From the NCBI GenBank assembly GCA_963575645.1, contig OY754469.1, forward strand, positions 37,654,753 to 37,718,752: a stretch of 64,000 bases of DNA, read 5' to 3'. The position numbers were made by a program, and so were the translations under genes. How positions within the stretch are numbered: position 1 is the first letter of the stretch; each line of letters starts with the position of its first letter. Origin of the DNA: Xanthostigma xanthostigma (Eukaryota; Arthropoda; Insecta; Raphidioptera; Raphidiidae). Below the pieces are notes generated by a model. That model did not search any database. It worked only from the letters and a program-made list of their open reading frames with translations, and was not told the origin of the DNA. Below, one piece after another: positions 1 to 64,000 of this stretch.

Positions 1-199
1 ATTAAAGTATAATTATTATATTAGATATATACCTATATCACGAGAGTTGTTTGAGATGGGGCGGTAGTCGAAAAATCGTTGACCTGACCTGAAAGATTTT
101 TGCGAGAAATTTAACAAGTTTTGGGTCTGGTTAATGTCTTGATTGTTTGTTATTTTCTTCGTTTCAGTATATTTTAATAAAAGCTTGTTTTAATAGGTT

Positions 200-807
200 T
201 TATGATTCCAACCGACAAGTGGGAAATGGTACTAGTTTAGTTGAAAAATCAATCTTCAATATTTTACAATATCTTTTCGTTTTAAGGTCCCTCGAATAAA
301 GAATAAACATATTTTTGGAAAAACTACGTGCGTCTGTTAGTCTGTAAGCACGATACAGGTCAAACGGATGAGCGGATTGAAACCAATTTTTGGGAGGTTG
401 TTTGGTATGCAAATATGAAAAGCCCTATTGTTTTTGGGACAAATCGGCGCATGCGCAGAAGAGATAAATGCTATGAAGTTGTTTTTTTTTTTAATATAAT
501 AATGGTATACTTTTCATAACGGCTTATTATTCGATTTATTTTTTCAATAAAGTTTAATAAAAAAATGTTATTCTAAATTTTAAGTTTTGGAAATATTTCG
601 AAAAAATAAAAGAAAATTTAGTTGTTCTTGTGTTTTGTAGATTTGTCTGAAATAAACTAGCTAGGCCTACATGCTTTGATTAATTTTTACATGACGTGAA
701 AACATATTATGTAGGTAACCATGGCAACGAATAGCAAACATTATACTGAATACTAGCCATTACCCGCTTTCAAATTTCATCATTTTGAATTGGCTGGATT
801 TTTTCTC
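200..807 (-). repeat. Dispersed repeat family A, copy 1
   Basis: A ~610-bp copy of a repeat seen about nine times in this window (others near 12.4, 16.7, 18.0, 20.9, 22.4, 22.9, 49.1 and 53.5 kb). Diagnostic pieces are a block beginning CCAACCGACAAGTGGG at one edge, the GCGCATGCGCAGAAGAG block in the middle, a CATGGCAACGAATAGCAAA block, and AATTGGCTGGATTTTTT at the other edge. It has no long open frame. The short reading frames here (for example around 328-519) also occur in other copies, so they belong to the repeat and are not host genes. The class is unknown; the ends share only a weak ATTCCA-type inverted similarity. Confidence 0.8.
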
Positions 808-1301
808 CGTTTAATCAAGTCATGGATCATCCTTTAGTACTTATAATCTGCAGAAACGATGAAAGAAGCGATTTGAATGTTAAAATATTTTATGCAGTTA
901 TTGAAATGTTTGTACAAATAAAAACACAAAGATCTGAAAATGCATCCATCAATTTATTCCTTCTTGCGGTAGGCAGCTGTTTTGACCTCATTCCATATTT
1001 AATATAAAGTATAAACAAACGCACGTCGATGAAAACGTTTGTTTGTTTTTTTTTTTGTCTGTTGTTGTTTTGTTTTCCACGTCACATTTCTTATTGAATT
1101 CATATCACAAATCCAGCTAAGTTGTGTAAATTCCAAACAGTTATTTATTTTTTTGACCATAGGAAAAACAATGTAGTTAGTCAGTCAACAATATTTTTGT
1201 ACCAGTGCGCATGTCACTTTTCTGGTTGAAATTCTACAACTAGAACACTGGACTGGACCGGCATAGTCATATTATTCAGCGCCGTCGTGCTAGACAACAT
1301 G
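808..1301. other. Unassigned AT-rich stretch
   Basis: No gene, tRNA or clear repeat boundary seen. A 61-codon open frame at 822-1007 has no recognisable motif. Homopolymer T runs occur near 1045 and 1150. Confidence 0.5.
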
Positions 1302-1743
1302 AAGGCCGCTGCACACGAGGCTGGATTTGCTGCTAGATTCCTTGCTAGATTTTACTACTATAGTTTTCTAGCACTGGTTTTCTTATTTGCTTTTTTGTGC
1401 TCGCTTCACACGAGACATCAAGCCTCTTTTTTTTTTTTGAAAGTGACAGTTCAAATATAAACACAGAGCAAAACGTGTCTGTTATCTGAGTCTGAACAGA
1501 ATGACGCCATGTTGGTTTGTGGGCGTTTGTTCATGTCGCCCTCGTGACAAGATACTGTTTCTCGATTGTTTCGTGCTCAGAGCAAGCACAGGATCAAGCA
1601 AGAAAAATATCCCCTGTTCTAATTTTAAAATACCTTGTGAGCTAGCAGGCGAGCCCGCAGTGACGTCATTTCCAGCCTCGTACCCAACCTGCCGACGAGC
1701 AAGAAGTTCAAAAAGTGTTTCTAGCCTCGTGTGCAGCGGCCTT
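1302..1743. mobile_element. MITE with perfect 21-bp terminal inverted repeats
   Basis: Begins AAGGCCGCTGCACACGAGGC and ends with its exact reverse complement, 442 bp in all. It is GC-rich compared with its flanks and codes for nothing convincing: open frames on both strands at 1482-1838 and 1501-1773 overlap each other antisense and run off the element. The target duplication is not clear (flanks ACAACATG and AACTTAAT), so the superfamily is unassigned. Confidence 0.8.
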
Positions 1744-2143
1744 AACTTAATGTATATAGCGTGGGTAGTGTAGGAAATTTCAAAATCAAATAAAATTAAA
1801 TAATTACAATATTTATTACAATAACCGATCACGTTCACATTTCAATAAGTTCTGATAGCCTTTTACAAAAAGGGTAATATTTAAACGAGTGACTGTAAAT
1901 TACAATTTTGGGTGACAAAAATAATCAATTTGGGTTACTGTATTACTAAGTGAGCGACTGACTGCGCGTGACGAGAAATCAACAGAACAGCAACTTACAA
2001 ACATCCATTTGAGTTACTTAAAATACAAAATGGGAAACTTCATAATATTTGAGCGACCTAATATTTGTTTGAGTGTCAACGTTACGTCCTGCATTTTTTT
2101 CAAAATTTGACAAATGATTTATTTATCTGAGCGGCATTTTGTT
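1744..2143. other. AT-rich stretch, possibly a degraded repeat
   Basis: Contains phrases such as TTTTGGGTGAC and GAGCGACTGAC. Loosely similar phrases appear in reverse orientation at about 2600-2690, so 1860-2735 may be an old inverted-repeat element now interrupted by the palindrome and satellite at 2144-2480. No gene seen. Confidence 0.35.
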
Positions 2144-2256
2144 AATAGTTAATTGTTTGAATAGAACTGCGTTTTCTAAAAAATATATATTTAATCGACT
2201 GTCAATTAAATATACATTTTTTAGAAAACGCAGTTCTATTCAAACAATTAACTATT
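2144..2256. repeat. 113-bp near-perfect palindrome
   Basis: Left arm AATAGTTAATTGTTTGAATA and onward is the reverse complement of the right arm ending TTCAAACAATTAACTATT. The arms are about 45 bp with an AT-rich ~25-bp centre. It directly abuts the minisatellite units at 2258. It could extrude as a hairpin. Origin unknown. Confidence 0.85.
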
Positions 2257-2257
2257 T

Positions 2258-2480
2258 AATTCGCATACCCCGTTATCGTTCACCCCGGAATTGTTTTTTA
2301 AAAACTCCACATTTGCCCTTCCCGTTTCACTGCGAGACAATTCGCATACCCCTTTATCGTTCACTCCAGAATTACAATTCGCATACCCGTTTATCGTTCA
2401 CCCCAGAATTATTTTTTTTTTAATTCCACCTTTGCCCCATCGCGTTTCACTGCGAGACAATTCGCATACCCCTTTATCAA
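2258..2480 (-). repeat. Minisatellite, ~82-bp unit (short array)
   Basis: About three decayed units, each containing AATTCGCATACCCC, TTATCGTTCACCCC and GTTTCACTGCGAGAC. This is the reverse complement of the much better preserved array at 45302-45814. One unit is truncated to about 35 bp. The overlapping small frames at 2139-2530 are products of the repeat. Confidence 0.85.
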
Positions 2481-3094
2481 AAAAAGCGGTGGTTTTCAAT
2501 CTTCATGAAAATGTGAGTTTTAAGTTGTAGTCTCAAAAGGAAAAAAAATAATAAAAAGTAAAAACAAAAGAATATATCTGCTTCAAAATTACCGAAGGCA
2601 TTCTAGTCGCTCTCTTAGTAATTTAGTCACCCAACTATTATTTTAATATCTCAAGTTATTAAAACAGTATCTCATCATCAGTCACCAATTTTTTTTTATT
2701 CGACCGTTTTATAATTCACCTTACAAAAATAGCTACGGATTTATATTGTATTGCGTAATAGTAGGTACTTCATTAGATTTTATGTTATCACCAGTTTCAA
2801 AATGCAGATACAGCGGTTCGAAATAGGTGGATTTCCCACATTAGCTACATAAGTGTAAGGATTTGACGGTGGACAATAAACATATCTTCGAACACATTGT
2901 ACATGTTATTATCTATGAATTCAGGAATTCTGTAGGTACGTAGGTCGATCTTGTGTCTTTGAATTAGATTTAAATCGTGTTCCGAATGCATATAATGTGT
3001 ATAAAATTGCAACACCTTGCTGGTTTATGCAGGCTATGTACTTTATACCGGGTGTTGCATAATATGAAAACAGTATCTACGCCTCAATTAAACG
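2481..3094. other. Unassigned AT-rich stretch
   Basis: No gene or RNA seen. The small frame at 2977-3243 reads into the CACTTGCGGTC repeats of the next element and is not convincing. Confidence 0.5.
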
Positions 3095-4112
3095 GTGCCC
3101 TCTCACTTGCGGTCGGAACAATTTTCGTCCCACTTGCGGTCAATCAATATGACAAAATGCAATTAATGTCAGGAGTTATCTCACTTGCGGTCAAGAAAAT
3201 AACTTATAAATCGGCAATCCCTACAGAAAGAATAAATCATTAAGTCATCTAAACAATTCCGAGGAGGACGAAAAGAAGGCCTCTCGTTGGAAGTCTACTC
3301 TAGGACTGAGACAATCAAAGAGATTTATCTCGCACAATACCAAAAGGACTAAAGAACTCCTTATGCTCAGCAAATCAGAACTGAGAATAATGACAGAACT
3401 CCTTACAGGCCACTGCCCTCTGAGATACCATCTCTCAAAACATGGGCAAAGCCCAAGATGATAACTGTCGCTTCTGTAAAGAAGCAAAAGAAACTGCTGA
3501 ACACATCCTATGTGAATGTGAAGCAGTGTTCTCCAAAAGGCTGCTATATCTTAACAGGCCTTTTTCAAAGCCTGAGGACTATGGAGATCATACCCCAGTA
3601 AGGTAATAAGGTTCATAAAAAGCATTCTACCAGACTGGGAATAACACTATTAGGGGATGCACAAAAGATCTTTTAGGTCGCAGTGTTTGTGAGATATCAA
3701 ATGTCTTATCACCCCAAATAAATCTAATCTAATCTAATCTAAACAATTACGAATGCAAAACATCAAAACAATATCGCACAACTAATTTTAATTCTTATTA
3801 CGAAAGCCAATGTTTGTCTTCATTTTTTATTTAATTCAACATTATTGATGCGATAGTGTTTTTATTTCGGAGAGAAAAGCGAAGGGGGGAAGGGGGGTTC
3901 CTTAAAACACGATTACGGAGTGCGGTTGATGCTATGGTGTTTTTCTTGTGCAGTGAAAAGCTAAGCTATAGGTGGTAAGTAGTTATCAAATTTTCTTCGA
4001 CCGCAAGTGGGGTCACTCCTCACATTATTTTCTTTTATTAATATCGATTGACCGCAAGTCGGACGATAATAATTGTTCTGACCGCAAATGGCACGGCCGC
4101 AAGTGGCACTAG
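3095..4112. mobile_element. Foldback element built from CACTTGCGGTC subrepeats
   Basis: The left end carries three CACTTGCGGTC motifs (about 3107-3205). The right end carries four related motifs in opposite orientation (about 3998-4107). Spacer phrases also match between the arms: GGAACAATTTTCGTCC on the left against GGACGATAATAATTGTTC on the right. The arms are therefore composite inverted repeats of ~110-130 bp. A LINE 3' end (3245-3733) lies inside, presumably a later insertion. No transposase is visible. Confidence 0.7.
3245..3733 (+). mobile_element. LINE (non-LTR retrotransposon) 3' end, degraded
   Basis: Translation on the plus strand gives the C-terminal part of an insect LINE ORF2. 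It reads GLRQSKRFI, then ELLTGHCPLRYHLSKHG, then DDNCRFCKEAKETAEHILC, the zinc-knuckle-like C-x2-C...H-x4-C motif that ends many R1/I/Jockey-group ORF2 proteins. The frame shifts once between the HLSKHG and DDNC segments and again before the final stop near 3642, so it is a pseudogene. Almost all of the element (endonuclease, reverse transcriptase) is missing, as usual for a 5'-truncated LINE. The element ends in a TAATC-repeat tail at ~3716-3735 rather than poly(A). The clade assignment is inference; the LINE identity is fairly sure. Confidence 0.8.
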
Positions 4113-4165
4113 ACATTTATCAACAATTACTTATGTCATCTATTATAAAAAAATATGTGGGTATA

Positions 4166-4490
4166 TACAATACGCGCTACGGATCTAAAAGGTTCGGAAG
4201 CTAGTCAAAAACAGCGTCGCAAAGGCATATTTTAGAGCCGTTGAGACTCCCACTACCTCCCAGCTATCTGCACGGAACGTGCGCTCGTCGGTTATTGGCC
4301 GTAATCGCTCGTTGCCTTTGTCACTTGTCGCTTTCCTGCTTTAGAGTACAGTCGAGTACGCTATTGTCAAGTTGTTATTGTTATTTTAGTTTTGTTGAGT
4401 TGCGAGTTTGTAGTTTTATCAACAGACTGTACAAGCGCAAGTCCGCATTCGCATCTAACTTCCGAGCCTTTTAGATTCATGGCGCGTATT
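4166..4490. mobile_element. MITE family B, copy 1
   Basis: About 325 bp with inverted ends: CAATACGCGCTACGGATC at the left and GGCGCGTATTGTA at the right, with ATCTAAAAGG/CCTTTTAGAT just inside. Two more copies lie at 7626-8305 (carrying a nested element) and 46878-47192. The 77-codon frame at 4241 and its counterparts in the other copies (proteins with RCLCHLSLSCF) are conserved only because the repeat is. No transposase is encoded. Confidence 0.85.
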
Positions 4491-4931
4491 GTACCTATAG
4501 GTCTATTTCTTTGGCACGGATTGATGAATTTTAAAATATGAAGTGTCGTTATAGAGCTAAGTTTTAATTGTGGGGGAATAAAAAAATATCTTTATATTAT
4601 AACAATATGACTGTCAAATAAAAGCTAGTAAATAGCCAATTGCAAATATATATTAAGCTACCATTTAGACACAAACTACAAAAAAAAGTTAAAAAAACTC
4701 GAATGCGGAAAAATGAGTTAAAAGGAAGAAAATAAAAATTAATTGTTTAAAAAACAAGAAACCCGACTGCAACTAAAAAGAGGAAAACAAGTTGGATAAT
4801 CTTAACATGTAGCGGGTGAGGACCCATCCAAAAACAAAGAAAGAGACAAATAGGACGTTAAGGTTTACAGACTTGTTTTTTTTTTGTTATTAATTTCATT
4901 TCTGATTTCTTGTTTCTTTAAATAATTAATT
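4491..4931. other. Unassigned AT-rich stretch
   Basis: Low-complexity A/T-rich sequence with many poly(A) runs; nothing recognisable on either strand. Confidence 0.5.
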
Positions 4932-5600
4932 TTAGGTTCCGTACCTCAAAAGGAAAAACTCTTATATAGGATCACTTCGTTGTCCGTCTGTCAAAGCCCT
5001 TTTTCTCAGGAACGCGTGGAGGTATCAAGTTGAAATTAATATCAAATACTCATGTCTGAATTCCCTTAGAGCTGTGAAAAAAACAAGCGTCTAAGTCAAC
5101 GCAATGAGAAGATACGGCCGTTTATGTCGCATATTTTGACACTCGGAAGGGAAACAAAACCTATAAGGTACTTCCCGTTAATCTAGAATCATGAAATTTG
5201 GCAAGTAGCAATGTCTTATAGCACAAGTAAAGGGAAAAATCCGAAAACTATAAAGTAGTTACATCACAAAAAAATGTTATTAAACCGCAAGCGTTCACTA
5301 CCGGTGTGTTTATACAGCACAATGTGCATACAACACAGTACGACAACTAGTCTAACAGATATAGCCAAGACGTACAACACACTTCAGTAGTCCATCTAGA
5401 CTCATTGCAATTACGCGCTAAGTTAGCTAACTAACTGCGACTTTTGTCGATGTATGGTGGCAACAGTTTTCCAACGGCTAAGCGGGAAGAATCTTCGAAA
5501 CTCGATTCCCGTAACGGACGAACTATTTATACACCTACAGGCTAATACGGAACCCACGGTGCGCGAGTATGACTAGCGCCTGTCAGTCTTTTTAAACTCA
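4932..5600. repeat. Repeat family G (GGTTCCGTA...GTGCGCGAGT), copy 1
   Basis: Starts TTAGGTTCCGTACCTCAAAA, continues with TCCGTCTGTC and TCTCAGGAACGCGTGGAGG, and ends with TACGGAACCCACGGTGCGCG. Short inverted ends (GGTTCCGTA / TACGGAACC) are visible. I recognise this as a repeat type common in insect genomes, with a tail that typically continues CGAGTCCGACTCGCACTTGGCC (clear in the copies at 9.8 and 52.8 kb). Non-coding here. Superfamily not assigned. Confidence 0.75.
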
Positions 5601-6228
5601 GAATCGACCCAATAATAAATCCCTTCCATAAAATTTCTGTTGTAGAAAAAAACTTCGACTTAGTTCCAGCTTGTAGAGTTATAAAGTGAATTCGTCGACT
5701 GCTATTCCATGTTCGAATAGATATTCAAATCTCGTTTCCGATTGTGTTTTAACACACACATACGTTGCTCTGGCAATTTTATCGCGTTACACAATCGGAA
5801 CACGAACCCGTGATATATAGATACGAGTGTATAGTGTAGCGTCCAGGTTATTACCGATCTCCCATTTCTCTCTTTAAACACTTCTTATTACCTGGACAAA
5901 ATCGACTGCTGCACTTTCCGGCCGAAGAACGGTGAGAAAATCGTCGGCAAGGCCAAAAGTGCACACTACGCGAAGTTGAGAATGGTATATATGTTAAAGT
6001 CTATACCCGAATTCGAAATAAATGCGCAAAACTAGTTTTGACCAACGAGTATTGCCCAAACCCAAAATCTTACATTTAAACGGGTATTGACTGTTATAAA
6101 ATGAGCAAAATTAGTTTTGCGCATTTTCAATTGGACAAAACTAGTTCTGTCCATTTTTGAACGGGAAATAATGTAGGGTAGTTAATAAATCCTTTTAAAT
6201 GTATTATAAATTATGCTAATAAATATAT
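5601..6228. other. Unassigned stretch with AAAACTAGTTTTG motifs
   Basis: No gene. Between about 6018 and 6165 three related imperfect palindromes occur: GCGCAAAACTAGTTTTG, GCAAAATTAGTTTTGCGC and GGACAAAACTAGTTCTGTCC. They look like remnants of a repeat. Confidence 0.45.
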
Positions 6229-6995
6229 ACAGGGTGTCCCATTAAAAATGGGATATAGAACAACCGCAGATTCTCCAATTCAAAATAAAACGATTAAGCG
6301 AAATATGCTTAGATAAAATGTTACTCGCTCTACCAGTGGCGTACGGCAGGAGTAAGTAATGCTTGTACCCCTTCTAAATGTTACGCCGCTGTCTAAATTT
6401 TAATTATGACTATAATTTTAATTTTTTTGATATTTTCTAAGTCAATAATGTACACTTGTTAGTTTGTTGTAAAGTCATTGGTTTTCGAGATATTCGCAGT
6501 TAAAGATAGATAGACATGTACTTTTTATTTGTATTATTATTAATAATATTCATTTTTACAATTTTGTCTTAAAAAAACTGCGAATATCTCGAAAACCAAT
6601 GACTTTACAACAAACTAACAAGTGTACATTATTGACTGAGAAAATATCAAAAAAATTAAAATTATAGTCAAAATAAAAATTTAGACAGCGGCGTAACATT
6701 TAGAAGGGGTACAAGCATTACTTACTCCTGCCGTACGCCACTGGTAGAGCGTACTGAACTAATTTTTTTATTGTTAGGTGCATTTTATGATATTTAACAA
6801 GTGTGCCGATTTGAGTAAAATTATACGGTGTATTAAAAAAATTATGGACATTAATAATTTTTCAGTTTTCAACGTCAACACCCCGTATTTCGGAAACGAG
6901 TAACATTTTATCTAAGCATATTTCGCTTAATCGTTTTATTTTGAATTGGAGAATCTGCGGTTGTTCTATGTCCCATTCTTAATGGGACACCCTGT
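6229..6995. mobile_element. Large foldback element with ACAGGGTGTCCCA ends
   Basis: Left end ACAGGGTGTCCCATTAA and right end TTAATGGGACACCCTGT are inverted repeats. The pairing continues inward through AACCGCAGATTCTCCAATTC, GTGGCGTACGGCAGGAGTAA and ACTTTACAACAAACTAACAA to a small centre at about 6500-6570. The right arm holds ~150 bp (about 6752-6900) with no partner in the left arm, so one arm gained or lost sequence. There is no open frame of note. Flanks are TATA-like; a TA or TATA duplication is possible. Confidence 0.85.
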
Positions 6996-7625
6996 ATACA
7001 TATTTTGACTATTAATTAATCAAAAATTATATTTTAAACATTTCGTCTTTGTAGATATGTGCTACAGAGTGAGGTTATATTGTGTTCGATAAACTTTGAG
7101 ACGAACCGACTGCATATTATTGTTCGTTTATGGATTTAACATGAGCAAATTTGAGGTGTTTGCGCATTATTCTTAATAAATATATTTATAATAATTATGG
7201 CAGGAAGAAGTTTTACTTTAGTCGTGTGGTCTAAAGCACACTCGCTTTTTTTATTAAATGACCTCAAGGTTCCGTTTTAAATTAAACTTAAAAGCATCTT
7301 TTCAATTTTGTTTTAATTTTATTGCTCATATTTTTTAATAAAGTACCGAAATTACAGTCTTTCATTACAAGACTAATAAAGCTTCTTCTTCATTTAATAT
7401 TTTACCCGTGTATAAAGAAAGATGAGTACGTACCAAAAGTATAATAAAACTATTTAATGGATTTTTCTGAGACGCCATTAAGTGCTGCTCTAAAGCCCGC
7501 GTTTCTCTACAAATAGAAAATAGTTCATTATGTTTTTATTCGCTGCACTTTCATTTGAATTTAAAATCACCATAAATACAGTCAGAACTTCTTAAAATCG
7601 CTACGGACAACGAGCAGTGACGGAC
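6996..7625. other. Unassigned AT-rich stretch
   Basis: Nothing recognisable on either strand. Confidence 0.5.
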
Positions 7626-8305
7626 TTATAATATTCGCTACTAGAGCTGTAACAAACCGTACGTATTCGTTACTAAGTAACGGGTACATCGTCTGACTCA
7701 AAGTAACGAATCGTTACTTACAAATTAATTTCCTTACTCACATTTGTCGTATCCATATCAGTTCGACTCGTTTGATGCGGTTATACGTTATACGAACGAA
7801 GTCATACCGTATCACGTATGCGACGCGCCTCGATGCGATGGTACATGCTAGATGCTGTTAGTACACGATTGTATGTCGTATGAAAAGTAACGAGTAATGT
7901 AACGATACGAAAGTAACGGGTACTAGTTCTTTAAGTAACGAATACATACGGGTACACAATTTCTCGTTACTTTTATAGCTCTACTCGCCACGAATCTTCA
8001 AAAGGCTCGGAAGTTAAATGCGAATGCGGGCTTGCGCTTGTACAATCTGTTGAAAAACTACAAACTTGCAACTCAACAAAACTAAAGTAACAATAACAAC
8101 TTGACAATAGCGTATTCGACTGTACTTTAAAGCAGGAAAGCGACAAGTGACAAAGGCAACGAGCGATCACGGCCAATCACCGACGAGCGCACGCTCCGTG
8201 CAGGTAGCTGAGAGGTGGTGGGAGTCTTAACGGCCTAAAATGTTCCTTTGCGACGCTGTTTGTGACTAACTTCCGAACCTTTTAGAACCGTTGCGTGTAT
8301 TATAC
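7626..8305. mobile_element. MITE family B, copy 2, split by a nested hAT MITE
   Basis: The left terminus TATAATATTCGCTAC is separated from the rest of the element (which resumes at ~7984 CTCGCCACGAATCTTC) by a 342-bp insertion. The right terminus is GCGTGTATTATACA. Otherwise it matches copy 1 base for base over long runs, for example GCAGGAAAGCGACAAGTGAC. The minus-strand 67-codon frame at 7973-8176 is the shared repeat frame, not a gene. Confidence 0.8.
7642..7983. mobile_element. hAT-type MITE nested in MITE B
   Basis: Ends TAGAGCTGTAAC and (reverse complement) TAGAGCTATAAAAGTAACG. Flanking octamers TTCGCTAC and CTCGCCAC match at 6 of 8 positions and correspond to the expected uninterrupted sequence of MITE B, so this is a diverged 8-bp target duplication. 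Internally rich in GTAACGAGT/GTAACGGGTAC phrases. No coding capacity. Confidence 0.75.
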
Positions 8306-8389
8306 ATGGGCTACTGCTCAGGGCGACAATTTTTTGGAGGCGACAAATTCTAAGAAACTAAACAATGTTTAATGTTATGGCCTTCAGAA

Positions 8390-8997
8390 CCTTCATCCGT
8401 TCGCGACTTGTTGTGTCACACTTGCGCTCGCGTGACGGCAAATAGCCGCCCATCAAATTTTTTCTCATTTCGTTAATTTTTTTATTTATTTAAACCTCAA
8501 TAACGTCGGGGGTTTGCATTGATAGTCTTTTTAGTGAGTTTATACGCTTTATTTAATATGAAAGACTTTTATTAGGTTATTTAATTTTTATTAGGTTTAT
8601 TTAATAGGTAACGGAGACTAGGTAACATAGAAAATATTATATAGGTAACAATCACAACACTGCATCTTACTGATCACAATTAATAATTACAATGAAATAA
8701 GAAAAAAGGAACATTAGAATAAAAAATAAATTCTTTTGAAAATGGCTTGTAAAATCATTCATCACTCTCTTCGTCCCCTGTGTCTTCTCCATTCCGATTA
8801 CGAGTACAATTATGACATATCATTTGGCAGTGGTTTTTGCAAATGTATTTTTGGCAATTATCGCAAGTCATTCTTGCGGAGAAGGGTCTAACTAGAGATT
8901 ACAGCCGTAATATGTGGTTCTCCAACCCGTCAGTTAATTTTTGAGATGAAATATTCATCCTGGGCGGCAATCTGCCGCCTACGCGATCGGATGAAGG
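8390..8997 (-). mobile_element. piggyBac-type non-autonomous element
   Basis: Ends CCTTCATCCGTTCGCG and (reverse complement) CCTTCATCCGATCGCG. A shared subterminal GGCAAATAGCCGCCCA / GGCAGATTGCCGCCCA follows. The right edge is followed by TTAA (8998-9001), the piggyBac target; the left edge has AGAA where TTAA is expected. Between the ends only the last ~40 codons of a transposase remain (8755-8886), so nearly the whole gene was deleted while both ends were kept. Confidence 0.8.
8755..8886 (-). pseudogene. piggyBac-like transposase C-terminal Cys/His domain, remnant
   Basis: The frame reads PFSARMTCDNCQKYICKNHC and then QMICHNCTRNRNGED, ending in an acidic DEESDE before a TGA stop. The C-x2-C-x4-C-x3-H spacing followed by another C-x2-C matches the Cys-rich zinc-binding tail of piggyBac-family transposases, which binds the element ends. 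The DDE/D catalytic core that should precede it is absent; the sequence upstream goes straight into the terminal repeat. The identification rests on this tail plus the TTAA flank and the matched ends. It cannot encode an active enzyme. Confidence 0.75.
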
Positions 8998-9038
8998 TTA
9001 AAAAAATAACACCGAACATTCAAAATTCTACATCTTGT

Positions 9039-9452
9039 GAAATGACCCCGTACAAACCTTATGGGATTTGGTTCTCGGTTAAATTGATCGAAAATGGTTT
9101 TATTTTATAGTTTAAAGGTCACTAAGAAAAAGTTTCCACAGGCGCATAGCCTAAAAAAATAGAAAAAATAGATTTTTAGCTACAGATATGTTTAGCGAGA
9201 TTTTAGATATAGGGATATTCATTGAATTCACAAACATGTTCCATGTTCAATTTTTGTGCTTTTTTTTTGAAACAGAAAAATCGTCGAAAACTACGTAATG
9301 TTGGAACGCGTCACTCTGTATAAACTAATAACGTCATATTCGGATTCAGCGCACTCGAAAGTATATTTCTAGAGCTTAGGATTTTTTAAGATTGTGAATT
9401 CAATGGATATTCTTATATTTCGCTAAACATATCTGTAACTAAAAATCTATTG
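9039..9452. mobile_element. Foldback family F, copy 1, missing one end
   Basis: Matches the complete copy at 29468-29952: GACCCCGTACAAACCTTATG at the left, GCGAGATTTTAGATA inside, then the inverted counterpart CGCTAAACATATCTG. The right terminal ~90 bp are absent; the sequence breaks off after AAATCTATTGGTT into a family-G repeat. Confidence 0.75.
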
Positions 9453-9479
9453 GTTACACAGTAAAAATTCTAATATACA

Positions 9480-9835
9480 AAACAAGTGTTCTCTAACGGT
9501 GCGGTTATACAGCAGTATACTCGAACATTAATTAAAATACAATTATGAGAACTCTCGCATACAGCACGGTACGACCGCTAGGCTATCATATATATATCCA
9601 CGGTATACAGTACAGTTCGGGTAGTCCATCTGAACTCATTGCAATTATACACTTAGTTGGTAAACTGACCGCGACATAGGTATGTCGATGCAGTTGGGGA
9701 CAACAGTTTTCCAACGGAAAAGCGGGAAAAATCTTTGAGACTCGATTCCCGTAATGGACGAACTATTTACATACCTACAAATTTGTGCGGAACCCTCGGT
9801 GCGCCAGTCCGACTCGCACTTGGCCGGGTTTTTTT
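9480..9835. repeat. Repeat family G, copy 2 (3' part)
   Basis: Aligns with 5285-5570: shared GTAGTCCATCT, ACTCATTGCAATTA, CAACAGTTTTCCAACGG, ACTCGATTCCCGTAA and GGACGAACTATTTA. It ends CGGTGCGCCAGTCCGACTCGC then ACTTGGCC and poly(T). The GCGAGTCCGACTCGC-type tail can form a short hairpin. Confidence 0.75.
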
Positions 9836-10179
9836 TTCATCTTATAAAATGATGTTCATTACGCACATCTTTGTCTGCAAGATGCGATAAGTTAAGTAGT
9901 GCTTACTGTACATACGCAATATTCAGGTGTATCCTAAATATATCAGAAGTGGGGCAAGCGCTAGGGACGTGACCTGCATATCATGTAATGTATTATTTAA
10001 TATGCGAACAGGTCCGAATCAAGGCTACGATTTGTACTCCAGAGAGATCTATTATCAATTCATCGCTTAATTTCATGTCAACAAAATTTAAGTTATCTAT
10101 ACAAATTCCTTCATCGTAAAACTTTTGTATATATTATATATCTGTGTGTATTCATCTATGATTATCATATTGTAATCAT
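9836..10179. other. Unassigned stretch
   Basis: No gene or recognisable repeat; moderately AT-rich. Confidence 0.5.
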
Positions 10180-10560
10180 TTCATGAAGCAAACATAATTC
10201 AAATAAATGTTTCATGGAAATGAGTATATTTTTAGGAATTTTGAAATTTTCTTGTGTTGTCATGGTGTGCTCACAATATGAAGCAAATATGAGTCAACGA
10301 TATTCATCACAGAAATAAGCAAATTTGAAGTAATATTTAATCTCTTTAACACCATCATAGAATGTTCGTAATATGAAGCAAATATGAGTCGACGATATTC
10401 ATCACAGAACTAAGCAAATTTGAAGTAATATTCAATCTTTTTAACACCATCATAGAATGTTCATAATATGAAGCAAATATGAGTCAATGATATTCATCAT
10501 AGAAATAAGTATATTTTGTAGGAATGTTGAATCTTTCAAATATTATCATGATCTACTGTT
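10180..10560. repeat. Tandem repeat, 95-bp unit, ~4 copies
   Basis: The phrase AATATGAAGCAAATATGAGTC starts at 10275, 10370 and 10465, giving an exact 95-bp period. Each unit also has GATATTCATCA and ACACCATCATAGAATGTTC. A more diverged unit precedes (about 10180) and a truncated one follows. Non-coding. Confidence 0.9.
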
Positions 10561-10895
10561 AATATGAAGACAATTTTTAGTTGAAGATTATTAGTATCCA
10601 TTTGATTCAATATTTCTACAATATATAGGTACTCAACGAATTCTGTCATGATTTTCATTCACTATGAGCTCACACAGGCACTCATAATAGGTCCATAGTG
10701 AGTTCATTTCATGTATCAAAAATGATCTAAATTTGCAGTAAATTTGCTGTAAACCTGTCTATCTGGGAAGTCGACGCCTTATTTCTAAACTTTCTATCAA
10801 AATTATAAAGAAATGTATGGGAAATTGTTTATTTATTGTTTTGCATTATTTTTGGTTTTGTGGCGACAAATGATTGAATGTAGTACGGACAGCGA
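10561..10895. other. Unassigned stretch
   Basis: Nothing recognisable apart from a short GTCCATAGTGAGTTCA phrase; no gene. Confidence 0.45.
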
Positions 10896-10899
10896 TTAA

Positions 10900-11290
10900 G
10901 AGTATTCGTCCCTGCAAATACCCCCTACACCCTTCATCTCAAATCTTTTCCCCTCGCCTAAAAACGGTTCGCGCTCTCCCGAAATCATGCCAAATGAAAG
11001 ACAGAATCAGACTACAGATCCTTCAGGCGAATTTTTTGAAAAACAGTTTCGCCTACCTGTGAAATATTACGTAACTTATTATTTTTTTCAAAAGGTTGTG
11101 AGATTTTTCAGGAATTTTTTTTCAAAAAATTCGCCTGAAGGATCTGTAGTCTGATTCTTTGTCTTTCATTTGGCGTTTACCAGAACCGTCTAGCTTTAAA
11201 AATAGCGTCGGGAGAGCGCGAACCGTTTTTAGACGAGGGGAAAAGATTTGAGATGAAGGGTGCAGGGGGTGTTTGCAGGGACGAATACTC
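10900..11290. mobile_element. TTAA-flanked foldback MITE
   Basis: Ends GAGTATTCGTCCCTGCAAA and its inverse TTTGCAGGGACGAATACTC, each immediately flanked by TTAA (10896-10899 and 11291-11294). Pairing continues inward (CACCCTTCATCTCAAATCTT, CGGTTCGCGCTCTCCCG, GACTACAGATCCTTCAGGCG), so arms of ~165 bp surround a small centre. A TTAA target is typical of piggyBac-type transposition. The plus-strand frame at 10874-11062 lies in one arm and is not a gene. Confidence 0.85.
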
Positions 11291-11344
11291 TTAAGTTATT
11301 TATTATCTAATAGAATGCATTCTGTTAGATAATAAATAACTTAA
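11291..11344. repeat. 54-bp palindrome bounded by TTAA
   Basis: TTAAGTTATTTATTATCTAA pairs with TTAGATAATAAATAACTTAA around AGAATGCATTCT. It shares its first TTAA with the right edge of the preceding foldback MITE and ends in another TTAA, so it may be a second minimal TTAA-targeting insertion or a rearranged end. Confidence 0.8.
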
Positions 11345-11754
11345 TACTAATTAATATTTATATTTTTTAGATTTTTTTGCAATAATTTTGATTATTTAAG
11401 TTCTAGCTGGATTATTTTGATCACATCTGTGTTCACAATAATCTATAGAAGCTAGAACGTGAGTATTCAGCATATATTTCGATGAAATGCACCAAAAGAA
11501 ATTCGATAACGTATAAATAACGAGTCACCCCTGACATTCGACCACCCCGGAACCTAAACATATCCCAGTCGTATTCCGGTGTCCGCGTGGTGTACGGAAG
11601 ACACCAGGTACCTACATAATATTATCTCCCAAACAAACAACTCTTCATTTTAATCCAACTGCTATTATTATATCGTACAAATGCAATGCAACAGACGGTC
11701 GCTTTCATTCACAGCCTTGCATTATAACGTTATAGAGCGCCGATGTCAAGGTTG
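11345..11754. other. Unassigned stretch
   Basis: No gene recognised; AT-rich, with a slightly GC-richer segment at 11515-11610. Confidence 0.45.
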
Positions 11755-12359
11755 TAGTGATGTGTCGCTCCTGAGCGAGTCGTTCATAATGAACGACTCG
11801 TTTCTCGGAGCGAAGCGAGTCGCTCTTTTTTTTTGTGAATGACTCATTCCGAGCGCCATTGCTCTGTGCTGAGCTGTTCTGTACTGTTGCATTCGCACAT
11901 TTACACAGCACAGACCACAGTGGCACTAGTGAATTTTGCATGTACGGAGTTGTCTTTGCTGAGTATTTAATGTTGAATGACACACTGTAACTGCAATAGT
12001 ACTAAGCTTACAGTGACTTAAACCATTCACATTGACGTCGTTGACAAAGATATAATATTGTAATAAGAAACATTATTATTGTTAAGCTTTTGTTATACTT
12101 CATAGTTTATCCGAAATGCGAATAATATATTATATAAGATCAGATTCATATTAAAATGAACTCAGAGCTGAGTGTGTGTATTGTGCTGTGAATTGTGCAA
12201 TGCTACATGACTCCTGAGCATGTATGATGACAGTTCACACATCTGCAGTCTGCACTCTTGTGTAGTGCGTACTGTCTAGTGTCGCTCCTTTGAACGACTC
12301 GCTCTGAGCGGAGCGCACGGAGACAGTTCCCAATAAAGAGTCATGTGGACACATCACTA
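11755..12359. mobile_element. hAT-type non-autonomous element, 605 bp
   Basis: Ends TAGTGATGTGTCGC and (reverse complement) TAGTGATGTGTCCAC, the TAGTGATG type typical of hAT elements. Flanking octamers CAAGGTTG (11747-11754) and CAATGTTG (12360-12367) differ at one base: an 8-bp target duplication. Inside the left end is a small palindrome, GAGCGAGTCGTTC/GAACGACTCG, echoed near the right end. The minus-strand 92-codon frame at 11705-11983 is not recognisable and crosses the element edge. Confidence 0.85.
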
Positions 12360-12362
12360 CAA

Positions 12363-12965
12363 TGTTGACAGATTTTAACCGACTTCAAAAAATTTTAGGA
12401 ATTGGGCGACGGGATCATTCCAACTTCAAAAAAATTGACGTTTGACATATTTATTTATTTAGTAATTTTCATACAGGCATAGCCCAATTACAGAAAATCA
12501 AGAACGTTTATATGCAAGTTTAAGTTCACTGAATGTGCAGTTGAAAATGTCTATACTACTACAATTAATGTTATTTACAAGTCCACACGTCTTGTACAGA
12601 GGCGAATTAGCAAAGTGACAGGTTCTTGGGGTTGGTAAATAAAACAATTGGTGATTCCGGCTAAAGTATTTAGGTATATGAAAAGGTAACATATTTAGAA
12701 ACTCTTGGTTGTCAATATGATTATGTAATAATTTATATAAGAACGCACAAGCAGCAAATTCCCTACGAATTTTAAGTGAAGTACAAGAGTGAATTTGTAA
12801 TGTCAATATAATTCATATATTTGGGATAAATATTAATATAATACAGAAGCTAAAAATTCTCTTAACGTGTGCAGTGACGCTGGTAACGGCTAATAATATA
12901 ATATTTGCTATATAGTCATTTGCATGATAACCTGCACATAACACAATATGTTATCATGTTATGTA
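12363..12965. repeat. Repeat family A, copy split by a LINE fragment
   Basis: The left piece (12363-12447) has ATTGGGCGACGGGATCATTCC and ACTTCAAAAAAATTGACG. The right piece (about 12830-12965) has TGACGCTGGTAACGGCTAAT and the ATAACACAATATGTT block. The break falls where other copies read continuously, so the LINE fragment between them is a later insertion. Confidence 0.65.
12450..12826 (-). mobile_element. LINE ORF2 C-terminal fragment, 5'-truncated
   Basis: The minus-strand frame contains LKIRREFAACAFLYKLLHNH, then PFHIPKYFSRNHQLFYLP, PRTCHFANSPLYKTCGLVNN and DIFNCTFSELKLAYK. This order (RR...FLYKLL-x-hID, FH-P...R, LFY-P--RT----NSPLYK, DIF--TFSELK) is the standard C-terminal tail of Jockey/I-group LINE ORF2 proteins after the reverse transcriptase. 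About 100 codons stay open up to a natural stop near 12498, followed by a short 3' region and an AAAT-repeat tail at the low-coordinate end. The reverse transcriptase itself is absent. It sits inside a family-A repeat. Confidence 0.8.
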
Positions 12966-13429
12966 AGTATCGTTAAGAACATAATGCTATTATGACTCGT
13001 GTGACTGTTAAAACTACTGACGCTCGTTTTCCCTAATATCACAACTCGTAACATAAAAACTGCAGTTAGGTAAGTTCTAGAAATATAAACTACTATTTCG
13101 CGATCTAAAGGAGCTGCTATGGAGCTTCATGAATAAGCTTTTTGTTTATCTTCACGTGTCTACGGGTGGTCACACGTTCGAGTGGGTGAGAGAGTGAGTG
13201 AGAGAGAGAGTAGGAACACATAACAGAGACAAATAGTAGCTGTACAATATTATTATGAGCCGGGGACACTAATGAAGCTTAACAACGTACGCGACTGCAA
13301 TATGTAGCTTGTGTGTACACCTCGACACACGTCCTCTGCCAGTGGCGTGTTCGGTAACTAAGCATAAATAAATGTTAAATAGGTTGCAAGATTATCAGTT
13401 TGTATGTCTAGTACAGAGATGGCGACTGT
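12966..13429. other. Unassigned stretch with a repeat shared at 42.7 kb
   Basis: About 12985-13070 (GTGTGACTGTTAAAACT, GCTCGTTTTCCCTAATATCA, CACAACTCGT) matches the intron region 42690-42770 in reverse orientation. There is a GAGAGAGAGTGAGTGAGAGA-like run near 13187. No gene. Confidence 0.5.
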
Positions 13430-14369
13430 CAATGGCGGATTTACAGTCTTGGCCGCCCTATAGGCTGGGGTCGTTACCTTTTTGAGATGAAAAAATTAGT
13501 AGCAGGCAACGGCTGGCTGGAATATATAGTTGAGGTCATAAACAATGAAAAAAAAAAACTTTCGAACTTGAGATGAAGGGAAGTAGTGAAATGGGGTGCT
13601 ATTTAAGGGATGAAAACCGTTTTTCGTTATTTGTGGCGAAACGAGACTTCCTAGAGAAAAGTGTTTCATACAAAAGTTGTAGATAATGAAAAAATCTAAA
13701 ACTTTTATTCTATATATTTTTCGACATAACCTGAGAGTTTGCGAGAAAATGACGAAAAACCGATTTTTCTGTTTTTTATTTTTTTCTCGCGTGAATTTTT
13801 TCAATTACTAGTAGGGTGCAAGGAGTATTGCTTTACACATTAATACCGTTAACGATTAATTTATAGTGCTAGGCTTAAGTTATTAATAAAACTTTATTGT
13901 CAGTTTTTATCGAAATCGATTCAGAAATTTAGTTAACTATAATAGCTGCTAGTTAGTATTATTTTCCAAGGTTGCACGAAAATTGCACATTTACATAAAA
14001 CATTTAATATAGATACACTCTCACGAACTCATTTTTGAACTTAGACGTTGCGCGCTACAAACAAAGCTAACGTAAAATCATTTTAAAAACGCGTTATGTG
14101 ACCTGAACTCAAATTTATAAAAAAAATCCTCGACAATAGCTCAACATTATTAGCTTTAATAATTTGTCTGTTTTAAATGCATTTAAAAAAAACTCAACTG
14201 TCCAAAATATTGATCTAAATTAGATATTCCGATCGCTTTTTTAGGAAGATTGTTATTATAGGCACGATGCGGTGCAGACTGCGGCCCGCCATTCGCCATA
14301 ATTGGCCGCCCCTAATATCTGGCTACCTTAGACCCGGGCCTACTGGGCCTTAGGGCAAAACCGCCACTG
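13430..14369. mobile_element. hAT-type non-autonomous element, 940 bp
   Basis: Ends CAATGGCGGATTTACAG and (reverse complement) CAGTGGCGGTTTTGCCC. A perfect 8-bp target duplication GCGACTGT lies at 13422-13429 and 14370-14377. Subterminal GGCCGCCC phrases occur at both ends. The minus-strand 102-codon frame at 13496-13804 has no transposase motif and is low-complexity. A related right end is found at 60730-60806. Confidence 0.9.
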
Positions 14370-14377
14370 GCGACTGT

Positions 14378-15192
14378 AATGACGTAACGGGATTTATTAT
14401 TTACGAGTACAGTAATTTTGTATGAAAAACATTTTTGTACAAAATCACAAGTAAAAAATAAAAAAAAAATGTTTAATATAGGTACGACGTTCTTAAAACG
14501 AACTAAAAAATAAAAAATAATTTTTTGATTTGTATGATTGGAAACAATTTGTTCAGCATCAAATTACTGATTCATTCCCCCTAGCCGGGTCCTTTAAATT
14601 ATATTTTAATGTTACTTAAAATTCGATTATTCATTAAATACCGATTAGTTATACAAGAATTTTTTTGTTATAAGAAGTGTATGAGTAGCTATATCAAAGA
14701 AAAAATCTATTTATGAGATAAAACGGATAATGCACCCCACGTTTTTCGTTTCAAATCCTACAAGTTAAAAAATTTTAGTTCGTTTTAAAAACCTGGATAT
14801 TAATTTTTTTTATATTTATTTTATTATTTTCTAATCGAATGAATGATGATTTCATAATAATTTTGTGTGTGCGATACAAAAAGTGGCGTCGCCCCTGTCG
14901 TCGACGCTCAGTTCCGCCGGCGAGTAACAATACAATCGACTTAACTTCATAAACCTGCATAATTAATAAAATGTCCACACACATGCGCCAAACTCATACA
15001 TAAGGTATACCTACACCTGTCTCATACCTGATATAATAATATATTATAATTGTATGTGTACCAGCTGTAATGCCATTATAACCGGAACCTTTACTAGTTA
15101 CTACATTTTACCGTACGGGGATTTACCGGGTACAGTCGATGCTGCTGTAAGTCTTTCTGCGCCTGTCAAAACACATTTTGTTCAAAGTCACA
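14378..15192. other. Unassigned AT-rich stretch
   Basis: Homopolymer-rich; no gene, tRNA or repeat boundary recognised on either strand. Confidence 0.5.
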
Positions 15193-15205
15193 CAATATCG
15201 ATAGT

Positions 15206-15462
15206 GAAAAATAACTTTAATAATTTAGAGTGATGATGATCCTGTTTAAATGTTGGAAGATTAAGGGATGAATCCTGGTGGCATAGGATCGATGAACTAA
15301 GCAAATAGTGAAGGTTATTTTATTGCATTTTATTGTCTGACGTTTCTCCGCAGATGGCATAAAGTTTGCCGAAACGTCAGACAACAAAATGCAATAAAAA
15401 AAACCTTCAGTATTTGCTTAATTCATCGATCCTGTGCCATCAGAATTCATCCTTTAATCTTC
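15206..15462. mobile_element. Palindromic mini-Penelope candidate 1
   Basis: A 257-bp segment flanked by an exact 13-bp direct repeat CAATATCGATAGT (15193-15205 and 15463-15475). From 15255 to 15463 it is an imperfect palindrome with ~95-bp arms around TCCGCAGATGGCATAAAG. About 49 bp at the left have no partner. The centre reads GATGGCATAAAGTTTGCC then GAAACGTC, resembling the helix II plus GAAAC part of a hammerhead motif. There is no open frame across it. The layout (two inverted ends, one unpaired tail, long target duplication) matches the other mini-palindromes listed here. Confidence 0.6.
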
Positions 15463-15475
15463 CAATATCGATAGT

Positions 15476-15724
15476 ACCTATACAGCAGGGCTCACCAATA
15501 TTGGTTTTAGTAGCCAAGTTTGGTAGGAAAATTGTTGTAATTGTTATTTTAACAATGAAGGACACGGTTTATTAATACTTTGTTTTATTTTAATTATACC
15601 AAATAGTAAGAAGAACTTTTATAACAGAACTGATATATTGCAAAATATTTAAAAAGTCACTTTATCAATTTTTATTTTTCAACTACATAGTATATTATAT
15701 CAAAGCATACTCTCTATTACTCTG
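15476..15724. other. Unassigned stretch
   Basis: Nothing recognisable; AT-rich. Confidence 0.4.
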
Positions 15725-15985
15725 TATAGTCAGAGTGCCCGTCGACAAAAATTTTATTGATACATACTCTCCCCAAACTTTGTATATGGCTTCATTAGGC
15801 CTAGTCTGACACGTATTTCCTCAATGACTTTTCTTGATTTTGGGACGTTTTCCCTCTAAAGTTTCCGAAAGATGTTTTGACGACATGTTATCATTTATAG
15901 ATAATGTTTGTTTTTTAATTGGATAGCTTAAAAACTTCAACCAAAACGCTAAAGTAATGTTCTCTGACAAATAACATCACGCTCA
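15725..15985. mobile_element. MITE family C, copy 1, one end lost
   Basis: Begins ATAGTCAGAGTGCCCGTCG and is collinear (inverted) with 55740-56092: CTCCCCAAACTTTGTATA, GGCCTAGTCTGACAC, GACGTTTTCCCTCTAAA, GTTCTCTGACAAATAACATC. The opposite terminal repeat is not present here. Confidence 0.75.
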
Positions 15986-16669
15986 TATAATAGAATAGGT
16001 ATTAAATAGTAGGTTAGGTTGAAAAACAAATGAATATTCTTTTACTAACTAAGTACCCCTGTTACAACTAGCACCCCGCTCCCCTACACAGTCACCTTAA
16101 TATATTCAAGTTCTCATTAAAAAGTTACACTTAAAAAGACGGAAGTTTAATTCGTTCTAAGCAAAGCATTACTTTTTTAGAAAAATAAAGTTTAGATAAG
16201 TAAACGCAAAATGTATATCTATATAATATAATAAGTAAAAGTAAATAATAATATACTAGGCACATACATAATATATTAAGCCAAACCTCTACCACGTCTT
16301 ATATAATTAATTATTAATTTTATGTAATTTCAAAGTCTCTTCTCAAAGTTTGTAACATTTTAGGAGTTGGATTAACGTTTCTACGTTCCGCAAAATCATC
16401 TACATAATACATACTGTCATTTTGTCTTAAATTACATCGATTGTATATAATCTCAGCGTATAATATGTGGAGTCTCTACTCCCTACACGATACTCGAGTA
16501 AAAATTGTGCCCTACCTCGACGACTTTTGGCAGTTTGCGAAACTTTGGTTTTCAAAATTTTACAAATTTTTTTTCGACGACTTTTGGCAGTTTGCAAAAT
16601 TTTGTTTTTCAAAATTTTACAATTTTTTGTGTTTTGAAGTCCCATGAGTTTAAAAAATATATTTATGGA
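15986..16669. other. Unassigned stretch with a local duplication
   Basis: Between about 16520 and 16630 the phrase GACGACTTTTGGCAGTTTGC occurs twice, 58 bp apart, followed each time by AAAATTTTACAA: a short tandem duplication that explains the overlapping small frames on both strands. No gene. Confidence 0.6.
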
Positions 16670-16925
16670 AAAGGTATTTTCGAAACTATAAAGTTTAGAA
16701 TAAACATTTAAAAAAAAGCTGTCTTGGAAAATAAATAGAATAATAGACCGATATGAAAAATAAATCATAATAACAGAAAAACATGATTATAGAATATATT
16801 TCTTCTGCGCATGCGTTGAACTTCCCCAAGAACTATAAGGCACTACTTGACAAATATCTTACCAAAATTTGGTTTCGATCCGGTAAGCCGTTTGACCTGT
16901 ATAGTGCACATAGATTAAAAGAAAA
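16670..16925 (+). repeat. Repeat family A fragment
   Basis: Recognised by ACTATAAAGTTTAGAATAAA, TCTTCTGCGCATGCG, CCAAAATTTGGTTTCGATCC and GTTTGACCTGTATAGTGCAC. Diverged from the other copies. Confidence 0.7.
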
Positions 16926-17278
16926 TGGTGGCCCCACTTGTTGTATACAGGTAGCGCTGGATTTAAACTAGGGGCAGTAGCGGCAAAATTTGGAACTTGG
17001 AAATTACAGAAAATTCTTCAAAAAGTGTGAGCGCGTTGAAAACATTCATAAATACATTTTTTTTTCAGTCACACGCGTTTGCCTCTGAAAATATATCGCA
17101 ATTGATGAGTACCTAATCGTTTTGTTTGTCAATTTATGATTTTTAATACGAAAAAGAATGTTTTTTGTCTAATTATCCCATTAGTAAAAAATAGATTTTT
17201 GACATAAATGAATCATTTCACTTATTTGAAAATTGTATACGGCCGAACCTTATTGTATACCGAACATTTATGTAGAAC

Positions 17279-17892
17279 TATAGCGGTCCCGTCCGGTTTC
17301 ACCCGGGTGTAAAAGAACGAATGGGGAAGGGAGAAACATGAGTACACACATTCATCTTAGTTTACCGAGATGAATGCTGTGTCCAAATTTCATGATGATC
17401 GGAGTTACCGTTCAAAAGTTTTTGTCGATAAAAAGCGGTATTTATACTTTTTTTAACTAATATTTTTTTTTTAAATAAATTAAATAAAATTAAAATTAAA
17501 TTAAATGTAAGCCTTAAAAGAAAGCGATATAGAAAATAAAAAAAAAATAAAAATATATTCACCCAACGTGGGGCTCGAACCCACGACCCTGATATTGACA
17601 GTCGCATGCTCTACCGATTGAGCCACCTGGAGTTGTTTACTCACAGCGCTATTATGAGTATATCTAGTTAGTGCATTTCACATGGATAGAAGCTTATTTT
17701 TGAGATACATTTTGCAACATTTTTCATTCATGCTCCACTCCTAATGGTCGTAGCGTAATATTATATGGCCTATAGCCTTCCTCGATAAATGGGCTATCTA
17801 ACAATTTTTTTTTTCAGTTTGAACCAGTAGTTCCTGAGATTAGCGCGTTTAAACAAACAAACAAACTCTTCAGCTTTATATATTAGTATAGA
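17279..17892 (-). mobile_element. Non-autonomous Helitron carrying a tRNA-Lys-like sequence
   Basis: Read on the minus strand it starts A|TCTATACTAATATATAAAG at 17892, runs through AAACGCGCTAATCTCAGG, and ends with the GC-rich CACCCGGGTGAAACCGG...GGGACCGCTA just after a short hairpin. TC start, hairpin near the 3' end and CTAG-like terminus (here CTATAG) are Helitron hallmarks. A related, shorter copy lies at 54147-54475; relative to it this one has an extra ~270 bp (about 17427-17695) containing the tRNA-like body. No Rep/helicase is encoded. Confidence 0.7.
17561..17632 (-). tRNA. tRNA-Lys-like sequence, degraded (SINE or captured pseudogene)
   Basis: The minus strand reads TGGCTCAATCGGTAGAGC (A box and D arm), then GTGGGTTCGAGCCCCAC (B box and a perfect T stem/loop) and ends GTTGGGT. 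The body closely resembles eukaryotic tRNA-Lys, but the anticodon region is CTGTCAA with mismatched anticodon stem and the acceptor stem pairs at only about five positions. It is therefore not a functional tRNA. It is followed by an A/T-rich tail, so it could also be read as a tRNA-derived SINE head. Confidence 0.75.
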
Positions 17893-17955
17893 TTTAGGTA
17901 ACGGGCCGGCATTTTTCACGGTGCGCCAGGGCGGCACTTAGAGTAAATCCGCTCC

Positions 17956-18040
17956 TGTATACAGGTAAAATAGCTGAGCGGATAGAAACCAAATTTTGGT
18001 AAGATGTTTGACAAGTAAATATTAAGAGCTCTATTACTAA
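17956..18040 (-). repeat. Repeat family A fragment
   Basis: Short piece: GTATACAGGTAAAATAGC, GAGCGGATAGAAACCAAATT and TTGGTAAGATGTTTG align with the ACAGGTCAAACGGATGAGCGG block of other copies. Confidence 0.6.
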
Positions 18041-18498
18041 AGTAATTGCATATGATCACTATACCATTATACAATGTGTATTCGTGAGTACCTACTATTT
18101 CGTTCAGGGTCACGAAAATCATTTTTTATGTCACGCCCATTCATGCACTGCAAATTTTTTTACCAAAGGTATAAGAAATTAGAACAAGTATGGCTGCCAT
18201 TTTCGAATACAACTTGTAACCTATAGGTACCTATAAACTATTTGAACAGGAAAGTTGTAGCGCTGCACACACTGTGTTGTTATTAATTATTATGAAATCT
18301 CTTCAACGTAACAACGTAATAAAGCGTTTGTCTCCGAACTTTTAAAACTCTCAACAAATCTCTGATTATATTTGAGCGTGACTACAAGGAGTAAACTTTT
18401 AATGGAATATGTCTGACCAGACGTACTTTAAAAGACGTATGTTGAAGCAGTAGTACTCAGATAACTGTACCTGTAACTGCAAATGCTACACAGTGAAA
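18041..18498. other. Unassigned stretch
   Basis: No gene or repeat boundary recognised. Confidence 0.45.
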
Positions 18499-18506
18499 CT
18501 CTAAAT

Positions 18507-19022
18507 CAGAGATCCCCGAACTTGTTTGTCTCGTAGACCACTTGTTTTTCGGTTGTGTGTAGACCCCCTGCTTATCTGATATTGATTTTTTGCAAATTCA
18601 TTAATTTCAAATGTATTTTTGACAACCGGTATAGTGCTACTCATTTTGAACGAATTAAATTTATAACGGTAGTGAAGTGTAGTGTGAAATGTTTAGTTTT
18701 ATACATTTATTAATTAGATTCAAATAAAAATGAATCAAATTTACTTTCTGTTACATGAAATAGCTAAGCAAAAAATAAATGCTTTTAGTGTGAGGGATGA
18801 ACCTATGATGCTGTAATAATAAGTTTTCAACATTTGGCATCAATTTAGTTAGATTTAATCTCCTCGGTTAACGATGTCCAGTTTCTTTTTTTGTTAGGAG
18901 ATTCACTATCGTTGACCCCCAATTTCATTTCATGGATCACCATTTTTTTTCCGCTGACATGAACCCCTTGCAAGTTGTCGTCGATCCCTAGGGGTTGATA
19001 TGGACCACTTTGGGAATCACTG
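18507..19022. mobile_element. hAT-type non-autonomous element, 516 bp
   Basis: Ends CAGAGATCCCCGAAC and (reverse complement) CAGTGATTCCCAAAG, the CAG(N)GNTYCCCAAA type of hAT inverted repeat. A perfect 8-bp target duplication CTCTAAAT lies at 18499-18506 and 19023-19030. The subterminal sequence speaks of GTAGACCAC / GTGGTCCA at the two ends. No transposase frame. Confidence 0.95.
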
Positions 19023-19030
19023 CTCTAAAT

Positions 19031-19608
19031 GCTGCACGGTAATAATTCTTTTGCGTTTGAATTCAAAAGTTTTTTTAATAAATATTGAAATTTACATTTT
19101 GAAGCATTTTAATAACACACAAACAAGAAAGGATTATTGCCGTTTTTAGCTATGCGATTCTTTAATAAAGTGAAAAATTGTGAACAAGCCCGTTGTGCGT
19201 AGAATATAAAAACGGCTGCGCAACTTTCGAAAAATTAGAGCGCAGCTTCGAGAGAACTTTGCAATCATAAACAAGACTAATTCATTAAATGGAAGTTCCT
19301 GAACAAAACTGTTGAGCGGTGCTCCAGGCAGTGGATATTCTTCTATGAACTCTACAGAGCTGAAGAACAACCAAAATTTTGGGTATGTCATAATTTTAGA
19401 ATTAATTATATCTTCCATATTTGACCAATATTTAATGTTAGAAAAGCATGTAATAGTTACACTCAATGCTAAAGTTTAAGTCACTGGCAGATCACAAAAT
19501 TTGTGTATGTTTTGTATGGCAAAACTTTTTTGCGTTCAGGCGCTGTTCTGCGCTCTAAAGCAGCACACGAAACGTCATCATCAGTTATTGTAACATCATA
19601 ATGTATAA
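19031..19608. other. Unassigned stretch
   Basis: A minus-strand 106-codon frame at 19146-19466 (MSVTITCFSNIKYWSNMEDI and onward) shows no motif, has no splice context I can defend and is not repeated in the window. It is left as unassigned rather than called a gene. Confidence 0.45.
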
Positions 19609-19610
19609 TA

Positions 19611-19865
19611 CAAGAACCTCTGTAAGTCCAACATCAAGGGAGAGTGGAGACGCCAAAAAAAATCGAGTTATAGAGTTTTCGACTTAGGCGGAAAATATGT
19701 ACCGAAATGGCTTGTAGGGACTCACTGATTATTTCGACCTATTTAGAGGGTTGAAATTTCAAGTACCTAATGGAGGTTTAGAGACTTGAAGGGAAGGGAA
19801 CAAAACATTTTTTCGAGTTTTCAGGTTTTCGACTTATCGAGGTTCAGCTTAAAGACGTTCTACTG
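19611..19865. mobile_element. pogo/Tigger-type MITE
   Basis: Ends CAAGAACCTCTGTAAGTCC and (reverse complement) CAGTAGAACGTCTTTAAGC, both close to the CAGTAGAACCTCTATAAGTC type of pogo/Tigger elements. TA dinucleotides flank both edges (19609-19610, 19866-19867). Inside are paired GTTTTCGACTTA phrases. 255 bp, non-coding. Confidence 0.85.
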
Positions 19866-19867
19866 TA

Positions 19868-20339
19868 TAATGAAAAATTAAAGAAAGTATTTATTAAATG
19901 CTTCCAGAACGCTTAAAGACCACGTCGTGCAGTGTTCAAATATGAAAGCCATGACACGAATTTCGCGTTGTGAATGATTTTAAGAGACCTCGGTTGTTTA
20001 GCGTCTATAATCTCCAATCTCTCTCTCGATCATAACGCGTTTAGGCTGATTTTTTCGCTCAATGAGCGTTTTCGTTCTTTGAGCTAAACATATACACAGT
20101 TACATAGGTACTTCTGTTCCCGGTGCATAGAAGAAAATGTTCATAGACCAGTTCACCCATTATCTAGTTACGAACAAACACAGTAAACTCTTTATGTTCA
20201 ACTATGCGACTGTTGGCTGCACTGAACAACTTTCAACCATTTTGTGACCGGATGAGACAAAAAGTTGGCATGTCTGAAAGTTTTATATTTACCTTCGTGT
20301 TTATCATTTGACAATTATTAAGCTGAAAAGTGAATGTAT
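19868..20339. other. Unassigned stretch
   Basis: No gene or repeat boundary recognised. Confidence 0.45.
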
Positions 20340-20700
20340 ACCCAAAAAAAACTCTAACCGAGAAAGTAATAAAGAATAAATTAAATATAAAAACAATACA
20401 TTCGCCCAACCCGCAACCTCATGATTAAACGAATCTGATGCTTTACCGACTTAACTAGCTGGTCTGCCAATCTACCGTTTGATATTACTAGTTTGGATTT
20501 GATTCATTAATTTGAAAAAAACATTAATTTATTAAAATTAATTGATTAGGTACCTAATTTTGAAAATTGATTCATGTATTATCAATGGGAATGCATATGG
20601 ATACAAAATTTCAAATCGATCGGATATGTGTCGTTCAAAATCGATTTGCAAAATTTGACCTAATCATACTGACTATATTCAACAGGTGAAATTAATTCAA
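20340..20700 (-). repeat. Decayed relative of the tRNA-Lys-bearing Helitron
   Basis: Minus-strand positions ~20465-20404 read CCAGCTAGTTAAGTCGG then TAAAGCATCAGATTC and TTGCGGGTTGGGCGAATG, a second tRNA-Lys-like body with a damaged B box. Its context matches 17.4-17.6 kb (TACATTCGCCCAAC tail, A/T-rich spacer, and an ACAAAATTTCAAATCGATCGG phrase like the CAAATTTCATGATGATCGG of the Helitron). Both termini are lost. Confidence 0.5.
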
Positions 20701-20874
20701 AGCTTGTAAAAAACGGAATACATGTCGCTCATACATCCGTACCTCTGTCATACGCCTAGCAATTTTTAACGGCTAGTCGTAGAAAATAGAAATTTAACCT
20801 GCAGACGTATTCCAGAGATATATTTTATCAATACAATTTTGTTTGCTGCTGCCAATATACAGAAAATATTTTTA

Positions 20875-21300
20875 AAAAATTCCAGCCAATTGAGCGACGG
20901 AACCATTCCAACTTCAAAAATGTTCACAGTTGATATACTATAATGAAGAAAAGAAAATTTCTGATATTACGTGAGGTGACGCGGGTAATGGCTAGTATTC
21001 AATATGATATTTGCTATTCGTTACCTGCATAATATGTTGCACATCATGTAAAAATTAATCAAAGCATGCTTAACGGGTTTATTTCTGACAGATCTACAAA
21101 AGAACAGCTGATTTTTTTTATTTTCAAAATATTTCCAAAACTATAAAGTTTAGAAACAAATTTTCAAAGCAACTTTTTTGAAAAATAAATATTATAATAA
21201 TATAATAGGCCGTTATGATAAGTATACCATTATTATATAAAAAATCACCGTTATAGCATATATCTCTTCTGCGCAAACACCCTTAAAACAATAGGTTTTT
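20875..21300 (+). repeat. Repeat family A copy, one end truncated
   Basis: Starts AATTCCAGCCAATTGAGCG and runs through GTGAGGTGACGCGGGTAATG, TCAAAGCATGCTTAACG, AGAACAGCTGATTTTTTT and ATCTCTTCTGCGCA, then stops at ~21300 inside the block that follows in other copies. Confidence 0.8.
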
Positions 21301-22414
21301 ACTTTGACCGAGCAGAAAACACACTCGCAGTTCGACACCAAGGAGACAACGCGTCACACCGTCTTTGAAAATTTCTACCGCAGTTGTAGGCAAACCGTCA
21401 GGTAGAAATAGCAATGGCCCACGGTCTACAAACCCGAAAACGCCGGTCACTTGGATAATTTTAACTTTCTTCAAAATACTTAAAACATGGTCAGAAAAGC
21501 GGGAAAAACGTAAAGACAGGTGTCTCTAATACCCAGATGCACACTTAAAATTGTTTTCGGTTATTAAGAAAACGTTCGCTTTGTTTTATGCACCGGTTCT
21601 CACACCATATAGACACGTTATCTACACCACATTATCGTGTTTTCGTGCACAATAATATACTGACACGTCACGTTAGCTTTTTTGTTTTTTTTGCATTATA
21701 AACACCCGTTTCTTACACCATATTCACACGTTACCTACACCATACCATCACGTATCTCCGGTTAGTCTTTTTTGCAGACAAATTATTCCTGTTTACCGCG
21801 GTTTGTCGATGCTACAAAACAACTTTTCCCACATAAATAAATGAAAAAAAGATTTTCAAGTGTTCATTACGTAAACTGGAGGATAAGTGTAATAGTCCAA
21901 GGGCAATCAAACATTTTTAGGTAGGTATTTGGAGCTGCGTGAAAAATTGTGTAACATTTCTTTTGTAATGTCTGAACACAAAATCGAAGACCTGGCTGAA
22001 GGGTTGTGGGGCCTAGCCAAGCCGTGAATTTTTGGTTTGCGAAATTTTGTTGGAAAAAAAATCTTGCTGCATTTTAAAATTTTAATACGTTTAAATTTAG
22101 TATTTAATAAAATAAAAAATAAATAAGCCAAATCATTTAGTCAGGTCTAAATGTCTGGGCCGTTGCAAAACTTACTGTCTATTATACATGAGTGCGAGTA
22201 AGAGGATAGGTTGAAGTGTGAGAGATAGCGTATATAAATGGATATAATAAATAATAATATATTTTGTCATTTTGACAACACAGTATAATATGACAAGTCA
22301 CAAAGCAGATTATATGGTTATAAAATCAGATACTTTGTAAAACATTTTAAATAATAAGAATTTCTTTACCTACAGCTTTTTTTATTTTATTTAGATCTTT
22401 AATTTTTTACCGAT
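21301..22414. other. Unassigned stretch
   Basis: A GC-richer segment at 21300-21480 holds a minus-strand 63-codon frame (VFGFVDRGPLLFLPDGLPTT) without a recognised family; it could be a scrap of a mobile-element gene but I cannot name it. CACCATATTCACACGTTACC-like phrases repeat at about 21600-21760. No RNA gene. Confidence 0.4.
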
Positions 22415-22882
22415 AGGACTATTCCAACTTCAAAAATATTGACATTTTATATGGCATAATGAAGAAATGAAAATTTATAATATTGCGTGAGGTGAGGTGA
22501 TAGCTAGTATTCAATATGATATTTGCTATTCGTTGACATGGTTACCTACATAATATGTTCCATGTCATGTAAAAATTAATCAAAGCGTGCTTAACTAGTT
22601 CATTTCTGACAGAACTACAAAACAAAAGAACAGCTGATTGTTTTTTATTTTCAAATTATTTCTGAAACTATAAAGTTAAAAAAAAATTTAACGAAACTTT
22701 ATTGAAAAAAATAAATACAATAATAAACCGTTATGAAAAGTATATCATTATTATATAAAAAACACCGTTATAGCATATATCTCTTCTGCGCATGCGCCGA
22801 TTTTCCCCCAAAACAATTGGGCTCATTCTATTTGCGTATTCAACATCTTCCCAAAATTTGGTTTTAATCCGTTAATCCGTTT
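22415..22882 (+). repeat. Repeat family A copy, left member of a tandem pair
   Basis: Starts GATAGGACTATTCCAAC and runs to GTTTTAATCCGTTAATCCG, where a second copy of the same repeat begins abruptly within its CACGTCATG block. This gives head-to-tail duplication or nested insertion. Confidence 0.8.
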
Positions 22883-22884
22883 CA

Positions 22885-23365
22885 CGTCATGTAAAAATTA
22901 ATCAAAGCATGCCTAACTAGTTTTTTTCTGATAGATCCATAAAACAAAAGAGCGGCTTTTTTTTTATTTTCAAAATATTTCCAAAACTATAAAGTTTAGA
23001 AAAAAAAATTTAACAAAACTTTCTTGAAAAAATAAATAAAATAATAAGGCGTTATGAAAAGTATACCATTATTATATAAAAAACACCGTTATATCATATA
23101 TCTCTTCTGCGCATGCGCCGATTTTCCCCCCAAAGCAATAGGCCTCATCATATTTGCATACTAAACAGCCTCGCAAAATTTGATTTCAATCCGCTCATCC
23201 GTTTGACCTGTATCATGTTCACAGACAAACAGATTAACAGAGGCACAGAGTTTTTCCAAAAATATGTTTTTTTGGATTCGAGGGACCTCAAACGGAAAGA
23301 TATTGTAAAATCTTTGAAAAGTGTTTTTTGACCTAAACTAGTACTATTCCCCAGTTGTGGGTTGG
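22885..23365 (+). repeat. Repeat family A copy, right member of a tandem pair
   Basis: Starts at CACGTCATGTAAAAATTAAT and runs to the complete far end AGTTGTGGGTTGGAATG. It has the best preserved central block TCTTCTGCGCATGCGCCG and the GACCTGTATCATGTTCACAG block. The plus-strand 72-codon frame at 23113-23331 belongs to the repeat. Confidence 0.8.
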
Positions 23366-23874
23366 AATGTTAAAAGTGTTGCGTAATTTCCGGGTAAACA
23401 CGTTTTTTTGCCAACAGATACCGCGTTATCGTGATCTTATTCACTCTCTGCCGAAACAAACTTTTACTTTAAAAGAAATCGAAACTAAGCAGAATTCTTG
23501 TTTGTGTGTTTAAAACAAGGAATTTGTACTAATAAAGAGTTCTTGAATTTATAGTTACGTTTAATCAACATTTTTGAAACTTCGCGAGTATATTATATAT
23601 TCTTTACAACCGCTGGCAAAGTGCCTGCCGATGGCTCGTTAAGAGGCTGCAGGCTGTAATAAATAATGACAGAGAATCTGAGAGACACTTTAAGACGGCA
23701 GTGAAAGTTAGTGAAAAGTTTGAACTTAAGACATAATGCATAATACATGGCCACACTATCACATTGTAATGTATAATATACTTGAACGCATATCTAAGGC
23801 AACGGCCATTTTGAAAGGTCAGTTTTACACCCTTTATTCTGAAAACAATCCTTGGTCTGTTGTGGCTAATGTTT
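23366..23874. other. Unassigned stretch left of the Penelope locus
   Basis: No gene recognised. It ends in ...TGGCTAATGTTT immediately before the Penelope arm. Confidence 0.45.
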
Positions 23875-23941
23875 TAACAATAACACACAGGATCACGGGT
23901 ATTTGGAATATAAATTGTTAATCAGTTTAAACTATCATTGA

Positions 23942-23984
23942 TTAGCAACGTTTCGTCTTTATTCTCAAGACTTTATCAAGCTCT
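23942..23984 (-). ncRNA. Hammerhead-ribozyme-like motif, left Penelope end
   Basis: Mirror copy of the motif at 27275-27317. On the minus strand: AGC, then TTGATAA in the place of CUGAUGA, a GTCTT/AAGAC helix II with a 7-nt loop, GAAAC, GTT and GCT closing with AGC. Penelope-like elements are known to carry minimal hammerhead motifs near their ends. Two core bases differ from the consensus, so activity is uncertain. Confidence 0.5.
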
Positions 23985-24469
23985 GAAAATACAATACATT
24001 TAACATTAATATATGAGCATGATGAATAAACTCCAAAAGAAAAGATTAAAATGTTACAATAACTAACCTCAAAATCGTCTAAACGATCGTCAATATAAAA
24101 AACATACATTACTTTCCATAAACATAATTTTTCTTTTTCTTTGTAGTACTATCAATTGTTGAAAAGATGACTACAGCAAAAAATTAATTAAAAATTAAAA
24201 ACTATAACGACAGTATTATAAATAATAGAATACGTTTTCCAAACATGTGCTCTTTACACCAGTCTAACTGTCAACTTCTAAAAATTAACAACAGTCTGGC
24301 TTTTGTAAATATACACTAGATGGCACCATAAACTAAATTTCTACATGAAATTACCTAGTTATCCTACTACAAGTTATGAACAAATTAATCATATGTTAAT
24401 CAATAAATTATATCAATAAATAAACATTTAAAAACTAATACAAACAATCCAACTCTAAAAACTCGAGAA

Positions 24470-26092
24470 TCACTTTGTGCCCAGGATTTCATTGTATACC
24501 AAGCTCAAGTTATGCGTGTCCGATCTTAAGTTCACTGTTTTATTCAATTTGATGAAGCACATTTCACTAAGTGAACGCTTGAAGTAATTGGATTCTTTGT
24601 CAAGGATTGAAACCTCATCAAACATAAAATTGTGCTCAGTATCAAAGTGATGACTGGCTAACGCTGTTTTATTTTCTTTAAGGATGTTAGTGTTCCTACA
24701 GTCATACTGATGTTGTTTGACTCTATCCCTCAACTTCTGCTTCGTCTGTCCAATATAAGACTCCCCACAGGTGCAAGGTATTTTATAGATCACATTAGAC
24801 CTGTCCAACACTGGAACCCTATCCTTCAGCCTTGTATAAACTGATTTAACAGTTTTTAAGTTATAAAAGGCCAATTTGCCATATCGTTCTTTTGCGAGGG
24901 CATCAATTTTATGAGAAATCTCCTTAATAAAAGGAAACCTGCAATACTTGACACACGGATTACGATCTCTTCTGTTTAAACTCATCGGACAGTAATTATT
25001 AAGCACTCTGTCTATCAGTTTCCTCGGATAATTATTATCAACCAAAAGGTCAATAATGATGTTCTTATTCTTATCATGGAACTCTTGATGACTTAAGCTG
25101 AATGCTCTTTTTATTAAACCTTTAATCATCCCAACTTTCTGACTCATTGGGTGATTGGATGCATAATTTAATAATCTGCCCGAATGGATCGGTTTCCGAT
25201 ACCAATCAGTCTTCAAACTCCCATCTTGTAGTCTAAAAACAGTCAGATCTAAAAAATTAATAGCATCCTGTTCTTCTAACTCCATTGTGAATTTCAACTT
25301 GGAATTGAAACTATTAAAGACCGTTAAAAGATTCGATGTTTCACTTCTTGGGACACTTAGTATACTATCATCTACGTACAACTTGATCAGGGGAACTGGA
25401 TATCTCAAACGTTGTAAAACATTTCTAAACACGTAATCCATGATGATATCAGCGAGGACAGGACTTGCTGGGTTCCCCATGCTTGTGCCATCACACTGCT
25501 GGTATAGCTTATCATCAAATAAAAAGAAACTCGAGTCAAAACAAAACTCAATCAGTTTCAATACTAAATCTTTGTCTTTCAAACCAATCAGTCTTGACCA
25601 ACTCTCCCATTCCTCAGTTATAACCTGTAATACTAATAGTTTTGGAATATTTGTGAAGAGAGACACTACATCCAAGGAAACTAAAACATAATCAGGTGGT
25701 AAAAACACAGTCTTAGTATGCTGAACCAGTTCAAAAGAATTCTTGACGCTAAATTTGAAACTCTTAGTGATCGGTGACAAAATATTATGAAGCATCTTAG
25801 CTAAATTATAACATGGTGAACCAATGCAACTCACCACAGGACGAAGATTACAGCCAACTTTATGTGTTTTTCTCAAACCATACAACCTCGGTGCTATCGA
25901 ATTCCGGATCTTAACCTTCTTCAACTCAACCTCATCAATCACACCATTAACTTTCAGCGAAGTAGCTAACTCATTGGCCATCCGTTGAAATTTAACAGTT
26001 GGATCCTTGATCAACGGCCTATACGTCTTTACATCATGTAACATATTATGCATTGTTTCCATGTATTCTCTTCTATCCATAACCACTGTGGA
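24470..26092 (-). CDS. Penelope-like reverse transcriptase with GIY-YIG endonuclease, N-terminally truncated
   Basis: The frame opens at the copy junction with NSTVVMDRREY, the sequence that normally follows DKGN near the start of Penelope RTs, so the N-terminal part is missing by structure. Of ~540 residues, LYGLRKTHK (~70) and NLRPVVS (~82) are fingers motifs and SLDVVSLFTNIP (~135) holds the first catalytic Asp. SMGNPASPVLADII (~207) is motif B, LYVDDSI (~240) the YVDD catalytic pair, INFLDLTVF motif D/E, and WYRKP...GRLLNYASNHP the thumb. A GIY-YIG nuclease follows: VIYKIPCTCGESYIGQT (~431), KLRDRVKQH with the conserved Arg, ALASHHFDTEH, and SLSEMCFI with the likely catalytic Glu. The CTC..H-H residues fit the zinc-binding variant of Penelope nucleases. 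The protein copies its own RNA into nicked DNA. Apart from the missing start the frame is open to the stop. No ATG belongs to the original start, so expression from this copy is doubtful. Confidence 0.93.
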   Translation of the reverse strand, partial: STVVMDRREYMETMHNMLHDVKTYRPLIKDPTVKFQRMANELATSLKVNGVIDEVELKKVKIRNSIAPRLYGLRKTHKVGCNLRPVVSCIGSPCYNLAKMLHNILSPITKSFKFSVKNSFELVQHTKTVFLPPDYVLVSLDVVSLFTNIPKLLVLQVITEEWESWSRLIGLKDKDLVLKLIEFCFDSSFFLFDDKLYQQCDGTSMGNPASPVLADIIMDYVFRNVLQRLRYPVPLIKLYVDDSILSVPRSETSNLLTVFNSFNSKLKFTMELEEQDAINFLDLTVFRLQDGSLKTDWYRKPIHSGRLLNYASNHPMSQKVGMIKGLIKRAFSLSHQEFHDKNKNIIIDLLVDNNYPRKLIDRVLNNYCPMSLNRRDRNPCVKYCRFPFIKEISHKIDALAKERYGKLAFYNLKTVKSVYTRLKDRVPVLDRSNVIYKIPCTCGESYIGQTKQKLRDRVKQHQYDCRNTNILKENKTALASHHFDTEHNFMFDEVSILDKESNYFKRSLSEMCFIKLNKTVNLRSDTHNLSLVYNEILGTK

Positions 26093-26100
26093 ATTTCAAT

Positions 26101-26789
26101 CCAATCACCCAATGAGTCAGAAAGTTGGGATGATTAAAGGTTTAATAAAAAGAGCATTCAGCTTAAGTCATCAAGAGTTCCATGATAAGAATAAGAACAT
26201 CATTATTGACCTTTTGGTTGATAATAATTATCCGAGGAAACTGATAGACAGAGTGCTTAATAATTACTGTCCGATGAGTGTAAACAGAAGAGATCGTAAT
26301 CCGTGTGTCAAGTATTGCAGGTTTCCTTTTATTAAGGAGATTTCTCATAAAATTGATGCCCTCGCAAAAGAACGATATGGCAAATTGGCCTTTTATAACT
26401 TAAAAACTGTTAAATCAGTTTATACAAGGCTGAAGGATAGGGTTCCAGTGTTGGACAGGTCTAATGTGATCTATAAAATACCTTGCACCTGTGGGGAGTC
26501 TTATATTGGACAGACGAAGCAGAAGTTGAGGGATAGAGTCAAACAACATCAGTATGACTGTAGGAACACTAACATCCTTAAAGAAAATAAAACAGCGTTA
26601 GCCAGTCATCACTTTGATACTGAGCACAATTTTATGTTTGATGAGGTTTCAATCCTTGACAAAGAATCCAATTACTTCAAGCGTTCACTTAGTGAAATGT
26701 GCTTCATCAAATTGAATAAAACAGTGAACTTAAGATCGGACACGCATAACTTGAGCTTGGTATACAATGAAATCCTGGGCACAAAGTGA
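26101..26789 (+). CDS. Penelope-like element, truncated second copy (RT thumb plus GIY-YIG)
   Basis: The open frame from SNHPMSQKVGMIKG to NEILGTK (~229 residues) matches the C-terminal part of the minus-strand protein except for one residue (CPMSVNRR here, CPMSLNRR there). It keeps the whole GIY-YIG domain (VIYKIPCTCGESYIGQT, KLRDRVKQH, HFDTEH, SLSEMCF) but none of the RT catalytic motifs. The frame can be extended upstream to 26007, but those first ~31 codons are antisense to the other copy's RT and are an accident of the head-to-head junction. Confidence 0.9.
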
Positions 26790-27274
26790 TTCTCGAGTTT
26801 TTAGAGTTGGATTGTTTGTATTAGTTTTTAAATGTTTATTTATTGATATAATTTATTGATTAACATATGATTAATTTGTTCATAACTTGTAGTAGGATAA
26901 CTAGGTAATTTCATGTAGAAATTTAGTTTATGGTGCCATCTAGTGTATATTTACAAAAGCCAGACTGTTGTTAATTTTTAGAAGTTGACAGTTAGACTGG
27001 TGTAAAGAGCACATGTTTGGAAAACGTATTCTATTATTTATAATACTGTCGTTATAGTTTTTAATTTTTAATTAATTTTTTGCTGTAGTCATCTTTTCAA
27101 CAATTGATAGTACTACAAAGAAAAAGAAAAATTATGTTTATGGAAAGTAATGTATGTTTTTTATATTGACGATCGTTTAGACGATTTTGAGGTTAGTTAT
27201 TGTAACATTTTAATCTTTTCTTTTGGAGTTTATTCATCATGCTCATATATTAATGTTAAATGTATTGTATTTTC

Positions 27275-27317
27275 AGAGCTTGATAAAGTCTTGAGAATAA
27301 AGACGAAACGTTGCTAA
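27275..27317 (+). ncRNA. Hammerhead-ribozyme-like motif, right Penelope end
   Basis: AGAGC-TTGATAA-A-GTCTT-GAGAATA-AAGAC-GAAAC-GTT-GCT. Helix I would be AGC/GCT, helix II GTCTT/AAGAC (five perfect pairs), helix III is minimal, and the GAAA core box is intact. The 5' core box is TTGATAA instead of CTGATGA. The position near the 3' end of the element is where such motifs lie in other Penelope-like elements. The fold is read by eye; self-cleavage is not shown. Confidence 0.5.
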
Positions 27318-27550
27318 TCAATGATAGTTTAAACTGATTAACAATTTATATTCCAAATACCCGTGATCCTGTGTGTTATTGTTATTTACGTCTGGAATTG
27401 AATTTAAAAAATGGATTTTCAACCTGGGGGACTAATGTTTTAAGTTTAGTGGCCCGGCTTCGCCCGAATTTGTAGATTGCTATCGTTTTTTCGTCGACAT
27501 ACGTTGCAAAATTGGCCTCCATGGAAAACGCATTTATTTTAACGCGATAA

Positions 27551-28130
27551 TATACAGTATGTAAACACGTAAGGCGCACATAGGGAAATTAACATTGGGA
27601 AAAAATGACTGGATCAGAGTGAGCCTTGAAATCTTGTTTTTCAATTTGCAGGATAATATTCTTTTGCAAAATGAATGTGTATACTACCGAAGAAAATATT
27701 CAAATGATTACAACACAATCGGACTTTTTTATCAATGGGACATTAAATTCCCAAAAATACTTTAATATGGTTCGAGATCAAATATCTCCGCCTATTCGTG
27801 TTGAACCTAAAGACATTGGGTCACTGATTTACCATCGCGCATACGTCATACCAGTCAGACAATTTTTGAATGAAATGTTTCCCAACAGATGGAGTTGTTT
27901 TTTTGTTTTATTTTTGTACAAAAAAATTAAAATATTGATTTATAAGAGTTTTTTATTATTAAAAAAGACAAGTAAAATAAAAATAAATAAAAATAAAATA
28001 GAAATCCTCAAGATTACCACGATAATTCAATAGAAATAGCAATTAATGCAGTCATGGCTAACTCTGATCCAAGTATTTTTTCCCAATGCTAATTTCCCTA
28101 TGTGCACCTTACGCGTTTACATACTGTATA
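27551..28130 (+). mobile_element. Tc1/mariner-like transposon, internally deleted, nested in Helitron
   Basis: Long inverted repeats (~75 bp): left TATACAGTATGTAAACACG, CACATAGGGAAATTAACATT, GATCAGAGT; right AACTCTGATCCAAG, AATTTCCCTATGTG, CGTTTACATACTGTATA. TA flanks are consistent with a TA target. Between the repeats is a fragmentary transposase gene (27671-27895). About 1 kb of a full-length element must be missing. Confidence 0.85.
27671..27895 (+). pseudogene. DUF4817/DDE-type transposase remnant
   Basis: Starts MNVYTTEENIQMI, like the VYT-EE---M beginning of the insect DUF4817 DNA-binding domain. It jumps straight to FFINGTLNSQKYFNMVRDQI, then YVIPVRQFLNEMFPNRW. In intact relatives of this insect Tc1/mariner-like group, FFEGTLNG-KYLNFL and HGAPPHY---VR-FLNE-FPNRW lie in the DDE domain several hundred residues later. 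So the helix-turn-helix end and the DDE core were fused by an internal deletion, and the H-x-G-A-P segment carrying a catalytic Asp is altered (HRAY). The frame runs on into low-complexity codons. It cannot be an active enzyme. Confidence 0.8.
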
Positions 28131-28143
28131 TTATATAGCCTAT

Positions 28144-28366
28144 TACAAATATTAAGAGCACTGTGGTTGAAATAAAAATAAAAAAATAAAGATTAGTTAC
28201 TTCTTACCACAGCAGTTTTATTAGCGAATGTACATTTCGGGAGCTATGCTCTCATCTTCAGCAAACACTTAACTCTTTGTTTGCTGAAGATGAGAGCATA
28301 GCTCCCGAAATGTGCATCCGCTAATAGAACTGTTGTGGTAAGAAGTAACTATTCTTTATTTTTTTA
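28144..28366. mobile_element. Palindromic mini-Penelope candidate 2
   Basis: Flanked by an exact 12-bp direct repeat TATATAGCCTAT (28132-28143, 28367-28378). From 28179 to 28366 the arms are inverted copies (TTAGTTACTTCTTACCACA... with ...TGTGGTAAGAAGTAACTA) around a ~10-bp centre. The left ~35 bp (ATTAAGAGCACTGTGGTTG) are unpaired. Each arm contains GCTGAAGATGAGAGC-ATA-GCTCCCGAAATG, which resembles a hammerhead helix II plus GAAA. A second copy lies at 49519-49773 in the opposite orientation. No open frame. Confidence 0.7.
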
Positions 28367-28499
28367 TATATAGCCTATGTCCATCCAGGTCAGTTCTAAA
28401 TATTGGTGAAAAACATTTTGAAATCGGATGAGTAGTTTCGGAGATTACCGCCTACATACAAACTCACATACTTTATCTCTTTATATATTTAGTAGAGAT

Positions 28500-28640
28500 A
28501 ATGTATAACCTATGTCCATTCTGAAAGTTCTTTCTGATTACCTATTAGTGAATTTTTTTTAAATCGAATGAGCAGTTTTGGAGATTACCTCCTACGTTCA
28601 AACTTACAAACTTTACCTCTTTATAATATTAGTATAGATA
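28500..28640 (-). mobile_element. Helitron 5' end, second tandem copy
   Basis: Minus strand A|TCTATACTAATATTATAAAG then GAGGTAATCTCCAAAACTGC and GAATGGACATAGGTTATACAT, abutting the start of the next Helitron at 28499. It lacks the 3' hairpin end. Confidence 0.7.
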
Positions 28641-28683
28641 ACTTTAGAAATTTATTTAAACTATAGCAGCCTACAATCTACAT

Positions 28684-28939
28684 CAGGCCTGGGCAAATGG
28701 CGGCCCGCAGCAGACTTTTTTCCGGCCCGCGAAGCATTTTATAAATAGTTTGCCAATATAATTTGGCGCATAAAAAAACTTTTAGAAAAATAGTAAATAG
28801 CCAGGGCCACAACAGTTAAAAAAGACATTTTTTGTTGCGGAAATGAAAGGACCTTTTTTTTTGCTCTCCAAATTTTTGGCCCACGGTCAAATTTTCATCA
28901 GCAATGTGGACCAACGATCAAAATATTTGAGCGCCCCTG
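28684..28939. mobile_element. hAT-type MITE, 256 bp
   Basis: Ends CAGGCCTGGGCAAATGG and (reverse complement) CAGGGGCGCTCAAATA. Perfect 8-bp target duplication ATCTACAT at 28676-28683 and 28940-28947. The GGCGGCCCGCAG phrase near the left end is typical of Charlie-like hAT ends. Non-coding. Confidence 0.93.
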
Positions 28940-28947
28940 ATCTACAT

Positions 28948-29467
28948 GAATATTAGACGATGACAAAATAGTTGACTGTGTTCGTCTAGGTTAGGGTCGT
29001 CCCTGACAGTGTCACAAGATTTCATAGTAAGTTAGTGACGTCACATTCATTGTTGGACGGGGAAGCACCGACGTGCCACAACTTATTTATACCTGCTATC
29101 TTCATTAATATGATAACAACGTTGAATCGTATACACCTACAAAGTAGGGAGTTATTTTGTCAGTAGCTGCTCGTGATAGACATGTATTTTGCTATAATAT
29201 CATAAGTTGCTGAGCGTCTATAATTTACAAAAATGTACAGGTGTGTCGTGATCATACTCAATAAAAGTGAATTTTTTAAATTTATTATTAACAAAAATAT
29301 TTGTAAATACATATCGTGTTCATTTATAATTATTTTTAAATAATGTGAAATATCGCGGGACGCCTGACAGATGTGAAACATATATATTTAAGCAAAATTC
29401 TAGTAACTAAATTTCGCCCTGCCAACTAACGAAATTCAATAGTAACTAAATATCGCCCTGTAACAAA
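28948..29467. other. Unassigned stretch
   Basis: No gene. The phrase ATAGTAACTAAATTTCGCCCTG-like (TAGTAACTAAAT.TCGCCCTG) occurs at about 29401, 29441 and again at 30010, so the foldback element between them may have landed in, or duplicated with, a short repeat. Confidence 0.45.
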
Positions 29468-29952
29468 AGGACCCCGCACAAACGTTATAGGATTTGGTTC
29501 TCGGTTAAATTGATCGAAAATGGTTTTATTTAATAGTTAAAAGGTCACTAAGAAAAAGTGTCCATATGGGCGCATAACCTAAAAACCAACAGATTTTTAA
29601 CTACAGATATGTTTAGCGAGATTTTAGATACTCATTGAATTCACAATCTTAAAAAATCCTAAGCTCTAGAAATATGTCCTCGAGTGTGCTGAATCCGAAT
29701 ATGACATTATTATTTTATACAGGATGGCAGTTTTTGACTATTTTTCTATTTCTATAAAAAAGCACAAAGGTTGAGCATGGACATGTTTCTGATTTCAGTG
29801 GATATTTCTATAGGTATCTAAAATCTCGCTAAACATATCTGTAGCTAAAATCTATTGGTTTTTAGCCTATGCGCCCATATGGACACTTTTTCTTAGTTTT
29901 TATTTATTTAACTTAACCGAAAACCAAACCCCAGAAGGTTTGTGCGGGTCCT
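29468..29952. mobile_element. Foldback family F, complete copy
   Basis: Ends AGGACCCCGCACAAACG and (reverse complement) AGGACCCGCACAAACC. Inner pairing includes CCATATGGGCGCATAACC / GCCTATGCGCCCATATGG and CTACAGATATGTTTAGCGAG / CTCGCTAAACATATCTGTAG. 485 bp, no transposase frame. A truncated copy lies at 9039-9452. Confidence 0.85.
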
Positions 29953-30860
29953 ATTTTCCTGAATCCAATGCATACACTCAGCAAACGTCATGCGCTGTCG
30001 TCGAACGAATTACTAGTAACTAAATGTCGCCCTGTTATCCTGCAGATGTCGCCTTCATTCATTCAGATTATTTATTTATAATACCTACATTTAAAAGGAT
30101 TTATTAACTAACCTATATTATTTCCCGTTACAAAATGCAGCAAAATTCGATGAAATGTATTTTTGATACAAAAACAATTGTTTTCATTTTAAACGTCAAA
30201 TATGTAGTTGTAAAAAAAAATTTCGATTAATGCTCCGTCTTTGTCGCACTCACTAACTTATATCTCCCTCTCAACTTCTAATATACGAAACGTAACTCTG
30301 TTTCTATCTTCACTAACTTATATCTCCCTCTGAACTACCGTTCGCCTCGAACGATCACGCACAATTCGCGATGATGCACTTCCGTAAACGATTTCGTCAG
30401 GCATTTAACAGCTTACTCCCCAAGTCAAGCGTGCCTAAAGAAGTTTTACTTCAAAAATTATGTATAATATCCCATTCATAAATCAACGCTTGAAGGAGTA
30501 TAAAAACGCTTTATAATTCCTCCTTGTGTCGTTACACTCTTGGACAGTACTAAAGTATATTATATTTATATATGTATGATTATTAATATCAACCGAATGT
30601 GATTCTAGGGGATTTACACATGCGCTGAGACACATACTGCATGATTATCAATTATTAATAACACAATTAGAGAGGTTTGTGTCCTCCTTGTACAATCTAA
30701 ATGACGTAATATGTACCATTGACTTAACGTAAGGATTGTGCAGCTCTCCAAAATATCGCCTAATAGAAGAAATAGGTTTCCTTTACTTTCTTTGCTAATC
30801 AAAGTCGAAATAGAGTCTATTCTTTAGACCTAGTTCAGACATCGAGTTTTGCAACATTCA
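29953..30860. other. Unassigned stretch
   Basis: CACTAACTTATATCTCCCTCT occurs twice (about 30250 and 30311). No gene; the 62-codon minus frame at 30614-30802 is unremarkable. Confidence 0.45.
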
Positions 30861-30868
30861 TTAGGAGG

Positions 30869-31145
30869 CAGTGGCGTAACAATAGGGTGACAGAACGGGC
30901 AAAATCCTACGGGCCCCTGCCCTGAGGAAGTCCGAGAGGCCGTTAGGACAGGAGGAACCTAACATTTATTAAAAAATTTGGTAAAAAATATTAATTTTGT
31001 ATTTAATCAATTTAAGTTAGGTAACTCAAGAACATTCACAAATTATACAAATATCTACTTTACTTCGTGATTTATAAAGATGAAACTACAACGTGAAGCT
31101 TTTTTATATTAAGGAAGGGCCCCAGGTGGTATAGTTACGCCACTG
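30869..31145. mobile_element. hAT-type MITE, 277 bp
   Basis: Ends CAGTGGCGTAACAATAG and (reverse complement) CAGTGGCGTAACTATAC. Perfect 8-bp target duplication TTAGGAGG at 30861-30868 and 31146-31153. Subterminal GGGCCCC phrases at both ends. Non-coding. Confidence 0.95.
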
Positions 31146-31405
31146 TTAGGAGGACATTCGTTCAGTCAAGACATTTATACGAGTATATAGAATTTTTTTG
31201 CGCGCACCTCCTATAAATGATCTGATTTTCAAATAATTAAAAAAATATTTGACAGTCAATTTTTAAGCAAAATCACTTCTAATTATTGTAGGCTATGTTC
31301 AATTATTTATCTTACAGTAACCCCGAGAGAAAATTTCTGAAAGAGAAGATGAATCGGGCAGCTACTCACTTTATAAATATTATAAGTTTTGTTCCAAAAA
31401 TATAC

Positions 31406-31605
31406 AATATTGAAGGAGATTTATTTGGTTAAGGAACAATTGAAAAATAAGCTTTACCCGAGTATCGCTTGTGGCCAACGTATCGAAAAATATATCTTCA
31501 TCATCAGGGCCTCAAAATATATTTTTCGAAACGTTGGCCACAAGCGATACTCTGGTAAAGCTTATTTTTCAATTGTTCCTCAACCAAATAAATCTCCTTC
31601 AATAT
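31406..31605. mobile_element. Palindromic mini-Penelope candidate 3
   Basis: A 200-bp palindrome: AATATTGAAGGAGATTTATT pairs with AATAAATCTCCTTCAATATT. Pairing continues through GGAACAATTGAAAAATAAGC and CGCTTGTGGCCAACG to a small centre holding CATCATCAGGGCC. A shorter version lies at 36369-36511. The centre of the left arm contains an intact CTGATGA box (minus strand). No clear target duplication beyond AATATTA. The plus-strand frame 31389-31667 is a product of the palindrome. Confidence 0.65.
31473..31511 (-). ncRNA. Hammerhead-ribozyme-like motif
   Basis: Minus strand: GGCC-CTGATGA-T-GAAGA-TATAT-TTTTC-GATAC-GTT-GGCC. The CTGATGA box is perfect, helix II pairs GAAGA with TTTTC (one G-T), and helix I is GGCC/GGCC. 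The second core box reads GATAC instead of GAAAC, but the partner arm and the copy at 36.4 kb read GAAAC. The same order (stem, CTGATGA-like box, helix II, GAAACGTT, stem) is present in the Penelope element at 23.9/27.3 kb. Confidence 0.5.
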
Positions 31606-32739
31606 TAAATTATTATTTCCATAAGCTGCAAATTACCTGCAATAGATGCATTGTTTTGAACGGATAACCGCACAATTTGCATCAGTTTTTTTGCCTTTGC
31701 AAGCGACCGTACGGCAAGCATAGCTTATAAAATAGGTATACTTTATTAATAATGTATAAAACTTAGTGGCTTTTTACAAGCTTTGATTTATCTTGCAGTG
31801 TTTGTACGTTATTTTGTTTGCTTAGGTCAAATCTTGTAAGCTTAATTAGAACCGCTTCCTCTTATCCTACGGAGTTAAATTTTTACATGTTGGTTCAGTT
31901 CTGATGACAATACAATATTATAATATCTAACTGACCGGTCCGGCTTTCGTACGGATGCAAATCGCACTTTTAATAAAGCATGCGACAACTTTTTCAGCTA
32001 CTTCCCGCGCCGTTATCCGATTGAGCTGAAATTTTGCATACGTATGTAGTTCCGATGACAATAAAATATTATAATAACTAACTGACCGGAACTGTCTAAA
32101 TCTAATCAACAGAAATATTGAGAGTTCTCTATCTTTAACGCGCAATCCATACTTCTAAGTCAATGGTAGGTACCTTCATTGCAACAGAAACTAACTTCAC
32201 TAAGGAATGTTTAATTTAAACTTGTTCATACGTGAACATGTGGTGGCTACATTGAGTTTGTTTCAAGTGTTCACATCTTGAGTTTCAACATTCTTTTTGT
32301 TGTTCTTTATATTTTCTTTATTTAAAACTAGATTAACTCGAAGTTGTCAATAGTCGGATGTCGGGCTGGACAAACACACTGTCAAGCAATCCAAGTGGAC
32401 AGTGCTCTTAAATCGGGGTCACCCTGAGACGTTTCTATTGATGGAATTATTGGAAGCCAAAAACAGGTAGCTAATATAAATAAAATTGCAAGTTTGAAAA
32501 AATTCACACCCGGCAAAACGTGAAAGAAGATTACCAGCAATGGTACACAATAATTTTTAAGTTGATTCTTTTTTTTAACAGCCAGTAGAAATCAAATAGA
32601 CGAACAAAATATTTTAAGTAACTTTTTTATCAAAACTCAAAAATAAGAGAGTAACTGCCTTTCAAAGTTTAAATAGATTTTTTAAATTTTGTTAAATTAA
32701 TATTTAAGCCCGGTCAACACACGGAAAAAAATGATTACA
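31606..32739. other. Unassigned stretch with a decayed repeat
   Basis: About 31755-32100 resembles 50345-50600 (TTTTTACAAGCTTTGATTTA, TTGCAGTGTTTGTACG, GGTCAAATCTTGTA). TTCTGATGACAATA.AATATTATAAT.A occurs twice within it, ~145 bp apart (about 31899 and 32052). No gene. Confidence 0.45.
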
Positions 32740-32975
32740 ATACCCGATTTGTTAATCATAAAAATCGAGCCTAAAATGAGAGAATATGACACTATGACTT
32801 GGAATATACCATTGATTTTATACACAAATATAGATGATCCACATAAACATACCTTGTAAATAGTTGTGTGCTGTGTACTTTGAGTTTATTTGTGTTGTTA
32901 ACATTTTATTTGTGTCATATTCTCTTATCTTAGAGTCGATTTTTAGGGTTAACAAATCGGAGAAGTTGATTAAAA
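32740..32975. mobile_element. MITE with ~55-bp inverted repeats
   Basis: Left ACCCGATTTGTTAATCATAA, AAAATCGAGCCTAAAATGAG, GAGAATATGACAC. Right, reversed: CCGATTTGTTAACCC, AAAAATCGACTCTAAG, GAGAATATGACAC. ~236 bp, non-coding; edges approximate. Confidence 0.75.
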
Positions 32976-33644
32976 AAAGTTAATTAGAAATTATTTAATT
33001 TAACAGCATTGGTACATAATTTAGCTAGGCAACTCATGTGCGATTTATCATTGTATACTTATATTATCTAACATATAAATTTTGTTATCATCAAATAACG
33101 GATGAAGGTATATATTTCTAATATCGGATCTCGCACTAATAGAATACATGAGAATAAATGTAGGCCAGCACACTATACTGGACGATACGCAGTTCGATGC
33201 AATTTGTTTTCATATAAACTGTTTCTTAACTTTGAGCGACTTAGTCTGTAGTCACGGCCTACGTTATACGTAATAATATAATGTTGTGTACCTACATATA
33301 CAAACACGGATCAACAAAAGAAGAAACGGATAACGCATTTTCAGCAGTAAACTTTAACTTAATGTGACATTTAGTGACAAAATTCTACTGTAGATGCCAT
33401 TTAAGCCTACGAGATTGTCTGTCAAGGATGACCAAAAAGAAAAGATCAGAAAATAGCTATTTATGCTATACAAGTGCGGAAAGTGACGAATTATGACGTA
33501 CAGGGCTATAACTACCATCTGCCAGATGGAATCAAATCTTTGCCATTGCAAACTTTATACCTTAAAGTGTAACGTTTTGTTTTGTTATGACGTTGGCTGT
33601 AAAGAGAATTCAAAGTTACTTGATATAATTTAAAGTTTTATTAG
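32976..33644. other. Unassigned stretch
   Basis: No gene or repeat boundary recognised. Confidence 0.45.
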
Positions 33645-34339
33645 TGTATTTGCCATAAGGCACTTACACTATTGGCGTCGGTCGGATGGCGGGACCTAGG
33701 GGTCGGACCAAAATTTCTCGACGTTTCATAACCTTCTAAGAAGTTTGGCACCATTTTTGGAAAAGTATGTTTATATATGTATATATATATATATTTATAT
33801 ATATATATATATATATATATGTGTTAGCACGATAACTCTCGACAGACTTAATCGATTTAAACGAAATTTGGGCCACATGTTGGAATCTATCACCGCACGA
33901 AGCCTATTTAAAATGGGCCCAATCGGGCCACGTTAAGGGTGGTATTTAGGGGTTGAAAAAATTTTTCGGGCCCAAAAATACCGAAAAAATTTTCGGAATC
34001 GTTTCAAATTTGAAATTTAACCCTTTAGTAATTATTAAAATATGCTGCTAAAATTTTAAAAACATCGGCCCGACAGGACCGGACTTACAAATTTTATGAG
34101 AACACAAGTTTACTGATATAGGTAGATTTACATACTGAAGGGTGTATATAATTTGGTACAGATGTTGAATTGATATGTAGTATTGAAATTTAGTAAAAAT
34201 TGTTGTTTTAAGGGGTGTATTAAGGGGTAATTTTTTTTATTTTGTCCAAAAATAAGTTCATACAATAGAGCCACACTGCCTATAAAAGCAAATACACTAT
34301 ATTGTCGGCAGGGTTTGGCACTGCGACCCGAGTTTTTTT
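33645..34339 (+). repeat. Dispersed repeat family D, copy 1
   Basis: About 690 bp, closely matching 38496-39128: GTATTTGCCATAAGGCACTT, ACACTATTGGCGTCGGTCGG, GACCTAGGGGTCGGAC, GACAGACTTAATCGATTTAA, GGTGGTATTTAGGGGTTG, and the end CACTATATTGTCGG then GCGACCCGAGTTTTTTT. GCAAATACACTA near the end mirrors TAGTGTATTTGC at the start, a short terminal inverted repeat. No coding capacity; the short frame at 33745-33936 is shared with copy 2 only through the repeat. Copy 1 contains an expanded TA microsatellite. Confidence 0.8.
33775..33822. repeat. (TA)n microsatellite inside family D copy 1
   Basis: About 48 bp of near-pure TA repeats; copy 2 has only TATATATA at this site, so the expansion followed insertion. 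Confidence 0.9.
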
Positions 34340-35136
34340 AAGATGTAAGGTAAGTATTATAAAATATTATTAAAATTATTTAAATATTAAAACGTTTAGT
34401 TCCAGATGCCAGAATGCTTTTATTATTGTAATGTATCTTGTGAAGCCATTTATATTGGAAATATATCAGAATAAATTAATACTTTAGTAATGAATTTCTG
34501 ATATCCAAATAATGGTACAAGTTGTTGTAAGTTTGAAATATGAGAAAGAACTGCCAAAAGTATTTTAGTACGATTAAAAATTTGGAATTTTGTTAAGACC
34601 TTGACAAGATCGCAAATGAAATCAGTTAACTAATAATTAATTATTGAACGTTAAGTAATCACCAACGATGATTCTCGATTTTAATCTATTTTGACAAAGT
34701 TTTATATTGAAATTTTAAATATTATATATGTTAACATAATACAAAAGTTGTATATGTTACAAAAGAATGATTTGGTAAACAGAGAATTTTATAGCATTGC
34801 ATAGTTTAATCTGTAATTTTTCAATTGTTTTTTATGGACATGCCATACACTTTTTTGTCAATGTAGTAAATAAATCTATTCTATTCTCTAGGCAGGAGCA
34901 ACAGGGGCCAGACAGAAGAGAGATCCCAGAAAGATCGAAAAAATTCGCAGTATATTAAAGAAAAGTGTACGTCTTTCAATAATTTTTTTGAAAATCTGTC
35001 CGAAATTAGTAGCCCACCTCCCACCTCCTTACTACTGTCCTAAAAAAGAAGTAGTAGCTAAAAAAAAAGAAGAAAAATACACGTAAGTTTAAAAATTGTT
35101 CGTAAAAATCAGTGGAAACATACCTAACTAAATTTT
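34340..35136. other. AT-rich stretch with a LINE-type 3' tail
   Basis: AGTAAATAAATCTATTCTATTCTC at about 34865-34890 looks like a non-LTR retrotransposon tail (AATAAA-like signal plus short pentamer repeats), but no coding remnant is recognisable upstream. No host gene. Confidence 0.4.
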
Positions 35137-35560
35137 TGACGTGATAACGTCTTATAAATTGATGAAACACCGGCTGCACGCACGAAAAAGAGTAACGTTC
35201 CGCAAGCGAGAGCGCGATATAAGCGATAGTCTCTCTCTTCTCGCGTGACGTCAGAGAGTAGTGTGCGTCCAACATTTTTTTCGGCTGTTCCAGCGAAAGC
35301 TACATATGACAGATGGCCAGATAAATTATACGGTTTGTTAACAAATATATAATATATATACATTCTTTTAAATGTCTTTTATAATTGCTTAAAAATATGT
35401 ATTTTGCTTTGGTTGATCAAATTATTAGTCGGTAAAAATATAGTTTGACAGCTACTAAAATTTAGGTTATGTATTATTAAATATGATATTCGAGCGGAAT
35501 ACGTTATCACGTAAAACTATCGTCTGTCAACCGACTTTACAGACAACCAATTTTTTTTTT
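35137..35560. repeat. Dispersed repeat family K, copy 1
   Basis: Start GACGTGATAACGTCTTATAA and ATTGATGAAACACCGGCTGC; end GAATACGTTATCACGTAAAA, CTATCGTCTGT, CCGACTTTACAGACAACC and poly(T). GACGTGATAACGT at the start and ACGTTATCACGT near the end are inverted, suggesting a DNA transposon. Related copies: 58857-59034 and 59198-59897. The overlapping minus-strand frames 35006-35363 lie in or across it and are not convincing genes. Confidence 0.7.
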
Positions 35561-36067
35561 TAGCTCTCTCGAAAATTTGTTTTTTCTGGGTGTACTTCTG
35601 GTTAAAACTATTATTTTGGGGAAGTAAGTAACTTTATTTAATTACGACCCTGATGACACGGGGTATTTACAGAACTCATATCTGGCACTGCTGTGTCACT
35701 CGAGAGAACCTATCGACTCGTTCTATATGATAAGTCAGTTATACAAAATTTTATGCATTCCTTGCATTAAAAATTTACTTTTAATTTTATTTTGAAGCTA
35801 GTACGTGTTAGAAAGTTTTTTTATAACTGAAAGGCCTTTAATAAAGTCAGAGCAAGTGGAAAGGGATTTTTCATTTTGCTGAACAAACCATAGAGCTTAT
35901 AAAAATAAGACTAGAGCGCAACACCAGAGCTACGAAGTTAGCCTAGACAGTCGCAATAATGTATTTTCAACATCATCTATTTTCAACTGATTTTACTCAC
36001 GTATTTTCAAGTTGTTAGTCCCCACTTCTCACACAAAGTATCTGCTCTTGAAAAATTTAACCTCGAA

Positions 36068-36319
36068 TCTATACTAATGTTATAAAGAGAGAGTGTGAAT
36101 TTTGTGAGTTTGTGTGTATGCGGAGGGTAATCTCCAAAATTACTCATCTGATTTCAAAATTTTTTCACCAATATTTAAAATGGACCTTCAGAAACATAGG
36201 CAATATATTATCACCTTAAAATAAAATCGCTTTTCGTGCGGAGACCAATTTTATAACATAAGTCGACGAAAAAACGGTAACAATCTACAAATTCGTGAGA
36301 AGCCGGACCGGGCCACAAG
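36068..36319 (+). mobile_element. Non-autonomous Helitron, 252 bp, near-complete
   Basis: A|TCTATACTAATGTTATAAAG at the 5' end and GAGAAGCCGGACCGGGCCACAAG|T at the 3' end, with the GC-rich hairpin just before the terminus (CTAG reads CAAG here). The middle has GGGTAATCTCCAAAATTACTC and GTCGACGAAAAAACGGTAAC. The same family as 27440-28499. Confidence 0.8.
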
Positions 36320-36368
36320 TTAATACATAAAGAATTTTATTAGTAGAAGTTTTGCTCCAAAAATATGT

Positions 36369-36511
36369 ATTGAAGGAGATTTATTTAGTTGAGGAACAAT
36401 TGAAAAATAATTGCTTTACCAAAATATATTTTTCGAAACGTTGGCCACAAGCGATACTTTGGTAAAGCTTATTTTTCAATTGTTCCTCAACCAAATAAAT
36501 CTCCTTCAATA
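36369..36511. mobile_element. Palindromic mini-Penelope candidate 4
   Basis: TATTGAAGGAGATTTATTTA pairs with AAATAAATCTCCTTCAATA. It is a shorter relative of 31406-31605 in which the left inner arm is deleted, leaving a single TTTTTCGAAACGTTGGCC core. A partly matching ~15-bp direct repeat (ATAAAGAATTTTATT / ATAAAGAGTTTTACT) flanks it. Confidence 0.6.
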
Positions 36512-36751
36512 AAGAGTTTTACTGATCGGTCTACCACTAAGATGATGAAGAAGTTAAAAATCGAGAAGCTGATTAATCCCGCCAGGTTGAACATTTATTA
36601 GTTCCACTGTACTTTTAAAATAAAATCAAAAGTAAACTTGTCAGTGAGTTGAGAGATTTGTAACTTTCTTCGATGCACTGACGTTGATTCCATTTAAATA
36701 TAAGATGCACTCATTCACTCAAAATCAACGAGATCAGTTTATTGTCAATAC
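36512..36751. other. Unassigned stretch
   Basis: Nothing recognisable. Confidence 0.4.
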
Positions 36752-36834
36752 AGTCGAAACTATAACGAAACTCTCTAAAACGAGAGAAATTACTCAGTCC
36801 CTTGAGTTTTGTTACAGAAAGTTTTGACTATACT
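36752..36834. mobile_element. Very short pogo/mariner-type MITE
   Basis: TACAGTCGAAACTATAACGA pairs imperfectly with the right end AAAGTTTTGACTATA; the middle has CTAAAACGAG...CCTTGAGTTTTGTTA. ~83 bp with TA at both edges. The ends resemble the AGT-AAACTCTATAACGAA type of mariner/pogo elements. Related single ends appear near 45230 and 63615. Confidence 0.55.
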
Positions 36835-37174
36835 AAAATAATCACTTCTAACTACACTGATAATAACCTAACTTTTTTAAAACAAATTGTTTTTTGAACA
36901 TGTTATATTTAGCCATACTCTACTATTTTTATTGTTCTAAATACTGCACTCTTTGTAATCACTAATGTTTAACATGTTATTTAGGTAGTCACTTTGCTTA
37001 ACAGAATAAAAAACAAACAAAAGTGATTACTCACAGTATTTATTTTGCTTAGCACTTGGTAATCACCGTGGTTATAAATAACTTCACTTGTAAGTTTGTT
37101 TAAAATATAAATTAACAATACATTAGATATCGTGTCCATCGCGATAATAATTGATAAGAAAAATCGCAGGATTG

Positions 37175-37257
37175 TTGACAAAAAGTTAGATTTATTAGTG
37201 TACAACGTTTCATCTATAAACGAAACGTTGTACGCTAATAAATCTAACTTTTTCTTA
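37175..37257. repeat. Short palindrome with GAAACGTTGTAC
   Basis: AAAAAGTTAGATTTATTAGTG and TACAACGTTTC pair with GAAACGTTGTACGC and TAATAAATCTAACTTTTT around a 10-nt loop (ATCTATAAAC). The centre carries the GAAACGTTG phrase seen in the Penelope and mini-palindrome cores. Antisense frames at 36981-37205 and 37132-37356 mirror each other because of it. Confidence 0.7.
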
Positions 37258-38495
37258 TTAAATTTAACCTCTTGTAACGCAGTGGAATTTTTTGTTTATT
37301 GTTTTATTTTTAGGTTTAATATTTTAAATAGATTTTGTAAAATAAAATTTGTTTAATTAAAATGGTGTTTATTAATTTGGTACAATTATTAAGCTGATGA
37401 TTTATAAGATTAGAACAAATTATTTCTTTAACTTTTAATAATAATTCTGGCGACTGTGGTCTGAATTTTATATTAATGTTATTTTAATGATTGATAATGT
37501 TGAACTGTTTTAAAAAATAATTTTACAATTGTGAATTCTAAAATTGAAAGTAAGGATGCCAGGCCCTTGCATAACTACACTATAATTTGTAATAAAATGA
37601 AATTATGTCATTGCACAGGGCCGGCATCGTTACACTCTGAAAAAATTACGCAAATAACTCTGGGGCTAACAAATCTACACTAATGCATGATACGAGTGTT
37701 TTTTTTCAGAAAAATGTTTTTTACAGAGCATGAATGTCATCTGCTGAATAATTTGTCAGTCTATAATAATAATTGATAATTTTACAATGCCAATATAGTG
37801 TGTTATCATTGCGATAAAACGACTGTTCATTCACAATGTTTAATTCACAAAATAAGAATTCGGTGCACGTTATCTTATTCAACAATAGTATATTTTCCAC
37901 ATCCCTATATTGTTATCTACTGGTTCAATTACGAGATGATCTGAAACAAAAGACAATCCTCTGGGGAAAACAATGAAACTTATATTGATTTTACATTAGC
38001 AACGTTAGAATTTATACTTCTTTCTCACACTTTTTCCGTTAGCCCGACGGCCCCCTAGCAGGACCAAGTCCCGGTAACAAAATATTATACTACTTATATA
38101 TCTTATTTTATATTTGGAGTAATTATTATAGCCATTTGCTTTATGTTCCTTTATATCTGCTATGGTAACGGCTTTTTTTATTCGATTTTAAGAAAATATA
38201 TTTTTGCACGCCACACTTTAAAATACCTGCATATGCCCGTGTAGCGGTCGTAAAATAACCCATTACACATTGTGCGTAATTAAAAACAAAAAGTGTGATG
38301 TAAACAATGCAACATTAATTTCCAAATCACATGTGGGCGTACTTTTCATAAGCAATCCAAATAGATTGCACATTGAACTATCAGATATATAAATATTTAA
38401 TTATTATGAAGTGAAAATCAGCTATTTTATAGGAATTGATACGTGCAAAAAATGTAGTATGCATCTTTTTCATATTAATGTATTTTATTAATTTA
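37258..38495. other. Unassigned AT-rich stretch
   Basis: No gene, RNA or repeat boundary recognised over ~1.2 kb on either strand. Confidence 0.5.
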
Positions 38496-39128
38496 TTTGC
38501 CATAAGGCACTTACACTATTGGCGTCGGTCGGATGGCAGGACCTAGGGGTCGGACCCAAATTTCTAGACGTCTCAGAAACTCCTAAAAACTTTGGCACCA
38601 TTTTTGGAAATGTTTATATATACGACAGACTTAATCGATTTAAACGAAATTTGGTCCACATGTTGAAATACACTACCGCACGAAGCCTGTTTAAAATGGG
38701 CCCAATAGGGCCTTTTTCAGGGTGGTATTTAGGGGTTGAAAAATTTTTTTGGTCCCAAAAATACCGAAAAAATTCTCCGAGTCGTTTCAAAATTGAAATT
38801 TAACCCATTAGTGAAAGTAAAAATATGCTTCCAAAATGTTATTAAAATCGGCCCGACAGGACCAAACTTAAAAATTTTATGAAAATGTTAGTTTGTACTT
38901 TGTAGATATATGGATTTACTTAGTGAAGGGTGAATTTAATTTGGTAAATTGATAATAATACTGAAACTACGAAAAAAAATATTTTTTTAAGGGATGTATT
39001 AAGGGATTAAGTTTTTTGATTTTGTCCAAAAACAAAAGAGTTAAGTTCACATAATAAAGCCACACTGCCTGTATTAGCAAATACACTATATTGTCGGTAA
39101 GGTTTTACATTGCGACCCGAGTTTTTTA
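38496..39128 (+). repeat. Dispersed repeat family D, copy 2
   Basis: Collinear with 33645-34339; ends GCGACCCGAGTTTTTTAATT. It lies ~180 bp beyond the poly(A) signal of the host gene, so it does not overlap the transcript. The 94-codon frame at 38519-38803 is a repeat product. Confidence 0.8.
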
Positions 39129-39305
39129 ATTATGTTTGATTCACTAGTCGCAGTGCCTCACTTGATTCGGTAGCCAGGCACCTAGAACAAAATGGCCAGG
39201 TGCATGTTTAATTTAAACGTATTTATCTAAAGCCACCAACTCGCGGAGTAATATCTTAAAACTTTGAGGCAAAAATGAGAAGAAACCAGGTTTTAATATG
39301 TCGGT

Positions 39306-39311
39306 TTTATT
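39306..39311 (-). terminator. Polyadenylation signal of the secreted-protein gene
   Basis: AATAAA on the minus strand, about 132 nt downstream of the TGA stop; the first canonical signal after the stop. Intervening sequence is AT-rich 3' UTR. Confidence 0.65.
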
Positions 39312-39442
39312 ATTAAAAAATAAAAACATGAAAATTTTTTTAATTATTACACACTTAAAAATCGAAATAACATAGGTAAATCAGTCTTGAAATAACAAAA
39401 ACGATATTTACAATTTATCTCCCGTAATCTATAACAAATTAT

Positions 39443-42400
39443 TCAGTCTATATCCGCTTTAGGATTATTTTTATTTCTGTTGTTTGTACGCAATATTTTC
39501 CTTCTTTTTTTACCATATTCAAGTTCTTCAGTTTGTTTTTCTACTGGTTCATCTTTATAGATTTCCGTGTTATTGTTAACTTTCTCCTGTTGCTTATTTT
39601 TTTCAGCTGTAGGTCTACGGTTACGTCTTTTGCTAGGAACTAATTTAGTCGTTTTAACTTTTTCATCATTAATTACTTTTTGTTTATCACCATACTTATG
39701 CCTAGACGTATCACTTCCAAATTTCACTTCCTCATAGCTTTCCGATCCCTGAGTTTTTTTATTCTTTTTTCTTATCCAATAATTTTGACTCTGCTCTAGT
39801 TTTTGATCATCATTTTCAGTCAATTTGTTTTTTTGAGCCATCGCTTCATTTTGTGGTCGCATGAAACCATTTTTTTGATCCCAATTTTTAAAACTATTCT
39901 CACTCGCCGCAAATCGAATTTCTTCACCACTCGTTGAACCTTTGAGCGAATTTTTATTAAGTCCTGAATAATTCCCGGCAGAAATTTGATAATCCAGCGT
40001 GTCTCTGTTACCATAGTAACCATTTGGCTTGAAACCATTCGTATTACCGTTAGTCCATGATTCTGGTTTGTTTCTAATATTTTGCGTGCCCCAATATGTT
40101 TCATTTCGATCGTCATCATACATTGGTCTAAAACCATTATCATTATTTCGATAGAAGGTTTGTGGAGATACTTGCTTCATATTGTGATCGCTTTGATCAA
40201 AATACTCATTACCTTGATTATTTCCAGATGCGTTATTTCCTTTATAATTGCCCTTATACATATTTTTGTTGTAAACTGATTTATCATTTCGGACATTTTC
40301 ATCTTTCCAATACTCCTCCGTATGTTTTTGCTGATTATTTTGACCCTTAATATTTTTATAAGTGTTGTATTCCGGATTATATTCAGCACTATTATTGGCA
40401 TACGCATTTGGGTCATTGCCTTTAAAATTGTTCCTTTGACTATATCCAAAATAGTTTCCGTGATTATACTTATAATCATTGTGATCATCATAATACTTCT
40501 GACCATTACCGTATTTATGACTCTGATCCCGTTTATTTTCATGACTATTATAACGCTGATTTTTATCATGATAATATTTATAATTTGAATAAAGATTCCC
40601 ATAATCTTGTCCTTTATTACGATAATATATGTTGCCTCCATTATATCCAGACTGATGATGCTGATTTTGATGATAATTATTTGCTTGTTTCTTCTTCGTT
40701 GGATTATCAAAACTATTTTCATAACCTCCATTATATCCAAACTGATGATGTTGATTTTGATGATAATCATTCATTTGTTTTTTTCCCGTCGGATTACCGT
40801 AACTATTTCCATATTTCTTATCATGGTGATAATGCATCATGGGATGTTGATCTTGATGATTTACATTTTCATAGTTAATTCTATGATCCTGATAATACCC
40901 ACGATAACGATGATTGTTGCTATTCCATTGATAATTTGATGGTTGATTCACTTGATCATGATTGCTGTGGTAGTTGCGGACATGACTTTTCTCTGGTTTG
41001 GAATATATGTATTCATGAATCCTCGATTCTTGATGCAATTGATTATATCCATGTTCTTTATTATTGGACGATTGATACCCTTGATAATTCTTCATCTCAT
41101 TATTTCCTTCAGGATAATGTGGTTCAAATACATTTTTATGGTGATGATGTGGATTATGTTTCTGTTCATGAGGATTTGATTTTGATTTGTGGACTTGGTT
41201 ACAAGGAATTCTAACAAAAATATTTTTTTCGATATGAATAGGTATTAACTTCTTCACTTCAACAGGAAAAGGCACTTTTTTCTCGACTATATAAGGAATA
41301 TATTTTTTTACTTCGACAGGGACATGTTTTATGACTTGTTTTGAATACATTTCATGTTTGGGTAGTTCTATAGAATGTTCAGTAAATTGATTTGGTTTGA
41401 AATGTTCAACAGTCGAAGTTTCATCTCCATGATTTGCAAATTTGGCAGAAGTATCAGAATGCGGTATAAACACAGGAGCTGGAACTTTTTTTTCAACAGT
41501 TTTCGTTTCAGATTTTAAAAATCTATTCATGGAATCTGCTATTATTTGTTTCATTGATTGCGTTTTCATTTTCTTTATTATAACTGTGAGTGGTTCTCCC
41601 AATAGAAAGACTTCTTCCGATGCTGGGAGATGCTCAGATGTTAATGGATGCTTTTGAGGTAATGATTTTTGTGGAATATATTCTGATGGTTGAAAAGCGT
41701 CAGTTGGGAATTTTTGGGGTAATTGTCCAACTGATGTTGAAAAACTACTTGTCGAAATTTTTTTGGGTAATTCTACCTCTGATGAAGTAAAACTACTCGC
41801 CGAAAATTTTTTGGGTAATTGTCCAATTGATGAAGAAAAACTCGACGAATCTTTTTTTGGTAAATGAGCTATTGATGAAGGAAAGCTATCAATCGAAAAT
41901 TTTAGCGGCGGCGCTTCTAATGACGGAGAAAAATTGTTGGTAGTTGATTTTTGAGACGTGTAACCTATTGATGGTAGAAAATTATCTGCTGAAAACTTTT
42001 CAGGTGTAAGTTCAACAGATGATGGAAAAAAATCAACATTTGGCGTTTGTGTTGAAAACAGATTGATATCATCTTCATTAAATTTGATAACTGAATGGAA
42101 CTGTACAGGGCCAACCGCTTTATTAAGCGACCCCATGACTTTATTTTGGTATTGCCCGTCATTTTTGTTTTTCTGTGTATTGTCTTCAACTATTATTCCA
42201 GTGCAAATGAGAAGACAGGTGCAAAATGACACAGCAATCTAGAAAAAAAGGAAAATAATAAAATTATAGACAAAATCAGCCTAAACACCAAAGATTCTCT
42301 CGCGTTTTTTGCCAGGTTTTTCTCACATCTTCTCTCCAGTGAGTGTAAATTTTGCGATTGCATAAATGTGGGCTTTGACGGGAAGCCAAGCATACACATT

Positions 42401-43227
42401 ACACAGGTATGGTTTAGGAATGGTTATGATAGATAGATATTTTTTACACAATAAGATAGTACAATACATACATAATATGTGACGTCAAATTTACACATTA
42501 AAATTCATAATTAAAAAATTCATCTACAGTGTAAAAACAGTTTTTAGTTAGAAGGCTCCTCAGTGATTTTTTAAAAGTTTCCAGTATCAGCATTTTGATA
42601 TCATTAGGCCATTTATTGTACAGTTATACTCATATAAAAAATAATAGTAGTGTATAATGTAGGTATATACTGTATATCCAATGGAGTAATGAAGTTTATT
42701 ACTGACGAGTTGTGGCATTATGATAAAACGAGCGCCAGCGAGTTTTAACAGTCACACAAATCATATAATAATATCATTACGCGTGAGATATATACCTACT
42801 ATATTTTTTTACGCATATCTCCTATAAAATAGAGTTGCTTTTCATTCATTTTCAGTATTTTCAAAAAAATTTACAGTTCATTTGTGTAGTAGGTAGAAGT
42901 GTCTAGCTAGTAGGCTTTGTAGTGTAGATATGTCTGCTAAGCACAGACGTCTAGCTTGTAGTAATATGAGAAAAAAATAAATTTATTGCATTTTTCTGTA
43001 TCTATTATTAAAAATAATGAATTTTACTTTACCGCACTAGCACCTAATGAATCACTTTAAATGTCTGTATACATGCATGTAGAGCAGCTTTTTTATAGGA
43101 AATAGTGCAGAAAATATTTAAATATTGCATCTTAATCTTCGCCGAAATAAAGATTGAATTCTAACTTCTATTACAATTTATCACAGTGTAAAAAAAATAG
43201 TTAATTAAAACCTACCTGTATAATCAT
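39443..43227 (-). CDS. Secreted low-complexity N/Y/H/Q-rich protein (two exons)
   Basis: Coding exon 1 is 43227-43216 (ATGATTATACAG, MIIQ), followed by the donor GTAGGT. The intron is 42239-43215 (977 bp), ending CTTTTTTTCTAG. Exon 2 is 42238-39443, joined in phase 0, TGA stop. The start MIIQIAVSFCTCLLICTG is a clear signal peptide; without exon 1 the hydrophobic core has no ATG, which is why I chose this start. Total ~935 residues. Residues ~55-190 hold about eight imperfect F-x-S-S-(x)5-LPKK repeats. ~300-335 is a VPVEVKKYIPYIVEKKVPF block followed by PVEVKKLIPIHIEKNI, a motif familiar from insect secreted and cuticular proteins. ~360-790 is extremely rich in N, Y, H, Q and G, with a tandemly duplicated NDYHQNQHHQFGYNGG segment. 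The C-terminus is strongly basic (PSKRRNRRP, GKKRRKILRTNNRNKN). After the signal peptide there is only one Cys. Likely an extracellular matrix, cuticle, silk or salivary-sheath component; the exact role is unknown. Reading frames on the opposite strand here (40082-41790) are shadows. Confidence 0.85.
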
Positions 43228-43320
43228 CACTGTATATTTAATCCACTTTGAGCTGTCATTCACGTAATCACTCTATCTTAACCAATAACTTTATGCTCAT
43301 CGGAATCAACCGTCACTGGT

Positions 43321-43328
43321 ATATATAA
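43321..43328 (-). promoter_or_regulatory. TATA box of the secreted-protein gene
   Basis: Minus strand GGTTTATATATACC, centred ~95 nt upstream of the ATG, placing a start site near 43290-43300 and a 5' UTR of ~65-75 nt. It is the only strong TATA element in the immediate upstream region. Confidence 0.6.
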
Positions 43329-43499
43329 ACCTCAACACCTGTTAATGGAAAAGAACTGTTTAGCTGCGTCATAACATGGTAGAAAAAACAGTTATTTTCC
43401 AATAACAGGTTCTGCTGTACTTGGTAGAAAAATAATCATAACGAAGTTTGAGATGTCATTTAAAAGTATCAATAATTTTTAAATGTATTTGTAATTGTA
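43329..43499. other. Upstream flank of the secreted-protein gene
   Basis: TAACAGGTGTTGAGG and AACAGGTTCTGCTG-like phrases and an AACAGTTATTTTCCAATAACAG inverted pair lie here; possible regulatory sequence, not demonstrable by reading. Confidence 0.3.
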
Positions 43500-43566
43500 G
43501 ATTTAGTAATTTTAATTCACACACACATACTGTGTCTCATGAAATAAAGGCAATTATTATTATTAT
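43500..43566 (+). mobile_element. LINE 3' tail
   Basis: CTCATGAAATAAAGGCAATTATTATTATTATT: an AATAAA signal followed by an ATT-repeat tail, the usual finish of many insect LINEs. No coding remnant is recognisable upstream. Confidence 0.5.
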
Positions 43567-44394
43567 TTTAACAAAACTGCTGTAGTTCGTGGCGGAAATT
43601 ATTTATTTGCAATAATTAAATGTTTAACAAACAGTAAAACACACAAACGAAAGCGTACTTCTTTAGTTTAACAGAAATAATAACGTTAACAGAAACAAAA
43701 CGAATAGTTCTAAATTATAAAATAAAGACTAAGTAACAGAGAATAAAGAGTCATTAAATTATGTATACAAAATATTTACAACACAGGAACACAACACAAA
43801 GTTTATCAGCACACTTGTCTATTAACTATAAATCATTTATGTAAAACCACTCACTAAAGTTATAATTTATTTCCACAGTATAATTTATGTCGTAATAATT
43901 ATGTCGTTATGCCAGAGCACTATGTATCACGAACAGCTCGAATACTGACTGCCCGACTTGCTCACTTTGTTCGCTTTACATAGTTTCGGCCCACGCTTCT
44001 ATCGAATGTTCTGGACGAATCGAGATTTCTTTCTTTACAACTATTGTTCTCTCCAAGCGATTCTAATAAATCGGGTCTAACTTCGCTACCTGCTTCCCAC
44101 ACCGAGATCCTTTCCTTTACATGTATGTGTGTCTCCAAGGTCGGGTGTTTTTTTTACCTGTTTCCATTGTTGTTGGTTCTAGTAGTTTCTACAGAATTCC
44201 ATAGTCGTCCCATCAAGGGCACGCAGCATTATTATTAAAGCTAAAATAGTATATTACACCACTTAAACGATATTTTTTAAGAGAAGAACGGTGGTTTATT
44301 CTTATATTGTAAATCTAACGCTGACAAAACACTGCGGTACATGCAAGTAGAACTTAACCCGATCGAAAAAAGTGTTTAATTCGGAAGATATAAT
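43567..44394. other. Unassigned stretch
   Basis: 43900-44230 is GC-richer than its surroundings (GCTCACTTTGTTCGC, CGAGATCCTTTCC, TCCCATCAAGGGCACG) and may be part of a repeat, but there is no second copy in the window. The 64-codon frame at 44044-44238 has no recognised motif. Confidence 0.4.
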
Positions 44395-44765
44395 ATATAA
44401 TAATATAATAATTTATTTTTCCTGTTTTGTACATTATAAATGCATAGGATAAGTCAAGTAAATATACCTACACACAGATACCAAAATAAAAGTTACAAAT
44501 AAAGTCATTGACAGAATAAAAATATTTGGCATTTAAAAAAGCTCTAAGCCTTTTTTTAAAAAGTGCCGTACTATCACTGTTTTCTATACCATCCGGTAAT
44601 TTATTGAACACTTTGATACAATAATATATTGGCCCGCTTTTGTAAATACTAAGGCTAACTTTTCTATTACACAAATGATTTTGTATAGTGCCGTAAGCAT
44701 GGGAGTTTTTGACAAACATATCAGAATTGTTCCAGACAAAAAGAGCTGTCAAGAAAGTACTTGTT
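44395..44765 (-). mobile_element. LINE ORF2 C-terminal fragment, 5'-truncated
   Basis: The minus-strand frame reads KVSLSIYKSGPIYYCIKVFN, KLPDGIENSDSTALFKKRLR and AFLNAKYFYSVNDF. The G---YN/YY-IK-FN-LP--I-----FKK-L---L----FYS--DF pattern is the C-terminal tail of non-LTR retrotransposon ORF2 proteins (compare HNTRNK...IKLFNKLP...FYSVEEF). The open frame is ~94 codons with the natural stop at 44468, then a short 3' region with ACAAAACAGGAAAAATAAATT and a TTA-rich tail down to ~44395. Everything upstream (endonuclease, RT) is missing, starting near 44765. Confidence 0.75.
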
Positions 44766-45301
44766 CATTAAGAACGTGCTTTTAGGAATAACATTTTCAA
44801 GAACTAAAGCTGTATATTCGCGGGCGCCGGTTGAAATCAAACGTGTCTCGGCCGATCCGCCAGCCATTTTGTGTCGGTGTAAAATGAACGCGATCGGTGA
44901 CACATAGAGCTGATACAATAACTGTAATTTAAAATCGGTTCTTTGTCAGTAACAGTTAATAACTGTTAATAACTGTTATTTTAACTCATATCTAACGTTG
45001 CATGATTAGAAAAGGGAATGTTATTGTTCACTCGGATTGCGTGTTTAACATGTTAATTATAAAATTGTACTTGACCGCCGTTACACCAAGCTCTCGTGCG
45101 ATAATCCATTAGCGACTAGAATTCTTCTATACCGATTTGTGACCAACGCTCTTTAGAATAGAATAGTATAGAATAAAATTATCCGAAACAGCTATACCCA
45201 CCCAGAATTCGTCAATTAATTATACAGTGTAAACTCTATATAGCAACACTCAAGGGACTGTGCACAGAATAGTCGCAAATATTATATTACACCACAAAGC
45301 G
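44766..45301. other. Unassigned stretch
   Basis: The minus-strand frame 44721-44918 (MAGGSAETRLISTGAREYTA) has unusually GC-rich codons but no family I recognise. AATAACTGTTAATAACTG repeats near 44950. No gene called. Confidence 0.4.
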
Positions 45302-45814
45302 TGAACGATAACGGGGTATGCGAATTGTTTCGCAATGAAACGGGAAGGGGGAAAGAGGATGTTTCTAAAAAAACAATTCCGGGGTGAACGATAACGGGGT
45401 ATGCCTTTGTTTCGCAGTGAAACGGGAAGGGGGAAAGGGAGAGTTTCTAAAAAAACAATTCCGAGGTGAACGATAACGGGGTATGCATTTGTTTCGCAGT
45501 GAAGCGGGAAGGGGGAAAGGGGGAGTTTCTAAAAAAACAATTCCGAGGTGAACGATAACGGAGTATGCCTTTGTTTCGCAGTGAAACGGGAAGGGGGAAA
45601 GGGAGAGTTTCTAAAAAAACAATTCCGAGGTGAACGATAACGGAGTATGCCTTTGTTTCGCTGTGAAACGGGAAGGGGGAAAGGGAGAGTTTCTAAAAAA
45701 ACAATTCCGAGGTGAACGATAACGGGGTATGCATTTGTTTCGCAGTGAAGCGGGAAGGGGGAAAGGGGGAGTTTCTAAAAAAATAATTCCGGCGTGAACG
45801 ATAACGGGGTATGT
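45302..45814 (+). repeat. Minisatellite, 82-bp unit, ~6.2 copies
   Basis: TGAACGATAACGGGGTATGC begins at 45302, 45385, 45467, 45549, 45631, 45713 and 45795, so the period is 82-83 bp. Each unit also has TTTCGCAGTGAAACGGGAAG and AGTTTCTAAAAAAACAATTC. Units 3 and 6 share the variant GTGAAGCGGG and units 2, 4 and 5 share CCTTTG: a higher-order pattern of local duplication. The inverse, decayed array is at 2258-2480. GC-richer than flanks and non-coding. Confidence 0.95.
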
Positions 45815-45857
45815 TGTTTTTAAATATTCATGTCCATTTTAGTGTTTACGACGGTGT

Positions 45858-45965
45858 GGGATATTTTTTCCGAAGGACATTTTATCGAGGATATTCTGTC
45901 GGGGGATATTTTGTCCGTAGGATATTTTGCCGAGGATATTTTGTCGGGGTATCTTATATCGGGTG
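45858..45965 (+). repeat. Short degenerate tandem repeat GGATATTTTGTCSG
   Basis: Five to six imperfect ~19-bp units of the form (G)GATATTTTGTCCGTAG / GGATATTTTGCCGAG / GGATATTTTGTCGGG. The overlapping frame (45830-46066, ...IEDILSGDILSVGYFAEDIL) is a repeat peptide and probably not a gene. Confidence 0.75.
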
Positions 45966-46069
45966 ATGTAAAGTCGCGTAATCGAGATTCTTGCACTGCG
46001 CGCCATGATGCCCGATTCGAGCCGAGTTCAAAGCTCTTAAACTATCTTTGCCCGTGTGTATACTAGATA

Positions 46070-46320
46070 TTCTTCTTCATACTGCGGTCGAAAGTACTTA
46101 TACTTATTAATTACATAAAAACATACATGAATTCCATGCAAGCAGCTTTGAGGTTGTCCGTAAAAACACAAACGACTATGGGCTGGTGGCAGTAGCGGCA
46201 ATCTAATGGAACGGTGTACATGATAACAATTTTTCTTTATAGCCAATGAATAAATGTTAGACTTTCTGCCTTAAAATTGATGCCGGAAGTACGTACTTTC
46301 GACCGAGGTATGAAGAAAAA
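46070..46320. mobile_element. MITE family E, copy 1
   Basis: Ends TTCTTCTTCATACTGCGGTCG then AAAGTAC, and the inverse GTACGTACTTTCGACC then GAGGTATGAAGAAAAA. Related to 48057-48244. A phrase GCACTGCGCGCCATGATGCC lies just outside (about 45995), and a near-identical one lies beside copy 2, so the true element may be larger. Confidence 0.7.
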
Positions 46321-46877
46321 CTAAATTTATCCTTGTAAGGTGCTTTTCGTGACAGTTTTGGTTTGAGAGACTAAAAACGTAATATTTCAAAGAAATGTTA
46401 AAAGTAAAGAAAATTAGTTTTCTTAAAATCCCACGTGGATAATAATTCTTTGAATATTTTTACACGATTCGGACAAAACGCAATATTATTGCAGCGTCGA
46501 TAATTATGTGAAAAATGTTATAAGTACTAAGGAATTAAATGATTTTAATTGATTATAAATTTCACTTTTCATTTACTTGCACTTATTTGAATAAAATATG
46601 TATAAAAATTACACGCTCCAGTCAGGCGTAGACTAACAATATCAGGCACCATCCGTTATGTTTTTGATGTAATTAAATTTAGTTATTGATGACTAATTAA
46701 AACAAACAATATTATATTATATTTAAATAGTTCATTCTGACTAATGTGGTGGTCCTTTTCAAGATCAACAAAAGAAATGACAACAATAATGGTAAAAAAA
46801 CAAAACAAATGTTGATTGTTGAATAAAATAACAAAGAAATATCTGACTATAAATTCATAAAAAAATCAAAAAGTTAA
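46321..46877. other. Unassigned AT-rich stretch
   Basis: Nothing recognisable. Confidence 0.45.
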
Positions 46878-47192
46878 GGTATAATACGCGCTACTAATCT
46901 AAAAGGCTCATAAGTTAGATACGAATGCGGCCTTGCGCTTGTACAGTCTGTTGAAAAACTACAAACTCGCAACTCAACAAAACTAAAATAGCAATAACAA
47001 CTTGACAATAGCGTACTCGACTGTACTTTAAAGCAGGAAAGCCACAAGTGACAAAGGCAACGAGCGATCACGGCCAATCACCTACGAGCGCACGTTCCGT
47101 ACAGGCAGCTGGGAGTTAGTGGGAGTATCAACGGTTCTGAAATGTGCCTTTGCGACGCTTCCGAAACTTTTAGATCCGTAGTGCGGATTATA
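46878..47192. mobile_element. MITE family B, copy 3
   Basis: Ends TATAATACGCGCTACTAATC and GTAGTGCGGATTATA; inner blocks as in copy 1 (GTACAGTCTGTTGAAAAAC, CAACTTGACAATAGCGTAC, GATCACGGCCAATCACC). Minus orientation relative to copy 1. Confidence 0.85.
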
Positions 47193-47197
47193 GTTCG

Positions 47198-47421
47198 CTC
47201 GTGAAACGTCTTTTCTTAGGAATTTAATAAAATTGAAAAATAAGGTAAATAAAAGTATATTTATATTTAATTAAAAAAAATTAAATTTTTTCACCATCTG
47301 TAAAATGAAATATTAATAATCAAAATGTGCACAATTAACATTCTGAAGGTACCTATACCATGTAGAAAAGGAGAACATTCCAGAATATCTCGAAAAGGGT
47401 TCTTAGTATATTTTGTTTTGA
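47198..47421 (+). repeat. Dispersed repeat family H, copy 1
   Basis: Matches 63711-63930: CTCGTGAAACGTCTTTTCTTAG, AATTTAATAAAAT, AATCAAAATGTGCA, ATTCCAGAATATCTCGAAAA then GGTTC and TAGTATATTT. Starts right beside MITE B copy 3. Non-coding. Confidence 0.75.
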
Positions 47422-48056
47422 CATTGACCATGAAAAAATGATAGTAACGCTAACCAATGAAGAGCAAGGGCAATGCCGGGTTTGACAACTAGTCGTAGTC
47501 CTTACAGAAGCTGACGGCTAAGACAAAGTGCAAATTAGCAGCTCATATACAGCAATTTAGCTTTATTGCATTGACTCTCATAGCTTACTCTCGTGTATAT
47601 TAATTGGCTTTTTATTAATGAACAGTCGAACCTTTACACTACATTGTATCTGTAGCCAAACGGAAAAAACACTTATGTCGAATTATTTAACATAATCGCA
47701 ATTAGTGTTGCCAGGCGTCCGGATAAAGCCGGACATAGTTAGGCTTTTTGATTGCGTGTCCGGCCAAAATAAACAGTGTCCGGCTTTTGTTAGGCTTTTT
47801 ACATTTTGCAAACGAGCGAGCGTCGAGCGTGGCCTAGCGCAGGCGAGTATGAATAATGATTTTTATTAACTTAAAGAAAAGAATTTTTGTTTAGTTTAGA
47901 TTGTGGGGCCCCAGTTTGTAACATGAATGTTGTTAAATTCAACACTGTTGAATTGGTACGCTTGTTTTTTTTGACGCACTAGTGTTAGGTGGCTATATTT
48001 TACGACCGCCCTACACGCATAAAAGACAGTTTATAAGGGATAGTGCAAAATATATA
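47422..48056. other. Unassigned stretch
   Basis: GTTGCCAGGCGTCCGGATAA and GTGTCCGGCTTTTGTTAGGC near 47700-47800 look like part of a DNA-transposon end but no partner end is found. No gene. Confidence 0.4.
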
Positions 48057-48244
48057 TTTTCTTCATACCTTGATCGAAAGTACGTACTTTCGTCCCTTAT
48101 AGCAGGGACGAAAGTTTGACATTTACTCCCTGTTATTTATTATATTAAATGACAGCGGTAACCCGCCGTTCTCACTGGAAGTAAATGTCAATCTTTCATC
48201 CCTGCTGACGAAAGTACGTACTTTCGAGCGGATATGAAGAAAAA
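48057..48244. mobile_element. MITE family E, copy 2
   Basis: Ends TTTTCTTCATACCTTGATCG and CGAGCGGATATGAAGAAAA; inside each end is the palindrome CGAAAGTACGTACTTTCG. GTTTGACATTTACTCCC pairs with GGAAGTAAATGTCAAT. 188 bp. Confidence 0.8.
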
Positions 48245-48702
48245 TCGTATACACCACACGGGCCTTAAAAGTTGAAATCTCGGCACTGCGCGTCATGATG
48301 CCGAAAATTCAACTTTCAGCCCTTGTGATGTAAGTAATATACAATTTGTGTACCGTATAAAATTTTATACAATCAATAAAATAAAAAAATATGTTCCAGT
48401 ATGGAAATTGAAAAATATTTGACATAAGCGTTTTAACCGTGTGGTAATAGCTTTTATTCACCATCTTTGAAGTTTCAAGCACCCTCTTGAAATATTATTA
48501 AACTCTAAGCGATTATTATGGAGTATATGCTTTCATTAAAAAAGTATTTGATGCATTTTAATGCAAATAAAATAGAATTAATCCCTGATTAGCGTACAGT
48601 ATACGTAGAAGAAGAATTACCTAAGCTTTTATATAAACTACGATTTTCTAGTCGGTTATAACATTTTTTTACCTTTTATGAATTTTATATGAAGTACAGT
48701 CA
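48245..48702. other. Unassigned stretch
   Basis: GGCACTGCGCGTCATGATGCC at ~48282 is shared with 45993. Otherwise nothing. Confidence 0.4.
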
Positions 48703-48906
48703 GATTCATGTATTTTCAATCTCATCTATTTTCAACTGATTTTAATTACGTATAATGTCAAGTTTTTAGTCTCTATTTATTACGCAGAGTGTCTCCTCCT
48801 ACGCTGCTCAACCAATGAAAAACTTTAACAAAGTAGCAAAAATGTTCTGATTGGTCTGTGACTACCACGAAGTAAGGATGGAGATGAAGTTGAAAATACA
48901 TGAATC
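48703..48906. mobile_element. MITE with GATTCATGTATTTTCAA ends
   Basis: Left GATTCATGTATTTTCAATC then TCATCT and right AGATGAAGTTGAAAATACATGAATC (paired with one gap). 204 bp. A related half, with ATGTATTTTCAACATCATC, lies at 35957-36060. Non-coding; the 194-codon frame at 48900-49484 begins in its right end and continues into family A, so it is not a gene. Confidence 0.8.
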
Positions 48907-49069
48907 GATTCTTTGCTATTTTTTATAAACAGTTTCGTGAGGTAAGACTGCAATACGGTGAAGTCGAAGGCTCCAATACTGTTGACGCTACCGTTTTTCA
49001 TCTCAATTGCGTGCCGGCCAGAAATATAACGCGTGAGATGACGGGTACTAGATTAGGTCAAAATTCACA

Positions 49070-49920
49070 TTACAAAAATGTTACAATATCTTTTCGTTTT
49101 GAGGTCCCCCTAATCCAAAAAACATATTTTTGGAAAAACTCTGTGCGTCTATTAGTCTGTTCGTCTGTGAGCACGATACAGGTCAAACGGATTGAAACCA
49201 AATTTTGGGAGGATGTTGGGTATGCAAATATAAAAATCGTTTTTATTTTTGGGGAAAATAGGCGCATGCGCAGTAGAGATATATGCTATAACGGTGTTTT
49301 TTATATAACAATGATATATACTTTTCATAACAGCTTATTATTCTATTTATTTTTCAAGAAAGTTTCGTTAAACATTTTTTTTTCCAAACTTTATAGTTTC
49401 GGAAATATTTTGAAAATAAAAAAAAATCAGCTGTTATTTTGTTTTGTAGATCTGTCAAAAATAAACCAGTTAAGCATGCTTTGATTAATTTTTACATGAT
49501 GTGATAACGTATTATTATAAAAAATAAAGAATAGTTACTTCTTGCCACAAAAGTTTTATTAGCGGATGTACATTTCGGGAGCCTTGCTCTCATCTTCAGC
49601 AAACACAGAGTTTAGTGTTTGCTGAAGATGAGAGCATAGCTCCCAAAATGTACATCCGCAAATAAAACTGTTGTGGAAAGAATAAACTATTCTTTGTTTT
49701 TTTATTTTTGTTTCAACCACAGTGCTCTTAATATAATGTATAATTAATTATTAATATGTATATTATATACATATTATTATGTACGTAACTATGGCAACGA
49801 ATAGCAAATATCATATTGAATACCAGCCATTACCCGCGTCTCCTCAGAAAATATAAAAAAAAAAAAATTTTTATTATACTATATTAAATGTCAACATGGT
49901 CCCGTCGCCCAATTGGCCGG
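49070..49920 (-). repeat. Repeat family A copy, split by a palindromic element
   Basis: Left part 49070-49518 (GACCTGTATCGTGCTCAC-type block inverted, GGCGCATGCGCAGTAGAG, TCAAAGCATGC inverse). Right part 49774-49920 (ACTATGGCAACGAATAGC, CCATTACCCGCGTC, GTCGCCCAATTGGCCGG). The 255-bp insertion between them shows the order of events. Confidence 0.8.
49519..49773. mobile_element. Palindromic mini-Penelope candidate 5
   Basis: Second copy of candidate 2 (28144-28366), in opposite orientation, inserted into a family-A repeat. The expected site reads ...ACATATTATGTAGG..., and TATTATTAT is present on both sides (49510-49518, 49774-49782), a 9-bp target duplication. The palindrome is 49519-49703 with GCTGAAGATGAGAGC-ATA-GCTCCCAAAATG in the right arm, and the unpaired tail CAACCACAGTGCTCTTAATA follows to 49773. 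No open frame. Confidence 0.75.
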
Positions 49921-50085
49921 ATTTTTTTTGACAGATCTTAATAAAAAAAGAACAGCTGATTTTATTTTATTTTCAAAACGTTTGATAAAGTTTAGAAAAA
50001 AGTGTTTTTTACAAAGCTTTCTTGCAAAGATGAATAGAATAATAAACCGTTATGAAAAGTGTACCATTATTACATACCAAACACA
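49921..50085 (+). repeat. Repeat family A fragment, inverted to its neighbour
   Basis: GACAGATCTTAATAAAAAAAG, AACAGCTGATTTTATTTT and AATAAACCGTTATGAAAAGT follow directly in the opposite direction to the preceding copy, so two copies meet tail to tail. Confidence 0.65.
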
Positions 50086-50340
50086 TCTAATATTGTAAGT
50101 TTTTGGAACTATATATATTATACAGTTACGTGAAACGGTAAGCAATAGATCAACGCCGGGCGAACATTTCTGTTGTGCGACCACATGGTATCTACGTTTA
50201 TAACAAAGAAACCGTACAGCCTCTATGTAGCAACCGTAGCACATCAAAGTGTTTTTTCACCCGTATCAGTTGCGGTCACTTAACTACAGTTGCGAGAAAT
50301 GGTTTTGAAAGCAAGCGTTTATTGAAGAACTAACGATCAC
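50086..50340. other. Unassigned stretch
   Basis: Nothing recognisable. Confidence 0.4.
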
Positions 50341-50620
50341 TGGCAACATGGATTGACTTTTTTTACAAGCTTTTATTTAACTTGCTAGATTTGTCAGTAT
50401 GTCAGTGTGTCAAACTTGTAAAGTATTTGATTAAAAGTATTTCAAAATACAAACACAAATACTTTTCTAGTATTTGTATTTCAAATACTTTTAAAAAGTA
50501 TTGTCTGTCAGTGTGCCGGTTTGAGTCAAATCTTGTATATAAAATTTCGGCTAGATCTAATTAAGTTAGAGCTTTGAAACTTTGCACACGTGTATAAGTC
50601 CGGTGAAAATGCATTAATCC
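50341..50620 (+). repeat. Dispersed repeat (ACAAGCTTTTATTTAACTTGC type) with a nested mini-palindrome
   Basis: Opens TTTTTTTACAAGCTTTTATT and continues GTCAGTATGTCAGTGTGTC, interrupted by AAAGTATTTGATTAAAAGTA...AGTATTTGTATTTCAAATAC (about 50418-50500, an AAGTATTTG-type inverted insertion). It resumes with GTCTGTCAGTGTGCCGG, which repeats the phrase before the insertion. Related to 31755-32100. Confidence 0.55.
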
Positions 50621-51112
50621 AATATGGCGGATGTTCCAAGATGGCGGATTACTTTTATATTCACAATCATCGTGGGTAACATGGGTATCAAATGAAAGAG
50701 TTTGACGAGTGAAATACGACAAGCTATGTGACGTCATTATAAATTCAATATGACGGACGCCCCAAGATGGCGAAGTACCTTGTTATTCACAACCCTCTCG
50801 ACATGGGTATCAAATGAAAGAGTTTGACGAGTGGAATACGACAAGCTATGTGACGTCATTGTAAATCCAATATGACGGACGCCCCAAAACGGCAAAGTAC
50901 CTTGTTATTCACAACCCTCTCGACATGGGTATCAAATGAAAGAGTTTGACGAGTGGAATACGACAAGCTATGTGACGTCATTGTAAATCCAATATGATGG
51001 ACGCCCCAAGATGGCGGATTACCTTTTTATTCACAACCCTCTTGACATGGGTATCAAATAAAAAAGTTTGACGAATGGAATACAACAAACTATGTGACGT
51101 CATTGTAAACTC
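50621..51112 (+). repeat. Minisatellite, 122-bp unit, 4 copies
   Basis: AATATGRCGGAYG starts at 50621, 50747, 50869 and 50991, and the array ends at 51113. Each unit contains CAAGATGGCG, TTATTCACAACC, ACATGGGTATCAAATGAAAG, AGTTTGACGAGTGGAATACG and AGCTATGTGACGTCATT. Units 2 and 3 are almost identical. The TGACGTCA core equals a CRE/ATF site but recurs simply as part of the unit. Confidence 0.92.
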
Positions 51113-51616
51113 AATATATGAAATATTGTATAAATATAGAGTTGTAATGGTAATTAAATACAAAAACTGCCTATACTATATGTTTTATATTGATGAGGTT
51201 CATAAGCGAAAAAGTTTAGAAAACACTGGTTTATAGTTTCAACTCTCTATGAGGTTTTCTGTCAGTACAAACGGAAAACAAGATTTCCTTTGCTTATTGG
51301 TTTTTCTTCACGGCTGGCTAACCTTCAAACTTCTGTGATATAATAGATTTTTTCATGTACTATATCGTAATTTTTATGATCAATCATTTACTAAATGTTC
51401 AAAAAAATGGTTAATTATAACCCTGAAAACAGTATTCAATCAATGAACGTTTTTTGAAAGTTTAATGTATGAAAAATTCACTGGAATTTTTATGTCTGAC
51501 TGTAGATATAATAAATTCACTCCTTGGTCAGCTGCCAATATGTTTTGAGGTTTATGATCTAAACTGAATTTTTATACAATTCTTGATACTATTGATGACA
51601 CACTTTTATCTTTTTA
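51113..51616. other. Unassigned AT-rich stretch
   Basis: Nothing recognisable. Confidence 0.45.
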
Positions 51617-52119
51617 GGGTGCACGAAGGGTCTAAAGTCTAAACGGAATCCTATTTTGTTGTGGCAACTCAGTCCGTCTGTCAGAGCCTATACTAGCTCG
51701 TAAACGGGGCACGTTAGAAAATGGAATGGTTCCATACACGTAAGAGAGAAGCTGCAAAAAAAAGTTTTCTACTAAGGCTTGTGAGAATACCGGTAAGTCG
51801 CACACGGCTACATATTTATTTTTATTTTTTAGATGAAATATAAAGATGTAAGAGTTCATTAAAGTGAGCAATTTTAAGTCGTTTTTGTTATGACTCTATC
51901 TCGAAACCGACGAAACCTAGAATATGCAATTTATGTATGACATAGAACATGTTATTTAAACAACATATATAAATGAGTACTTCCATTAAAGATAGTAGGT
52001 ACATTTATAAAATAAATATATTTATCAATTCAAATTTGACATATTAACTACACTTTTAAAAGTTGAAAGTCGCAGTCTTTTCTTCGTATATATTCAAAAA
52101 TTTATAGCAATCTACGTTA

Positions 52120-52807
52120 TCACTATATATAATACAACAAAGTCCCCCCCATCGCGTGTCTGTCTGTTTGAACGCGATAAACTCAAAAACTACCGAACAG
52201 ATATTTTCATATGGTTTTCATCAATGAACAAAGTGACTCAAGAGATTGGTTGTTATGTGTATAATTCATTAATGCTTTGTGTTAATTGGTTGAAATATGA
52301 CGATGATTGTTGAAGCCGACTGAGAGCTTTCATCGAAAATGCACATAGAGATATGAGTAACTAGAGTTCACTTGCCATAAGTGACAGTGTCCTCAGTTGA
52401 GAGAGAGAACGCTGCAGAAAATCCAGAAAACCAGATATTTGTTTACTCAAATCAGCATTGTTTTGTATCATTAGTTACCATGGAGATAAGGAACTTTTCT
52501 CTCTCTGAACTGCAGACACTTTCACGGCTCACTCGCGTACTCTAGTCTAATATCTCTATGGTTGAACATGTCGGAAAAACAAGTCAACTGGTAGCTTTCA
52601 TCGAACACGCTGCCTAATCTCTTTGAGATATAACAAAACAATGTATGGTGGAATTGTTCGCAATGGCAGATGTCTATCTTTTAAGGATAGCTTACTTTAC
52701 CCATTTTAATGTTAAGCGCTTTTCGCGGATATCAGTTTGGCAACGTATAGTAGACGAAAAAACGGTGACAATCTACAAATTCGAGCGAAGCCGGACCGGG
52801 CCGCTAG
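52120..52807 (+). mobile_element. Non-autonomous Helitron, 688 bp, intact ends
   Basis: 5' end A|TCACTATATATAATACAAC followed by AGTCCCCCCCATCGCG and CTGTCTGTTTGAACGCG. 3' end GACGAAAAAACGGTGACAA, TCGAGCGAAGCCGGACCGGG then CCGCTAG|T. Insertion between A and T, TC...CTAG ends and a GC-rich hairpin near the 3' end all fit. It carries a 217-bp MITE (52344-52560). The sister copy is 61815-62492. No Rep/helicase. Confidence 0.85.
52344..52560. mobile_element. CATAGAGATAT MITE inside a Helitron, copy 1
   Basis: Ends CATAGAGATATGAGTAAC and (reverse complement) CATAGAGATATTAGACTAG. GTTGAACA follows the right end, but the left flank is AAAATGCA, so the left half of the duplication was replaced by ~29 bp (GCCGACTGAGAGCTTTCATC...). 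Same position within the Helitron as copy 2 at 62010-62218. Confidence 0.8.
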
Positions 52808-52882
52808 TAATATTATAAATAAGTTATACTTGTAAAGCGCGGAACCTTCAGTAGGCGAGTCCGACTCGCACTTGGCCAGTAT

Positions 52883-53479
52883 TATATGTATTTTTCCGAC
52901 AGGTTGCACTATATTCGACATATGTTTGTGGTGTAACTATTTCATTCGGGCATAATAGTAACATGCATAAATGCATAAGTGAAATATGCAGCGGTGAGTG
53001 CATTTATGCACATTGGTGCCTTACCTTACCTGGCGACTGTGTCAGAAATAGAATATGCCAACGCAAATTCGAATTGAAATTTATTTTGAATAATATCGTA
53101 GTCACAACCGTTCGATGCTCTGCTGAATAAAGAGAACGATTCTGAATTGGAAGGATTATACACCAGCTGGCTCTCAATATTGTTACCACTCTGCTGTTTA
53201 GCGTCTATAATTCACAATCAAGCAATCAATACAAATATTTCGTGAATTTTTAGTGTTATTTTTTTGGGAGTAAATATCGAACTTTTGACATGAATACGTC
53301 TTTAGAATCGGAACAGTGCGGAAGGAGTATGTATGAAAAATCGACCGTTACGTAAATGGGTGGGTCTTTTCATTTCAAAACCACAAAAACAACATCGAAA
53401 ATTTTGATAATGGCTGAGGTACACTTAGTGCATTTATATAAATTCATATTTAAAATTTTAAAAACAAATGAGCCTAAGT
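52883..53479. other. Unassigned stretch
   Basis: No gene recognised. Confidence 0.45.
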
Positions 53480-53885
53480 ATCTCAACGTTATGCTATAAC
53501 GGTGTGTTTTATATATTAATGGTATACTTTTCATAACGGCTTATTATTCTATTTATTTTTTCAAGAAAGTTTTGTTAAACATTTTTTTTCTAAACTTTAT
53601 ATAGTTTCGGAAATATTTAAAAAAAAAAAAATTCAGTTGTTCTTTTGTTTTGTAGATCTGTCAAAAAAAACTAGTTAAGCATGCTTTAATTAATTTTTAC
53701 ACGACGTGGAACACATTATGTAGGAAACTATGGCAACGAATAGCAAATATGATATTGATTACTAGACATTACCCGCGTCACCTCACGCGATATCAAAAAA
53801 ATTATTTTGGTTATTTTACTATATCAAATGTAAATATTTTGAAGTTGGAATGGTCCCGTCGCCCAATTGGCTGGAATTTTTTTAT
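53480..53885 (-). repeat. Repeat family A copy, partial
   Basis: GTTATGCTATAACGGTGTG, ATGGTATACTTTTCATAACG, CTATGGCAACGAATAGC, CATTACCCGCGTCACCTCAC and the end GTCGCCCAATTGGCTGGAA. Confidence 0.8.
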
Positions 53886-54146
53886 TCACCTGCGCGACTT
53901 GGCTCATGGCTGAAGTCATGATAACAGTTTTGAATCAACCTGTGAAGTTAAGATAGGTAACAAAAGTCACCAGGGAATTGGCAACACTGCGCTGTGCATA
54001 TCTTATATACCAATGTGTCCTTAACTACAGTAAGATACCAAAATTTAAGGTGTTAGTCATCATTATACCTAGTACGGTTTCGTTTAATGGAGCGACAAAA
54101 CAACGAAACAATATAAAACATATCCGTCCCATGCATAAAATCGATG
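53886..54146. other. Unassigned stretch
   Basis: Nothing recognisable. Confidence 0.4.
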
Positions 54147-54475
54147 CCGGTTTCACCCGGGTGCAAAAGAACGAATGGGGGGAGGGACATGAGTACGCAT
54201 ATTCACCTTAGTTTACCGAGATGAATGTTGTGTCCAAATTTCATAATGATCGGAGTTACCATTCAAAAGTTTTTGTCGGACGGACACATTTTGAGTTACT
54301 ACATTTTGCAACATTTTTCATTGATTCTCCTCTCCTATTGGTCGTAGCGTGATATTATATAGCCTATAGCCTTCCAACAAAAAACATTTTTTTCAATTTG
54401 AACCAGTAGTTCCTAAGATTAGCGCGTTTAACCAAACAAACAAACAAACTCTTCAGCTTTATATATTAGTATAGA
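54147..54475 (-). mobile_element. Helitron, truncated at its 3' end
   Basis: Minus strand starts A|TCTATACTAATATATAAAG at 54475, with GAAGAGTTTGTTTGTTTGTT and CGCTAATCTTAGGAACTAC. It runs to CACCCGGGTGAAACCGG at 54147 without the final hairpin/CTAG. Collinear with 17279-17892 but without the tRNA-containing segment. Confidence 0.7.
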
Positions 54476-54518
54476 TTGTAAAGGGGGGAAAGATTTATAC
54501 GATACTGAAGGGAGACCA

Positions 54519-54926
54519 GAGCGGGATGGCGTAGTGGTGGGAGCACTGGACTTGCATTCGGGAGGTACCCGGTTCAGATCTCGGCGGGGGCAGATGGGGG
54601 CTGGGAATTTTTGCCTGCTGCCTCTAGCCGAGAAACGGTAACTCCTGTACCGGCCTTCTTGTTGAGGATTTCCATGGTTTCTCTCAATAATTCCAGATAA
54701 ATATCGAAATGGTTCCTTATTCAGGGCCATGGTCAATTACCTGTGAAACTCACCTGCTCAAAATTTGCCTATCTTAATGTCCAAAATTTTCTTGCTATTA
54801 ATTAAGAGGAAGTTTAAAAATGTAAAAAATAACGGGAAAATAGTAATGGTGCGAATGGCGTCTGTTATGACATAAAGTCGAGAAACGGACGTTAACCGTA
54901 TTATTATTATTATTATATTATATTGT
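54519..54926 (+). mobile_element. tRNA-Ala-derived SINE
   Basis: Head GGGATGGCGTAGTGGTGGGA (A box), ACTTGCATTCGG (anticodon TGC, alanine-type) and CCCGGTTCAGATCTC (B box). The body has GGGGGCTGGGAATTTTTGCC, TGTACCGGCCTTCTTGTTGA, TTCCATGGTTTCTC and GGTTCCTTATTCAGGGCCATGG. The tail is ATT repeats at ~54899-54925. RNA polymerase III promoter boxes plus body plus simple tail is the SINE pattern; the partner LINE is unknown. The minus-strand 102-codon frame at 54428-54736 is antisense to it. Confidence 0.8.
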
Positions 54927-55299
54927 GAAGTATAAGTGAATGACTCACTCCTTAAATTTTGCATTTATAGTATACCTACGCTACATTCATAGTCCGCGGG
55001 GAATGTTTGCACGATTCATGTCAGATATCGGTAGAAATTCACTTCTACAACATTTCTATTTTAGGGCATCATGTAGTTCTCTATTATTGATTCAATTTTT
55101 AAGTAATAAAATAAAAAAAAATATTTTCTTTTTTTCAACGCGAATATTGTAAGCAAGTATTTTGTATTCTTAAAGGGCGCGCACACTATACCAGCACGAC
55201 CAACACAGCGCGGACCAGAAAAGCCGGTTCGCGAAGATACCCATGTCAATTTTTGTCTAGCCGTGCTGGACCAATTTAGTGCGCTAGTGACGTGTCGTA
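54927..55299. other. Unassigned stretch
   Basis: 55170-55280 is GC-richer (CACGACCAACACAGCGC, GGTTCGCGAAGATACCC) and begins GGGCGCGCACACTATACCAG, but no partner end is seen. No gene. Confidence 0.35.
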
Positions 55300-55521
55300 G
55301 ATATTAGACTAGAATACGCGAGTAAGCTGTGAAAGTGTCTGCAATTCAGAGAGACAAGTTCCCTATCTCTATGGTAACTAATGATACAAAACAATGCTGA
55401 TTTGAGTAAACATATTATATAATGATACGGAACGTTTGCAGCGTTCTCTCCCTGAACTGCAGACACTTTCACTTATGGCAAGCATACCCGCTAGCATACT
55501 CTAGTAACTTATATCTCTATG
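55300..55521. mobile_element. CATAGAGATAT MITE, copy 3 (solo, inverted)
   Basis: Right end ACTTATATCTCTATG; left end begins GATATTAGACTAGAATACGC, with the first few bases lost. GTCGTA occurs just before the left end and after the right end, a partial target duplication. Inner blocks GTGAAAGTGTCTGCA, TGGTAACTAATGATACAAAA and AGCGTTCTCTCCCTGA match copies 1 and 2. Shows that this MITE also moves outside Helitrons. Confidence 0.75.
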
Positions 55522-55739
55522 GTCGTAAGTATTCATTAATCAATTTTCATTAATAGGGTTTGTTATATTAATAACAATGATTTTAATATTCAAGAACATA
55601 TAGAAAATTAAATAAAAAATTGAAACTTTATTTTAATTTTATAAACCTTTTTATAATAATTTATAATAATAATAATTATTATTATCTTTTTTCTTACATT
55701 TCAACATTATAGTGCAGGAAAATTTTTAGAAGTTGCAAT

Positions 55740-56092
55740 TAGTCAAAGTGCCCGTCGCCATGAACCATTTAAAATGTCTGACACCTCGAATATGTTCGAC
55801 ATATTCGAGGTGTCAGACATTTTAAATGGTTCATGTTATTTGTCAGAGAACATTATTTTAGCGTTTTGGTTGGAGTTTTTAAGCTATCCAATTAAAAAAA
55901 CAAACAGTAGGTATCTATAAATTTTTACATATCGTCAAAACGACACCTTTCAGAAAATTTAGAGGGAAAACGCCCCAAAATCAAGAAAAGTCAAAGAGGA
56001 AATAGGTGTTAGACTAGGCCTAATGAAGCAATATACAAAGTTTGGGGAGAGTATGTGTCAGTAAAATTTGTGCCGACGGGCACTCTGACTAT
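55740..56092. mobile_element. MITE family C, copy 2, with an inserted palindrome
   Basis: Ends TTAGTCAAAGTGCCCGTCG and CGACGGGCACTCTGACTAT. Inner blocks TTGTCAGAGAACATTATTTT, AGAGGGAAAACGCCCCAAAA and ACTAGGCCTAATGAAGC are the inverse of 15725-15985. Just inside the left end sits a 76-bp palindrome absent from copy 1. Confidence 0.8.
55761..55836. repeat. Perfect palindrome with 36-bp arms
   Basis: TGAACCATTTAAAATGTCTG and ACACCTCGAATATGT pair exactly with ACATATTCGAGGTGT and CAGACATTTTAAATGGTTCA around a 4-6 nt centre. Such exact arms imply recent origin or strong constraint. Confidence 0.9.
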
Positions 56093-57742
56093 AAATACTT
56101 ATTTACTGTAATTTTACTTAAATTGTCATTAGTCTCCATGAAGACACTAATTGTACGTTGAGATTTGAGAATAATTACAGTGACTTATAAGCAGTATATT
56201 TGCAGAATGTGTTTCAAATCTTGTATATGTGAAATGTAATAAATATTTCATTAAATTTCAAAACATTTATGAAATTAAAAATAATTAGTTGAAAATTACA
56301 CAACGATTGTGAATTTTCAAGATTTGACGAATGAAATTCAATGTCGACTTTGAATTTTCAATGGCATTCTTTAAATTTCAATAAAGTATTTGAATATTAG
56401 AAGGCTGATCGTCGTTGGTTCTGCAATAGCTCTTATGTGCAAAAAGTAAAATTTGAAGAAAAAACCAAAAAGTGGTTATTTCAGCAATGGATGGTAAGAA
56501 CTAGGAATTTCAGAGGTATATTACTAGTTCATACTTATCTTCACTATACGTGTTTAATTAAGACGAAGTATTTTCTTAAAAAAATATTTAACGTTAATTT
56601 CGGATTGATTGGCACATGGGAGGAATTATTTGATACAACTTTTCATATAAGAGTTACTTCCCCTTGTTGGTTACTGTAAAATTAATTTGGAGGTATTACT
56701 AGTGTATAGAGCTCCGTTTCCTGAATCTTTTCATTTAAAACACGTAAAATCTGCCAATTATGCACATAAAAGCTATTACAGACCAACGACGTGATATTAA
56801 AAGTCAATCATTTATGTAATTTATTTTATTTAATATAGTACAAGTTCTTGATTTTTCAAATCTTTTTGTTTATGAATTTTCAATATATTTTTAACAGTGT
56901 AGTGGACAGTATCGATGTCGTGTCCTAGAATTATCGCTACTGTCCACCCTAGACACCAGGTACCTCTAGTTCACAAAGTTTGTAGACGTTCTCATGAATC
57001 GAACGCACAAAACCACTCAAAAAATCGATAGTTCATTGCTTTATTCCCAGGACTAAGTATCCTACTATTAACTTTTTATTAATATTTGTAAAGCTTTCTA
57101 ATATCAGACGAATCTAGTCACGAAGTATAAAGAATGCTGGGCAGATAAAATTATTGTTGCTATTTCATTTTATTGGACGATAACCTTCGATAGCTGTCTC
57201 TCTCCTATCTACAGATGGTGATCTATAATTTATGCCGGTGATGGTTGGAGGCTGGAGCAGGAGAAGAGATCAAGGTAAAGCAGCCACTGTCGGTTGGTAG
57301 GTGATTTTGGTTTTATATATACGCGTCGACACCTCCTTACTGGGATGCTATCCGTGTAGTTCGGATTCCTCGACTACCCCTTTTGCATTCTACATCGCCC
57401 ACTGCTGAACAGAAAACAGACCCGGATCAAGGAGGACAAAACTCACTACAATCGCAGCTTCCAGATTTCACACTTTCAATACAGAGTGTGTACTGTGTCA
57501 GAGATATGACATAGCTACTACACAAGTATTTTCCAAATAACCGATACCATTAATTGTTTAATTACGATCAAGTTATCCGTAATACTAAATGATTACAAAG
57601 AGCTAGCTATAGTTTGCTGTTAGCTGTATGCAAACACACTTCTTTGTCAACGATACTATGGAATACTAGAGTGACCTGTGCGAATTATTCGCACTAAATA
57701 AGTATAATAATTATCACTTTACAAAATTATTTTTTAAATATG
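56093..57742. other. Largest unassigned stretch (~1.65 kb)
   Basis: No convincing gene. An 80-codon plus-strand frame at 56437-56679 (MQKVKFEEKTKKWLFQQWMV) has no recognised motif. 57215-57430 is GC-richer (GATGGTTGGAGGCTGGAGC, CACCTCCTTACTGGGATGC, CCCGGATCAAGGAGG) with no partner in the window; possibly part of a mobile element, not assigned. Confidence 0.45.
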
Positions 57743-58200
57743 ATTGCAGGTATTCAATTCGTTTCTAATTTTGCACACTGCTTATAACGTTCTTCTTTTG
57801 GTTGTATTACAATATGAAGCTCGGATGACAGATCGAAGAAATATTTTACTAAAATTGTCATATAGAGGCGCAAGTAGCGAAAGCGTTGAGCTAAGCCGTC
57901 AGATGGCATCATGCAGCATTGCTGTGACGTTGTTCAGCGTTGCTCGCTGTTTCAAAATTAGAGCCGTCAGATGGCAGTATGCATTATTGTGTCTTAATGT
58001 ATATATTATGTAAATAAATCATTCAACTCAATTTAATGAATCAAAATTTATTGCAGGTATTCAATTCGTTTCTAATTTTGCACACAGCTTATAACGTTTT
58101 TCTTTTTGTTGTATTACAATATGAAGGTCAGATGACAGATCGAAGTGTTGACGTTGTTTCAAAAATAAAGACGTCAGATGGCAGACGTTGTTCAGCGTTG
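57743..58200 (+). repeat. Direct repeat, ~145 bp, two copies 307 bp apart
   Basis: ATTGCAGGTATTCAATTCG, TTTCTAATTTTGCACAC, TTGTATTACAATATGAAG and ATGACAGATCGAAG start at 57743 and 58050. GTCAGATGGCAG also recurs. The plus-strand 89-codon frame (57744-58013) lies in the first copy and is not maintained in the second. Confidence 0.8.
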
Positions 58201-58672
58201 CTAATAATTTATTAATTTACAAAAACAAAAGCAGTAATAAATTTTTTAGTTGTCGATGTCAGTAGAGCAAGCAATTATCTGTAAAATGATATATAATTAT
58301 GTGGAGAAATTGTGAGGTTTTTTCTAAAAAGGGAGGCAAACATTTTAACCTTAACGTATTAATATATATTTGAAAACTAATGTCACCGTCGGGATTCAAA
58401 ATTTTCATTTTTGAAAACAGAGTCGATTTAAAAATTCTATAATGATTTTCAGACAAAGTGCTCTTTAACCCAGCGCGAGTACTCTACTAATATCTAAAAT
58501 ATCAACGTTTTAAGTCCATTCCTGCACAAAAGCAGCCAATAATATTCAACGCGATAGAAATGCGCGGACCGGGCTAATCAGATGTCCTGACAACACGATA
58601 TTTATGGTGTTTACATGACGTAAGTTTAACGGGCTCGATGAGGTGCTGCACTGGTTCGACCATTGTTTAGAG
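58201..58672. other. Unassigned stretch
   Basis: No gene. The minus-strand frame 58259-58456 has no motif. Confidence 0.4.
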
Positions 58673-58760
58673 CAGAGTTTCTCAAACTTTTCGCTTAGGG
58701 ATCCCCTAGGGCAGTCATGACTGATCCACAGAGGCTTTTTAGAATTTTTTTTTTAGAAAT
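58673..58760. mobile_element. hAT-type end, orphan
   Basis: CAGAGTTTCTCAAACTTTTC and CTTAGGGATCCCCTAGGGC is a typical hAT inverted-repeat end (compare 18507). No matching right end or target duplication is found downstream, so only a fragment is claimed. Confidence 0.5.
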
Positions 58761-58856
58761 AGAAATAAGATTTATTTTTTCAAATTTGTACATAATTTGG
58801 TATTAGTAATTACATACGTCACAATTTTAAATGACCCACGTGTTTATTTCTATAAA

Positions 58857-59034
58857 CTTTTATAAATTGATGAAACACCAGCTGCACGCACGAAACGTTC
58901 TCTGGTGTAACGTTCCGCCTGACCCTGTGCATGCAAGCGAGAGCGCAGTATAAGCGATAGAGAAGCACGGTCGGAATACGTTATCACGTAAAACTATCGT
59001 CCGTAAACCGACTTTACAGACAACCAATTTTTTT
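58857..59034. repeat. Dispersed repeat family K, copy 2 (internally deleted)
   Basis: TTTTATAAATTGATGAAACACC, AGCTGCACGCACGAAAC, TAACGTTCCGCCTGACC, GCAAGCGAGAGCGCAGTATA, then ACGTTATCACGTAAAACTAT and ACTTTACAGACAACCAATT. Confidence 0.7.
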
Positions 59035-59197
59035 ATATCATATAAGAGAACAGTCAATAATACCAAAAAAAAAAAGACGAACAAGTGCGATTAAAACTCG
59101 CGCCCTAAATGTTCCCCACCGATATTTCATAAAAATGTTTGTCATGCATTAATTCTATACCTATTATAAAATCAGAAATTTATGACTTTCGGATTTT

Positions 59198-59897
59198 GAC
59201 GTGATAACGTCTTATAAATTGATGAATCACCAATATTATAAATTGATAAAACACCGGCTGCATGTACGAAAAAGTGTAACGTAACGTTCTTAACGTTCGT
59301 AACGCGTAACGCATAACGCATAACGCGTAACGTTCCGCCTGACCCTGTGCGTGCTTTTTGCTAATTTCTCGCTCAATTTAAATCAGATCGGTTTGAAACC
59401 AGTCTTAAACGAAAGAGGAGAACATTTTACATAGATTTCGTATAACAGAATTTGCCTAAACAGTTTTTTTATACAAATTTATATAGAAAAATATTTTACA
59501 CAAATTTATATAGAAAAATAGCGGTATAAATGCAATGTTGTCTAATGCATGGCGCGACGCGGTCGGTTGTCTTTGTTTGCCGTACATGGAAATTAGAAGC
59601 AAACGTATGTCTTGTCTTAACATGAAAACGGCTGCATTTCTAATGTTTAATTCAATTTTTTGACATTAGTATATTGTGAAATGCAACGCCTTCTAAGTTA
59701 AGTATTGGAATAACTAATTATTATTAGAACATAATACTTTGTAAGTTGCAAACGTCACTTTTGACATTTCTTATCATTCCGACACCAAGGATAAGCGGAT
59801 TGAAACCAAATTTTGGGAGGTTTAGGTTATGTATTACGGAATACGTTATCACGTAAAACTATCGTCCGTAAACCGACTTTACAGACAACCAATTTTT
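59198..59897. repeat. Dispersed repeat family K, copy 3
   Basis: Start GACGTGATAACGTCTTATAA (59198) with a short internal duplication of ATAAATTGATGAA/ATAAATTGATAAA; end ATTACGGAATACGTTATCAC to CAGACAACCAATTTTTTT (~59897). A small family-A scrap (AGCGGATTGAAACCAAATTT, about 59794) lies within. Contains the ACGCATA microrepeat. Confidence 0.6.
59282..59336. repeat. TAACG/ACGCATA short tandem repeat
   Basis: TAACGTTCTTAACGTTCG, then GTAACGCGTAACGCATAACG and CATAACGCGTAACG: an expansion of the single TAACGTTCCGCC found in the other family-K copies. Confidence 0.85.
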
Positions 59898-60041
59898 TTC
59901 TTTACTTGTGCTATGTAACCTTCTTTCGCGCCAAACAAGATTCTACGTTAACGGGAAACATTAAAAGTTTTGATAAATGAATCAGTATGAAAAAAAACTG
60001 ATCAAGTGATTTGCAATTCTAAAAACAAAAAAGATAATTGT
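59898..60041. other. Unassigned stretch
   Basis: Nothing recognisable. Confidence 0.35.
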
Positions 60042-60112
60042 ATCGGTCAGTAATCGATCACAGGGCGCTCGCATGGCAGACGAGCATTCTACCACTAAAC
60101 CACCGTCGCTCT
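60042..60112 (-). tRNA. tRNA-Gly(GCC)-like sequence, T arm degraded
   Basis: Minus strand GCGACGGTGGTTTAGTGGTA then GAATGCTCGTCTGCCATGCG and AGCGCCCTGTGATCGATTAC. The A box (TGGTTTAGTGG) and the anticodon arm CTCGT-CTGCCAT-GCGAG (anticodon GCC) are intact and very close to tRNA-Gly. The B box is changed (GTGATCGATTAC for GGTTCGATTCC), the T stem does not pair, and no 3' acceptor partner for GCGACGG is present. A pseudo-tRNA or the head of a tRNA-Gly-derived SINE. Confidence 0.7.
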
Positions 60113-60164
60113 TATAATGACTTGCTGCTTACACTGCATTACTAAAAGTAGTTACTGTTTTTCT

Positions 60165-60806
60165 GTAAGCTTTCTAAATTTCAAAAGTGTATTAAAAAAT
60201 TCAACTTTTCTAAATTTTGCAAGGCATACCCTTTTAAAAAAATACTATTTTTACGAAAACCGAAATTTTACGAAACTTTCGCAAAATCATCACGCTTATA
60301 GAAAAAAAAACACGCTGAATCCAATGAGCACAAACAAACGTCTGTATGTCTCTTGGTTTAGAAGTTATTTGCGTTTATAGTTTTCAGAAAATCATATAAA
60401 ATCTTCGAATGGCCGTAATTTCCAAACTATAAAAAGAGATATAGACGTTTGTTTACGCTCATTGAATTGAGCGTAATTTTTTATGTAAGCATTCTCAATT
60501 TCAAAAGTATACCTATTAAATAATTCGATTTTTCAACTTTTTCAAGGAATACCTACTCCTTTAAAAAAAATGCGATTTTTGACGAAAATCGCATTCTTAA
60601 GGAACTTTGGCAAAATCATCATGCTTATAGAAAAAACACGCTGAATCTAATGTGCACAAACAAACGTCTGTATATATTTTGGTTTAGAAGTTATTTGCGT
60701 TTATAGTTTTCAAAAAATCATATAAAACCTCCGAATGGCCGCCCCTAATATCTGGCCGCCCTAGGCACGGGCCTACTTCGCCTTAGGGCAAATCCGCCAC
60801 TGGTTG
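60165..60806. mobile_element. hAT-type element right end with internal 320-bp tandem repeat
   Basis: The right end GGGCAAATCCGCCACTG (reverse complement CAGTGGCGGATTTGCCC) and the preceding GGCCGCCCTAGGCACGGGCC match the element at 13430-14369. Upstream, two ~320-bp units begin GTAAGCTTTCTAAATTTC (60165) and GTAAGCATTCTCAATTTC (60485) and share ATCATCACGCTTATAGAA, GAATC.AATG.GCACAAAC and AGAAGTTATTTGCGTTTATA. The left end was not found. The 87-codon frame at 60117-60380 lies in the first unit only. Confidence 0.65.
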
Positions 60807-61814
60807 TTGAACAAAGAAAGAATGGCTACAGCAATTAATCGCCATCTCTTCCTCTGCCATTTGGCTCGCGTAGGCCAAACTAGCACTCCACGTGTAACAC
60901 GTTTGAATCGCTCAATCGTGATACAATAGTATATTGTGCAACTAGTGCGACAATGCCGCACGAGTTGCACATACTATTTTTTATTACGAATTAAATTAAA
61001 TAAAAATTAAAATTTTATTACGAATTAAAAAAAAAATTAGAAGTAATAAGAATTAAAATTAAATCATTAAAAAGTTGTTAAAATTGTCAAGAATAAAAGT
61101 CCATAATCAAAAATTTTAACCTCAAATCTGCTTCAAATGACAGTTTGTTTCGTTGACATTAACACCATTATTATTTTGTTTTTTTCTCTGAATTTGCGTG
61201 CGGCAAACAATAATTTCAGTGCGACAAATAAAGTTTCCGCACGCAAATGAAAATAGCTACTTTTCAACCGTAACAGCATGCGTAAAGATACCACTTTTTC
61301 CGCATGAGTAATGAAAAAAGTCAATTAATGTGTTCGTTGGCTATATACGAAGGGATCTTACAGTACTACAGAAATCAGTGCAAATTAACTATCGAACTAT
61401 GATTAATTTGTGTGGATTTTCAGTGGGAAGACATGTTGTTAAACACTGGCACACAGAGAATGTAAAGTCCCAGAGGTTATCCCACATTCTCGCTCAGATA
61501 TCCCGGCAGACATTGCGAGCAAATTTCCTCAATTCATTTTATACATTGTCATTAATTACTAGATACTTGAAATTGCGCCTATACATTATAAACTATGCAG
61601 ATTTATTTACATATAAATAATGTGCTTATGCCACCGAATAATTGTATATTGTTAAACAAAGCTCCATAGTTTAATTATCCAATCCTTTAATACAAAATCA
61701 GTTGTATCCGAGTTTTTGATTCGTTTTTTTAAATAAAACTGAAAAAAAAAACTCATGGCTACAACCACACCAACGTGAAGCATTTATAGCTATGGGTGAT
61801 TCAGAACTTTATAA
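60807..61814. other. Unassigned AT-rich stretch
   Basis: No gene. 60860-60970 (TCGCGTAGGCCAAACTAGC) and 61190-61310 (GCGTGCGGCAAACAATAATT, CCGCACGCAAATGAAAATAG, GCATGCGTAAAGATACC) look like transposon scraps but have no matching partner. The plus-strand 96-codon frame at 61330-61620 has no recognised motif. Confidence 0.4.
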
Positions 61815-62492
61815 TCACTATACATATTATAAAACAAAGTCCCCCCCCGCCGCGTCTGTCTATTTAAACGCGAAAAACTCAAAAATTGCCGAACGAATTT
61901 TCATACGGTTTTCACCAATGAACGGAGTAATTTGAGAAAAAGGTTTATTATGTATAATTCATTAATGTTTTGTGTAAATTGGTTGAAACATAACGATGAT
62001 TGTTGAACACATAGAGATATAAGTAACTAGAGTTCTCTAGTTCGTATGCTTGCCATGAGAGAGAGAACGCTGCAGAAAACCCAGAAAACTAGATATTTGT
62101 TTACTCATATCAGCATTGTTTTGTATCATTAGTTACCATGGAGGTAAGGAACTGTTCTCTGTCTGAATTGCAGACACTTTCACGGTTCACTCGCGTACTC
62201 TAGTCTAATATCTCTATGGTTGAACATGTCGGAAAAACAAGCCAACCGGTAGCTTTCATCGAAAACGCTGCCTAATCCCTTTGAGATATAACAAAACAAT
62301 GTATGGTGGATGGTTCCTCTTTTGTAAGTCTACAGAAAAGTCAGTGATGGCATTATGTCTATCTTTTAAGGATAGCTTACTATACCCATTTTAATGTTAA
62401 GCGCTTATCGTGGATATCAGTTTTGCAAACGTAAGTCGACGAAAAAACGGTGGCAATCTACAAGTTCGAGCGAAGCCAGACCGGGCCGCTAG
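61815..62492 (+). mobile_element. Non-autonomous Helitron, 678 bp, intact ends
   Basis: 5' A|TCACTATACATATTATAAAA then CCCCCCCCGCCGCGTCTG; 3' AAAAAACGGTGGCAATCTAC, AGCGAAGCCAGACCGGGCC then GCTAG|T. Collinear with 52120-52807 along its length, including the MITE at the same position. Confidence 0.85.
62010..62218. mobile_element. CATAGAGATAT MITE inside a Helitron, copy 2
   Basis: Ends CATAGAGATATAAGTAAC and (reverse complement) CATAGAGATATTAGACTAG. Perfect 8-bp target duplication GTTGAACA at 62002-62009 and 62219-62226, which fits a hAT-like mover. 209 bp, non-coding. Confidence 0.9.
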
Positions 62493-62821
62493 TTTTAAAT
62501 AAAAGCATTATTAAAGCGGGTATCCAAAAGACGTTTGTATACAAAATATGAGGTAGAAAAATTCCATAATGCAAGGTATAAAATACAAGCCGTTACCCAT
62601 GGCTTCGCATGCAATTGAGATGAAGCAAGAACAATATTACAGTCTTGTATCACGGGCCTGCGTCCTACTCGACAGCGACTATACAGTAGTGGATTCCTCA
62701 ACTCTCCCGTATAGCAGTGCCACTTTAAAACACAATACTTTTACACTTTCATTTTCTTTTTGGCCAGAAACCTTCAAGGACACGAACACAACCAAAGTGT
62801 CGTCGTAATCGGATAAATGGT
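62493..62821. other. Unassigned stretch
   Basis: Open frames 62495-62701 (minus) and 62569-62808 (plus) overlap and neither is recognisable. Confidence 0.4.
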
Positions 62822-62829
62822 ATAGGAGC

Positions 62830-63106
62830 CAAGGGCGTAGATATTTTATTTTTCTGAGGGGGGTAGGTAAAGCAAAAAAAATCAATATTTTTTTGTTTTT
62901 TTTTTTAATATCACACAAGAATATTCACAAAGGAAGATGTCAAGCAAAATATTAATTTCCAAACCAATTATACAATTTTTTTTCCAAGAAGTGTTTCTAA
63001 ATTTTATTTTTTTAGCCAGGTATTTGTATTATTTTCAATTTTATTTTTTTATAATCATGATCCTGGGGGGTAATTACCCCCTTTACCCCCCTTATCTACG
63101 CCCTTG
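62830..63106. mobile_element. hAT-type MITE, 277 bp
   Basis: Ends CAAGGGCGTAGATATTTTA and (reverse complement) CAAGGGCGTAGATAAGGGG. Flanking octamers ATAGGAGC (62822-62829) and ATAGGAAC (63107-63114) differ at one base. T-rich centre. Non-coding. Confidence 0.9.
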
Positions 63107-63114
63107 ATAGGAAC

Positions 63115-63710
63115 GGATAGGTCCCGAACAGACAAACGAACAAACGGACAATTTATGTATGATATTTGTGGGAAAACATTTCTTCTTATTGGTATTATTA
63201 CGAAAATAGTCAATGCTCGATAGTTATCGAAATACAAATAATATGTAGGTACAACAAAAATAGCACGCCTGTACATTTATGACTATTGAAAGGCAATGTA
63301 TACCAATGAATCGCCTTGTCTATAGTTGCTATCTCTGCATACGGTAGTTCCCCGATGCAATGCTAATGTCGTTTAGCGGTTATATTCGTATCGGCCTTAA
63401 TACACTCATTGATTGCGTTTTAATTACTATGCTCTAATAATTCTACGTCTCTTTCTGGTTCATTCATCTGTTATCTTTGTCCAACGACTAACGGCTCTAC
63501 ATTTTAAATTAAATAAAACGCAACGTTTTAAATTATTTTGACTATTAAGAATTTTCTTTGAAATCTTCGTCACATAAAGATCTTGAACTATAAAATACTT
63601 CTAATACACAGGAAACTCTCTATAACGAAAACCTTTCCATAAGTTCCAGAAGGTTGATTTTCCATCAGAAACGATACTTTTTTCTTGTAACGAGTTCTTT
63701 AAGGTAGTTT
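63115..63710. other. Unassigned stretch
   Basis: CTCTCTATAACGAAAACC near 63613 resembles a pogo/mariner end; nothing else. Confidence 0.4.
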
Positions 63711-63930
63711 ACTCGTGAAACGGCTTTTCTTAGAAATTTAATAAAATAGAAGTATAAGGTTAAAAAAGTGCACTATATTTAATTTAAAAAAAATGAAATT
63801 TTTTCAGCGGTCGTAACACGAGGTATTAACAATCAAAATGTGCAAAATTAACAAAATTAACTACGTATAAAGAAAACGAGTACCTACATTCCAGAACATC
63901 TCGAAAACGGTTCATAGTATATTTCTTATA
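63711..63930 (+). repeat. Dispersed repeat family H, copy 2
   Basis: Collinear with 47198-47421 (CTCGTGAAACGGCTTTTCTT, AATTTAATAAAAT, AATCAAAATGTGC, ATTCCAGAACATCTCGAAAA). Confidence 0.75.
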
Positions 63931-64000
63931 AACTAATGAATTGTAAATTCAAAAATTATTAAAAAAAATTGAATTTTTTTACCGATTTGTTAAAAAAATA

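Follow-up and report, generated by a model that had tools for sequence, protein, structure and literature searches.

ORF-less palindromes as probable products of Penelope-like elements primed from both nicked strands

We identified six short palindromes in a 64,000-nt stretch of DNA (hereafter the window) as probable ORF-less Penelope insertions, built at integration with each of the two nicked strands serving as primer on the leader RNA of a Penelope-like element (PLE). We favour reading them as dead leader copies rather than as self-propagating analogues of SINEs or retrozymes. A preliminary description of this DNA had interpreted them as non-autonomous elements mobilised by a Penelope enzyme; our analysis upholds Penelope-type, RNA-mediated insertion but not the existence of self-propagating non-autonomous families.

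Results

Palindromes and coding element of the window

All six palindromes reported previously were confirmed in the window (Table 1). A reading of the six as a single family was rejected, since comparison separated them into four families, here called A, B, C and D. The centre of the family A copy at 31380 is flipped relative to six of the eight A copies read.

The coding Penelope locus that had been described as head to head was confirmed by arms of 1,286 nt each (23875-25160 and 26099-27384). Its open frame matches RVT_1 at 30.1 bits (cut-off 29.6) and GIY-YIG at 22.0 bits (E 2e-4), just below the cut-off of 22.6, and by these domain matches the locus is a GIY-YIG-type PLE with reverse transcriptase (RT) and endonuclease predicted in one ORF. 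It also has the inverted copy, tail and target duplication of a PLE insertion, and matching copies elsewhere in the genome have frames of up to 823 codons. Within the tandem PLE array L089, the sequence that matches the tail of this element takes in the likely ORF start. The tail was absent from the preliminary description.

Table 1. Features of the window, with positions counted from its first nucleotide
Feature	Position	Strand	Details
Family C target-site duplication, left copy, CAATATCGATAGT (13 bp)	15193-15205	+	right copy 15463-15475; exact, firm
Family C palindrome	15206-15462	+	tail ~15206-15249; tail-side arm from 15250; junction ~15336; arm complementarity 89% (15250-15468)
Family C hammerhead-like motif, arm opposite tail side	15339-15393	+	18.6 bits, E 0.12
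PLE insertion target-site duplication, CTAATGTTTTAA (12 bp)	23866-23877	+	second copy 27432-27443; exact, firm
Head-to-head PLE insertion	23875-27384	-	longer copy on minus strand; shorter inverted copy on plus strand
PLE hammerhead-like motif, longer copy	23932-23988	-	50.5 bits; second copy 27271-27327, +, 50.5 bits; one of the 13 sequences used to build its scoring model
PLE open frame, predicted reverse transcriptase and GIY-YIG endonuclease	24470-26095	-	541 aa
One-sided PLE tail	27385-27431	+	identical to sequence after pLTR in tandem PLE array L089
Family B target-site duplication, left copy, TATATAGCCTAT (12 bp)	28132-28143	+	28144 copy; right copy 28367-28378; exact, firm
Family B palindrome	28144-28366	+	tail ~28144-28177; inverted arms meet at CTGAAGATG...CCCGAAATG region; arm complementarity 93% (28173-28372)
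Family A palindrome	31380-31606	+	arms 31406-31498 / 31514-31606; degraded tail left of 31406; arm complementarity 96% (31406-31606)
Family A hammerhead-like motif, complete, 31380 copy	31462-31516	-	28.4 bits, E 0.0004
Family A palindrome, second	36340-36511	+	junction within arm, motif core lost; arm complementarity 92% (36359-36520)
Family D palindrome	37122-37254	+	one-sided tail; arms match PLE 3' ends; arm complementarity 92% (37180-37253)
Family B palindrome, second, reversed	49519-49734	-	tail at right, ~49703-49734; target duplication unconvincing; arm complementarity 90% (49519-49702)

Tails, target-site duplications and genome-wide copies

Three palindromes had been credited with an unpaired tail. 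Set beside other copies, all six window palindromes proved to have a one-sided tail, that of the copy at 31406 being degraded. Exact flanking repeats of 9-13 bp had likewise been reported for three; those of family C (13 bp) and of the family B copy at 28144 (12 bp) held. The third was probably TATTATTAT (49510-49518/49772-49780), which is A/T-only and lies well past the usual tail end. The family A copy at 36340 is flanked by a repeat of 7 exact bases, matched by 13 of 500 random pairs, and by eye by a 10-bp repeat with one mismatch (36330-36339/36512-36521). Duplications no longer than expected by chance were found at the borders of the family A copy at 31406 (5 exact bases, equalled by 140 of 500 random pairs), the family B copy at 49519 (6 bases, 55 of 500) and the family D copy (6 bases, 44 of 500).

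The palindrome families are dispersed across the genome far above chance. Exact 21-mers of the tail occur 1,025 times for C, where longer PLE copies contain them as well as palindromes, and 551 times for B. The copies compared below (L001-L068) were those resembling the window copies most closely and not a random sample. Among them, exact duplications of at least 8 bp, variable in length, flank 5 of 8 A, 20 of 30 B and 25 of 30 C copies, against means of 0.28, 1.84 and 0.62 copies in a swapped-flank control. The genome-wide dispersal with duplications that had been predicted is borne out to this extent, and families A, B and C show the one-sided tail and variable duplications that characterise PLE products. 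The fetched A and B copies are fairly even in length. Four less selected C copies, the only ones of this kind read, differ in size; one of them, L105, has a longer, intron-bearing arm, and another longer-arm C copy, L106, is intron-free with a long exon 1.

Ends shared with PLE copies

A pattern search for C-ended candidates gave nine matches, one of which was the palindrome copy L031. The remaining eight were fetched (L090-L092 and L096-L100), and tblastn matches to the PLE protein were found in two of these. In L096 four separate matches together span residues 1-537 of the PLE protein of the window (E 5e-90), with the C pLTR and tail downstream. The match in L092 is to the GIY-YIG end (40% identity), and the C pLTR and tail follow it. 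Both are partial or decayed, L096 keeping RT and GIY-YIG matches and L092 the GIY-YIG match. The region upstream of L096 (L102) was examined for a 5' pLTR and none was found. The arms of family D match PLE 3' ends at 86% across 49-52 nt, in five of 20 fetched PLE 3' flanks (L073, L074, L084, L085 and L088; E 3.5e-11 to 1.2e-10), and in L074 the D tail also matches the sequence following the PLE 3' end. By sequence comparison, C and D palindromes share their ends with PLE copies that have RT and/or GIY-YIG coding matches. This agrees with the earlier proposal of RNA-mediated insertion by a Penelope-type enzyme, as do the tails and variable duplications of A, B and C and the motif of A and C, and L096 provides the predicted copy joined to a Penelope RT gene.

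No PLE with family A or B ends was found among the few candidates read. The search for an autonomous partner of family A gave four pattern matches, all of which were read and none of which had a PLE coding match: L093 and L094 are palindromes, L095 is a single arm, as is L101, which also has a short inverted centre. For family B, the one match read out of 99 (L103) is a single-unit insertion without a PLE. A further B match, in L071/L072, was rejected as a shared PLE end because it looks like a B insertion inside a PLE 3' UTR. Family B is linked to PLEs by architecture alone, with no PLE relative found and the motif model unmatched.

Hammerhead-like motif

We built a covariance model, R1, from 13 PLE motifs alone, in which stems I and II covary around CUGANGA and GAAA (46 two-sided pair changes in the training set vs a shuffle mean of 12.2). 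R1 matches the centre of family A in 7/7 copies (E<=0.0013) and family C in 26/29 copies at E<=1, or 10/29 at E<=0.01, but none of the 29 B copies searched. The covarying stems of a putative hammerhead are therefore found in the 13 PLE motifs and in A and C palindromes, not in B. No Rfam hammerhead model matched the window at the gathering cut-off, nor the six palindrome loci and seven PLE loci at E<=10; Rfam results on the palindrome loci were mostly sub-threshold miRNA look-alikes of the long-hairpin kind. The suggestion that most palindromes carry a central motif, to be checked with a hammerhead covariance model, consequently stands for A and C under the PLE-only model and fails for B under R1 and for the Rfam models.

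Intron and spliced leader of family C

The sequence GTAAGT...TTTTAG lies ahead of ATTCTCCG in the intron-bearing C copies L091, L092 and L098, and in L097 the donor is altered. The intron-free junction of CAGCATTG with ATTCTCCG occurs 605 times in the genome, compared to 57 occurrences of the intron-bearing acceptor, and this excess points to a spliced RNA template. Among the 30 C copies, the intron-free junction is certain in L033, the sole copy reaching far enough into exon 1. Splicing would be the cause of the missing intron. Two pLTR subtypes of C each include palindromes and intron-bearing copies, in small numbers.

Origin of the inverted arms

Private variants common to both arms numbered 22 in family C (null 3.4; none of 2,000 shuffles as high), 7 in B (null 2.0; 1 of 2,000) and 4 in A (null 0.95; 56 of 2,000). 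Junction pairs were also diverse: the 30 C copies show 17 distinct pairs and the 30 B copies 16, counts that 1-2 nt of alignment jitter inflates, and the C variant 27T occurs on three distinct pairs. The varying junctions and the private variants common to both arms indicate that the inverted arrangement was remade at each insertion. If each palindrome were instead passed on whole and gene conversion kept its arms similar, variants would likewise be common to both arms, the flipped centres of two of the eight A copies could reflect arm exchange, and the recurrence of one C junction, seen in 8 of 30 copies, would fit. We consider this improbable given the number of distinct junction pairs; moreover, the recurrent junction sits (by eye) at a TTC microhomology and carries differing subfamily variants. 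Fold-back self-priming, in which a single cDNA or antisense RNA molecule folds onto itself and serves as its own template, a route proposed for rotifer PLEs in the accessible part of PMC3846280, would account for the inverted arms, the variants common to both and the same short microhomology. Each arm, however, holds sequence absent from the other in 30/30 C, 5/8 A and 7/30 B copies. In all 30 C copies one arm alone has the tail and only the opposite arm has the 5' portion of the motif region, and thus neither arm is a copy of the other. Fold-back is contradicted for C, and likewise in those A and B copies, and is most improbable as the general origin; it is possible for two of the eight A copies, L001 and L005, whose tail-side arm is the longer one, and for the majority of B copies. 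In B, the 17/30 copies with arms equal within 2 nt are uninformative on this point.

True non-autonomous families, in which the palindromes themselves would be transcribed and their RNA copied in trans by a PLE protein, would suit the high tail counts of C (shared with longer PLE copies) and B, the fairly even lengths of A and B, the lack of A- or B-ended PLEs among the few candidates read, and the movement in trans of pLTR-flanked foreign sequence described in the accessible part of PMC3846280. We regard such families as unlikely because junctions differ among copies with common subfamily variants, both pLTR subtypes contain palindromes and intron-bearing copies (small numbers), longer-arm copies such as L105 and L106 exist, and anole RNA that extended less than 172 nt into the ORF was inactive (PMC11167929). 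The SINE- or retrozyme-like propagation proposed earlier is at odds with an inversion remade per insertion and with the varying size of the four less selected C copies, and the units are inverted rather than the direct tandem units of retrozymes. Short inverted repeats at high copy number also recall MITEs or fold-back DNA transposons, an origin that is hardly credible given duplications of variable rather than fixed length, a one-sided tail, an intron-free junction, and C and D ends that belong to PLEs, with an RT-coding element among them, and not to a transposase element. For C, the DNA-transposon reading was rejected on its PLE-shared ends and variable duplications.

Discussion

Priming from both nicked strands would proceed as follows. 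The PLE reverse transcriptase/GIY-YIG endonuclease would nick both DNA strands ~8-15 bp apart, and each freed DNA end would prime one DNA copy of PLE leader RNA, which in family C would be spliced, with exon 1 followed by the hammerhead-like motif, the pLTR and the beginning of the body. Two neighbouring internal start points may be used, one at the pLTR end and the other, on the opposite side, at the tail end ~30-50 nt further. The two copies would extend toward each other and be linked 5'-to-5' close to the motif, in some cases at short microhomology. The outcome would be a palindrome tailed on one side and flanked by target duplications. From these products we infer which enzyme acted, that priming took place twice in vivo, that two RNA copies were used and that most copies were dead from the moment of insertion. 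Should the anole element be representative, a copy that stops at the tail would lack RNA required for activity (PMC11167929).

More broadly, PLEs might integrate by default through two simultaneous target-primed reverse transcriptions, one per nicked strand, with neighbouring internal starts and two RNA copies joined 5'-to-5'. Full-length elements with an inverted pLTR and ORF-less palindromes would then be the long and short outcomes of one reaction, palindromes arising whenever the enzyme initiates on an ordinary spliced mRNA at its first pLTR-body junction. We consider the case for this generalisation evenly balanced.

The palindromes give a genome-side view of how the poorly understood Penelope elements integrate. 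A large set of them within a single genome would preserve end products of the reaction, showing the two starts, the two duplications and the joint. In at least one family they speak against fold-back self-priming. They also open two-sided priming to direct testing, and may explain short inverted repeats that annotation could take for MITEs.

Several known systems resemble these insertions. The anole Poseidon PLE protein cuts and extends both strands in vitro, starting at two adjacent internal RNA sites with the tail between them, and has a minimal hammerhead (PMC11167929). It differs in being one element studied in vitro, and the main text is without joined two-sided products or palindromic genomic copies. 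According to the accessible part of PMC3846280, Pen2a of Adineta vaga has an inverted pLTR on its 5' side, a 31-bp tail on one inverted pLTR that enters the ORF, target duplications of 8-10 bp and repeats in head-to-head orientation, along with sequence taken up between pLTRs and mobilised in trans. The A. vaga PLEs described there are few, mostly with ORFs or foreign sequence, and their solo pLTRs are without duplications, whereas the palindromes here are ORF-less, numerous and flanked by duplications, and those of C have a mostly intron-free junction and neither arm a copy of the other.

Animal retrozymes, as far as the accessible parts of PMC7229834 and PMC7761336 describe them, are also small, ORF-less, hammerhead-bearing and thought to be PLE-dependent. 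They consist of tandem repeats, carry type I hammerheads in which helix III is present, and form circular RNA; the palindromes here pair inverted arms and have the motif in minimal form. Minimal PLE hammerheads, which may undergo cleavage as dimers (Cervera 2014; Lunse 2017, via the accessible part of PMC7761336), resemble the motif here in their CUGANGA-like core, stems I and II, CGAAAC-GUY and lack of helix III. By hammerhead core numbering, the motif here has one extra base between core and stem II, and, unlike the minimal hammerheads described in that part, this putative motif marks the junction of palindromic insertions.

Palindrome families and their anatomy

All six short palindromes that the preliminary description had treated as one set are present, but they fall into four families, A to D (see table). 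In the 623 Mb source genome, with the window on contig C6, a first-look search gave 1,101 candidates for A, 1,374 for B, 1,997 for C and 561 for D. Only the best 40 candidates per family were scored, yielding 82, 80, 80 and 88 match rows over both strands, many of those of family D spanning a single arm. The exact tail 21-mer occurs 1,025 times for C and 551 times for B, counts that take in the tails of longer copies of Penelope-like elements (PLEs), and the reversed control patterns occur 0 times.

Features of the window
Feature	Position	Remarks
Family A palindromes	31380-31606, 36340-36511	
Motif of a family A copy	31462-31516	
Family B palindromes	28144-28366, 49519-49734	
Family C palindrome	15206-15462	
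Family D palindrome	37122-37254	
Window PLE	23875-27384	
Short near-perfect palindrome	2144-2256	96% complementary, arms 1 nt apart; similar sequence in L082
Tandem repeat, 82-bp unit	45301-45813	6.2 copies; units resembling these lie at 2258-2478 and in L082
Tandem repeat, 122-bp unit	50616-51117	4.1 copies
Near-perfect hairpin (CATGAACCATTTAAAATGTCTGACACC...)	55759-55835	Also in L103, ~490-560; resembles a further short inverted-repeat element lacking the motif
Open frame, 931 aa	39443-42238 (-)	Rich in N, H, K, Y; no Pfam match at E<=0.001; may encode a rapidly evolving secreted protein
tRNA-like match	17568-17625 (-)	30.4 bits; Rfam threshold 29

We read eight copies of A and 30 each of B and C (L001-L068, window copies among them), which were those matching the window copies best and hence form a sample biased towards similarity. 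With copies oriented by the tail, an automatic criterion confined the tail to one arm in 7/8 A, 30/30 B and 30/30 C copies; in the eighth A copy, L003, the tail is gapped. Exact flanking repeats of at least 8 bp and varying length, some of the longest being simple-sequence runs, were found in 5/8 A, 20/30 B and 25/30 C copies. When left and right flanks were swapped between copies, the means were 0.28, 1.84 and 0.62 and the maxima in 300 shuffles 2, 4 and 3, respectively. The predicted dispersed copies with one-sided tails and flanking duplications above this null were found for A, B and C.

The coding Penelope locus had been described as sharing the head-to-head design, and its anatomy is indeed identical in kind: two copies lie head to head, the whole insertion is bounded by a 12-bp duplication (CTAATGTTTTAA), and a 47-nt tail stands outside the shorter copy. 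Its ORF carries RT and GIY-YIG domains, the latter slightly below the Pfam cut-off. On contig C7 (24097325-24111335) we identified an array of five near-identical PLE copies in direct tandem with a period of 3,097 bp, each with an open 823-codon frame. Since the terminal repeat (pLTR) is followed in this array by exactly the tail sequence of the window PLE, continuing into ATGGATTTTCAACC, the tail is body sequence adjoining the pLTR.

Origin of the inverted arrangement

Variants common to both arms of one copy numbered 22 in C (null 3.4, 0/2,000), 7 in B (null 2.0, 1/2,000) and 4 in A (null 0.95, 56/2,000). Distinct junction pairs, for which alignment jitter of 1-2 nt is possible, numbered 17 in 30 C, 16 in 30 B and 5 in 8 A copies. 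Among the C variants, 27T occurs with three different junctions (L021, L025, L033) and 10T with two (L018, L019). The commonest C junction (8/30 copies) lies, by eye, at a TTC common to both sides. With variants shared between arms but junctions that differ, the inverted layout was apparently produced during insertion, from a single source.

Simple fold-back would make one arm a copy of the other. In all 30 C copies, the tail-side arm carries the tail and ends within the motif region (just past the motif in L033), and the other arm lacks the tail and extends further 5'. As each arm holds sequence that the other lacks, neither arm can have been copied from the other, and simple fold-back is ruled out for C; the same asymmetry rules it out in 5/8 A and 7/30 B copies. 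Two A copies with opposite arm order (L005 and L001, from the window) and 17/30 symmetric B copies are uninformative on this point.

The hammerhead-like motif

From 80 PLE matches, 20 3' flanks were fetched (L069-L088). A unit of stem I, CUGANGA-like core, stem II, CGAAACGUY and stem I' was found in 18/20 with a CGAAACGTY-type search string, and L080 and L082 carry, by eye, an altered version. In 13 aligned motifs, that of the window PLE and 12 taken from the flanks, standard pairs fill 94.9% of pair cells. Two-sided pair changes occupy 46 cells; shuffling gave a mean of 12.2, and sliding no more than 10. A YAG stands closely 5' of the motif in 15/20 flanks, usually after a pyrimidine run, and may represent either a splice acceptor or a start site of initiator type; the D-type flanks L073, L074, L084, L085 and L088 are without it.

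The hammerhead search proposed for the palindromes gave a divided result. A covariance model built from the 13 PLE motifs matched the centres of 7/7 non-window A copies (E <= 0.0013) and 26/29 C copies (E <= 1; 10 at E <= 0.01), but 0/29 B copies, and the Rfam hammerhead models did not respond to palindromes or PLEs among the loci tested. In the window, one A copy scored 28.4 bits, and C (18.6 bits) and D (16.7 bits) were near noise. As 14 further matches, several strong, fall elsewhere in palindrome flanks, motifs of PLE type are frequent in the neighbourhood of these loci. The A centre is reversed relative to the tail in 2/8 copies, that scored in the window and L005.

Links to coding elements and a probable spliced leader

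Palindrome ends were expected to be joined to Penelope coding copies, and this held for C (L092, L096) and D (5/20 PLE flanks), while the loci searched yielded no coding partner for either A or B. The C motif beside a splice-acceptor-like stretch (YTTTAG or similar, other strand) occurs at nine genome sites. L092, on contig C2, has in order a GIY-YIG C-terminus, stop, 3' UTR, GTAAGT, TTTTAG, motif, C pLTR and C tail. L096, on C10, has broken reading frames; four separate segments of it together align with residues 1-537 of the window PLE (E 5e-90), and the C pLTR and tail follow. Four shortened copies (L090, L091, L097, L098) keep the intron region partly or wholly and match the 3' part of L092; none of the four matched the PLE protein by tblastn, and the DNA match of L098 extends ~100 nt into the coding end. 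Family D arms match those five flanks, and the D tail matches the sequence that comes next in L074. The two copies fetched from one PLE lineage, L071 and L072, each contain a family B-like palindrome (78% identity) within their 3' UTR (~48-273); the palindrome may therefore travel with that lineage.

The intron-like stretch of L092 opens with GTAAGT directly after GACAGCATTG; in L092 and its intron-bearing relatives it ends in TTTTAG, followed by ATTCTCCG. Across the genome, the joined form CAGCATTG|ATTCTCCG was found 605 times versus 57 for the acceptor form, a rough ratio, as the exact patterns differ in letters and longer copies can contain either. Among the 30 C copies read, none has the acceptor form; L033 alone extends clearly into exon 1 and is joined there, and the others stop too close to the exon boundary to tell. 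The joined form is also present in L099 (a single unit) and L100 (a palindrome), both from the nine sites. Four further C copies were drawn from the first seven rows of the tail list. Two of them, L104 and L107, are short palindromes; in L106 one arm is joined and its exon 1 is longer, and one arm of L105 bears the intron, so unspliced arms exist too and size varies. Penelope of D. virilis has an intron in its leader.

Comparison with known Penelope-like elements

No description of ORF-less palindromic PLE copies was found in the titles and abstract openings searched. Reviews describe PLE hammerheads as minimal, without helix III (PMC7761336), and in rotifer PLEs the tail is likewise reported to be body sequence adjoining the pLTR (PMC3846280). 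Each palindrome arm could derive from one DNA strand and one of two start sites, the two arms being joined near the 5' end; if synthesis began at the first pLTR-body junction of a spliced mRNA, leader copies of this kind would result. The intron-bearing L090 and L091 share their pLTR subtype with L009-L038, L099 and L104, and the TTTG-type subtype of L092, L096 and L097 recurs in palindromes L100 and L107; these family C subtypes, in small numbers, lend some support to the palindromes being leader copies. In the anole, the PLE protein cleaves both DNA strands and extends each of them; it initiates at two neighbouring internal RNA sites, one on either side of the tail, and the shortest active RNA reached 172 nt into the ORF (PMC11167929). 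The palindromes fit the finished form of this reaction.
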